Of a stretch of DNA of 37,403 nucleotides, positions 1-37,403 are shown one piece after another. The DNA comes from Gammaproteobacteria bacterium (lineage in GTDB: Bacteria; Pseudomonadota; Gammaproteobacteria; Pseudomonadales; Halieaceae), in contig JAUIEP010000033.1 in assembly GCA_030428835.1 (NCBI GenBank), forward strand, positions 1-37,403. The letters run 5' to 3'. Position 1 is the first letter of the stretch, and each line of letters starts with the position of its first letter. A model generated the notes under the pieces. That model did not search any database, was not told where the DNA came from, and saw only the letters and a list, made by a program, of their open reading frames with translations. Both the position numbers and the translations under genes were made by a program.

Positions 1-60
1 ATGCTGGAGAGTCGCCACGCCGACACGCTGCTCATACGGGGCAACCTGGACGCCGCGTGA
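1..60 (+). CDS. C-terminal end of an upstream gene (partial)
   Basis: Frame 1 reads 19 residues ending LLIRGNLDAA and stops with TGA at 58-60. The window happens to open on ATG, but the fragment is too short to be a gene on its own and is best read as the tail of a plus-strand gene that begins before the window. No family can be assigned. It converges with the minus-strand gene that ends at 110. Confidence 0.35.
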   Translation: MLESRHADTLLIRGNLDAA

Positions 61-109
61 ACGACACCGGTCGTCCGGCGCAGGTGGTGCGCTCGCCGCG
101 CGTGTGGTG

Positions 110-754
110 TCAGCCCGACCTGAGCCCGAGACCGTCCAGCCGCCAGCGCAGCGTATCGATGCGGTCCTGCCCGAAGAACGGCTCGCCGTTCACGACCATC
201 GTCGGCACGCCCCAGTGTCCTGCGGCTTCCAGGGCATCGTGATTGCTGTCGATCTCGGCGCGGTGGTCACCCTTCGCCGTGGCCGCTTCCATGTCCGCCA
301 GGTCCAGACCCGCGGACGCCGTCGCGGCGGCCAGGTGGCCACCCGCGTCCCAGCCCTCGGTGCCGCCGAAAATCAGGCGGGAGACCTGGGCCGCGAAATC
401 GATGCCCTTGCCGCGACGCTGCGCTTCCACGCCCAGCGTTGACAGGCGGTAGATGTGGGGCTGCTCCTTCGCGACCGTGAAGTCCTCGAGGTTCTGCACG
501 ATCGGGTCGGGATTCGGCCAGGCGAAGGGCAGGCCGAGGAATTCCGCCCGGCGGTGTGAGTCCATGAGGATGTACAGCGGGCGTTTCCTGTCTGTCGCGT
601 CGAATACCGCCGCGGCGTTGCGAATGGCCAGCGGCAGCACCACGCGCAGGTTCACCGCCACGTCGTAGTCCTCGCGCAACCGCAACAGGTCGGGGGTGAC
701 GAGGTAGGAGTAGGGACTGCGGAAGGACCAGAAGACATCGATCTGTGCGGGCAT
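110..754 (-). CDS. DsbA-family / 2-hydroxychromene-2-carboxylate isomerase-like protein
   Basis: This is a 214-residue thioredoxin-fold protein of the HCCA-isomerase/DsbA-like oxidoreductase group (kappa-class GST relatives). The N-terminus carries FWSFRSPYSYL at about residues 8-18, where the CxxC of true DsbA is replaced by a serine-containing SPYS motif, as in 2-hydroxychromene-2-carboxylate isomerases. Near the C-terminus GVPTMVVNGEPFFGQDRI supplies the cis-proline and the conserved F-x-G-Q-D-R-I signature. Length fits the family (about 200). A strong AGGAGG ribosome site lies 7-8 bases before the ATG. The likely role is glutathione-dependent isomerisation or rearrangement of an aromatic or other electrophilic metabolite in the cytoplasm; the substrate cannot be read from the sequence. 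It stands alone, divergent from the next gene. Confidence 0.85.
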   Translation of the reverse strand: MPAQIDVFWSFRSPYSYLVTPDLLRLREDYDVAVNLRVVLPLAIRNAAAVFDATDRKRPLYILMDSHRRAEFLGLPFAWPNPDPIVQNLEDFTVAKEQPHIYRLSTLGVEAQRRGKGIDFAAQVSRLIFGGTEGWDAGGHLAAATASAGLDLADMEAATAKGDHRAEIDSNHDALEAAGHWGVPTMVVNGEPFFGQDRIDTLRWRLDGLGLRSG

Positions 755-997
755 GCGTTACACCTCCTGTCGGGCGCCGGCGTTCGATGTATACAAGGTA
801 GTCGAGTTTGCCCAGCCCTACGAGCGAAGTGGCGCCTGGCGGCCCGCCCCATACCCCTTGATCCATGTCATACAGGCCGCGGCAGTGCGCATGCTTATAT
901 ACAGTGTGATGCGGGACAGGGTGTGAAGTGCACACCGGCCGGTCGGACACTGCAGTAGCAGGCAGGTGCCGGCGCGTTGCCCGCCGGGGGGCTGTCC
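755..997. promoter_or_regulatory. Divergent intergenic region between the HCCA-isomerase-like gene and the TSP3-repeat gene
   Basis: These 243 bases separate two divergent genes, so both promoters should lie here. An AT-rich patch (TGTATACA palindrome at about 788-795) could be part of the minus-strand promoter, and CTTATATACA at 894-903 could be a plus-strand -10 region. No convincing -35 partner was found for either. No hairpin or longer repeat stands out. Confidence 0.35.
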
Positions 998-1951
998 ATG
1001 AAGCATATCCTGTTAGGCACGGTGCTGGTGGCCACGGCCGGCAGCGCTTGCGCCGCGCCGGTGGTCTATACCAGCAGGTCGGCGTTTATCGCGGAGCTGG
1101 CCAACCAGGGCATAGCGTCCGTGTCCGAAAGTTTCGAGAACGATGTCGTGTGGGCCGCCTCGCGCAACTCGATCGTCGCGCCGGGCAGCACACCGTCGGT
1201 GACCAGCAAGGGAATCCTGTGGACATCGAACCACGGCCAGAACAACATCGCCACCGGTGACGTGGGAGGCAGCGCGCCCGCGGGCACCTACGCGATCTAT
1301 TCGCTGCCGCACGGCATGACAACCGATTCCGGCCTGTACTGCGATTCGGCGGAAGACCCGGACATTCCGCTCGAGTGTTTCCAGAACGACGGGCTGCGGG
1401 TCGTTGCGCAGGGCGGCGAGACGCTCTACGCATTCGGCGGGCGCATCGATACCGCCAACAGCGGCAAGGTCACCTTCCTGCTCGACGGCGTGGACATCAA
1501 CGGCAACGACACCGACAACGTCGACAACTGGCAGCGAGAGGGAGATGTCGCGGACAACTGGGCGTTCGTCGGGGTCATCGATACCGACGGCTTTTTGTCG
1601 GCGGAACTGCGGGAGCTGCGGGGCAAGGACTACCAGCAGGTCCTGCTGTTCGCGGACAGCTTCGTTATCGGTATCGGCCACATCGACACGGATGGCGACG
1701 GCGTCCCGGACGACGCGGATTTCTACCCCGACATCAGCCTCGACGGCCGCCTCGACACCGATGGCGACGGCATTCCCAACGACTGCGACGCGGCCTGCCT
1801 GCTGGCGGGTATGAGCGCCGACAGCGATGACGACGGGGACGGCTTCATCGACGAAATCGATAACTGCCCGCTGCTCGCCAACCCGGACCAGTCGGATATC
1901 GATGGCGACGGCGTGGGTGACGTGTGTGACCTGCCGCAGGGTTGCGCCTGA
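998..1951 (+). CDS. Secreted protein with thrombospondin type 3 calcium-binding repeats
   Basis: The start is taken at ATG 998 because it opens directly on a Sec signal peptide ([20 protein letters not shown]) and has a G-rich ribosome site just upstream; an in-frame TTG at 977 would only add seven polar residues. The mature protein is 317 residues in total with an N-terminal domain I do not recognise (about 20-230). The C-terminal 90 residues are acidic repeats of the type [41 protein letters not shown] and [12 protein letters not shown], which are thrombospondin type 3 / OmpA-type calcium-binding repeats. The paired cysteines in these repeats fit disulfides outside the cytoplasm. No PEP-CTERM or LPXTG-like anchor is seen, so it is probably periplasmic, surface-bound or released. 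Its role is unknown. Confidence 0.8.
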
Positions 1952-2038
1952 CCGGGAGTTGGTAGCTCTTCACCTGACGTGCGGCCAGTGATCGGTGAGA
2001 ACTCGATCGGCGCGCCGTTGTGACGCTCAGGCGCCACT

Positions 2039-3001
2039 TCAGGTTCGATGGGTAAGGCGAGAATCCTGGAACGTGATATTACCGGCATCGAGACTGCCGC
2101 CGCATTCATGACAGCCAACTTCGATATTCAGCACCTGCTTGCATAGCCGATGCCTGCGCAGGTAGACCGGGCCTGCACTTGGGGGAAGGTGTTTGTCGGC
2201 CCAGATGCCCAGCATAAGGGGGATTTTCGCAAAGTCCATGGTCTTCTGCGTGGCGATATATTCCCAGCGCGCGGGACTGTCCTGGTAGCGGCTTCGTGCC
2301 AGTAGTCCGTAGTGAACCAGGTGCTTCAAGCGCTCCGCGAGTATTGATGACCCGATGTTTAACTCCGCCATGAGTTCGTCAAAACGTCGTACCCGGAAGA
2401 GTGCGGCGGATACAATCTGGTAACTCCAGCGATCGCCAAAGATATCGGCGAAACGACCGAAATTACTGCCGACCGGCCCATCGCCGGTGCTGACTGTTGA
2501 GCGCCGTGTGCTGGCGGGTACCACTGATTCCATTGATACGTAGCCCGGTCCTTCCTCGAAGTCCACATCCATCCACTGAATCGACTCACCACAGGCCATA
2601 CACGTTGTCTGTGGGAAGGTACTTTGGCCACAATCGGCGTGTACGATGTGAACGCGGTGTCCCTCGTATCGATATAACCACTCGTTCTCCCATTCCCAAA
2701 CAGCCAGCGCCCAGGTAAGGAGATCCTTCCCCGTTGGTGTCAGCAGATACTGCATGTGCCGGGAGCCGGCAAGCGGTGTTTTGACCAGGATGCCATTCGC
2801 CTGGAGCTTTTTCAGGCGCGAACTTAGCACACTGGTTGACATATTGTAGTGAGACTTCCAGTCCTCGAAACGGGAATAGCCATAGAACGCGCCCAGTATG
2901 ATCAGAAAACTCCAGCGATCCCCGGCAACGTCGAGGGCGCGTTGAGCCGAGCTATTGCGAATGTAAGCCCGGTATTCCGTGGTGTCGTAGTAGGTAGCCA
3001 A
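2039..3001 (-). CDS. Tandem HxlR-family transcriptional regulator
   Basis: This 320-residue protein contains two HxlR-type winged helix-turn-helix domains in one chain, about twice the usual HxlR length (100-150). Domain 1 (about 18-112) has ALDVAGDRWSFLIILGAF followed by STSVLSSRLKKLQANGIL; domain 2 (about 182-275) repeats the pattern with FADIFGDRWSYQIVSAAL and GSSILAERLKHLVHYGLL. Each domain is followed by a Cys-rich stretch (HADCGQSTFPQTTCMACGE and VGCHECGG) that could hold zinc. The start codon is TTG at 3001, the most upstream start in the frame, with only a weak ribosome site, so the N-terminus is uncertain. It is the last gene of the minus-strand fdx-ethD-hxlR group and is the obvious candidate regulator of the neighbouring P450 cluster. 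Confidence 0.82.
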   Translation of the reverse strand: MATYYDTTEYRAYIRNSSAQRALDVAGDRWSFLIILGAFYGYSRFEDWKSHYNMSTSVLSSRLKKLQANGILVKTPLAGSRHMQYLLTPTGKDLLTWALAVWEWENEWLYRYEGHRVHIVHADCGQSTFPQTTCMACGESIQWMDVDFEEGPGYVSMESVVPASTRRSTVSTGDGPVGSNFGRFADIFGDRWSYQIVSAALFRVRRFDELMAELNIGSSILAERLKHLVHYGLLARSRYQDSPARWEYIATQKTMDFAKIPLMLGIWADKHLPPSAGPVYLRRHRLCKQVLNIEVGCHECGGSLDAGNITFQDSRLTHRT

Positions 3002-3197
3002 CGGTGGAGTTGCCTTTAATCGGGTTCCGTTGGGTAGTTTACCGCAAATCTCAGGCGAGACCCCGGGAGATGTTATGTGCTGGCTGTCGCTGCCTTGGGA
3101 CTGCCCGTCACGGGCACATCGTGTTAGCTCAAATAAATGCGGCGGCTATGGACCTTATAGTGGGGTGGGCAGTTGATTCGCTGGATGGCCAGGATTG

Positions 3198-3542
3198 CTA
3201 CTCATACGGTTCCACGATAAAGAATCTCGTCATGCTCCGGTCAAATATATTCTCCTCGTCGGTCGCGATTCTCTGTGCGGCCTCTGGAGTCGTGAAGTCC
3301 GCCATTGCGGCTTGATAGGCTATTTTGTCCTCAAACAGGAATTCAGTAACGATATCGAAGTCGAGGGAGCTGACACCCTCGGAAATGATGCTGCTTGCCG
3401 GATCCACATAGTTTCTAGTGTACCCTGCAATGTGGTCAGTGAGCGAACGAATGAGCGGCGCGTGGTTGTTCTCATAGTACTCGATGAGTTGGGACTTGGA
3501 GATATCATCGCGTTTCTTGAGAAGGGCTATGACTTTTATCAT
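3198..3542 (-). CDS. EthD-domain (dimeric alpha/beta barrel) protein
   Basis: A 114-residue protein beginning MIKVIALLKKRDDISKSQ, followed by the EthD-family signature with YYENNHAPLIRSL near residues 22-34. EthD proteins are small dimeric alpha/beta-barrel proteins, first known from the ethyl-tert-butyl-ether P450 system, and are frequent companions of P450 and ligase genes. Some act as lyases, cyclases or isomerases, but no catalytic role can be assigned here. It starts at ATG with an AGGA ribosome site about 9 bases upstream and lies 66 bases downstream of the ferredoxin gene on the same strand, so the two are probably co-transcribed. Confidence 0.82.
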   Translation of the reverse strand: MIKVIALLKKRDDISKSQLIEYYENNHAPLIRSLTDHIAGYTRNYVDPASSIISEGVSSLDFDIVTEFLFEDKIAYQAAMADFTTPEAAQRIATDEENIFDRSMTRFFIVEPYE

Positions 3543-3608
3543 GGCTAATATTCCTGTGTGGCGTCCCGGGTGTTGGGCGAACCTTGTGAACTGGGAGTTC
3601 GGCTGAAA

Positions 3609-3800
3609 CTAATCGCGAATCGCCAGCGCTGCTCTTGGACATGCTTGAACCGCGAGTGAAACATCCTCTTCCAGTGACACGGGAATCTCCACTATCTTGA
3701 TCTTCACCTGATTGTTGGTGTCTACCGCGAAGACCTCGGGGCAGATAAACATGCATTCCAGGTTGCCCTCGCACATTGTGTTGTCTGCAATTACTTTCAT
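3609..3800 (-). CDS. 3Fe-4S-type ferredoxin, probable P450 redox partner
   Basis: A 63-residue single-cluster ferredoxin. ATG 3800 is preferred over an in-frame TTG six bases upstream because GGAAGG sits 9 bases before it. Cluster ligands are C10, C16 and C54 (the last in ACP), while the position that would be the second cysteine of a 4Fe-4S motif is Asn13. This pattern, Cys-x2-(non-Cys)-x2-Cys...Cys-Pro, is typical of the small 3Fe-4S ferredoxins that feed electrons to bacterial P450s. C20 in the following CP pair has no partner cysteine for the disulfide seen in archaeal relatives. It is divergent from the P450 gene, sharing its 245-base promoter region, and so most likely supplies that enzyme. 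Confidence 0.88.
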   Translation of the reverse strand: MKVIADNTMCEGNLECMFICPEVFAVDTNNQVKIKIVEIPVSLEEDVSLAVQACPRAALAIRD

Positions 3801-4045
3801 TAACAAATTCCTTCCGTCGAATTACTCGTCGTCTTACCTGTCAGTCCCGCTGTCGCTGAGAGTCGCGCCGCCACTTGCCGCGCCGTATACGGGCTTGGCT
3901 TTAAGGTTAACACATATACTTCTATATAAGAAGTCATACCTATTTTATGTGGATAAACCATTGTATTTAACAATCTATTATGGTTCTATAACAAAAGTGA
4001 CAAATTACTCGATAAACGTTGCAATTATCTTTCAGGAGCCATCAG
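3801..4045. promoter_or_regulatory. AT-rich divergent promoter region of the ferredoxin and P450 operons
   Basis: This 245-base region separates the minus-strand ferredoxin operon from the plus-strand P450 operon and is strikingly AT-rich from about 3900 to 4030. It contains the palindrome at 3918-3934, an outer pair CACATA (3911-3916) and TATGTG (3946-3951) in inverted orientation, and a smaller inverted pair TTGT/ACAA at 3961-3973. A weak plus-strand promoter could be TTGTAT (3961-3966) with TCTATA (3985-3990), 18 bases apart; this pairing is only suggestive. Confidence 0.5.
3918..3934. promoter_or_regulatory. Candidate operator palindrome ACTTCT-N5-AGAAGT
   Basis: A perfect 6-bp inverted repeat, ACTTCT ATATA AGAAGT, centred in the divergent promoter between the ferredoxin and P450 genes. 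Its size fits a dimeric winged-helix repressor site. The HxlR-type regulator encoded at the end of the divergent operon is the nearest candidate to bind it; that link is an inference. Confidence 0.45.
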
Positions 4046-5350
4046 GTGAACCATCAGTACCGTTCCAGCACAGCTCATTACGTAGAATCAGTTCCCGCGC
4101 CTGCGGCAGAAACGCTGCACGACCCAGAAGAAGTGCTGTCGATTCTTTTTGATCCGATTAGAAGAGGTCCTCTTTACCCTTACTACAATCGGCTACGCGA
4201 ACTCGATCCGGTATACAACACGCGCCATGAAGCGCTGCATGGTGGGCGTCCATGCTGGGTACTGACCTCTTATAGAGCCGGCTACGAAGCGTTCACCCAC
4301 CCGAGCATGACCAGTGATGGCCGTACGGTGATGGCTTACGACTCTGGGGAGGGTGGGAAGCGATTCCTCAATATCATGAAGCGTGTATTGCTATTTCTGG
4401 AGCCCACGGATCATGCGCGGGTACGCAAGATGGTTTCCAAAACGTTCATGCGCAGGAACGTTGAGGAGTTCAGGCCATTTGTTGCCGAGACCATTGATTA
4501 CCTGCTTGACAATATGGAGAGAGAGGGTTGTGCCGATATCGTGAGTGACTATGCCAATCCACTGCCGATTACGATGATCTTCCGGATATTCGGCATGCCG
4601 CTCGAAGATCTGCCACTGATCGAACGCTGGATGAAAGACTTCGCCAGGCGTGGGGAGCTGGGCAAGATTTCACCGGAAGTAGAGCATGGCGGAGAAGAGG
4701 CCGCCAAGGGATTTTCTGACTATTTCCGAAAACAGATCGCCGACAGGCGAGCTCGGCCCCGCGACGATGTGATATCGACCTTTGTTCAAGCCAGGGATGA
4801 CGATGGGAATCATCTTACAGATGATGAGCTCATTGCGATGTGCGTGCTGATTTTCATGGCCGGCCATGAATCCACGTCAAACATGATCGCTTTCAACACG
4901 TTTTCACTCCTGCGTAACCCGGACCAGCTGCGATTGTTGCAGGGTAACCCTGGGATAATCGAAGACGGCATCGATGAATTGATTCGCTACGATGCATCAG
5001 TTCACGTTGCTCAAAGAGTTGGCCTTAAGGATGTGGTCGTCGCGGGAAGGGAGATACCGGCGGGCGAGCCGTGTCTGATCATGCAAGGCGCGGCGAACCA
5101 CGACCCGGAGCAATATGACAGACCAGACAGACTGGACCTGACGCGTGGCAAGGTCCAGCACCTGGTATTCGGCCTGGGTAGCCATAGTTGCTTGGGAAAC
5201 CAGCTGGCAAAGCTAGAGCTTCGCCTCGCGATACCTGCGCTGGTGCAGCGTTTCCCGGGCATTTACCTCACGGTTCCACAGTCGGATGTGCGTTCGTGCA
5301 ATACCGGCCTGCTGCTACGACATCTCAAGGATCTGCCCGTCAGTTGGTAG
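4046..5350 (+). CDS. Cytochrome P450
   Basis: A 434-residue class I-type bacterial P450. The frame opens at TTG 4019, but GTG 4046 is chosen because CAGGAG lies 7 bases upstream. The I-helix oxygen-activation motif is AGHEST (A272-T277), the K-helix ExxR is ELIR (E311-R314), and the haem-binding loop is FGLGSHSCLG with the iron ligand C382. The length and the absence of a membrane anchor fit a soluble enzyme needing an external ferredoxin, which the divergent 3Fe-4S ferredoxin can provide; no ferredoxin reductase is encoded nearby. It is the first gene of a plus-strand set with an LLM flavin enzyme, an acyl-CoA ligase, an SDR and a TonB receptor, which suggests hydroxylation of a hydrophobic carbon source. 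The substrate is not identifiable. Confidence 0.95.
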   Translation: MNHQYRSSTAHYVESVPAPAAETLHDPEEVLSILFDPIRRGPLYPYYNRLRELDPVYNTRHEALHGGRPCWVLTSYRAGYEAFTHPSMTSDGRTVMAYDSGEGGKRFLNIMKRVLLFLEPTDHARVRKMVSKTFMRRNVEEFRPFVAETIDYLLDNMEREGCADIVSDYANPLPITMIFRIFGMPLEDLPLIERWMKDFARRGELGKISPEVEHGGEEAAKGFSDYFRKQIADRRARPRDDVISTFVQARDDDGNHLTDDELIAMCVLIFMAGHESTSNMIAFNTFSLLRNPDQLRLLQGNPGIIEDGIDELIRYDASVHVAQRVGLKDVVVAGREIPAGEPCLIMQGAANHDPEQYDRPDRLDLTRGKVQHLVFGLGSHSCLGNQLAKLELRLAIPALVQRFPGIYLTVPQSDVRSCNTGLLLRHLKDLPVSW

Positions 5351-5409
5351 GTCGCGGAATGGTCTTAAGACAAACCGAACAACAGGTGAATGAGCGATCA
5401 GGGATAGGT

Positions 5410-6432
5410 ATGCGCCGGATTATTGCAAATCTAGATATGCGTACGCCGTTATCTAAGGTGGCGGAGGTTGCGCGCGCTGCGGAGCGAATGGGCTTTGACC
5501 GCCTGAGTATCCCCGATGCTTGCCACGATGGACTTACGGCGGCTGCCATTGCCGCGAACGCGACCAGCACGATCGAGATAGCAAACAGCGCCCTGGTTTG
5601 CTTCCCTAGAAGCCCTATGACCACAGCGGTTGCGGCCTGGGATCTTCAGGAACTGTCGCAGGGACGATACCGGCTGGGGCTGGGCCCGCTGATCGCGCAG
5701 AATATTGTCCAGAAATATAGCACAACCTGGAGCCCACCAGCTCCGCGCATGCGAGAGTATGTAGCGTCAATCCGGGCAATATTTCGTTCATGGCAGCACG
5801 GCGAAGAACTCCAATTTATCGGCGAATACTACCGATTTACTCGCCAGCAGACCTTCTCTGCTCCCGGTCCGATAGCTTACCCCGACCTCAGGTTGCAACT
5901 GGCAGCTGTGGGACCAAATATGATGGGCCTTGCCGGGGAGGTCGCCGACAGCGTGACACTTCATCCCACCAACACAAGTCCACTGTTTATCCGCGAGAAT
6001 GTCTTGCCGGAGCTCGCCGTGGGTGCTGCAAAGTCGGGCCGCGCTATCGACGCGGTCCAGATCGTCGCGAATCCGTTCATCGCGGTGGGCCGCACAAGCG
6101 AGGAACTGAATGCTAGTCGCGAGCACTATCGGCTACTCCTTGCGACGGTGCTGTCGACGCCGAACTACTGGCGCAGCCTTGAGCTGATTGATCGAGAGGA
6201 TGTGGGCCCCAAGCTGCGGGAGCTTTATCGGTGCGGTCAGATCGACATGATGGCCAGACAGATCGACGAGCGGATAATGGAAGCATTTGTGGTGAGTGCA
6301 GCCTGGGAGGATCTTGCGGAGCGATTACGTGACTACTACGACGAGATGGATGTCTCGCTCGGTATAAACGTGGGAGATTGCGCAGAGATCGAGAGATCTA
6401 TGTCGCGACTGATAATGGAACTGGCGGCATGA
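5410..6432 (+). CDS. LLM-class flavin-dependent oxidoreductase (TIGR03617-like)
   Basis: A 340-residue bacterial luciferase-like (LLM) protein. The frame is open from 5188, inside the P450 gene, but ATG 5410 with AGGGA five bases upstream gives the family's normal N-terminus (MRRIIANLDMRTPLSKVAE). Conserved blocks include AAERMGFDRLSIPD, the CFPRSPMTTAVAAWDLQELS stretch at about 74-93, GRYRLGLG, and RMREYVASIRAIFRSW, all typical of the TIGR03617 group often named F420-dependent. Proteobacteria usually lack F420, so FMN is the more likely cofactor; no flavin reductase is visible nearby. Context suggests a monooxygenase or dehydrogenase step after the P450. The gene begins 59 bases after the P450 stop. 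Confidence 0.88.
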   Translation: MRRIIANLDMRTPLSKVAEVARAAERMGFDRLSIPDACHDGLTAAAIAANATSTIEIANSALVCFPRSPMTTAVAAWDLQELSQGRYRLGLGPLIAQNIVQKYSTTWSPPAPRMREYVASIRAIFRSWQHGEELQFIGEYYRFTRQQTFSAPGPIAYPDLRLQLAAVGPNMMGLAGEVADSVTLHPTNTSPLFIRENVLPELAVGAAKSGRAIDAVQIVANPFIAVGRTSEELNASREHYRLLLATVLSTPNYWRSLELIDREDVGPKLRELYRCGQIDMMARQIDERIMEAFVVSAAWEDLAERLRDYYDEMDVSLGINVGDCAEIERSMSRLIMELAA

Positions 6433-6484
6433 TCATGGTGCGGCGGTGCGCTGTACGCGGAATCCTGGGTAGAGGCCATCGGCA

Positions 6485-8092
6485 ATGACAAGCCTGTCAA
6501 TGGTAAGAAAAGATCGGCGTGAATTGCAGGCTCGATGGCGTAGAAAGGGGTACTACGCAGACCAGACGCTGTCAGAAGCGCTCGTTGAGGGGGTTCGACG
6601 TTCACCCGACACACGCAATGTTTTCTATCGCGGTGATGCCGGCCAGTCTTACTCAAATCTAGAGTTGCATGAGCGCGCATTACGACTGGCCGGTGCGCTT
6701 CGTGGTATCAACGTCGCTGCCGGAGATGTAGTAGCCGTGCAGTTGCCAACCTCGGTAGAGGCGAGCCTGATCTACCAGGCAGCGGCACATCTCGGAGCGG
6801 TCACGCTGCCCATAATCAGTATCTATGGCGCCCGAGAAGTGAGCTATATCGTTAGCCAATCGCGTGCGAAGGTGCTTTTTGTACCCGCGTATTGGCGAGG
6901 CCGGAACTACCCCTCCGAGTACCAAGCACTGAGGGGCAATACGGATCTAGAAACGGTCGTGGCTATTGGTGGGCAGGACGTTCCGGACTGTATGTCCTGG
7001 GAGGAGCTGAGCACGATAAAGACTGAGGGTTTCGAGTCAGGTCGCGCCGGAGCGGACGACGTCTGTTGCCTGATCTATACGTCGGGTACAACGTCCGATC
7101 CCAAGGGTGTGCGTCACACACATAACAGCCTGCTCTGGGAATGGCGGCGTCCGATCTTCGCCGACAGCGGGCTTTACCTGAGCAATATGCCGGCGGGCCA
7201 TATCACCGGTTACGGATTCATGTTGCGCCCAGCCTTGCTGGGAGTGCCCCAGATATTCATGGACCAGTGGGACCCGGACCTTGCGGCCCGGCTAATAGAG
7301 GAGCATCGCGTACGCGCGGGTGGAGGCACCCCCCTGTTTCTGATGACGTTACTGGAAGCGGCGGAAGAAAATGGGGCGGATCTAAGTTCGCTGCAGAACT
7401 TTAGCATGGGCGGGCAGGGCATTACGCCGCAACAGGTACGGCTGGCTGACCAAATGGGATTTCGTGGTGCAAGAGTCTACGGCTCGACAGAGCATCCGAC
7501 AGTGACGACGTATGGGCCTAGAGATGGTTTCAATTCACGTGCGCATACGGACGGAAAGCTCGATACCGGTAATGAAGTGCGGATTGTCGATGACAATGAC
7601 GCCGATCTGGGCGTTGGGCAGGAGGGCAACATTCTTACCCGAGGACCAGATATGTTCTGCGGGTATTCAGATGAGCAGCTCGACAAAGAGGCCTTCGTTG
7701 CAGGCGGCTGGTACAGGACCGGGGATGTGGGAAAGCTGGATGGAAAAGGCTGCCTACATATCACCGACCGGAAGAAAGACATCATCATTCGCGGCGGTGA
7801 AAACATTTCATCACTCGAGGTCGAGGCCTGCCTGCTGAGGCATCCATCAATCAGAGATGCTGCCGCCGTGGCCATGCCGGATGCCACTTATGGCGAGAAG
7901 GTTTGCGCATTTGTCGTACCTGAGCCGAACGTCGAGCTGACGCTAAAAGATATCAGATCGCATTTCAAGACGATGGGGGTGGCGGTGCAGAAATCGCCGG
8001 AGCGACTGGAGATCGTCCTGACGCTGCCTAAGAATTCTTCGGGGAAGACGCTGAAGCCCCTGCTGAGAGAAAAGTTGTTACAGGAGCAATAG
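6485..8092 (+). CDS. AMP-forming acyl-CoA ligase (ANL superfamily)
   Basis: A 535-residue adenylate-forming ligase with the full motif set: the P-loop YTSGTTSDPKG at about 198-208, the YGSTEHPT adenine-binding segment, YRTGDVG, the hinge DRKKDIIIRGGEN near 428-440, and the C-terminal catalytic lysine in PKNSSGK near 520. The reaction should be carboxylate + ATP + CoA to acyl-CoA + AMP + PPi in the cytoplasm. Its place after two oxidising enzymes suggests that it activates the acid they produce for beta-oxidation-like breakdown. An AGAGG ribosome site lies about 9 bases before the ATG, and the SDR gene starts 2 bases after its stop. The exact substrate class cannot be read. Confidence 0.93.
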   Translation: MTSLSMVRKDRRELQARWRRKGYYADQTLSEALVEGVRRSPDTRNVFYRGDAGQSYSNLELHERALRLAGALRGINVAAGDVVAVQLPTSVEASLIYQAAAHLGAVTLPIISIYGAREVSYIVSQSRAKVLFVPAYWRGRNYPSEYQALRGNTDLETVVAIGGQDVPDCMSWEELSTIKTEGFESGRAGADDVCCLIYTSGTTSDPKGVRHTHNSLLWEWRRPIFADSGLYLSNMPAGHITGYGFMLRPALLGVPQIFMDQWDPDLAARLIEEHRVRAGGGTPLFLMTLLEAAEENGADLSSLQNFSMGGQGITPQQVRLADQMGFRGARVYGSTEHPTVTTYGPRDGFNSRAHTDGKLDTGNEVRIVDDNDADLGVGQEGNILTRGPDMFCGYSDEQLDKEAFVAGGWYRTGDVGKLDGKGCLHITDRKKDIIIRGGENISSLEVEACLLRHPSIRDAAAVAMPDATYGEKVCAFVVPEPNVELTLKDIRSHFKTMGVAVQKSPERLEIVLTLPKNSSGKTLKPLLREKLLQEQ

Positions 8093-8094
8093 CT

Positions 8095-8895
8095 ATGTTG
8101 GAGAACGATGACTTGCAGGACTTCATGCCGTGGACCGTGATTGCCGGGGGGTCTGAAGGCGTAGGTGCCTGCTTCGCACGACGATTGGCGGAGCGCGGTA
8201 TTAACCTCGTCCTGATAGCCAGAAAGCTTGCTGCGCTCGAGGAGCTGGGTAATTCGCTCCGGCTTGAGTACGGCGTAGAAGTGCGAACTCATTCCATTGA
8301 CTTGGGTATGCCTGACGCGGCAGGGCACGTGATAGCTCACTGTGCGGATATTGAGGTAGGTGGCCTGATCTACAACGCAGGCGCCGCGCATGGCCTCAAG
8401 CCATTCCTGGAGCAGTCACTCGATGAGTATATGGCCTTGATGCGCCTGAACACCGAGACTCAGGTTCGGCTGATTCGCCACTTCGCGGTTGGTATGTGCG
8501 AGCGGCGGAGAGGCGCCATTATCTCCTTGGGATCCGGCGCTAGTGCGGGTGGTACGGCCAACCTTGCAGGTTATTCCGCGGCGAAGGCCTACGCCCAGGT
8601 GCTCGTTGAAGGGCTTTGGCACGAGTTCAGTAACTTCGACGTGAAAGTCCTGTGTCTTGTGCTGGGGTTGACGCGAACTCCCGCCATGGCGCGAGCAGGA
8701 TTCAGCATGGAAAGTGATGAATTCCAGGCGGACGACCCGGAGGTCGTCGCCCAGGTCGGATTATCGAATATTGGTGCAGGTCCTGTCTACGCAATGGATT
8801 CCATTCGTCCCAATATCGAGCGTTTGAGCCGACTGCCACGGTCCGAAGTCGTGAATTCCCTGAGTGAGTCTTCCACGGCTCTTACGGTTGGATAG
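8095..8895 (+). CDS. Short-chain dehydrogenase/reductase
   Basis: A 266-residue SDR. The nucleotide-binding motif appears as GGSEGVG (about 18-24, the GxxxGxG pattern), NAG of the central strand appears in YNAGAAHG, the catalytic serine region is GSGASAGG, and the active-site YxxxK is YSAAK. The ribosome site AGGAG lies 8 bases before ATG 8095, overlapping the end of the ligase gene, so the two are translationally close. The last 50 residues are less like classical SDRs. Oxidation or reduction of a hydroxyl/keto group of the P450 pathway intermediate is the likely role, with NAD(P)H as cofactor. Confidence 0.9.
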   Translation: MLENDDLQDFMPWTVIAGGSEGVGACFARRLAERGINLVLIARKLAALEELGNSLRLEYGVEVRTHSIDLGMPDAAGHVIAHCADIEVGGLIYNAGAAHGLKPFLEQSLDEYMALMRLNTETQVRLIRHFAVGMCERRRGAIISLGSGASAGGTANLAGYSAAKAYAQVLVEGLWHEFSNFDVKVLCLVLGLTRTPAMARAGFSMESDEFQADDPEVVAQVGLSNIGAGPVYAMDSIRPNIERLSRLPRSEVVNSLSESSTALTVG

Positions 8896-9033
8896 TTCCG
8901 ACGCTGTATAGCCAGTGCGCGCGGCTGGTATGCACAGATGGCTCAACGGCTCCCGCATCCGAAAGGGTCGGAAAATATATCGGGCTTCCTTTAGACAGGC
9001 ATACCCATTTCGTAACAACGGAGAATATCTATA

Positions 9034-11367
9034 ATGAATACACGAAAGCACAACACTTTATTCGCTGCGCTGTGCCTCGGCACCATTTCCATGACGGCAA
9101 GCGCACAGCCGCAGAACACGCTGCAACAGAAAGCAGGGACGCTGGAAGAAGTAGTAGTCACTGCACAAAAGCGGGCTGAGAGCCTGCAGGAGACTCCTCT
9201 TTCCGTCAGTGCTATCGATTCCAACGCGATAGAACAACGGGGAATCATCGACGTCGGCGATCTTGGCAGCGCCGCACCCAACCTGGTTGTGAGTGAAAAT
9301 CCGGCTGCTACTGCGAACCCAGCGATCTACATCCGCGGTATCGGTGAGAGTGACCCAATCCTTACAGCAGACTCGCCTGTGGGTTTATATATCGATGGCG
9401 TGATTATCGGGCGTGCCGCGGGGTCTCTGTTCGATATGGTGGACCTGGAGCGTATTGAAGTCCTTCGCGGGCCTCAGGGTACTCTGTATGGACGTAACAC
9501 GACCGGCGGCGCGGTCAACCTGATATCTGGCAAGCCGACGGTAGAGCCCGGTACGAAGTTGCTTGTGGGCGCTGGTAATTTCGATCAGTACAAGGTGCGC
9601 GGCACGGTGAACACCGGCGAGCTCGGCGATACCGGGGTGGCGCTGCAACTAAGTGCCTATCACCTTCAGCGGAGCGGTACGGTAGACAACCTGCTGGAAG
9701 GGGGTGATGGCAACGACCCAGGCTCGCGTGATGTCAACTCGGGGCGCCTCGCGCTCAGATACGACCAAGGTGGTTCCTTTACTCTCGACTATGCTTTTGA
9801 TTACAGCAACCGTCACGGCCATTCCAATGCCTTTCAGGTGCGGGCCATGGATGATGACGTATTCGAGTATCTGGAAAATTCATCGCTGCTCGGCGGGGCG
9901 ACACCAGTGGTGTCGAGGGATCACCTGGATGAGCTCAACCTGGACTTCGATGGTGATATACGTGACGAGGTCACGGGGCATAACCTAACCGTCAACATTG
10001 AGCTCAACGAGTCGCTGACCCTGCGGTCGCTTACTGGGTATCGAACCTGGGATAATCACCTGACGAGTTCGGCATTTGATGGCAACGGTGGATTGGTAGG
10101 CTTGCTTATGGACCCAGCGATTCTGGCTCCGCCCTATACAGCGATTTCACAGGGTATTCAGCCGATCGACGTCTTCCATACCACCAGCAAGAATCATCAG
10201 GACCAGGTCTCACAGGAGTTCAACCTTATCGGTTCTAGCGGCGACCTGGATTACGTAGCGGGGCTGTACTATTTCCGCGAAAAAGCCAGTGCCAACAACC
10301 CCCAGTTTTTGACTCTAGTTATACCTTCCCCGACACCTATTGCTGTCGCGCCTGGAGTGATGTACGACAGCTTTGGCGTTGCGTTGCGCTCGCTTCTGGC
10401 ATACAAGCACACATCGCGTTCCAGTGCTGCCTTTGGCCAGATCACCTGGGCCCCCTCGGCGCTCGAACAGAAGTTCAGTCTATCCGGTGGACTCCGCTAT
10501 ACCTGGGATGAGAAGAAGCTCGAACAAGTCTCGACGTTCGAGCGCGAGCTTACCGAAAGCTTTGATGAGTACAACTGGATGGTCAGCGCGAGCTATCGTT
10601 GGACCGACGCAATTATGACGTTTGCGCGAGCCAGCACCGGATACAAAGCTGGGGGATTCAATGCAAGGTCTGCAAACAATGGCTACGACCCTGAAAACAT
10701 CACCGCTTATGAGATCGGTGTGAAAAGCGAGCTGTTCGACCGGCGAGTCCGCGCCAATTTGGTCGGCTTCTATTCTATATACGACGACCTCCAGGTCTCT
10801 CAGTTTCTCGCCGGGTCCGGCGGCGCTACGAGTGTAACGGTCAATGCAGGCAAAGCGCAGTACCAGGGCGTAGAAGGAGAGGTGGCAGTACTCGTTGCCG
10901 ATGCGCTGTTGTTTGAGGCCTCGCTTGGCTATGTGGACAGGGACTACAAGCGATTTGACTTCCTTGATCCGGATACGAACCAGATTCTCGATATTTCTGA
11001 ATCTGCCAAGTTCCAGTACTCAGCCAGCACCACCGCGAACTTGGGTGTACAGTACGACGTCAGACTTGGCGACCTCGGCGCGCTTACCGCGCGACTCGAC
11101 TGGAGCTATCGCGACGAAGTCTACTGGCACCCGATTAACCCGTACAATGAGGACATTGCGGACGACAGCGTTGGTGTATTCAATGCCCGTATCGCGCTGG
11201 ATGATATCGCTGTTGGTGGCAGTTATCTGACGGTTGCTGCGTGGGGCCGAAACTTGAGCGACGAAAGCTACTTTCTGTCAGGGATCGATTTCGGATCACT
11301 GGGCTTTGCGGGGGTTTCCTATGCCGACCCCAGAACGTATGGTATAGACATCAGTCTTGAGTTCTAG
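9034..11367 (+). CDS. TonB-dependent outer-membrane receptor
   Basis: A 777-residue receptor. It has a Sec signal peptide ending near ASA-QP (about residue 25) and a TonB-box/plug entry LEEVVVTAQKRAESLQETP at about 38-56. The plug domain holds IRGIGESDP and RIEVLRGPQGTLYGRNTTGG (first 18 residues RIEVLRGPQGTLYGRNTT form the classical plug signature). A long beta-barrel ends in a terminal phenylalanine (DISLEF), as expected for BAM assembly. GGAG about 10 bases upstream supports ATG 9034. The gene follows the SDR by 138 bases on the same strand and probably imports the substrate of the catabolic cluster across the outer membrane. It resembles receptors of the family that sphingomonads and Halieaceae pair with P450 clusters; that resemblance is from memory. 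Confidence 0.93.
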   Translation: MNTRKHNTLFAALCLGTISMTASAQPQNTLQQKAGTLEEVVVTAQKRAESLQETPLSVSAIDSNAIEQRGIIDVGDLGSAAPNLVVSENPAATANPAIYIRGIGESDPILTADSPVGLYIDGVIIGRAAGSLFDMVDLERIEVLRGPQGTLYGRNTTGGAVNLISGKPTVEPGTKLLVGAGNFDQYKVRGTVNTGELGDTGVALQLSAYHLQRSGTVDNLLEGGDGNDPGSRDVNSGRLALRYDQGGSFTLDYAFDYSNRHGHSNAFQVRAMDDDVFEYLENSSLLGGATPVVSRDHLDELNLDFDGDIRDEVTGHNLTVNIELNESLTLRSLTGYRTWDNHLTSSAFDGNGGLVGLLMDPAILAPPYTAISQGIQPIDVFHTTSKNHQDQVSQEFNLIGSSGDLDYVAGLYYFREKASANNPQFLTLVIPSPTPIAVAPGVMYDSFGVALRSLLAYKHTSRSSAAFGQITWAPSALEQKFSLSGGLRYTWDEKKLEQVSTFERELTESFDEYNWMVSASYRWTDAIMTFARASTGYKAGGFNARSANNGYDPENITAYEIGVKSELFDRRVRANLVGFYSIYDDLQVSQFLAGSGGATSVTVNAGKAQYQGVEGEVAVLVADALLFEASLGYVDRDYKRFDFLDPDTNQILDISESAKFQYSASTTANLGVQYDVRLGDLGALTARLDWSYRDEVYWHPINPYNEDIADDSVGVFNARIALDDIAVGGSYLTVAAWGRNLSDESYFLSGIDFGSLGFAGVSYADPRTYGIDISLEF

Positions 11368-11461
11368 ACACAGGTTGTCGCGGTCGCCTCGCCCGGCGGT
11401 CGATGGCGCCGCCTTGGAAGCAGTCGGTGACGACCAACACAAAATGGCTGCCCCTGAGCGG

Positions 11462-12823
11462 TCAGGCTGGAGGTAGCCTGATCGCTTTTTCTCCGCGGTT
11501 CGAGAAGAGCTTTAGCCGCGGCTTCAATAGCAATGGCCCCAACATCGTAGTCAACAGCACAACGGTCACCAGCGCCGAGTACATGTGCGGCGCGAAGATG
11601 CCGTTGGCGAGTGCGAACGCGGCGAACACCAGGCCGACCTCGCCTCGCGGGATCATGCCGTAGCCGATACCCCTGCGATCAAAGCCGCGCCCGACGACGG
11701 CGAAGCCCGCCGCGCCTTTGGACAGGATGGCGACCAGGGTCAGCGCGAGCACCATAAGCAATGCGCCCGGCTCGAGCAGCGTCTCCAACTGCACCAGCGC
11801 GCCGATGCCGACGAAGAAGATGGTGAGCATGATGTCGCTGATCGGCTGCACCAGCTCCTGCAACTTGTGCTTCTGCAGCGCGGCGCCCACGTGAAAGTCC
11901 ATGTCGTCCAGCAACAGGCCGGCGATGAAGGCGCCGACCAGCGGCGCCAGGCCAGCCAGCGCGGCGAGCTGCGCGAACGACAAGGCAAGGCACAGGGCGA
12001 AACCGGTCCACACGCTGGCGTGCTTGTTCAGGGACACGATGTGCACGAGGTCCGGCATCACCTTGCGGCCGATGACGAACGCGGCGGCGAAGAACAACAG
12101 CGCCTTGCAGACGACCCAAAACAGTTCCAGCGGCGCGACCTCGCCGCTCAGCATGATGCTCGCCAGTATGCTCAGCAGCAGGATACTCAGCACATCGTCG
12201 ATCAGGGCCGCGCCAAGAATCACCTCGGCGGAGAGCGTCTGCAGCAGGCCGCGCTCCTCCAGCATGCGGGCGGTGATGCCCACCGAGGTCGCCGCCAGCG
12301 TCGCGCCGACGAACCAGGCCTGCAGGCCCCAGGCGTAGTTCAGCAGCAGGCAGGCCCCGATGCCCAGGGCGATCGGCAGCACCACCCCGGTAACCGCCAC
12401 GGCCAGCGCGTTGCGCCCGACCTTGAGAAGGCGGCGGAGGTCCGATTCCAGTCCCACGAGGAACAACAGCAGCACGAGCGCGAGTTCCGAGGAGTACTGC
12501 ATGAACTCGCTGGTGCGCAGCGTCTCGCTAAGGTTGAAGTTGATGCCGACCAGCATGAGGTTGCCGAGCACGATGCCGGCGTAAATCTCGCCGAGGATCT
12601 CCGGCAGTCCCAGTTTCTCGAACACGAAACCGCAGAGGTCCGCGAGGGTTATCATGAGAATCAGCAGCAGGCTGGTCTGTACGAACGTGTCGCTGGCGCC
12701 GTTGGCCCAGGCTATGCCGGGGACCAGCGGCAGCGCGAGCAACAGCCACGGCAGATACCGGCGGCGGCGCGAGCGCCTGGTCCCGGCCGTCGTGTTTTGC
12801 ATTCCTGCGTTGCTGGATAACAT
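11462..12823 (-). CDS. CPA2-family monovalent cation/proton antiporter (KefB/NapA-like)
   Basis: A 453-residue polytopic membrane protein. A basic N-terminus (RRSRRRRY) is followed by a hydrophobic segment ending AWANG that may be a cleaved signal or the first helix. The core shows LGLPEILGEIYAGIVLGN, the double-aspartate motif IDDVLSILLL characteristic of CPA2 exchangers, an LVGAFIAGLLLDD segment and PRGEVGLVFAAFALANG near the C-terminus. There is no C-terminal RCK/TrkA-N domain, unlike KefB/KefC. The likely role is K+ or Na+ exchange for protons at the inner membrane. It is the last gene of the channel-lipase-frdCAB row, 55 bases after frdB, and could adjust pH or ion balance for the neighbouring respiratory enzymes. 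The start at 12823 is uncertain; ATG 12802 is an alternative. Confidence 0.88.
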   Translation of the reverse strand: MLSSNAGMQNTTAGTRRSRRRRYLPWLLLALPLVPGIAWANGASDTFVQTSLLLILMITLADLCGFVFEKLGLPEILGEIYAGIVLGNLMLVGINFNLSETLRTSEFMQYSSELALVLLLFLVGLESDLRRLLKVGRNALAVAVTGVVLPIALGIGACLLLNYAWGLQAWFVGATLAATSVGITARMLEERGLLQTLSAEVILGAALIDDVLSILLLSILASIMLSGEVAPLELFWVVCKALLFFAAAFVIGRKVMPDLVHIVSLNKHASVWTGFALCLALSFAQLAALAGLAPLVGAFIAGLLLDDMDFHVGAALQKHKLQELVQPISDIMLTIFFVGIGALVQLETLLEPGALLMVLALTLVAILSKGAAGFAVVGRGFDRRGIGYGMIPRGEVGLVFAAFALANGIFAPHMYSALVTVVLLTTMLGPLLLKPRLKLFSNRGEKAIRLPPA

Positions 12824-12878
12824 ACCGGTAACTATAGCTCTCCCTGGCCGGCAGGCGGTGTGTGCCCGCGGCGCGCGA

Positions 12879-13646
12879 TCAGCCGGTCAACGTGACCTTC
12901 GCCATCTTGCGCCGCAGGTAGGCGAGCTGCGTCTGCAGCGGCAGGTCCTTCGGGCACACGTCGTCGCAGCCGAGCAGTGACATGCAGCCGAAGATGCCCT
13001 CGTCCGTGCCGATCAGCTCGAAGAAGTCCGCATCCTCGCGCGTATCGCGCGGGTCCAGGCGGAAGCGCGCCATCTTGTTCAGTCCGACGGCGCCGACAAA
13101 ACTCTCGCGCATCACGGCGGTGCCGCAGCCGGCAACGCAACAGCCGCATTCGATGCAGCGCTCCAGCTCGTAGATGGCCTGCGCCGCGTCCGGGTCCATC
13201 GGGGTCTCCAGGCTGTCGAGATCGACGTCCTCGGCAACGTCCACCCAGGTCCGTAGCCGTTCGCTCATCTGCCGCATCCACTTGCCGGTGTTCACGGAGA
13301 GGTCCCCGATCAACTCGAACACGGGCAGGGGCGACAGGCGGACCGTATCGGGCAACGTGCCGGTCAGCGTGCGGCAGGCGAGCGTCGGCCGGCCGTTGAT
13401 GAGCATGGCGCAACTGCCGCAGATGCCGGCGCGACAGACGAAGTCGAACTGCAGGCCGGGATCCTGCTGCTCGCGGATCAGGTTCAGCGCGATGAACAGC
13501 GTCATGCCCGGCGCGTCGTCGAGCTCGAAGGTGTCGTAGTGTGGCCGGCTGTCGGGATCGCAGGGGTTGAAGCGAAAAATCTCGAAGCGCAGCCGGCGCG
13601 CGCCGTGCTCTTCGCCATCCTTTGCGATAACTGCGGCGTCGTTCAT
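12879..13646 (-). CDS. frdB: Quinol:fumarate reductase iron-sulfur subunit
   Basis: A 255-residue electron-transfer subunit with the N-terminal [2Fe-2S] motif CRAGICGSC plus a later Cys in LACRTL, then CIECGCCVAGC for the [4Fe-4S] cluster and CMSLLGCDDVCPKDLP for the [3Fe-4S] cluster. It relays electrons between the quinol subunit FrdC and the flavoprotein FrdA at the inner membrane. As I recall the Wolinella succinogenes FrdB, it matches closely over its whole length, apart from an N-terminal extension of about 15 residues here. The ATG overlaps the frdA stop by 4 bases, so the two are translationally coupled. Confidence 0.95.
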   Translation of the reverse strand: MNDAAVIAKDGEEHGARRLRFEIFRFNPCDPDSRPHYDTFELDDAPGMTLFIALNLIREQQDPGLQFDFVCRAGICGSCAMLINGRPTLACRTLTGTLPDTVRLSPLPVFELIGDLSVNTGKWMRQMSERLRTWVDVAEDVDLDSLETPMDPDAAQAIYELERCIECGCCVAGCGTAVMRESFVGAVGLNKMARFRLDPRDTREDADFFELIGTDEGIFGCMSLLGCDDVCPKDLPLQTQLAYLRRKMAKVTLTG

Positions 13647-15652
13647 TCTGCGGCCCCTCCCGCGGCTTCGGGGTCGTTGAAGGCGCCCTGGCCGTCTTCA
13701 AACAGGCGGGCGTTGTGCGACCGGTACCGCTCCGGCAGCAGGTGCGTGTAGGGCATCAGGGCCTCTTGCCGCTCGAACCGGTTGCCGTATTGTTCCGTGG
13801 CGGCTTCCACCTCGCGCTGGCGCTGCGCCTGTTGCGGGTGCGGGATGAAATCCCTGCTGCCGTAGCCGCGCCAGGCGGGCGGCAGTTCCATGGCCATGAT
13901 GTCCAGCGCCTCGTAGCGCAGCTCTGGTAGCGCGGCGCCGGCGGGCCAGCGCGCGAGGGTCCGGTTCAGCCATTGGCTGTCGTCCCGCTCGGGGAAGTCG
14001 AGCCGGCAGTGGGCGCCGCGGCTTTCGGTGCGGTTGAGCGCGCCCTGCGCGACGCAGAGCGCGAGCTTGAGCATGCGCGGCAGCCGGTAGGCGAGCACCA
14101 GTTCCGGGTCGGCGCCGTGGCCGCCGGACTGTAGCCCGATGTCGGCACAGCGCTCCAGCAGGCTGCCCAGTTCCGCCACCGCCGCCTGCAGTCCGTCGGC
14201 GTCGCGGTAGATGCCGACATTGCGCGTCATGGCGGACTGCATCGCCGCGTTGAGCGCTGTGACGCGCTGCGCGCCGCCGCGGCGGCGCAGGTTGTCCAGT
14301 GCCGCCTGTTCGCGCTCGAAGAACTCCCGTACCAGGCCGGTGTCCACGCTCGCCTCGTTGCCGAGGCAGAAATCGGCCATGCTCTCGCCCACGAGCATGC
14401 CCGCGACCACGGTCTCCGCCACCGAGTTGCCGCCCAGGCGGTTGAAGCCGTGCAGGTCCCAGCACGCCGCCTCGCCGCACGCGAACAGACCCTTGAGCGT
14501 GCCGCTCTGGCCGTGGGCGTCGGTGCGGATGCCGCCCATGGAGTAGTGTTGCGCGGGGCGCACGGGTATCAGCTCCCGCGCCGGGTCGATGCCCAGGAAG
14601 TACTGGCAGATCTCCTTCACCTCGCGCAGCCTGGTGTTGATGTGGTCCTCGCCCAGCAGCCTGATGTCCAGCCACAGGTGCTCGCCGAAGCGTGAAGTCG
14701 CACCGAGTCCCTTGTTGATGTGGCTCTCCATGTGGCGCGAGACCACGTCGCGGGACGCCAGCTCCGCCTTCTCCGGCTCGTAGTCCGGCATGAAGCGGTG
14801 CTCGTTCCGGTCCAGCAACAGGCCGCCGTCGCCGCGGCACCCCTCCGTGACCAGTATGCCGGCGGGGAAGATGGCGGTGGGGTGGAACTGGACGGCCTCC
14901 ATGTTGCCGAGCTCCGCGACACCCGTTTCCAGCGCGATGGCGGCGCCCATGCCCTGGTTGATGATCGCGTTGGTGCTTACCTCGTAGATGCGGCCAAAGC
15001 CGCCGGTGGCGATGCAGGTGGCGCCCGCGGTGTACGCGAGCAGCTCGCCGGTCATCAGGTTGCGCGCGATGGCCCCGCGACAGCGCGCGCCGTCGTGCAC
15101 CAGCGACAGCGCCTCTATGCGCTCGTGCACGGGGATGCTCGCGGCGATCGCCTGGTCGCTGATGGTGTACAGCATGGAGTGCCCCGTGCCGTCCGACACG
15201 TAGCAGGCGCGCCACTTGGCGGTGCCGCCGAAGTTGCGCGCCGTGATCAGCCCGGCGGCTTCCGCGCGCTCCCGCAGTTCGACTTTCTCGCCGTTGATTA
15301 CCGCGGACTGCGCTCCCGGGGCCACGCGATTCCACGGTACGCCCCAGTGCGCGAGTTCGCGGATGGCCTTGGGCGCCATGTGTACGAACATGCGCGCCAC
15401 GGCCTGGTCGGCGCCCCAGTCGCTGCCGCGCACCGTGTCGGCGAAGTGCACGTCCTCGTTGTCGCCGAAACCCTTGAGGCAGTTGGCGAGGCTGGCCTGC
15501 ATGCCGCCCTGCGCCGCGGCGGAGTGCGAGCGCTTGGGCGGTACTATCGAGAGGACCGTGACCTCCAGCCCGCGCCGGCGCGCCGCGATGGCGGCGCGCA
15601 GGCCCGCGAGTCCGCCGCCGATGACCAGTACGTCGGTATGCAGTACTTTCAC
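13643..15652 (-). CDS. frdA: Quinol:fumarate reductase flavoprotein subunit
   Basis: A 669-residue flavoprotein that reduces fumarate to succinate (or the reverse). The open frame runs back to 16273 inside frdC, but GTG 15652, overlapping the frdC stop, gives the correct N-terminus with the dinucleotide fold IGGGLAGLRAA at 11-21. His43 in RSHSAAAQGG is the expected covalent FAD site. H257 in QFHPT, T269-E270, R301 and H369 fall at exactly the numbers I recall for the Wolinella enzyme, and R405 is one off (404 there), so the active site is intact. The gene order frdC-frdA-frdB also follows Wolinella rather than the E. coli frdABCD or sdhCDAB order. The direction of catalysis in vivo cannot be proven from sequence. 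Confidence 0.96.
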   Translation of the reverse strand: MKVLHTDVLVIGGGLAGLRAAIAARRRGLEVTVLSIVPPKRSHSAAAQGGMQASLANCLKGFGDNEDVHFADTVRGSDWGADQAVARMFVHMAPKAIRELAHWGVPWNRVAPGAQSAVINGEKVELRERAEAAGLITARNFGGTAKWRACYVSDGTGHSMLYTISDQAIAASIPVHERIEALSLVHDGARCRGAIARNLMTGELLAYTAGATCIATGGFGRIYEVSTNAIINQGMGAAIALETGVAELGNMEAVQFHPTAIFPAGILVTEGCRGDGGLLLDRNEHRFMPDYEPEKAELASRDVVSRHMESHINKGLGATSRFGEHLWLDIRLLGEDHINTRLREVKEICQYFLGIDPARELIPVRPAQHYSMGGIRTDAHGQSGTLKGLFACGEAACWDLHGFNRLGGNSVAETVVAGMLVGESMADFCLGNEASVDTGLVREFFEREQAALDNLRRRGGAQRVTALNAAMQSAMTRNVGIYRDADGLQAAVAELGSLLERCADIGLQSGGHGADPELVLAYRLPRMLKLALCVAQGALNRTESRGAHCRLDFPERDDSQWLNRTLARWPAGAALPELRYEALDIMAMELPPAWRGYGSRDFIPHPQQAQRQREVEAATEQYGNRFERQEALMPYTHLLPERYRSHNARLFEDGQGAFNDPEAAGGAAE

Positions 15653-16395
15653 GGGTGTACCTCGACCGGTTGGTAGCGCAGGCCGGGCGTGTCGCGTAGC
15701 GTCTCGCCCAGCTTGTAGTAGGCGAGCAGCGTGCTCACGCCGTGCAGGACCAGGTACACGGCGAGTCCGCCGATGATCATGCGCAGGTACTTGCGGCTGA
15801 CCGAGCGCAGCCACCCCCACTTCACGATGAGGCGGTACAGGCCGAGCGCCGCGTGTATCTCCACCACCACGAGGAGCACGAGGTACAGCGGCCACTGCGT
15901 GGAGTAGACACGCCAGGAGGAGGCGTAGGGCCCGATCTGGTCGGCCTGCGAGAACATCGTGTACAGGTGCGCCGGCGCCATGAAGAACAACAGGAAGCCC
16001 GTGACCAGTTGCCACCACCACAGCGTCGTGTCCGTGTGGTGCATGCGCCGCCTGTGCGCCAGGAAGTCCGCGTACTGCCGCGCGTTCTGCGGGAACTTGC
16101 GCATGGCGAGCACCGCGTGCAGCATCAGGAGCGCCGTGATCGCGAGCGCGACGACGGACACGAGCCACGGGTGGGAGCTGCCGAACACGTAGTAACCCTC
16201 GAACATCAGGCTGACGCGGTACATCGCCTCCTCGCTCACCAGTATCGAGGACACGAAGGTCATGTGCGCCCACATGAACAGGACGAGCAGCAGGCCGCTG
16301 GCGCCCTGCAGCAGGTCGAGGCGCGCGGGCCAGTAGCTCACGGCCGGTGCGTTACGCGGCTCCAGTTGTGCTTGCGAATGGCGACCGGCAGACAC
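15649..16395 (-). CDS. frdC: Dihaem cytochrome b membrane anchor of quinol:fumarate reductase
   Basis: A 248-residue, five-helix membrane subunit. Histidines H44, H93 and H143 fall at the Wolinella FrdC haem-ligand numbers, and H181 matches H182 there, so both haems b should be present. Glu66 (quinol-oxidation site) and E179 (equivalent of Glu180 of the proton 'E-pathway') are also conserved; these comparisons are from memory. This single dihaem anchor defines the type B succinate:quinone oxidoreductases that generally work with menaquinone. The start is GTG 16395, with GGAGG 8 bases upstream inside the end of the preceding lipase gene, only 3 bases from its stop. The stop overlaps the frdA start. 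Confidence 0.95.
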   Translation of the reverse strand: MSAGRHSQAQLEPRNAPAVSYWPARLDLLQGASGLLLVLFMWAHMTFVSSILVSEEAMYRVSLMFEGYYVFGSSHPWLVSVVALAITALLMLHAVLAMRKFPQNARQYADFLAHRRRMHHTDTTLWWWQLVTGFLLFFMAPAHLYTMFSQADQIGPYASSWRVYSTQWPLYLVLLVVVEIHAALGLYRLIVKWGWLRSVSRKYLRMIIGGLAVYLVLHGVSTLLAYYKLGETLRDTPGLRYQPVEVHP

Positions 16396-16398
16396 GGT

Positions 16399-17523
16399 TC
16401 AGTCCTCCGCCGCCAGGATAAAGGCCGCTACCTTGCGCCACACGGCGTCGAAGTCGGCCTCGACGAAGCGGCTCTGCGTCACCAGCCAGTCGTAGTGGCG
16501 CTCCGGATCGCCCGGCGAATGTGCATGGTGCCCGATGATATCCAGGTGATCGGCCTGCACGGCGGCGATGCATTCACCCCACGGCTGCGAGAGCGTCGGG
16601 ACGATGCCGTCGTTGGCGGCGGGTTCAGGAAGCGCACCGTAGTGCTTTCGCAACGCGCTGCGGTGTGCCTGCGACAGTGCGACCGACTCCTCGCCGGCGG
16701 CCAGCCTGCTGAGGCTGTAGTACAGGCCCCACTGCGCCTGGTCTGTCGGCTGCAGGCCGATCTCCAGCAGTGCGTCGAGGTGTGGCGGGCGTGCCTGTGT
16801 CACCACCGAGCCGTAGCGCACGGTGTCGCGATCACCCGCCGCGGCGTTGAACAGGTCGCTCGCCTCCACGGTCAACTGCGTCAGCAGGGACTGGTCACGC
16901 TGTACCTCGCCCAGCAGTTCCTCCACCTCGTCGCGGCGCGCGTCGTCGAAGTCCGTCAGTAGCTGGGCGTAGATCTGCGCGATCAGCGACCCCGTGGTCT
17001 TTTCCAGCGCGGGTGGCACAGCGAACACCCCCGCGACCCGTGTCCACACGGACAGCGGCAACTGGCCGCGGCGCAGGGCCGACATGGTCATCAGGGACAG
17101 CAGCCGCAGCAGTTTCTGCCCGAGGATGCTGTTGAAGAAGGACGCGATCGGCGCGCCGTGGTGTGGTGTGGAGACGCTGACGGTCGAGCGTACGCGGCGC
17201 GCGATCTTCTCCACGTCCCTGCGCGTGGCCAGGTCCACCGCCGGCGTCAGCAGCAGGCGTGCATCCAGCCCGCCCGTCGAGTGGCCCACCAGGTGGATAA
17301 CGTCACCGGGCGCCGGCCTCGCGGCGACGATGGTTTCGAGCAGTTCGCGGGTGCGTGTGCGCAGGCTGGCCGTGGGCAGCGACTTGACGCTGTGGATCGC
17401 GGTGGCGCCGCCGGCGGGTTCCAGCAGCACCTGCAGCTTGTCCCTGACCGGACCCCAGTACGTGAAATCACCGAGGTTGGCGAAACCGAAAAAGCCGGGG
17501 ATGAGGAAGATGTGCCGTTTCAT
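16399..17523 (-). CDS. Lipase-like alpha/beta hydrolase
   Basis: A 374-residue alpha/beta hydrolase. ATG 17523 is chosen because it opens directly on the first core strand (KRHIFLIPGFFGFA); the 24 residues in front of it in the open frame are unrelated and very basic. The nucleophile elbow is GHSTGG with Ser82, and the oxyanion region is FLIPGFFGF. A late Asp (ANDGIVPTLSQ) and His (QADHLDIIGHH) complete a plausible catalytic triad. There is no signal peptide, so it is probably cytoplasmic or peripheral. It sits between the ion-channel gene (34 bases) and frdC (3 bases), an odd partner for a fumarate reductase. Lipid or ester hydrolysis is likely; the substrate is unknown. Confidence 0.85.
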   Translation of the reverse strand: MKRHIFLIPGFFGFANLGDFTYWGPVRDKLQVLLEPAGGATAIHSVKSLPTASLRTRTRELLETIVAARPAPGDVIHLVGHSTGGLDARLLLTPAVDLATRRDVEKIARRVRSTVSVSTPHHGAPIASFFNSILGQKLLRLLSLMTMSALRRGQLPLSVWTRVAGVFAVPPALEKTTGSLIAQIYAQLLTDFDDARRDEVEELLGEVQRDQSLLTQLTVEASDLFNAAAGDRDTVRYGSVVTQARPPHLDALLEIGLQPTDQAQWGLYYSLSRLAAGEESVALSQAHRSALRKHYGALPEPAANDGIVPTLSQPWGECIAAVQADHLDIIGHHAHSPGDPERHYDWLVTQSRFVEADFDAVWRKVAAFILAAED

Positions 17524-17557
17524 GCCGGTGCGTCTCCGTGTTGTCCCGCGTGGTTTC

Positions 17558-18046
17558 TCACCCTGCCGCGCGCGCCTGCTTGATGCGCTCGACATGCTCG
17601 ATCAGGGCATCCACCGTATCGCGCAACAGGTCGAGTTCCTCGATCGACAGGTCGCCCACCTGCTCGAGGTTGTACTCGATGGTGTCGATGATGCGCCGGT
17701 GCGGGCGTTGCATGGGCCGGGTGAAATACGCCGTCACCGTCGCCACGATCGTACCGAAGAACAGCATCGAGCCGAAAACGATCCAGACGCCGCCGATGAA
17801 TTTCGCCGGCCCCGTCAGCGGCATGTCCGCGATGCCCGCGGTCGAGAAGGCGGCGACGGCCCAGTAGAGGGCGTCGCCGTAGGTCGCCAGGGGTGAGCCC
17901 TCCATACCCCCTTCGCAGAGGTTGAGCGCCGCGGCAAACAGCAGCCATGACACGATCTGCAGCAGCACCATGCGCACGAAGGGCGTGTGCAGCGATATGT
18001 CGCGCAGGAAGCGATGTGCTGGCCGGTGTCGCCTGATGATACGCAT
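17558..18046 (-). CDS. Two-TM ion-channel-like protein with non-canonical selectivity filter
   Basis: A 162-residue protein with the layout of a two-TM potassium channel subunit: TM1 at about 24-44, a pore helix at 57-68, a filter, TM2 at about 83-108 and a short C-terminal helical tail (about 115-157) that may coil. The filter, normally TVGYGD, reads T69-A70-G71-I72-A73-D74, so only T, G and the final D are kept. Potassium selectivity is therefore doubtful. A strong GGAGGGGGAG ribosome site precedes ATG 18046. It is the first gene of the minus-strand row that continues with the lipase, frdCAB and the antiporter, and it is divergent from the kor/rnf operon. Confidence 0.8.
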   Translation of the reverse strand: MRIIRRHRPAHRFLRDISLHTPFVRMVLLQIVSWLLFAAALNLCEGGMEGSPLATYGDALYWAVAAFSTAGIADMPLTGPAKFIGGVWIVFGSMLFFGTIVATVTAYFTRPMQRPHRRIIDTIEYNLEQVGDLSIEELDLLRDTVDALIEHVERIKQARAAG

Positions 18047-18117
18047 TCTGTCTCCCCCTCCGGGGACGCCGGGCGCGGCACGACGGCGTTGCCGAGCGCG
18101 TCGTTACCACGCGGGAT

Positions 18118-18131
18118 TCGATGTGAATCAA
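18118..18131 (+). promoter_or_regulatory. Candidate FNR/ANR-type box TCGAT-N4-ATCAA
   Basis: The sequence TCGATGTGAATCAA matches the FNR/ANR consensus TTGAT-N4-ATCAA at 9 of 10 fixed positions. Its centre (18124.5) lies about 40.5 bases before the +1 expected from GATACA at 18153-18158, a class II activator position for the kor-rnf operon. For the minus-strand frd operon no -10 was found at the matching distance. FNR-family binding would make the operon oxygen-responsive; this is an inference. Confidence 0.5.
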
Positions 18132-18207
18132 CCAGTTACGCGCCATTGAGCCGATACAGGACACAACGGCGAGCGCCGTAACGGTAACCTGTTTTTCCCG
18201 CCAAAGA

Positions 18208-18223
18208 GTTGCGCTGGCGCAAC
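18208..18223. promoter_or_regulatory. 16-bp palindrome in the kor-rnf leader
   Basis: GTTGCGC-TG-GCGCAAC is a perfect 7-bp inverted repeat with a 2-base centre. It could be an operator for a dimeric regulator or a leader hairpin. It is not followed by a T-run, so it is not an ordinary terminator. The regulator is unknown. Confidence 0.45.
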
Positions 18224-18287
18224 ATCCGGCCACACTCTAGCTGCTAGCCTTCTAGGCTGCATCCATACATTAACAGGAGAGCGCGCC

Positions 18288-18584
18288 GTGGCGGAACCAG
18301 CCCCCGGCAGGCGTCCCATGGACCTCGATCGCGCCCGTACGACGCGCGGCACGGTGCATGTCATCCCGGAACGCTGCAAGGAGTGTGGCTTCTGCGTGGG
18401 TTACTGCCCCGAGGACGTCCTGGCGTTCTCGGCGGACAGCAATGCCAAGGGCTATCACTACCCCGTGCTCGCGAGCGGCCGCGAGGATGCCTGCGTGCAC
18501 TGCGGCTTCTGCAACCTGATCTGCCCCGAACTCGCCATTTTCACGACGGAGCTTGCGGATGACGCGGGGGGTACGACGTCGTGA
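18288..18584 (+). CDS. korD: 2x[4Fe-4S] ferredoxin-like subunit of 2-oxoacid:ferredoxin oxidoreductase
   Basis: A 98-residue dicluster ferredoxin-type protein. Cluster 1 uses C30, C33, C36 and C40 (CKECGFCVGYCPE) and cluster 2 uses C69, C72, C75 and C79 (CVHCGFCNLICPE). This is the delta subunit layout of KGOR/VOR-type enzymes, passing electrons from the TPP/cluster core to free ferredoxin. GTG 18288 is supported by AGGAG 8 bases upstream; ATG 18318 is possible but has no ribosome site. It is the first gene of the long operon and overlaps korA by 4 bases. Confidence 0.9.
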   Translation: MAEPAPGRRPMDLDRARTTRGTVHVIPERCKECGFCVGYCPEDVLAFSADSNAKGYHYPVLASGREDACVHCGFCNLICPELAIFTTELADDAGGTTS

Positions 18585-19741
18585 CGGCGCAGGCGGCGGG
18601 ACAGGAGCGGGTTCTCACCGGCACCCACTTCATGCTGGGCGACCATGCCTGCGCCGAGGGCGCACTGGCCGCGGGACTGGACTTCTTCGGCGGCTATCCC
18701 ATCACCCCCTCCACGGAGATCGCCGAGCGCCTCGCCCGGCGCCTGCCGCGGGTGGGCGGCAAGTTCGTGCAGATGGAGGATGAACTGGGCAGCGCCGTGG
18801 CGATCATCGGCGCCTCGGCCGCCGGCGCGCGCAGTTTCACGGCGACCTCGGGGCCGGGCTTCAGCCTCATGATGGAGAGCATCGGCCTCGCCGCCATGAT
18901 GGAGATTCCCATCGTGATCGTGGATGTACAGCGCGCGTCGCCCTCCACGGGGCTGCCCACGATGGTGGGCCAGTCCGACGCACTGCAGGCGCGCTGGGGT
19001 TCCCACGGCGACTACGGCGTCGCCGCCTACAGTCCCGCCTCGCCGCAGGAGTGCTTCGACCTCACGTTGCTGGCGTTCGACGTGGCCGACCGCTACCGGA
19101 TTCCCGTGCTGCTGATGATGGACGAGGTGGTCGCGCACATGACCGAGCGCGTGGTGATCCCCGCCGCTGACGCGATCCAGCGCGGGCAGAGGCCGCGCCC
19201 CGACCATGCGCCCGGCGCTACCCGGCACCTGCCCTACGCGGTGGGCGACACACTGGTGCCGCCGATGGCGCACGCCGGCGAGGGCTACTGCGTGCACATG
19301 ACGGGCCTCACCCACGACGAGCGCGGCTACCCCGCGCTGAACGAGGCCACCCACAACCAACTGGTGAACCGGCTGGTGGACAAGGTGCGCCTGAACGCGG
19401 GCGAGATCGAACGCTACGAGGAATACGCGCTGGAGGATGCCGAGACCGTGGTGGTGGCTTTCGGCTGCACCTCCCGCTCGGCGCGCGAGGCGGTCAAGCG
19501 CGGCCGCGCCGCGGGCAGGAAGTGCGGCCTGTTGCGGCTGGTCAGCCTGTGGCCGTTTCCGGAGGCGCGGTTGCGCGGCTTACTCGAACGCGGCCGCGTC
19601 CAGCGCTTCCTCGTACCCGAGGTCAACCTCGGGCAGATGCGGCGCGAGGTGGAGCGCCTCACGCAACTGCCCGTGCTGCGCCTCAACCACGCCGGCGGCG
19701 CCATGCCGACGCCGGAAGACATCCTGGCGGTCATCCCGTGA
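18581..19741 (+). CDS. korA: 2-oxoacid (2-oxoglutarate):ferredoxin oxidoreductase alpha subunit
   Basis: A 386-residue subunit with the pyrimidine-binding signature GGYPITPSTE at 37-46, followed by the ARSFTATSGPGFSLMMESIG region and SPSTGLPTMVGQSD typical of KorA-type subunits. It carries domains I and II of the OFOR fold. With KorB it converts a 2-oxoacid and CoA to acyl-CoA, CO2 and reduced ferredoxin, or the reverse carboxylation. The separate alpha/beta/gamma/delta subunits and the STGLPT sequence favour 2-oxoglutarate or a branched-chain 2-oxoacid; 2-oxoglutarate is inferred from the TCA-related neighbours. GTG 18581 overlaps the korD stop. Confidence 0.92.
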   Translation: MTAQAAGQERVLTGTHFMLGDHACAEGALAAGLDFFGGYPITPSTEIAERLARRLPRVGGKFVQMEDELGSAVAIIGASAAGARSFTATSGPGFSLMMESIGLAAMMEIPIVIVDVQRASPSTGLPTMVGQSDALQARWGSHGDYGVAAYSPASPQECFDLTLLAFDVADRYRIPVLLMMDEVVAHMTERVVIPAADAIQRGQRPRPDHAPGATRHLPYAVGDTLVPPMAHAGEGYCVHMTGLTHDERGYPALNEATHNQLVNRLVDKVRLNAGEIERYEEYALEDAETVVVAFGCTSRSAREAVKRGRAAGRKCGLLRLVSLWPFPEARLRGLLERGRVQRFLVPEVNLGQMRREVERLTQLPVLRLNHAGGAMPTPEDILAVIP

Positions 19742-20577
19742 GCGGTTCCGCGCCGATCATCGCCTCGACGCACCCGAACGACGGGCTGCTGCGCGCGGAC
19801 CGCTTTCCGCACATCCTCTGCCCGGGCTGCGGCATCGGCACCGTGATTCACTGCTACGTGGATGCGATGGCCGCCTCCGGCCTCGCGCTGAGCGACCACG
19901 CCTGCGTGTCCGGCATCGGCTGCAGCGGGCGCGCCGCGGGCTACGTCAATGTCGATTCCTACCACACCACCCACGGGCGGGCGCTGCCATTCGCGCTCGG
20001 CATCGCGGTGTACAAGCCGGGGATGCGCGTCACGGTGATCAGCGGCGACGGCGATCTCGCGGCTATCGGCGGCAACCACCTGATCCACGCGGCGCGGCGC
20101 AACGTGGACCTGACCGTTATCTGCATCAACAACTTCAACTACGGCATGACCGGCGGGCAGGCCGGGCCGACCTCGCCGCGCGGCAGCGTCGCCTCCACGG
20201 CGCCGGAGGGCGTGCACGACCGGCCCTTCGTGCTGCCCGATCTCGTGCGCGCCGCGGGCGCGTCGATGGTGTCGCGCTGGACGGTCCTGCACGTGCGCCA
20301 GTTGCGCGACGCCATCCTGCGCGGGATGCAGAAGCGCGGTTTCTGCTTCATCGAGGCGTTGTCGCCCTGCCCGACGAACTTCGGCCGCGCCAACGACCTC
20401 GGCGACGGCATGGCGGAGATGGAGGTCTACCGCGAGCGCTGCGAGCTCGCCGATGGCACGCCCGGCTACGACGCGCTCGACATCGACCTCACCGACCACA
20501 CCCGCCCGATCCTGGTCGGCGACTTCCTCGACATCGAGCGCACGCCCTATCAACCGGTCGGGGAGCACACGGCGTGA
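19738..20577 (+). CDS. korB: 2-oxoacid:ferredoxin oxidoreductase beta subunit (TPP-binding)
   Basis: A 279-residue TPP-binding subunit. The frame is open from 19522, but GTG 19738, overlapping the korA stop, gives the normal N-terminus. The expected [4Fe-4S] ligands are C28 and C31 (CPGCG), C62 (GIGC) and C211 (SPCPTNFG). The TPP/Mg2+ motif is GDGD at 103-106 with the following NHLIHAARRN and INNFNYGMTGGQ, which matches KorB. It catalyses the decarboxylation/carboxylation chemistry of the complex. The stop overlaps the korC start by 4 bases. Confidence 0.93.
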   Translation: MSGSAPIIASTHPNDGLLRADRFPHILCPGCGIGTVIHCYVDAMAASGLALSDHACVSGIGCSGRAAGYVNVDSYHTTHGRALPFALGIAVYKPGMRVTVISGDGDLAAIGGNHLIHAARRNVDLTVICINNFNYGMTGGQAGPTSPRGSVASTAPEGVHDRPFVLPDLVRAAGASMVSRWTVLHVRQLRDAILRGMQKRGFCFIEALSPCPTNFGRANDLGDGMAEMEVYRERCELADGTPGYDALDIDLTDHTRPILVGDFLDIERTPYQPVGEHTA

Positions 20578-21128
20578 GCGAGGGCCGGCGCGAGGTACGG
20601 ATCGGCGGCTTCGGCGGCCAGGGCATCGTGCTCGCGGGCACCCTGCTCGGCAAGGCGGCCAGCCTGTACGACGGCAAGGAGGCCGTGTTCACCCAGTCCT
20701 ACGGTCCCGAGGCGCGCGGCGGCGCCTCGCGCGCCGACGTGATCATCGACGACGAGCCGGTGGACTATCCCTACGTGACGCGACCGGATGTCGTTGCCGT
20801 CCTGTTCCAGGAGGCGTACCTCAAGTTCGCCGGCGACCTGCGCCCGGGCGGCCTGCTGATCATCGAGCCGGACCTCGTAACGCCCGAGTCCGGGGTACAC
20901 GCGCTGGCGCTGCCCGCCACGCGCATCGCCGACGAACTGGGCCGGCGCGTGGTGGCCAACGTCGTGCTGCTCGGTTGCCTCGTTCGCCACGCCGGTCTCG
21001 TGAGTCGCGACGCCGCCGAACAGGCCATACGCGAAACGGTCAAGCCCGCCACCGTGGACCTCAACCTCGAGGCTTTCGCGGCGGGTTTCGCGCACGACGC
21101 CGGCGCGGTGTCGGAGGCGGCGGGGTGA
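20574..21128 (+). CDS. korC: 2-oxoacid:ferredoxin oxidoreductase gamma subunit
   Basis: A 184-residue gamma subunit. GTG 20574 overlaps the korB stop and leads within ten residues to the diagnostic IGGFGGQGIVLAG. The ARGGASRADVIIDD segment and VRHAGLVS follow as in KorC/PorC. This subunit binds CoA and closes the active site of the complex. Four-base overlaps with genes on both sides indicate coupled translation. Confidence 0.92.
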   Translation: MSEGRREVRIGGFGGQGIVLAGTLLGKAASLYDGKEAVFTQSYGPEARGGASRADVIIDDEPVDYPYVTRPDVVAVLFQEAYLKFAGDLRPGGLLIIEPDLVTPESGVHALALPATRIADELGRRVVANVVLLGCLVRHAGLVSRDAAEQAIRETVKPATVDLNLEAFAAGFAHDAGAVSEAAG

Positions 21129-22453
21129 GCGACACCGTGCTCGTCATCGGCGGCGGCCCCACCGGGTTGCGCGCGGCCGCGGCTGTGGCGGCGGGCGGCG
21201 CCCGCGCCCTCGTGCTCGAGCAGGCGCCGGTGCTGGGCGGCAAGCGCGCGGCCATGGTGCTCGGGCCGGACGCGCCGGACCCGGCGCTCGCCGCCGTCGC
21301 GGACAACCCCGCGGTGACGTGGCACACGCTGGCGCGACTCACGGCGCTGGCCGGGGAGGCCGGCGACTTCACGGCGACCATCGTGGAGCGCCCGCGCTAC
21401 GTGACGGACGACTGCACGCGCTGCAACCACTGCGTGCCGGTCTGCCCGCAGGTGGTGGCGAACGAATACGACGCGGGGCTGACCTTTCGCAAGGCGATCC
21501 ACAGCCCGTATCCGACGACCCTGCCGGACATCTACAGCATCGACATCGACAGCTGCCTCAACGGCCCGCCCAACTACCTGCCGTGCCAGCGCTGCGCCGA
21601 GGCCTGTGACGACGACGCCATCCATTTCGACATGCCCGCACCCAAACCGCGCGACTGCAGTGTCGCCGCCGTGGTCGTGGCCACGGGCTTCGCCGCCGGC
21701 AGCGAGGAGGAGGGCAGGGTGCTCGCCGAGTTCGGCTACGGCACGCACCCGGACATCGTCAGCGGCACCGAACTGCAGCGCCTGCTGGAAGACCCGGGGC
21801 CCAGCGGCGGCTTCGCCGTGAAGCCCTCCGACGAGGGTTATCCCGACGCCGTCCTGCTGGTGCTGACCGCGGTCACGGAGGATGTGGTGTGGGTCGCGAC
21901 CAACCACCTGCGGCGCCTGGCCGCGCAGGGGGTGGGTGAGATCGCCGTCCTGGTACTGGCCCCGGGCGCCGACGATCCGCGGCTGGCCGGCCTCGCCGCG
22001 GCCGCCGCCGAGTGCGCGGCGCCGCTGCACCACGGCGGCTGGATCGGCGCCGGGCCGGCCGCGGGCGACGGTCTGGAAGTCGTGTGCACGGCGCTGCCCG
22101 GGGGCGAGAGCCTGCACCTGCGCGCCGACCTGGTGGCGCTGTTCACCGAGGTGCGACCGGACCCGGCGACGCAGGCACTGGCCGGGTTGCTGGATCTGCA
22201 GTGCGACGCACAGGGCTACCTCACGCCCACGCGACCGGGCATCTATGTCGCGGGCGGCGCGAGCGGCACGGTGGGTATCGAGGCGGGCCTCGAGCAGGCC
22301 GCGGCGGCGGCGCAGGCGGCGCTGCAGCATGTCACCGCGGAGCCAACTGAAGACACTCCCGAAACGGCGCCGCGCGAATCCCGGCTCCGCCAGGAGGACC
22401 TGGAACAGCTCCTGCACGCGCTGCTCGAGCTCGGCCGGGGTGCGGCGCGGTGA
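21125..22453 (+). CDS. HdrA-like FAD/iron-sulfur oxidoreductase
   Basis: A 442-residue protein similar to the catalytic part of heterodisulfide reductase subunit A. An N-terminal FAD fold (VIGGGPTGLRAA, 7-18) is followed by C97, C100, C103, C107 (CTRCNHCVPVCP) and by C144, C154, C157, C161, so two [4Fe-4S] clusters. Between them lies RKAIHSPYPTTLPDIYSID, the stretch usual in HdrA. VVVATGF closes the FAD domain and GIYVAGGASGTVGIEAGLEQ ends it. No HdrB, HdrC or MvhD/FlxABCD partner is encoded in the window. A flavin-based electron switch between the OFOR, ferredoxin and Rnf is plausible, but whether it bifurcates electrons cannot be told. It overlaps korC and rnfB by 4 bases each. Confidence 0.82.
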   Translation: MSDTVLVIGGGPTGLRAAAAVAAGGARALVLEQAPVLGGKRAAMVLGPDAPDPALAAVADNPAVTWHTLARLTALAGEAGDFTATIVERPRYVTDDCTRCNHCVPVCPQVVANEYDAGLTFRKAIHSPYPTTLPDIYSIDIDSCLNGPPNYLPCQRCAEACDDDAIHFDMPAPKPRDCSVAAVVVATGFAAGSEEEGRVLAEFGYGTHPDIVSGTELQRLLEDPGPSGGFAVKPSDEGYPDAVLLVLTAVTEDVVWVATNHLRRLAAQGVGEIAVLVLAPGADDPRLAGLAAAAAECAAPLHHGGWIGAGPAAGDGLEVVCTALPGGESLHLRADLVALFTEVRPDPATQALAGLLDLQCDAQGYLTPTRPGIYVAGGASGTVGIEAGLEQAAAAAQAALQHVTAEPTEDTPETAPRESRLRQEDLEQLLHALLELGRGAAR

Positions 22454-23322
22454 GCGAACTCGTTGCCGTGGCGGTACTCGGCGGGCTGACCGCACTGCTG
22501 GCGACGGTGCTGATCGTTGCCAGCCGCAAACTCGCCGTCGACGAGGACCCGCGTATCGATATCGTCGAGGGCCTGCTGCCGTCCAGCAACTGCGGCGCCT
22601 GCGGGTTCCCCGGCTGCCGCGCCTTTGCCGAGGCGCTGGTGGGTCTTGCGGCCGCGCCCTCCGGCTGCACGGTCAGTGACGACGCGGGGCGGCAGGCGAT
22701 TGCGGACCTGCTCGGCGTTTCCGTGGGGCAGGCGCGCAAGGTGGTGGCGCGGCTCGCCTGCGCGGGTGGCGACAACGTGGCGCGCGTGCGCGCCGGCTAC
22801 CAGGGCGCGCGCTCCTGCCTCGCGGCGGCGCAGGTCGCGGGCGGCGGCAAGGACTGCTTCTGGGGCTGCCTCGGTCACGGCGACTGCGCGCGCGTGTGCG
22901 AGTTCGACGCGATCGTCATGGACGCGCACGCGCTGCCGGTCGTGTTGGAGGAACGCTGCACGGCCTGCGGCGACTGCGTGGACATCTGTCCGAAGGACCT
23001 GTTCTCGCTGCAGGACACGGCCAACCGCCTGTGGGTGCGCTGCCGCAACGAGGCGTTCGGCGACGGTGTGCTGGAAGGCTGCGAGGTGGCGTGCACCGCC
23101 TGCGGCCGCTGCGCGGCGGATGCGCCCGCAGTTGTGCGCATGGAACACAACCTGCCGCGGGTGGATTACGCGGCGCACCCGGGCGAGGCGACAGGCAGGG
23201 CGGCCATCGAGCGCTGCCCGACCGGTGCCATCGTCTGGGTGGACGAGACACTGGGCGATATCAAGGGCGGGCAGGCGGCCAGGGTAGTGCGCCAGTCCGC
23301 GCGACGAGAGGCGACGACGTAG
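22450..23322 (+). CDS. rnfB: RnfB, iron-sulfur electron-entry subunit (long, anaerobe-type)
   Basis: A 290-residue protein with one N-terminal membrane helix (about 4-25) and a CX2CX4CX16C [4Fe-4S] domain (C48, C51, C56, C73). Ferredoxin-like domains follow, containing CFWGCLGHGDCARVC, CTACGDCVDICP and CTACGRCAADAP...CP. The CxxGCLGxGDC element and the length of about 290 belong to the RnfB of Clostridia, Bacteroidetes and other anaerobes; the classical gammaproteobacterial RnfB/RsxB is about 190 residues and lacks it. RnfB takes electrons from, or gives them to, soluble ferredoxin at the membrane. Here it is split from the other rnf genes by the PFOR gene, which begins on the very next base after its stop. 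Confidence 0.88.
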   Translation: MSELVAVAVLGGLTALLATVLIVASRKLAVDEDPRIDIVEGLLPSSNCGACGFPGCRAFAEALVGLAAAPSGCTVSDDAGRQAIADLLGVSVGQARKVVARLACAGGDNVARVRAGYQGARSCLAAAQVAGGGKDCFWGCLGHGDCARVCEFDAIVMDAHALPVVLEERCTACGDCVDICPKDLFSLQDTANRLWVRCRNEAFGDGVLEGCEVACTACGRCAADAPAVVRMEHNLPRVDYAAHPGEATGRAAIERCPTGAIVWVDETLGDIKGGQAARVVRQSARREATT

Positions 23323-26300
23323 ATGACGATTGCAGAGCGCATCAAGGGCAAGGGGCGCGAGACGCGCTCCTTCAAGTACCCGGGCATCCCCGCGGCGCTG
23401 GACGGCAACACCGCCGTCATCCGCTGCGAGCGGGAGTCCAGCGACGGCGCGGGGGCTTATCCCATCACGCCCTCCACACAGATGGGCGAGTACTGGGCCG
23501 AGGCCGCGGCGGCCGGTCACCTGAACATCTCCGGCCGGCCGCTGATCTTCATCGAACCGGAGGGCGAGCACGCCGCCGCGGCCGTGACCGCCGGCCTGTC
23601 CATGAGCGGCCTGCGCGCGGCCAACTTCTCCTCGGGGCAGGGCATTGCCTACATGCACGAGTCGCTCTACGCCGCGGTGGGCAAGCGCCTGACCTACGTG
23701 TTGAACATCGGCGCGCGGGCCATGACCAAGGCATCGCTGAATGTGCACGCGGGCCACGACGATTACCACTGCGTGGACGACACCGGGTTCTTCCAGCTCT
23801 TCGCCACCAACGCGCAGCAGGCGGCCGACCTCAACGTCATCGCGCACCGCATCGCCGAGCTGTCGCTCAACCCCGGCATCGTTGCGCAGGACGGGTTCCT
23901 CACCACGCACCTGATCGAGTCGCTGCGCGTGCCCGAGCGCGCGCTCATCGAGGAGTACCTCGGCCGCCCCGACGACCTCATCGCCGCGCCGACGCCGGCC
24001 CAGCGCATCGTGTTCGGCGAGCAGCGCCGGCGCGTGCCGGAACTGTGGGACGTGGACAACCCGCTCATGTCGGGCATCGTGCAGAACCAGGACAGCTACA
24101 TGCAGAGCGTCGCCGCGCAGCGGCCGTTCTACTTCGACCACATCGAGGCGCTTACCGAACAGGCCTTCGAGGAATACCATGAATTGTGCGGACGGCGGTA
24201 CGCGCGCCTCGCGACCTACCGCGCGGACGACGCCGACTACCTGCTGCTGGGGCAGGGCAGCGTCGTGCCCAGCGCGGAGGTCGTGGCGGACTACCTGCGC
24301 GAGACGCGCAAACTGAAAGTCGGCGTGGTGAACCTGCAGATGTTCAGGCCGTTCCCCGCGGACCTGCTCGGCGAAGTGCTGCGTGGCCGCAAGGGGGTCG
24401 CCGTGCTGGAGCGACTCGACCAGCCGCTGGCCGTCGACCTGCCGCTGATGCGCGAAATTCGCGCCACGGTGAGCAAGTGCATCGAGAACGGCAGGTCGAG
24501 GAAAAACCCGCCCCACGCGGGGCTTGCCGCCTACCGCAGTCTCGACGATGTGCCCGAACTGTACTCGGGCTCCTTCGGCCTTGGCAGTCGCGACCTGCAA
24601 CCCGAGGGGCTGATCGCCGCGGTGGAGAACATGCTGCCGGATGGCGCGCGCCGCAAGCACTTCTACCTGTCGATCGACTTCGTGCACGAGACGGCGCACA
24701 CCCCCAAGCAGGCGCTGCACCAGGACACGCTGGTCGACGCCTACCCGCACCTCGCGGAACTGGCGCTCAAGGGCAGCGAGAACCCCAACCTCATGCCGCC
24801 GGACAGCGTCACCGTGCGCTTCCACTCCGTCGGCGGCTGGGGCGCGATCACCACCGGCAAGAACCTGGCGATGATCCTCTACGAGCTGCTGGGCTACCAC
24901 ATCAAGGCGAACCCGAAGTACGGCTCGGAGAAGAAGGGGCAGCCGACGACCTACTACCTGTCGGCGGCGCCGGAGCCGATCCGTATCAACTGCGAATACT
25001 TCTACGTGGACACGGTGCTGTCGCCCGACCCCAACGTGCTGCACCACACCAATGCGCTGGCCGGCCTCAAGGACGGCGGCGTGTTCGTGATCCAGAGCGA
25101 CCAGGGCACGCCGGAGCGGGTGTGGGCGAGGATCCCTGCGCACTACCAGCAGCAGATCGTCGATCGCGGTATCCGCGTGTTCTTCCTGGACGCCTTCCGC
25201 ATCGCGCGCGAGGTGGCCACCGACGCCGACCTGCAGCTGCGCATGCAGGGTATCGCGTTCCAGGGCGCCTTCTTCGCGGCCTCGCCGCTGCTGGCGGAGA
25301 AGTCGCTGACCGAGGAGACCCTGCTGGAGGCGATCCGCGCGCAGTTGCAGCACAAGTTCGGCGACAAGGGGGCGCGGGTCGTCAAGGAAAACCTCGAGGT
25401 CGTGCGTCGCGGTTACGACGAGGTGCAGGAGATCGTCGACAAGCCCGTCGGCGTGCAGTCCGTGGAGCTGGCGGAGCAGCCGCTGGCCACCGCGGAGCCC
25501 GCGCTGCCGGAGATGGTCAAGCGCCTGCCGGCGAGTGCGAGCGCCGCGGGCGACATACACCGCTTCTGGGAACAGACCGGCAGCTTCTACGCGCGCGGAC
25601 AGGGCAACGACAACCTCGCCGATCCCTTCATGGCGCTCGGCGTCATGCCGGCGGCGAGCGCCCTGTTCCGCGACATGAGCGGGATACGTTTCGAGCACCC
25701 GCGCTGGATAGGCGAGAACTGCACGGCCTGCGGTGACTGTTACACGATCTGTCCCGACACGGCCATTCCGGGGCTGGTCAGCGAGATCCAGGGTGTGCTG
25801 GACACCGCCGTCGCGCGGCTGCGCAAGGCGGGCCGCGAACCACAGCATCTGCCGCGCGCGACGCGGTTGCTGGAGCGCAAGCTGCGCGCGCTGTGCGCCT
25901 CGGGCGAAGAGAGCGATGCCGTGGCGCCGCTGCTCGCGCAGGCGATCGAGGAGACGCTCGCGGAGTACGAGATCGACGCGGGCGACCGTGCGCGACTCGA
26001 AGAGGAGTTCGACTGGCTGCGCGCGGCGCTCGGCGACTTCCAGTTCGCCCTGAGCCGCTCGTTTTTCACGTTGCCCGAGAAGGAGCGGCCCGGCAGCGGC
26101 GGCCTGCTGAGCATCACCGTCGACCCGTATCGCTGCAAGGGCTGCATGGAGTGCGTCGCCGTGTGCGGCGACGAGGCGCTCGTCGCGCAGCCCCAGACGG
26201 ACGAGAGCGAGCAGGGACTCAAGCGCAACTGGGACTTCTGGCTGGACCTGCCGAACACGCCCGCGCACTACCAGGGCCTCGACGACCTGGAAGAGGGCGC

Positions 26301-28344
26301 CGGCGCCCTGCACACGCTGTTGCTGGACAAGCAGGCCTACCTCGGCCTGACCAGCGGCGACGGCGCCTGCCTCGGCTGTTCCGAGAAGACGGTGATCCAC
26401 CTGTTCACCGCGACCGTCACGGCGCTGATGCAGGGCCGCGTACGCGCCCACCTGGAAAAAATCAGCGACCTGCTGCGGCGCCTGGAGGAGCACCTGCGCA
26501 CGCGCCTCATGGAGGCCGTCGACGTGGAGGACTCGGGTACGTTCAGCGCGTTGCTCGCGGAACACGAGGGCGACCTCACCCTGTCCGACATCACCGCGCG
26601 CATGGAGCAGGTGCGCGGCGACACGCCCATCGACACGGCGTGGCTCGCGCGCGTCAACGGCCTTATCAAGGCGCTCAAGGATCTCAAGTGGCGCTACGAG
26701 GAGGGTGTCTCCGGCCGCGGCCGCGCCGCGATGGGCATGCTCAACGCCACCGGCTGCACCAGCGTCTGGGGCAGCACCTGGCCGTTCAATCCCTATCCCT
26801 TCCCCTGGTCCAACCACCTGTTCCAGGACAGCGCGTCGCTGGCCATGGGTGTGTTCGAGGGGCACATGGCGAAGATGGCCGAGGGCTTCCGCGCCGTGCG
26901 CTGCGCCGAGCTGGAACTCGCCGGCAAGTACGTGCCCGCGGAGCACGACGCGTTCTTCGCCCGCTTCGGCTGGGAGCAGTTCAGCGACGAGGAGTTCCAC
27001 CTGTGCCCGCCCGTGGTCGCGCTCGGCGGCGACGGCGCGATGTACGACATCGGTTTCCAGAACCTGTCGCGCGCCATGATGAGCGGCAAGCCCATCAAGG
27101 TCGTGGTGGTCGACACGCAGGTGTATTCGAACACGGGCGGCCAGGCCTGCACGTCGGGCTTCCTCGGGCAGGTCTCCGACATGGCCGCCTTCGGCGCCGC
27201 CTCGCCCGGCAAGCACGAGGTGCGCAAGGAGATCGGGCTGATCGCCATGGCGCACCGCACCACCTACGTCATGCAGGGCTCGATTGCCTACGCGAGCCAC
27301 ATGATCGAGGGCTTTATCGAGGGCCTGCGCGCGCGCCGCCCGGCGCTGTTCAACCTGTACACGTCGTGCCAGCCGGAACACGGCATCGGCGACGACAGGG
27401 GTTACGCGCAGGCGAAACTCGCGGTGGAGTCGCGGGCCTACCCGCTGTTCCGCTATGACCCGGACCGGGGCGCAACCCCGCAGGAGTGCTTCGACCTGGA
27501 CGGCAACCCGGCGCTTTACGACGCCTGGCCCACCTACGAGCTGACCTACCGGGAGGCGGGCCGCGAGAAGACGATGACGCTGCCGCTGACCTTCGCGGAT
27601 TTCGCCATGACGGAGGGCCGTTTCCGCAAGCACTTCCGCACCGCGCCGCCGGACACCTGGCACGACAACATGCGGCCGCTGGCCCAGTTCCTTGAGCTGG
27701 ATGCCGACGACCGCGAGGGCCTCGTGCCCTTCATCTGGAGCATCGACGCGCAGCAGCGCCTCAGTCGCCTGCTGGTGGACGGCACGATGGTCGCGTCCTG
27801 CGAGGAGCGCGCGGATTTCTGGCGCATGCTCAAGGCCATCGCCCGCGCGGAACCGGAACCCGGGGTGGCGGCGCCGGACACCGCCGCGGTGACGCGGGAC
27901 GTCATCGGCAACATCGCGCGCGGGCTGCTGCAACTCGCGGGCGGCGAGGGCGCGTCGGGCGAGCTGCTGTCCGCACTCACCGCCACGGGCGAGGCCACGG
28001 CGCGCGCGGACTCGCCGCCGCCGGGGTCACCGCCGCCAGATGCGCCTGCGTCCGCCGCGCCGGAGCCGGCCGCCGCGCCCGCGAGCGAGGGCGACTACAT
28101 GGCGCCCTGGCTGGACACGCAGGACTGCACGGCCTGCGACGAGTGCACCGCCATCAACGACCGCATCTTCGCCTACAACGACGCGAAGAAAGCCTACATC
28201 AAGGACCCCGACGGCGGCCCCTACCGCGACCTCGTCAAGGCGGCGGAGAAGTGCACGGCCAAAGTCATCCACCCGGGCCTGCCGCGCGACCGCGGCGACA
28301 AGGACATACTCAAGTGGATCAAGCGCGGTGAGAAGTACAACTGA
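23323..28344 (+). CDS. nifJ: Giant pyruvate:ferredoxin oxidoreductase with inserts and C-terminal ferredoxin domain
   Basis: A 1673-residue PFOR-type enzyme; usual PFOR/NifJ chains are about 1170-1230. Domains in order: pyrimidine-binding domain with GAYPITPST (about 44-52); domain II; gamma-like CoA domain with SVGGWGAITTGKN (about 501-513); [4Fe-4S] ligands C800, C803, C806, C810; a helical insert; a second set C938, C941, C944, C948; the TPP domain opening with SGDGACLGC and its GDG at 1236-1238 with YSNTGGQ. A charged helical insert of about 110 residues splits the TPP domain between LGCSEKT and NATGCTS. After a Pro/Ala-rich linker (about 1555-1590) a C-terminal ferredoxin-like domain uses C1602, C1605, C1608 and C1644. 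Catalysis should be pyruvate + CoA to acetyl-CoA + CO2 + reduced ferredoxin, or the reverse; another 2-oxoacid is possible. Confidence 0.88.
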   Translation: MTIAERIKGKGRETRSFKYPGIPAALDGNTAVIRCERESSDGAGAYPITPSTQMGEYWAEAAAAGHLNISGRPLIFIEPEGEHAAAAVTAGLSMSGLRAANFSSGQGIAYMHESLYAAVGKRLTYVLNIGARAMTKASLNVHAGHDDYHCVDDTGFFQLFATNAQQAADLNVIAHRIAELSLNPGIVAQDGFLTTHLIESLRVPERALIEEYLGRPDDLIAAPTPAQRIVFGEQRRRVPELWDVDNPLMSGIVQNQDSYMQSVAAQRPFYFDHIEALTEQAFEEYHELCGRRYARLATYRADDADYLLLGQGSVVPSAEVVADYLRETRKLKVGVVNLQMFRPFPADLLGEVLRGRKGVAVLERLDQPLAVDLPLMREIRATVSKCIENGRSRKNPPHAGLAAYRSLDDVPELYSGSFGLGSRDLQPEGLIAAVENMLPDGARRKHFYLSIDFVHETAHTPKQALHQDTLVDAYPHLAELALKGSENPNLMPPDSVTVRFHSVGGWGAITTGKNLAMILYELLGYHIKANPKYGSEKKGQPTTYYLSAAPEPIRINCEYFYVDTVLSPDPNVLHHTNALAGLKDGGVFVIQSDQGTPERVWARIPAHYQQQIVDRGIRVFFLDAFRIAREVATDADLQLRMQGIAFQGAFFAASPLLAEKSLTEETLLEAIRAQLQHKFGDKGARVVKENLEVVRRGYDEVQEIVDKPVGVQSVELAEQPLATAEPALPEMVKRLPASASAAGDIHRFWEQTGSFYARGQGNDNLADPFMALGVMPAASALFRDMSGIRFEHPRWIGENCTACGDCYTICPDTAIPGLVSEIQGVLDTAVARLRKAGREPQHLPRATRLLERKLRALCASGEESDAVAPLLAQAIEETLAEYEIDAGDRARLEEEFDWLRAALGDFQFALSRSFFTLPEKERPGSGGLLSITVDPYRCKGCMECVAVCGDEALVAQPQTDESEQGLKRNWDFWLDLPNTPAHYQGLDDLEEGAGALHTLLLDKQAYLGLTSGDGACLGCSEKTVIHLFTATVTALMQGRVRAHLEKISDLLRRLEEHLRTRLMEAVDVEDSGTFSALLAEHEGDLTLSDITARMEQVRGDTPIDTAWLARVNGLIKALKDLKWRYEEGVSGRGRAAMGMLNATGCTSVWGSTWPFNPYPFPWSNHLFQDSASLAMGVFEGHMAKMAEGFRAVRCAELELAGKYVPAEHDAFFARFGWEQFSDEEFHLCPPVVALGGDGAMYDIGFQNLSRAMMSGKPIKVVVVDTQVYSNTGGQACTSGFLGQVSDMAAFGAASPGKHEVRKEIGLIAMAHRTTYVMQGSIAYASHMIEGFIEGLRARRPALFNLYTSCQPEHGIGDDRGYAQAKLAVESRAYPLFRYDPDRGATPQECFDLDGNPALYDAWPTYELTYREAGREKTMTLPLTFADFAMTEGRFRKHFRTAPPDTWHDNMRPLAQFLELDADDREGLVPFIWSIDAQQRLSRLLVDGTMVASCEERADFWRMLKAIARAEPEPGVAAPDTAAVTRDVIGNIARGLLQLAGGEGASGELLSALTATGEATARADSPPPGSPPPDAPASAAPEPAAAPASEGDYMAPWLDTQDCTACDECTAINDRIFAYNDAKKAYIKDPDGGPYRDLVKAAEKCTAKVIHPGLPRDRGDKDILKWIKRGEKYN

Positions 28345-29665
28345 CAGCGCGGGTTTCGCCCACGGCGTGCACCCGCCGATGCACAAGGACGAGACCGCGG
28401 GCGCGCCCATCCGGCAGTTTCCCTTCGCGCCGGTCATGGTGGTGCCGCTCGCCCAGCACTTCGGCAGGCCGTCGCGCGCCATCGTGCGAGAGGGCCAGGA
28501 GGTGCAGCGCGGGCAGTGCCTGGCCGAGGCCGACGGCGAGGTCTCGGTGGCCACGCACGCGCCGGCGTCGGGGGTGGTCCAGCGCATCGACCTGGTGCCC
28601 GGCATCGCCGGCAGGATGGTGCCGGGCATCTACCTGAAGCCGTTCCCGGGTTCGACCCAGGAGGTCGCCGCCGGCCCCGCCTGTGATCTCGACACCGCGT
28701 CCCCCGAGGAGATCATCGCCGCCATCCAGCGCGCGGGCATCGTCGGCCTGGGCGGCGCCGCGTTTCCCACCCACGTCAAGCTGCGCTTTCCGCCGGACAA
28801 GCCCGTGGACACGCTGGTCATCAACGGCGTGGAGTGCGAGCCCTACCTCACTACCGACCACCGCGTGATGCTGGAGCAGCGCGACGACGTGTTCACGGGT
28901 ATCCGCTACCTGATGAAGGCCACCGGCGTGGCGCGGGCGATTGTCGGCGTGGAGGCCAACAAGGCGGACGTCGCCCGCGCGCTCGCGGACGCCCTGCCGG
29001 CGGACCTGCCGGTCGAGATCGGCGTGCTCCCGGTGAAGTACCCGCAGGGCGCGGAAAAAATGCTGCTCAAGGCCCTGCTGGACCGCGAGGTGCCGAGCGG
29101 GGGGCTGCCGCTCGACGTGGGCGCGGTCGTGGTGAACGTCGCGACCACGGCGGAGATCGGCCGGCTGCTGCCGCGCGGGCAGGGCATCCAGGAGCGCGTC
29201 ATCACGATCACCGGGCCCGCCGTGAAGAAGAAGGGCAACTACCGCATTCCCATCGGCACCCCGCTGCGCTTCGCCCTCGAGTACGTCGGGGTGGAGGACG
29301 ACCTCGGGCAGGTCTTCCTCGGCGGGCCAATGATGGGGCAGTCGTTGCCCAGCCTGGACATCCCGATCACCAAGGGCACGTCCGGTTTCGTCGCGTTTCG
29401 CCGCGACCAGGCGTTGCAGCAGCGCACCGAGTACCCGTGCATCAACTGCGGCTACTGCGTGGACGCCTGCCCGCTGTTCCTGAATCCGGCGCGCCTCGGC
29501 CTGCTGGCCCAGAACCGGCGCTTTGCCGACATGGCGGCCGACTATCACCTGATGGACTGCTTCGAGTGCGGTTCCTGTTCCTACGTGTGCCCGGCGCACA
29601 TTCCGCTCGTGCAGCGCTTTCGCGGCGCCAAGTCGTTCCTGCGCAAGGTGGAGGCCGCGGGATGA
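28328..29665 (+). CDS. rnfC: RnfC, NADH/FMN-binding subunit of the Rnf complex
   Basis: A 445-residue subunit. GTG 28328, overlapping the PFOR end by 17 bases, is chosen because the conserved RnfC opening (AGFAHGVHPPMHKDET, about 8-23) lies in front of the nearest ATG at 28379. The nucleotide/FMN part includes GIVGLGGAAFPTHVK and NGVECEPYLTTDHR. Two [4Fe-4S] clusters use C371, C374, C377, C381 and C411, C414, C417, C421. RnfC is the peripheral cytoplasmic subunit that exchanges electrons with NAD(H). No strong ribosome site is seen, so translation probably depends on coupling to the PFOR gene. Confidence 0.94.
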   Translation: MRSTTDSAGFAHGVHPPMHKDETAGAPIRQFPFAPVMVVPLAQHFGRPSRAIVREGQEVQRGQCLAEADGEVSVATHAPASGVVQRIDLVPGIAGRMVPGIYLKPFPGSTQEVAAGPACDLDTASPEEIIAAIQRAGIVGLGGAAFPTHVKLRFPPDKPVDTLVINGVECEPYLTTDHRVMLEQRDDVFTGIRYLMKATGVARAIVGVEANKADVARALADALPADLPVEIGVLPVKYPQGAEKMLLKALLDREVPSGGLPLDVGAVVVNVATTAEIGRLLPRGQGIQERVITITGPAVKKKGNYRIPIGTPLRFALEYVGVEDDLGQVFLGGPMMGQSLPSLDIPITKGTSGFVAFRRDQALQQRTEYPCINCGYCVDACPLFLNPARLGLLAQNRRFADMAADYHLMDCFECGSCSYVCPAHIPLVQRFRGAKSFLRKVEAAG

Positions 29666-30684
29666 GCGCGCCCGGCCGCACGCTCGCCATCGAGACCTCG
29701 CCGCACCTGGCGAGCGGCGCCAGCGTGGACACCATCATGCGCAACGTGGTGTACGCGCTGCTGCCTGTCACGTGCTGGGCCGTGTACCTGTTCGGCCTGT
29801 CCGCGCTGCTGGTGCTGGTCACCGCCGTGCTGAGCTGCGTGCTGACCGAACACCTGCTGTGTCGCGCGGCCGGTCGCCCGACGAGTGTGCGCGACTGGTC
29901 GGTGGTCATCACCGGCCTACTGTACGGACTCACGCTGCCCCCCGCGCTGCCCCTGTGGATGGTAGCGACCGGCGGCGTGATCGGCGTGGCGCTGGGCAAG
30001 TCGCTGTTCGGCGGGCTGGGCTACAACGCGTTCAACCCGGCGCTGGTCGGGCGCGTGTTCCTGCAGGCCGCGTTTCCCACGGCGATGACGACCTGGTACC
30101 CGGCACAGTTGTCCGGGCGTTTCACCGAACTGCCGGCCGCCGTCCTGACCTTCCCGTTCGCGAAGCCGGACTTCGACGGCGTCACCGCCGCCACGCCCCT
30201 GGCGCAGATGAAGTTCGACCAGGTGGCCACGCCGGCGGGCGAACTCCTGCTCGGCACCACCGCGGGCTCCACGGGCGAGACGGGAGCGCTGCTCATCCTG
30301 GCGGGCGGCGCGTGGCTCGTGGCGCGCAACATGATGAACTGGCGTATACCGGCCGCCATCTTCGCGACGGTCGCGGCGTGCAGCGCGCTGCTCCACTGGG
30401 CCTATCCCGCGCAGTACCCGGGCCCGGTGTTCATGCTGTTCTCCGGCGGGCTGATGCTCGGCGCGGTGTTCATGGCGACGGACATGGTGGCGTCGCCGAT
30501 CACCCGCCGCGGGGTGGTTCTGTACGGCGTGCTCATCGGCGCGCTGGTGGTGGTGATCCGCCTGTGGGGCGGCATGCCCGAGGGGGTGATGTACGCCATC
30601 CTGCTCGGCAACGCGGCGTCGCCCCACATCGACAACCTCGTGCGGCCGCGGGTGTTCGGTACGTCGCGGGGGCGTGCGCAGTGA
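29662..30684 (+). CDS. rnfD: RnfD, membrane flavoprotein subunit of the Rnf complex
   Basis: A 340-residue integral membrane protein of the NqrB/RnfD family. It has several hydrophobic helices, the FGGLGYNAFNPALVGRVFL segment and the flavinylation motif DGVTAATPLA in which T178 should carry covalent FMN. It shares the electron path across the membrane with RnfG. ATG 29662 overlaps the rnfC stop by 4 bases. The length is normal for the family. Confidence 0.94.
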   Translation: MSAPGRTLAIETSPHLASGASVDTIMRNVVYALLPVTCWAVYLFGLSALLVLVTAVLSCVLTEHLLCRAAGRPTSVRDWSVVITGLLYGLTLPPALPLWMVATGGVIGVALGKSLFGGLGYNAFNPALVGRVFLQAAFPTAMTTWYPAQLSGRFTELPAAVLTFPFAKPDFDGVTAATPLAQMKFDQVATPAGELLLGTTAGSTGETGALLILAGGAWLVARNMMNWRIPAAIFATVAACSALLHWAYPAQYPGPVFMLFSGGLMLGAVFMATDMVASPITRRGVVLYGVLIGALVVVIRLWGGMPEGVMYAILLGNAASPHIDNLVRPRVFGTSRGRAQ

Positions 30685-31346
30685 ACCGCGCCGATGTCAT
30701 CGCCACTGATAGCGCGCCGCGGCCGGCGTGGCAGATGTACCGCGCCATGGTCGGCGTCGGGGTGGTCTGCGCCCTGCTCATCGTCGCCGTGTACCTCGCC
30801 ACCCTCGACGTGATCGCGCGCAACCAGGTCGAGGCGCTGGAGCGGGCGGTGCTGGAAGTGGTGCCGGGCGCCGTGCGCTTCGCGCAGCGCGACGACCTCG
30901 GGCAACCGGTGTACGCCGCCTTCGACGCCGCGGGCGCGCTCGCGGGCATCGCGCTGGAGGCACAGGGCATGGGCTACCAGGACACGGTGCGCATCCTCTA
31001 CGGCTACGACCCGGCGCGCGAACAGGTGGTGGGCCTGCGCGTGTTGCAGAGCCGCGAGACGCCCGGCCTCGGCGACCGCGTCGAAACCGACGCCGCGTTC
31101 CGCGCCAACTTCGCCGCGCTGGACGTACGCCTGGCGCCGGACGGCGCTGGCCTGCTGCACCCGGTGCAACTCGTGAAACCCGGGGAGAAAACGCAAGCCT
31201 GGCAGATCGATGCCATCTCCGGCGCCACCATCACCTCGTCGGCCGTCGCCAGGATGCTGGCCGCCAGCGCGGCGCAGTGGGTGCCGATTCTGCACGCGCG
31301 GCGGGCGGAGTTCGTTGCCCCGAAGGAGGCGACCGATGGCGATTGA
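30681..31346 (+). CDS. rnfG: RnfG, periplasmic FMN-bearing subunit of the Rnf complex
   Basis: A 221-residue protein with one N-terminal membrane helix (about 22-46) and a periplasmic FMN-binding domain. SGATITSSAV near 182-191 is the flavinylation motif, with T185 as the expected covalent FMN site. GMGYQDTVRILYGYD and SRETPGLGDRVE are typical RnfG/NqrC segments. The covalent FMN on RnfG/RnfD requires an ApbE flavin transferase, which is not encoded in this window. GTG 30681 overlaps the rnfD stop. Confidence 0.93.
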   Translation: MNRADVIATDSAPRPAWQMYRAMVGVGVVCALLIVAVYLATLDVIARNQVEALERAVLEVVPGAVRFAQRDDLGQPVYAAFDAAGALAGIALEAQGMGYQDTVRILYGYDPAREQVVGLRVLQSRETPGLGDRVETDAAFRANFAALDVRLAPDGAGLLHPVQLVKPGEKTQAWQIDAISGATITSSAVARMLAASAAQWVPILHARRAEFVAPKEATDGD

Positions 31347-31977
31347 GCAGCGCGACGCGCCCGCCGCCGACGACCTGCTCAAGGGGCTGTGGCGCGAGAA
31401 TCCCGTGTTCGTGCAGCTGCTCGGCATGTGCCCCGTGCTCGCGGTGACCAACTCCGCGATCAACGGCCTGTCCATGGGCATCGCGACGCTGTTCGTGCTG
31501 GTGCTGTCGAATACGCTGGTGTCGCTGTTGCGCCGCGCCATCCCGCGCGAGGTGCGCATCGCGACGTTTATCCTGATCATCGCCTCCTTCGTCACGGTCG
31601 TGGACTACCTCATACAGGCCGTCAGCCTGGAGCTGCACAAGAGCCTCGGCGCTTTCATTTCCCTCATCGTGGTGAACTGCCTGATACTCGGCCGCGCGGA
31701 GGCCTTCGCATCGCGCCACGGCGTCTCCCGCGCGGTGCTCGACGGGTTGGGCATGGGACTGGGCTTCACGTTTGCGCTGCTGTGCATGGGCGCGGTGCGC
31801 GAACTGCTGGGCAGCGGGACCCTGTTCGGCGTCGCCGTGCTGCCGGACGCGTTCCAGCCCTGGGTCGTGATGGTGTTGCCCGGCGGCGGCTTCTTCACGC
31901 TCGGGGCCCTGCTGCTGTTGATCAACCACATGCAGGCACGCCGCGCCGCGTCCGCCATACCCGTGGAGCAGGCATGA
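31336..31977 (+). CDS. rnfE: RnfE, integral membrane subunit of the Rnf complex
   Basis: A 213-residue polytopic membrane protein of the RnfE/NqrD family, with LLKGLWRENPVFVQLLGMCP at the N-terminus, the VNCLILGRAEAFA half-motif whose cysteine takes part in the membrane [2Fe-2S] site formed with RnfA, and six predicted helices. ATG 31336 follows a strong AAGGAGG, 6 bases away, and overlaps the end of rnfG by 11 bases. Confidence 0.94.
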   Translation: MAIEQRDAPAADDLLKGLWRENPVFVQLLGMCPVLAVTNSAINGLSMGIATLFVLVLSNTLVSLLRRAIPREVRIATFILIIASFVTVVDYLIQAVSLELHKSLGAFISLIVVNCLILGRAEAFASRHGVSRAVLDGLGMGLGFTFALLCMGAVRELLGSGTLFGVAVLPDAFQPWVVMVLPGGGFFTLGALLLLINHMQARRAASAIPVEQA

Positions 31978-32558
31978 ACGACGCCAGCCTGTGGTCCGTG
32001 TTTATCAACGCCAGCCTGGTGAACAACTTCGTGCTCGCCTATTTCCTGGGTATCTGCCCGTTTCTCGGTGTGTCGGGCAAGCTCGCCACCGCCACGCGCA
32101 TGGGTGCCGCCGTGACCTTCGTCATGCTGGTCGCCGCCGGCAGCGCCTATGCGGTCAACCTGTTGCTGGAGTGGGCCGGCGTACCGTACCTGCGGCTGAT
32201 CTGTTACATCGTCATCATCGCCTCGACCGTGCAGTTCGTGGAGATGCTGGTGAAGAAGCTGAGCCGCGCGCTGTTCCGCGCGCTCGGCATCTTCCTGCCG
32301 CTCATCACGACCAACTGCGCGATACTCGGCCTCGCGCTGTTCCAGACCAACCGCGAGTACGACCTGGCGCAGAGTCTCGTGTTCGCGCTGGGCGCCGGCG
32401 CGGGCTTCACGCTGGCCCTGGTGCTCATGGCCGGCATCCGCGAAAAACTTGAACTGGCGAGCGTGCCCGACGTGGCGCGCGGCGCCGCCATCACGCTCAT
32501 GGTGGCGGGCATTCTGTCACTGTCCTTTATGGGATTTGCAGGGCTCGGCGCCGGCTGA
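31974..32558 (+). CDS. rnfA: RnfA, integral membrane subunit of the Rnf complex
   Basis: A 194-residue polytopic protein of the RnfA/NqrE family, related to RnfE as an inverted-topology partner. Recognisable are the NNFVLAYFLGICPFLGVS opening with its conserved cysteine and LPLITTNCAILGLALF with the second. Together with RnfE it makes the membrane iron-sulfur centre and ion path. ATG 31974 overlaps the rnfE stop by 4 bases. It completes the Rnf set: rnfB upstream and rnfCDGEA here. Confidence 0.94.
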   Translation: MNDASLWSVFINASLVNNFVLAYFLGICPFLGVSGKLATATRMGAAVTFVMLVAAGSAYAVNLLLEWAGVPYLRLICYIVIIASTVQFVEMLVKKLSRALFRALGIFLPLITTNCAILGLALFQTNREYDLAQSLVFALGAGAGFTLALVLMAGIREKLELASVPDVARGAAITLMVAGILSLSFMGFAGLGAG

Positions 32559-32585
32559 CGGCGCCCTGGGAGGGAGGAACGCAAC

Positions 32586-33470
32586 ATGCGGTTGGAAGAC
32601 TACGACACCGGCGAGCGCTACCGGGCCAGGATCCTGGCCAACGCCGCCGTGACGGGACCGGAGGCCACCGAGGAGGTGCGCGAGCTGACGCTGGAGGTCG
32701 ACCGCGACGACTTTGCCTACGCGATCGGGCAGAGCGTGGGTGTGATCGTCGAGGGTCCTTTCCGGCAGGCGGTGCGCGCGGATCTCGACCTCGGGCACCC
32801 GCACCATTTCCGCCTGTACACTATCGCCGACACCCCCGGCAGGAGCGAGCGCGGCAAGCCCGTCGTGAAACTGTGCGTCAGGCGCTGCAGTTATATCGAC
32901 GAGCACACGGGCGAGGAGTACCCCGGCATCGCGTCAAACTACCTCTGCGACCGCCGGCACGACGACGTGATCAGCATCAACGGCCCGTTCGGCATCCCGT
33001 TCGATGTGCCCGCGGACCCCGAGGCCGACCTGTTGCTGATCGGCATGGGTACCGGGATCGCCCCGTTTCGCGCACTCGTGAAACACATCTACCGCGAGGT
33101 CAAGGACTGGCGCGGCCGTGTGCGCCTGTTCTACGGCGCGCGCACCGGCATGGAACTGCTGTACATGAACGACGAGATCGACGACTTCACCCAGTACTAC
33201 GACGAGGACACCTTCGAGGCCTTCAAGGCGCTGAGTCCGCGGCCGCAGTGGAACGCGCCGGCGGACTATGCGACCGAGATTCGCGGCCGCGCCGGGGAAG
33301 TGCTCGAGATACTGCGCAGCGAGCACGGCTACGTGTACGTCGCCGGCCGCCACGACATCCTCGGGGTGCTGGAGAAGACGCTGTCGGGACTACTGGATTC
33401 GGAGCAGGAGTGGCAGTCGCTCAAGCTGGCGAAGAGTCGCTCGGGGCACTGGCGCGAACTGGTGTACTGA
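32586..33470 (+). CDS. Plant-type ferredoxin-NADP+ reductase
   Basis: A 294-residue FAD protein. RLYTIADT at 76-83 is the flavin-binding RxY(S/T) motif, and NYLCDRRHDD, NGPFGIPF and GMGTGIAPFRAL (153-164) are the phosphate and NADP-binding regions. The chain ends in RELVY, with the terminal aromatic residue that stacks on the flavin in plant-type FNRs. It is closest in style to the oxygenic and BoxA-like reductases rather than to the bacterial Fpr type. It should exchange electrons between ferredoxin and NADP(H). A G-rich ribosome site (GGGAGGGAGG) precedes the ATG, 27 bases after rnfA, so it is the final gene of the operon, giving ferredoxin an NADPH outlet beside the NAD-linked Rnf. Confidence 0.9.
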   Translation: MRLEDYDTGERYRARILANAAVTGPEATEEVRELTLEVDRDDFAYAIGQSVGVIVEGPFRQAVRADLDLGHPHHFRLYTIADTPGRSERGKPVVKLCVRRCSYIDEHTGEEYPGIASNYLCDRRHDDVISINGPFGIPFDVPADPEADLLLIGMGTGIAPFRALVKHIYREVKDWRGRVRLFYGARTGMELLYMNDEIDDFTQYYDEDTFEAFKALSPRPQWNAPADYATEIRGRAGEVLEILRSEHGYVYVAGRHDILGVLEKTLSGLLDSEQEWQSLKLAKSRSGHWRELVY

Positions 33471-33472
33471 GG

Positions 33473-33489
33473 CTGCGCGTTACGCGTAG
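33473..33489. terminator. Possible bidirectional hairpin between the FNR and malic enzyme genes
   Basis: The two convergent genes are only 9 bases apart. CTGCGCG-TTA-CGCGTAG can form a 7-pair stem (one G-U) with a 3-base loop that overlaps the malic enzyme stop. No T-run follows on either strand, so intrinsic termination is unproven. Confidence 0.3.
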
Positions 33490-35111
33490 TGCGGGTAGAC
33501 AGGGTCGTAGAGCATGGCCTCGACCGCGGCGGCGACATCCGCCGGCCGCTCGCGGTCGGACAGGCCGTTGTCCCATGCCAGCCCGGCGACCTCCACCGCG
33601 ATCCGGGTGCACACCGTGCGGATCTCGGCCAGCGGCGGATAGAGCTGGCCGGACTGGAGTTGTTCCTCCCCGACCTGGCGCGACAGGCAGTGTGCGGCGG
33701 CGAGAAACATGTCGTCCGTCACCCGCCTCGCGCCGCTGGTGATCACGCCGAGTCCGACGCCGGGGAAAATATAGGCGTTGTTGCCCTGGCCGGGCACCAG
33801 GCGCCGGCCCTCGTACTCCACCGGCGCGAAGGGGCTGCCGCTGGCGAAGATGCCGCGACCCCCGGTCCAGTTGTAACACTGCTCGGCCGTGCACTCGGCG
33901 TTGGCGGTCGGGTTCGACAGCGCGAAAATAATGGGCCGCTCGTTGTGTTGCGCCATGGCGCCAACGATCTCCCGCGTGAACGTGCCCGGTTGGCCGCTGG
34001 CACCGATGAGCGCGGTGGGGCGCACGGCGGCGACGGCTTCCGCCAGGTCCGCGACGGGCGCGTGGTCCTTGGCGTAGGGCTGTTTCTGCGCCGGTATGGA
34101 GGCGCGTGAACTGACCAGCAGGCCCGTCGAGTCGAAGAACCAGCAGACCTCGCGCGCGGCCTCTTCCGCAACACCTTCCTCGCGCAGCGCCGCGACCACC
34201 ATGGCCGCCGCGCCGATGTTGGCCTGCCCGGCGCCGTAAAACAGGAGGCGCTGCTCTGCCAGCGGCGTGCCCGTGAGGCGCAGGGCGGAGATAATACCCG
34301 CCAGCGTCACGGCGCCGGTGCCCTGGATGTCGTCGTCGAAGACGCAGTGACCCTCGCGCAGGGAGGACAGCAGCCGGAAGGCGTTGGCATTGCCGAAGTC
34401 CTCCAGTTGCACGAGGACGCCGGGAAACCGTTCCTCGGCCGCGGCGATGAACTCCTGTACCAGTTCATCATAGGCATCGCCGCGCTCGCGCAGGCGTTCC
34501 AGCCCGATGTACAGTTCGTCATCGAGCAGTTCCCGGTTGTTGGTGCCCACATCGAGCGTGACCGGCAGGCAGAACTGTGGCGCGATGCCGGCGCAGGCAG
34601 TGTAGAGGGACAGTTTGCCCACGGGGATTCCCATGCCGTTGGCGCCGAGGTCGCCGAGGCCGAGGATGCGCTCGCCGTCGGTCACCACGATGACGCGCAC
34701 ATCGTCGTGCGGCCAGTTGCGCAGTATCTCCCGCACGTTGCCGCGGTCGTTGATCGAGATGTACATGCCGCGGGGGCGGCGGTAGATGTGCCCGAACGCC
34801 TGGCAGGCGGCTCCCACGGTCGGGGTGTACACCAGCGGCATCATCTCCTCGATGTTGTTCATTAGCACGTGATAGAACAGGGTCTCGTTGCGATCCTGCA
34901 GTGCGATGAGGAAGAGATACTTGTCGAGGTCGGTCGCCTTGCTGCGGATGTTGCCCAGCACGCGCCGCTCCTGCTCGGCCAGTGTGTGGCTGCGCGGCGG
35001 CAGCAGGCCGCGCAGCCCGAGTGCGTCGCGCTCCGCGGCGGAGAAAGCGGTGCCCTTGTTGCGCAGGGGATCGTGCAGGAGGCTGACGCCCCGGTGCTTG
35101 CTGTCTTGCAT
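33480..35111 (-). CDS. maeA: NAD-type malic enzyme (oxaloacetate-decarboxylating)
   Basis: A 543-residue malic enzyme of the long SfcA/MaeA class. Motifs run in order: the conserved MPLVYTPTVGAACQAF with the catalytic tyrosine, ILGLGDLGANGMGIPVGKL, LVQLEDFGNANAFRLL, the metal site VFDDDIQGTGAVTLAG, the nucleotide fold FYGAGQANIGAAAM and FALSNPTANAECTAEQCY near the end. It converts malate + NAD(P)+ to pyruvate + CO2 + NAD(P)H; cofactor preference cannot be settled by eye. It faces the end of the kor-rnf operon and links the C4 pool of fumarate reductase to the pyruvate used by the PFOR. Its own upstream region carries an FNR-type palindrome. Confidence 0.93.
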   Translation of the reverse strand: MQDSKHRGVSLLHDPLRNKGTAFSAAERDALGLRGLLPPRSHTLAEQERRVLGNIRSKATDLDKYLFLIALQDRNETLFYHVLMNNIEEMMPLVYTPTVGAACQAFGHIYRRPRGMYISINDRGNVREILRNWPHDDVRVIVVTDGERILGLGDLGANGMGIPVGKLSLYTACAGIAPQFCLPVTLDVGTNNRELLDDELYIGLERLRERGDAYDELVQEFIAAAEERFPGVLVQLEDFGNANAFRLLSSLREGHCVFDDDIQGTGAVTLAGIISALRLTGTPLAEQRLLFYGAGQANIGAAAMVVAALREEGVAEEAAREVCWFFDSTGLLVSSRASIPAQKQPYAKDHAPVADLAEAVAAVRPTALIGASGQPGTFTREIVGAMAQHNERPIIFALSNPTANAECTAEQCYNWTGGRGIFASGSPFAPVEYEGRRLVPGQGNNAYIFPGVGLGVITSGARRVTDDMFLAAAHCLSRQVGEEQLQSGQLYPPLAEIRTVCTRIAVEVAGLAWDNGLSDRERPADVAAAVEAMLYDPVYPHYA

Positions 35112-35149
35112 TGTTGCGCTGCTATCCGGCGTTGCCGATACAAGCCCGC

Positions 35150-35155
35150 ATTATG
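35150..35155 (-). promoter_or_regulatory. Candidate -10 element of the malic enzyme promoter
   Basis: On the minus strand the hexamer reads CATAAT, 5 of 6 with TATAAT, and predicts a +1 near 35143, about 32 bases before the ATG. There is no -35 hexamer at the usual distance, which is normal for class II FNR/CRP-type promoters, and the palindrome at 35179-35192 sits where an activator would bind. Confidence 0.5.
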
Positions 35156-35178
35156 TCACGGGGGTGCGCTGCGGCAGA

Positions 35179-35192
35179 TTGACGGGGGTCAA
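35179..35192 (-). promoter_or_regulatory. Candidate FNR-family box TTGAC-N4-GTCAA upstream of malic enzyme
   Basis: A perfect palindrome TTGAC GGGG GTCAA, matching the FNR/FixK/DNR-type pattern TTGAY-N4-RTCAA. Its centre at 35185.5 is about 42 bases upstream of the +1 predicted from CATAAT, the class II activation position. No other element of this kind was noticed in the neighbouring intergenic DNA. Confidence 0.55.
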
Positions 35193-35259
35193 GAATCGCC
35201 GGTTCTGTCGCGCCGGCGGGTCGGCTGGTCCGGCCGTTGCGACTGTTGCCGCCGGGCGT

Positions 35260-37191
35260 TCAGCAGCCGGGCGGTACGTTGCCGCGATACCAGATAGGGC
35301 TCGTCCAGGAGCGCTCCTGCACCGTCCTGGGGATGTCGGGGTTGCAGCAGGCCGCGACCTGCGGCGGGAGTGCCGGGTCCGCGCAGTCCGGGGGGGCGCT
35401 CAACGCGACGCACTGCTGCCGGGTCCAGCGGCAGCTCGGGTTCTCGATGACGCGCGCGTAGTAAAAGGCCTCCTCCGCGGGGTCGAAGTCGGGGTCCTGC
35501 CAGTACTGACACAACTCGCTGAAACCGCTACCGGTGGTGGCGCAGGTATTGAGGTCGACACCGGCGCCGTTGTCGGGGTCGCCGGCCACGTCATACACCC
35601 GCTCGTGCGCACCGCCCGAGGAGTCCGTCCAGCCCTTGATGATCTGGATACGTTGCAGGTCGTTGCCGGCGAATCCCGGCACGCCGGGGTCCTTCATCGC
35701 CGATACCATGAACCCCGGGCTCGCCATGGCCGGGTTTTGCGCCGGGAGGTCGCTGCCCATCGGTACGCCGGTATCGTACGCGACCTGCACGAGGTCGGGC
35801 CGGTTGCAGATGTCCGCCGGCAGGTCATAGCCGCCAAAGAAGCGCACGATGTGGCGTGGTCCGCTGGTGCCGTAGACCTCGCGTCGCCGCATGGCGTCGA
35901 ACAGCGCCGCGCGACTGTTCTGTGGCGCCCAGACGACGGCGAGTCCCCCCGGGTTGTAATAGAACATGTCCGTCACGCCAGTGCCGGGGCTCACGAGACC
36001 CGTGGTATGACTGGGGTAGTCCTCGCTCTCCTGCACCCGGCCCGCGGCGCCGACGTGGGTGTCGGTACTGCCGAGCATGCCGAGTTTCTGCGGATTCGCG
36101 CCCAGTGTGCCGCGTGCTTGCAGGCCCTTTTTCAGCGCGTCCCTGATGGTCGCGGCTTCCAGTGCCGGAGTGCCCACCAGGTATTCACCCGCAATGAACT
36201 CGAAATCGCACAGCTCGTCGTGAAAGCCCGGGTCGCACTCCGACTGGCCCTTGTGCTGGATCACCTCGATGAGGCGCTCGTAACGCTGGCGGCGCAATGC
36301 ATCCTGCAGGTTGTAGGGCGTGCCGTCCGGGTGCACATTGTCGAAGGTGATCCCCTGGCTCAGGTTGCTGTTGTGCGGGATGATGAGCGCATCGCAGCTA
36401 CCGCCCGGCTGCTGCGCATCGACGCACTGTGCATCGAGGGCCGTGTAGAGTTGCTCCGGGTACGGGGCATCGAAATACGAGGTCGGCAGCGCCGGTACGA
36501 TGCTGTTGCGGAACAGCACGTTGCGGTGCAGCGTGATGTTCTCGGGCTGGCCCTGCTGGTTGACCTGCCTTGGGCTGCCCGTCCACTCGTAGCCCACGAA
36601 GGTGGTGAAGGCGCAATCGGGGCTGCGGTCATAGTTCTGGTCCGCGGCCTCCTGCACCTGTTGCCACAGCGACGGGGCCTCGCTTGTGCAGATATCGCCA
36701 TCCGGGCCGCAGAACGCAAAGCGGCTGACCTGCGCCTGCGGTTGGGTGGCGGCCCCGATCCAGACCAGCGCCGCGGCAAAGTCGCGCATGCGCAGTATGG
36801 CGCAGGTGGCGTTGTTGTAAGCGGGATGCGCCGGGTCCAGGCACACCGTGTACTCGCCGAAAAACTCCGCGTGGTCCGACACCATCGCGAAATCGAGCGG
36901 CCGGTCGATCTGCACGTACCGTGACGGCGTGCCGAACTCGTCGAAGGGGTGCAGGCCAAGCGGCGTGCCGCGGGCGAAATCGTAGGCCTGTTGCGGTGTC
37001 GTCTGCGTGCCCACGATAAACGCGTCCACCGAGAAGGTCGTGTGTACATGAGTGTCGCCGAAGTAGGCGTTGTTCAGGGGATTGACGTTGCTGCAGTCGC
37101 TGGCGGTGCCGTCGCCATCGTCGAGCGCAGCGGCGCCGCGCGCGCAGAGCAGCGCCACGACCAGGGTGAAGTACCGCACGGCAGTCGACAT
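35260..37191 (-). CDS. Secreted DUF3604-family protein
   Basis: A 643-residue protein with a Sec signal peptide (about 1-22, ending CARGAAA-LDD). The body is DUF3604, a PHP-like fold. NAYFGDTHVHTTFSVDAF at about 42-59 contains the D-x-H-x-H metal site, DFAMVSDHAEFFGEY has the SDHAE motif, and GSTDTHVGAAGRVQESE and VWAPQNSRAALFDAMRRREVYGTSGPR follow further on, all typical of the family. Many cysteines, including several C-terminal pairs, fit an exported protein. A metal-dependent hydrolase or phosphoesterase is likely from the fold, but no substrate is known. It is transcribed in the same direction as malic enzyme, 148 bases upstream of it, and is probably a separate unit. Confidence 0.88.
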   Translation of the reverse strand: MSTAVRYFTLVVALLCARGAAALDDGDGTASDCSNVNPLNNAYFGDTHVHTTFSVDAFIVGTQTTPQQAYDFARGTPLGLHPFDEFGTPSRYVQIDRPLDFAMVSDHAEFFGEYTVCLDPAHPAYNNATCAILRMRDFAAALVWIGAATQPQAQVSRFAFCGPDGDICTSEAPSLWQQVQEAADQNYDRSPDCAFTTFVGYEWTGSPRQVNQQGQPENITLHRNVLFRNSIVPALPTSYFDAPYPEQLYTALDAQCVDAQQPGGSCDALIIPHNSNLSQGITFDNVHPDGTPYNLQDALRRQRYERLIEVIQHKGQSECDPGFHDELCDFEFIAGEYLVGTPALEAATIRDALKKGLQARGTLGANPQKLGMLGSTDTHVGAAGRVQESEDYPSHTTGLVSPGTGVTDMFYYNPGGLAVVWAPQNSRAALFDAMRRREVYGTSGPRHIVRFFGGYDLPADICNRPDLVQVAYDTGVPMGSDLPAQNPAMASPGFMVSAMKDPGVPGFAGNDLQRIQIIKGWTDSSGGAHERVYDVAGDPDNGAGVDLNTCATTGSGFSELCQYWQDPDFDPAEEAFYYARVIENPSCRWTRQQCVALSAPPDCADPALPPQVAACCNPDIPRTVQERSWTSPIWYRGNVPPGC

Positions 37192-37303
37192 GACGACTGA
37201 TTCCAGGCTGTTGAGTGTGCGTGTCGCGGGGTCGCGGGCGGGACCCCGGCAGGCATCCGCAAGGATAGCAGAGAATGCCCGGAGCAGGATGCGCCGGAGC
37301 GGG

Positions 37304-37403
37304 TCACCGCCCGACAGGCTGGCGCCCGTCGGTAAGCGCCATGCGCCGGCTGAACAGCAGGAAATAGACCCAGCCGTACAGGCCGATGACCACCAGGCCC
37401 ACC
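37304..37403 (-). CDS. C-terminal membrane segment of a truncated gene (partial)
   Basis: The minus strand reads 32 codons from the window edge to a TGA at 37306-37304. The peptide is a hydrophobic helix (VGLVVIGLYGWVYFLLFS) followed by a short basic tail, so it is the end of an inner-membrane protein whose body lies beyond the window. It has the same orientation as the DUF3604 gene, 112 bases upstream of that gene's start. No family assignment is possible. Confidence 0.5.
   Translation of the reverse strand, partial: VGLVVIGLYGWVYFLLFSRRMALTDGRQPVGR

Follow-up and report, generated by a model that had tools for sequence, protein, structure and literature searches.

Described systems related to the locus

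Among the closest described counterparts of the locus is the reductive TCA (rTCA)-Rnf cluster found in Thioflavicoccus mobilis and tubeworm symbionts, which, in the parts of two accounts that deal with it (PMC6315080, PMC11636981), contains aclAB, flxABCD-hdrABC, pntAB and tfrAB, and brings KorABCD, HdrA, Rnf and fumarate reductase together with HdrA adjoining KorABCD, as is the case here. Those parts describe neither a giant pyruvate:ferredoxin oxidoreductase (PFOR)-ferredoxin between rnfB and rnfC nor a ferredoxin-NADP reductase (FNR), whereas here no ATP-citrate lyase (ACL) is found in the genome, the HdrA-like protein is short, and the operon holds no hdrBC or flx. The operon's rnf genes follow the order BCDGEA, described for Chlorobi/Bacteroidetes in the relevant part of PMC4014512. 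Six subunits and a long RnfB are common to the operon and to Rnf complexes of the long-RnfB type (7zc6, 9eri), but the operon places a PFOR-ferredoxin gene between rnfB and rnfC, and fnr after the rnf genes. In the available text of a 2025 Rnf/Nqr review (PMC12174285) 'PFOR' occurs 0 times and 'pyruvate' 2 times, in a section on clostridial glutamate fermentation, and no description of the core module discussed below turned up in the literature searched.

Organisation of the operon

All 13 genes that the first-pass annotation had assigned to the operon were found in the window (the whole stretch of DNA analysed, 37,403 nucleotides), on the + strand at 18288–33470 and in the order claimed (Table 1): NCBIfam and PDB matches, with support from Pfam, give KorD, KorA, KorB, KorC, HdrA-like, RnfB, PFOR, RnfC, RnfD, RnfG, RnfE, RnfA and FNR. 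The 12 junctions measure, 5' to 3', −4, −4, −4, −4, −4, 0, +34, −4, −4, −11, −4 and +27 bases; the annotated spacing or overlap of 0 to 27 bases thus holds for 11 of them and fails at PFOR-rnfC, where the gap is 34 bases (22 if an upstream GTG is the rnfC start). From this spacing we infer that the genes are co-transcribed. A simple scan of positions 17500–33700 returned four terminator-like sites against 5.2 expected, all within the PFOR gene, and one promoter-like site against 0.7 expected, within rnfC and none 5' of korD. Fumarate reductase upstream and malic enzyme downstream lie, respectively, divergent and convergent to the operon, as had been annotated.

Table 1. Features of the operon and its surroundings (positions in the window)
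Feature	Position	Strand	Evidence or remark
korD, 2x[4Fe-4S] ferredoxin-like delta subunit	18288..18584	+	NCBIfam OGOR_delta 56 bits (cut-off 125, below); Fer4 domains
korA, alpha subunit	18581..19741	+	NF006412 510 bits, above cut-off; POR_N, PFOR_II; PDB 1yd7, 8ys5
korB, ThDP-binding beta subunit	19738..20577	+	NF007207 (2-oxoglutarate Fd OR beta) 221 bits (cut-off 364, below); TPP_enzyme_C
korC, gamma subunit	20574..21128	+	NF006323 209 bits (cut-off 235, below); POR
Short HdrA-like flavoprotein, 442 aa	21125..22453	+	HdrA 5odc E=2e-35, main stretch residues 4-247
rnfB, long form, 290 aa	22450..23322	+	TIGR01944 84 bits (cut-off 68.7, above)
Giant PFOR with C-terminal ferredoxin, 1673 aa	23323..28344	+	PFOR domains; profile match to 6cin/7plm/1b0p
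C-terminal ferredoxin domain of giant PFOR	28096..28341	+	Desulfovibrio africanus Fd I match; four Cys
rnfC	28379..29665	+	TIGR01945 456 bits, above cut-off
rnfD	29662..30684	+	TIGR01946 319 bits, above cut-off; PF03116
rnfG	30681..31346	+	TIGR01947 86 bits (cut-off 102, below); FMN_bind
rnfE	31336..31977	+	TIGR01948 253 bits, above cut-off
rnfA	31974..32558	+	TIGR01943 234 bits, above cut-off
fnr, plant-type ferredoxin-NADP reductase	32586..33470	+	PDB 1sm4 E=9e-31, residues 9-294, C-terminal Tyr
frdCAB, quinol:fumarate reductase, divergent neighbour	12879..16395	-	frdC 16395-15649, frdA about 15649-13643, frdB 13646-12879
ORF between frd and operon	16399-17595		Weak, sub-threshold alpha/beta match
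Small ion-channel gene between frd and operon	17558-18046		
Malic enzyme, convergent neighbour	33480..35111	-	
Fnr/Anr-like box TCGATGTGAATCAA	18118..18131	+	156 bases before korD start; 241-base divergent intergenic region
Weaker Fnr/Anr-like box	35179-35192		2 mismatches; 67 bases upstream of malic enzyme

The Anr/Fnr-like box 5' of the operon, with one mismatch to what we take to be the consensus, is found in the window, in two same-genus genomes, in Haliea and in Exilibacterium; three of these five share one box sequence, and the sister of the window in the tree lacks a box. The idea that the module generally carries the box was rejected (2 of 70 testable named loci, equalling the control rate of 2.7%). 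Since the window contains the pattern (up to 2 mismatches) more often than expected, 14 times against 4.3 and mostly inside genes, the box is kept only weakly, as a possible property of the closest relatives only.

The encoded proteins

Genes for the alpha, beta, gamma and delta subunits of a four-subunit 2-oxoacid oxidoreductase are all present. Models specific for 2-oxoglutarate match KorD, KorA and KorB, although under their cut-offs, and the second-best PDB match of KorA, 8ys5, is a 2-oxoglutarate synthase alpha subunit. The flavoprotein encoded next to this oxidoreductase (KGOR) shares with methanogen HdrA (5odc) an FAD domain with an inserted domain holding two [4Fe-4S] motifs, and its eight Cys are invariant in the four sequences compared, but it is devoid of the N-terminal Fe-S and C-terminal ferredoxin domains. 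Its main match spans only residues 145–385 of the 5odc chain, and the aligned FAD stretch is followed by no Cys, a feature that HdrA presumably does possess. Foldseek returned HdrA for an AlphaFold model, but the low confidence of this model (four sequences; mean pLDDT 62) limits it to backing up the sequence match. Matches in 62 other genomes of the class cover only residues ~2–255 at 27–37% identity, and are therefore unusable for measuring co-occurrence.

In the giant protein a PFOR is fused to a ferredoxin, which the first-pass annotation had not noticed. The last ~80 residues of the protein match D. africanus ferredoxin I (E=2.6e-6), a separate protein in that organism and a fused domain here; a Foldseek comparison of the tail with 1fxr gives an E of 9.7e-4 and a TM of 0.84 on target, and all four cluster cysteines are found in 88/88 alignment rows extending to the protein end. 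Domains I, II and III are common to single-chain PFORs (D. africanus 1b0p, Moorella 6cin), with which the two ferredoxin-type clusters, the proximal cluster and the ThDP site align and are conserved, but the giant protein is about 440–500 residues longer, comprising inserts and the ferredoxin I-like domain. In rows having the respective column (L128, with one internal stop, was excluded from these counts and from the tree), the 12 cluster cysteines are kept in 89/89, and active-site residues T49, E82 and R132 in 86/86, 87/87 and 89/89; in the D. africanus enzyme we take T31 and R114 to bind pyruvate and E64 to activate ThDP. The pyruvate:ferredoxin oxidoreductase equivalog model TIGR02176 scores 415 bits and does not reach its cut-off of 911, so that the protein represents a divergent PFOR branch for which pyruvate is the probable substrate.

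Genes for all six Rnf subunits (A, B, C, D, E, G) are present, five of them above NCBIfam cut-offs and RnfG below, and RnfB matches its structural counterparts closely (7zc6, E=2.6e-49; 9eri, E=9.4e-49). Within Rnf, RnfB is the subunit on the ferredoxin side and RnfC the one on the NAD side; most studies of the complex have dealt with a soluble ferredoxin that diffuses to it. The full-length match of FNR to 1sm4 includes both FAD and NADP domains, whereas the NAD-binding domain alone passed the Pfam search. The protein aligns with plant enzymes that depend on NADP and carries a Ser and an Arg in the 2'-phosphate-binding loop, presumably contacting this phosphate. The window's own genome has four ApbE flavin transferase matches above cut-off; MenD, the menaquinone marker that bears on the quinone partner of fumarate reductase, does not exceed its cut-off there.

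A conserved core module

Judged by sequence and gene order, the core rnfB/PFOR-ferredoxin/rnfCDGEA/fnr is a module conserved across many phyla, and for this reason its arrangement in the operon is beyond chance. Among 80 named loci, 66 have at least 1.3 kb of sequence downstream of PFOR, and in 65 of them rnfC lies no more than 1.2 kb behind it; with 5.5 kb available, 50 of 52 loci have rnfA, and with 6.7 kb, 44 of 50 have fnr, the other six being without it. The position of rnfB varies: in the 47 loci with both flanks it directly precedes PFOR in 27, is downstream in 19 and is neither in one. Within the class, rnfB and/or rnfC adjoin the giant PFOR in 20/21 loci, whereas no rnf gene appears beside the ordinary PFOR of relatives (0/11) or a PFOR type 39–46% identical (0/6), all within flanks of up to 1.5 kb; one giant-PFOR contig, cut off on its upstream side, is free of rnf over about 7 kb downstream. 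PFOR distances track those of RnfB, C, D, E and FNR (Mantel r 0.83–0.94, with 0/999 permutations as high for each) over the window and the 44 of 80 loci in which each of the six genes reached 70% coverage. For PFOR, RnfD and FNR the window's nearest neighbour is Haliea, which for RnfB falls outside the five nearest, so that RnfB may have a separate history.

The first-pass annotation knew of no precedent for the operon. This stands for the literature searched, but not for genomes, in which the core is common and at least one other case, a Lysobacterales MAG, has all 13 genes in this order. Conserved flanking pathway genes were sought in crude ORF clusters (80 named loci, three further loci, L054, L055 and L057, and the window; other clusters looked up in part), and none was convincing, the recurrent interpretable non-core clusters being kor/hdrA and a small HEPN-like ORF (16 loci).

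In a sister array the order is korAB, a PFOR-derived protein, ferredoxin, rnfB, a pseudo-PFOR and rnfCDGEA. Its PFOR-derived proteins have lost catalytic residues but kept the Fe-S cluster cysteines, which suggests that they serve as electron-conducting scaffolds. In Endoriftia, according to the relevant part of PMC11636981, 'PFOR-like' and korAB(3) genes, which may or may not belong to such an array, decrease together.

Genome context and proposed mechanism

A PF16114 search found no ACL in the window's own genome; it gave a match in one of five further genomes, that of the Lamellibrachia symbiont. An ACL-type reductive TCA cycle is therefore unlikely, and the rTCA reading of the first-pass annotation is weakened in this form, also by the presence of an ICL-family gene. 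The ICL-family gene possibly indicates a glyoxylate shunt, so that acetate growth need not use PFOR. Support of nitrogenase by Rnf (Rnf1) was rejected as well, nifH giving no match above cut-off in this genome.

The view of the locus as a ferredoxin hub is supported, and strengthened by the PFOR-fused ferredoxin and the conservation of the core. The first-pass annotation had left open whether Rnf runs backward or forward, and the sequence evidence no more than tilts the balance towards low-oxygen oxidation, through the Anr/Fnr-like box in the window and close relatives, the zwf, gnd, glycogen synthase and phosphorylase genes adjoining same-genus copies of the module, the frdCAB and malic enzyme genes adjoining the operon, and the lack of ACL and of nifH above cut-off. 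We consider it somewhat probable that the 13 genes code for a 2-oxoacid oxidoreductase module coupled to Rnf, mainly oxidative and energy-conserving at low oxygen, yet reversible. Pyruvate would be oxidised to acetyl-CoA and CO2 by the giant PFOR, and electrons would pass from its clusters to the tethered ferredoxin, to RnfB, across the membrane to RnfC and on to NAD+, with Rnf pumping ions, while FNR would make NADPH from the same ferredoxin pool. The KGOR and short HdrA-like flavoprotein added 5' would allow 2-oxoglutarate to use the same outlet, and the neighbouring fumarate reductase and malic enzyme would balance redox; when NADH and the ion gradient are plentiful, the module could be driven towards carboxylation. 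Many hosts of the core, such as Algoriphagus, Allomuricauda and Methylotuvimicrobium buryatense, are generally regarded as aerobes, which counts against low-oxygen oxidation. KGOR and PFOR are also a carboxylating pair, an observation at odds with a purely oxidative reading.

A more far-reaching proposal, which we hold tentatively and rate as rather less than probable, is that PFOR and Rnf are joined in a single supercomplex at the membrane, the fused ferredoxin moving back and forth between PFOR clusters and RnfB and, with no free ferredoxin, coupling pyruvate oxidation or synthesis to ion pumping. The sister-array PFOR would then be a decayed scaffold, cluster-bearing but non-catalytic, that connects Rnf with KorAB (2-oxoglutarate); the window would represent a third way of attaching KGOR, via the short HdrA-like flavoprotein. 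That the enzymes merely share soluble ferredoxin, Rnf and FNR providing ion-driven NADH/NADPH balancing and clustering reflecting co-regulation with no physical coupling, seems quite improbable: the frequency of FNR among the loci and its NADP-type alignment and loop residues fit such an arrangement, but the ferredoxin fused to PFOR in every row covering the tail, the PFOR lying between rnfB and rnfC in over half of the loci with both flanks, and the cysteines retained in catalytically decayed sister-array proteins do not.

Alternatively, Rnf might run in reverse, making reduced ferredoxin from NADH and the ion gradient, with PFOR and KGOR acting as pyruvate and 2-oxoglutarate synthases in anaplerotic or mixotrophic CO2 fixation, or in acetate or polyhydroxyalkanoate assimilation. 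Both ferredoxin-dependent carboxylases lie within one operon, and relatives include Sedimenticola, Thiodiazotropha and a Lamellibrachia symbiont, which are known lithoautotrophs or symbionts of such. In the parts of the sources concerned, four-subunit KGOR and Rnf occur in tubeworm-symbiont rTCA clusters (PMC6315080, PMC11636981), PFOR is taken as a heterotrophic carboxylase in Ca. Kentron (PMC6593406), and backward Rnf is known for nitrogenase (PMC12174285). Nevertheless, we find this reading unlikely in view of the missing ACL, the ICL-family gene, with which acetate growth need not involve PFOR, the glycogen-metabolism neighbours in close relatives, and, as weak evidence, the Anr/Fnr-like box. 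Least credible, and very improbable, is a chance juxtaposition of two unrelated units, kor-hdrA and rnf-PFOR-fnr. The kor-hdrA unit is indeed absent beside the module in two same-genus genomes (G002 and G016, with no korA match at E<=1e-40), and the closest other korA among 140 family genomes (own included) is 45% identical (G466, E 2.4e-96), followed by one at E 3.1e-55. However, the 4-base overlaps run up to and including hdrA-rnfB, kor genes adjoin the module in 7/80 loci of several phyla (the whole order in L095; kor-hdrA divergently in L074, L075 and L137; other kor types in L063, L097 and L101), and in three genomes the sister array, too, starts with korAB.

The operon may thus directly link an ion gradient with the chemistry of pyruvate and, here, also of 2-oxoglutarate. 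If true, the tethered ferredoxin and the PFOR between rnfB and rnfC, across many phyla including presumed aerobes, would tie 2-oxoacid chemistry to the ion gradient well beyond strict anaerobes. The direction of Rnf in such bacteria becomes testable since M. buryatense, for which genetic tools are reported in the relevant part of PMC7154130, carries the core. Its copy is arranged as in Bacteroidota, and each of the six genes tested is nearest to that of Cecembia (Cyclobacteriaceae).

The operon and its surroundings

The thirteen same-direction genes proposed as one operon in the first-pass annotation are borne out in identity, order and packing, with junctions from korD to FNR of −4, −4, −4, −4, −4, 0, +34, −4, −4, −11, −4 and +27 bases, although the claimed maximal spacing of 27 bases fails at the one 34-base gap. 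Upstream lies a divergent frdCAB, separated from the operon by an ORF with a weak alpha/beta-fold match and by the gene of a small ion-channel protein, the latter having its divergent intergenic region in common with the operon, and downstream lies a convergent malic enzyme gene, neighboured by a gene for a DUF3604 protein of 643 residues. The window makes up all of contig C25 (37,403 bases) in the host genome (5.23 Mb in 319 contigs, completeness 99.98%, contamination 3.06%). That genome contains a second rnfC (locus L138) which, at 637 bits, outscores that of the operon, so that the operon probably encodes an extra copy of Rnf; the ApbE genes that had been suggested as worth looking for are also present there, in four copies. 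Elsewhere on the contig, a stretch encoding a P450, a luciferase-like monooxygenase, an AMP-binding enzyme, an SDR and a TonB-receptor has a G+C content of 53–58%, against 66–72% across the remaining contig, and may represent either an island gained from elsewhere or a join made during assembly.

Positions of the operon, the related arrays and neighbouring features
Feature	Locus	Position	Strand	Remarks
Thirteen-gene operon	window	18288-33470	+	korD, korA, korB, korC, hdrA-like, rnfB, PFOR, rnfC, rnfD, rnfG, rnfE, rnfA, plant-type FNR
Small ion-channel protein	window	17558-18046	-	
DUF3604 protein	window	35260-37191	-	
Low-G+C stretch	window	2000-12000		
Second rnfC	L138 (G000:C44)	327-1625		own genome
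Sister array	L177	1184-15613		
Sister array	L178	1886-17997	-	sucCD-bearing
Sister array	L179	1914-16268	-	
Sister array, visible part	L121	405-9677		
Small ORF	L130	9476-9853		upstream of giant PFOR

A PFOR fused to its own ferredoxin

Over domains I–III, both ferredoxin-type clusters, the proximal cluster and the ThDP site, the profile of the giant pyruvate:ferredoxin oxidoreductase (PFOR; 1673 residues) can be aligned with three PFORs of solved structure, 6cin, 7plm and 1b0p. An alignment of 89 rows was assembled from the window, 79 of 80 named loci (L128 was excluded for an internal stop) and nine rows from other genomes, one of which duplicates a named row. Among the rows having the respective column, equivalents of D. 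africanus T31, E64 and R114 are kept in 86/86, 87/87 and 89/89, and the twelve cluster cysteines are kept in all 89; in the D. africanus enzyme T31 and R114 bind pyruvate and E64 activates ThDP. The last ~80 residues resemble D. africanus ferredoxin I in sequence (E=2.6e-6), and their predicted fold resembles 1fxr (E 9.7e-4, TM 0.84 on target, model mean pLDDT 82). The four cysteines of this tail are found in the 88 rows reaching the end, the remaining row, L102, being cut off there. This match in sequence and fold, with conservation of the four cysteines, indicates that the giant PFOR carries its own ferredoxin. Apart from the ferredoxin-like KorD, the thirteen operon genes include no separate ferredoxin.

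Distribution and linkage of the core

Judged by gene neighbourhoods, the core of rnfB, PFOR-ferredoxin, rnfCDGEA and fnr is a widespread module. A scan of named genomes found at least 569 stretches encoding a relative (E≤1e-3) among 594 pattern matches listed, a number that may include types other than the giant one, and the best 80 of these were retained. By title, these 80, many of them metagenome bins, belong to Gammaproteobacteria, Bacteroidota, Myxococcota, Acidobacteriota, Planctomycetota, Calditrichota, Hydrogenedentota, Verrucomicrobiota and others. Within this best-80 set, rnfC follows PFOR in 65 of the 66 loci with enough flank (the exception being L076), and rnfA was found in 50/52 and fnr in 44/50. 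Of the 47 loci flanked on both sides, 27 have rnfB immediately ahead of PFOR, 19 have it downstream and one has it at neither place. Within the class Gammaproteobacteria, 29 of 369 genomes match the giant PFOR at E≤1e-100, comprising the own genome, 20 with the giant type (56–81% identity) and eight with other types only. Searching up to 1.5 kb on each side, rnfB and/or rnfC was found at 20 of 21 giant-PFOR loci of the class, and at none of 11 control loci with ordinary PFORs of relatives and none of six with PFORs of a 39–46% identical type. The class exception (L042/L180, in G092:C50) encodes the PFOR-ferredoxin fusion and has no rnf in ~7 kb downstream, its upstream side being cut off. Closer to the window, only two of 17 same-genus genomes carry the giant PFOR, at 72–73% identity (57 relative genomes searched, own included).

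The component families are known; what seems new, within the literature searched, is their arrangement and the PFOR-ferredoxin fusion. Gene clusters combining KorABCD with Hdr, Rnf and fumarate reductase have been described from tubeworm symbionts and Thioflavicoccus (PMC6315080, PMC11636981), as have the rnf orders BCDGEA and CDGEAB (PMC4014512, PMC3534657). In the accessible portion of the literature searched, in which few subscription journals were represented, we came across no account of a PFOR gene placed within an rnf operon, nor of the fused ferredoxin or a pseudo-PFOR array. The earlier statement was that no described precedent of this exact operon was known; the arrangement itself is not unique, since the core recurs across many phyla and a Lysobacterales locus (L095) matches the window in all thirteen genes, their order and their direction.

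That the module moves as a whole is suggested by the correlation of pairwise distances with those of PFOR across 44 loci and the window (r of 0.83 for RnfB, 0.94 for RnfC, 0.86 for RnfD, 0.85 for RnfE and 0.93 for FNR, with 0/999 permutations as high for each gene). The gammaproteobacterium Methylotuvimicrobium buryatense, a laboratory methanotroph, falls among Cyclobacteriaceae in the PFOR tree, has Cecembia as its nearest relative for all six genes in the same set, and shows the Bacteroidota order with rnfB last. The window's PFOR groups with Gammaproteobacteria, with L108 (an uncultured Pseudomonadales) as its sister row, while Haliea sp. Ww141 and Exilibacterium lie nearest to it by path. 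The five nearest relatives of the window's RnfB do not include Haliea, which counts against full co-inheritance in the window. A conserved small ORF of ~119–139 residues directly upstream of the giant PFOR, seen in L130 and as homologues in 15 further loci, occurs in loci with the Bacteroidota gene order, and one member matches HEPN weakly, below the threshold.

The kor-hdrA unit

Genes of a 2-oxoglutarate:ferredoxin oxidoreductase (KGOR, substrate predicted) adjoin the module in seven of the best 80 of at least 569 named loci, 51 of the 80 having at least 7 kb upstream. Four loci carry the four-subunit type, namely L074 and L075 (both Woeseiaceae), L095 and L137 (Hydrogenedentota), and three the korAB type (L063, L097, L101); the hdrA-like gene is present in the complete units of L075, L095 and L137, that of L074 being cut by a contig end. 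Across 140 family genomes, own included, the best korA after the window's own reaches 45% identity (E 2.4e-96), and remaining matches, mostly long frames of the fused alpha type, score E 3e-55 or weaker. The operon's HdrA-like protein retains the FAD stretch and an inserted domain with eight conserved cysteines; unlike HdrA it is without the N-terminal and C-terminal parts, hence the name "HdrA-like". It may conceivably act between KGOR and the remainder of the operon.

A sister array with probably decayed PFORs

In three genomes of the class (G387, G090, G405) a second arrangement is present, with the order korA-korB, a relative of the PFOR C-terminal half (750–840 residues), ferredoxin, rnfB, a PFOR-like protein (~1540–1560 residues) and rnfCDGEA. 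Its ferredoxin is homologous to the giant-PFOR tail (39–52% identity), and is fused to the C-half protein in G387 and G405 and encoded by a separate frame or gene in G090, where sucC and sucD also lie between the PFOR-like gene and rnfC. A domain scan of a single array, L179, found the usual domains in KorA and KorB. In L121 (Lewinellaceae) the array is visible from ferredoxin (46%) through rnfA, directly upstream of a main module, and its PFOR-like protein is shorter, at 1277 residues. Alignment of these four divergent PFOR-like sequences (25–31% identity) indicates that conservation is lost at the ThDP-activating Glu, at the GDG motif and at the four cysteines of the proximal cluster, that the R114 equivalent is retained in three of four, and that both ferredoxin-type clusters keep their full set of eight cysteines in all four. 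From this pattern we infer that a pseudo-PFOR set between a 2-oxoacid oxidoreductase and Rnf, having given up catalysis but not the cysteines of its ferredoxin-type clusters, would fit an expected electron-conducting scaffold, and the sister array provides the strongest indirect evidence that coupling is physical in the main module as well.

Direction of electron flow

The first-pass annotation left two directions in play, reductive carboxylation fed by a reversed Rnf and energy-conserving oxidation of 2-oxoacids. An Anr/Fnr-like box with one mismatch lies 156 bases before korD, similar boxes precede rnfB in the same-genus genomes G002 and G016, in Haliea Ww141 and in Exilibacterium, and zwf, gnd, glycogen synthase and phosphorylase genes adjoin the module in G002, with homologues of these neighbours adjoining it in G016. 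These boxes and neighbours, together with frdCAB and malic enzyme in the window, favour oxidation at low oxygen. As a general rule the box is argued against by its occurrence in only two of 70 testable named loci, which is the control rate, and by over-representation of its pattern in the window (14 against 4.3 expected, mostly inside genes).

ATP-citrate lyase and menaquinone genes had been among those suggested for a search of the rest of the genome. ATP-citrate lyase was not found in the own genome, the same search being positive in a Lamellibrachia symbiont, and the presence of an ICL-family gene adds to the argument against a reductive TCA cycle of the ATP-citrate lyase type. Neither MenD nor NifH gave a match over the cut-off in the own genome. 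In Riftia symbionts, one PFOR is reported to increase together with a gene of glycogen catabolism when oxygen is limiting (PMC11636981), a response that would be consistent with oxidation if this PFOR belongs to the family described here.
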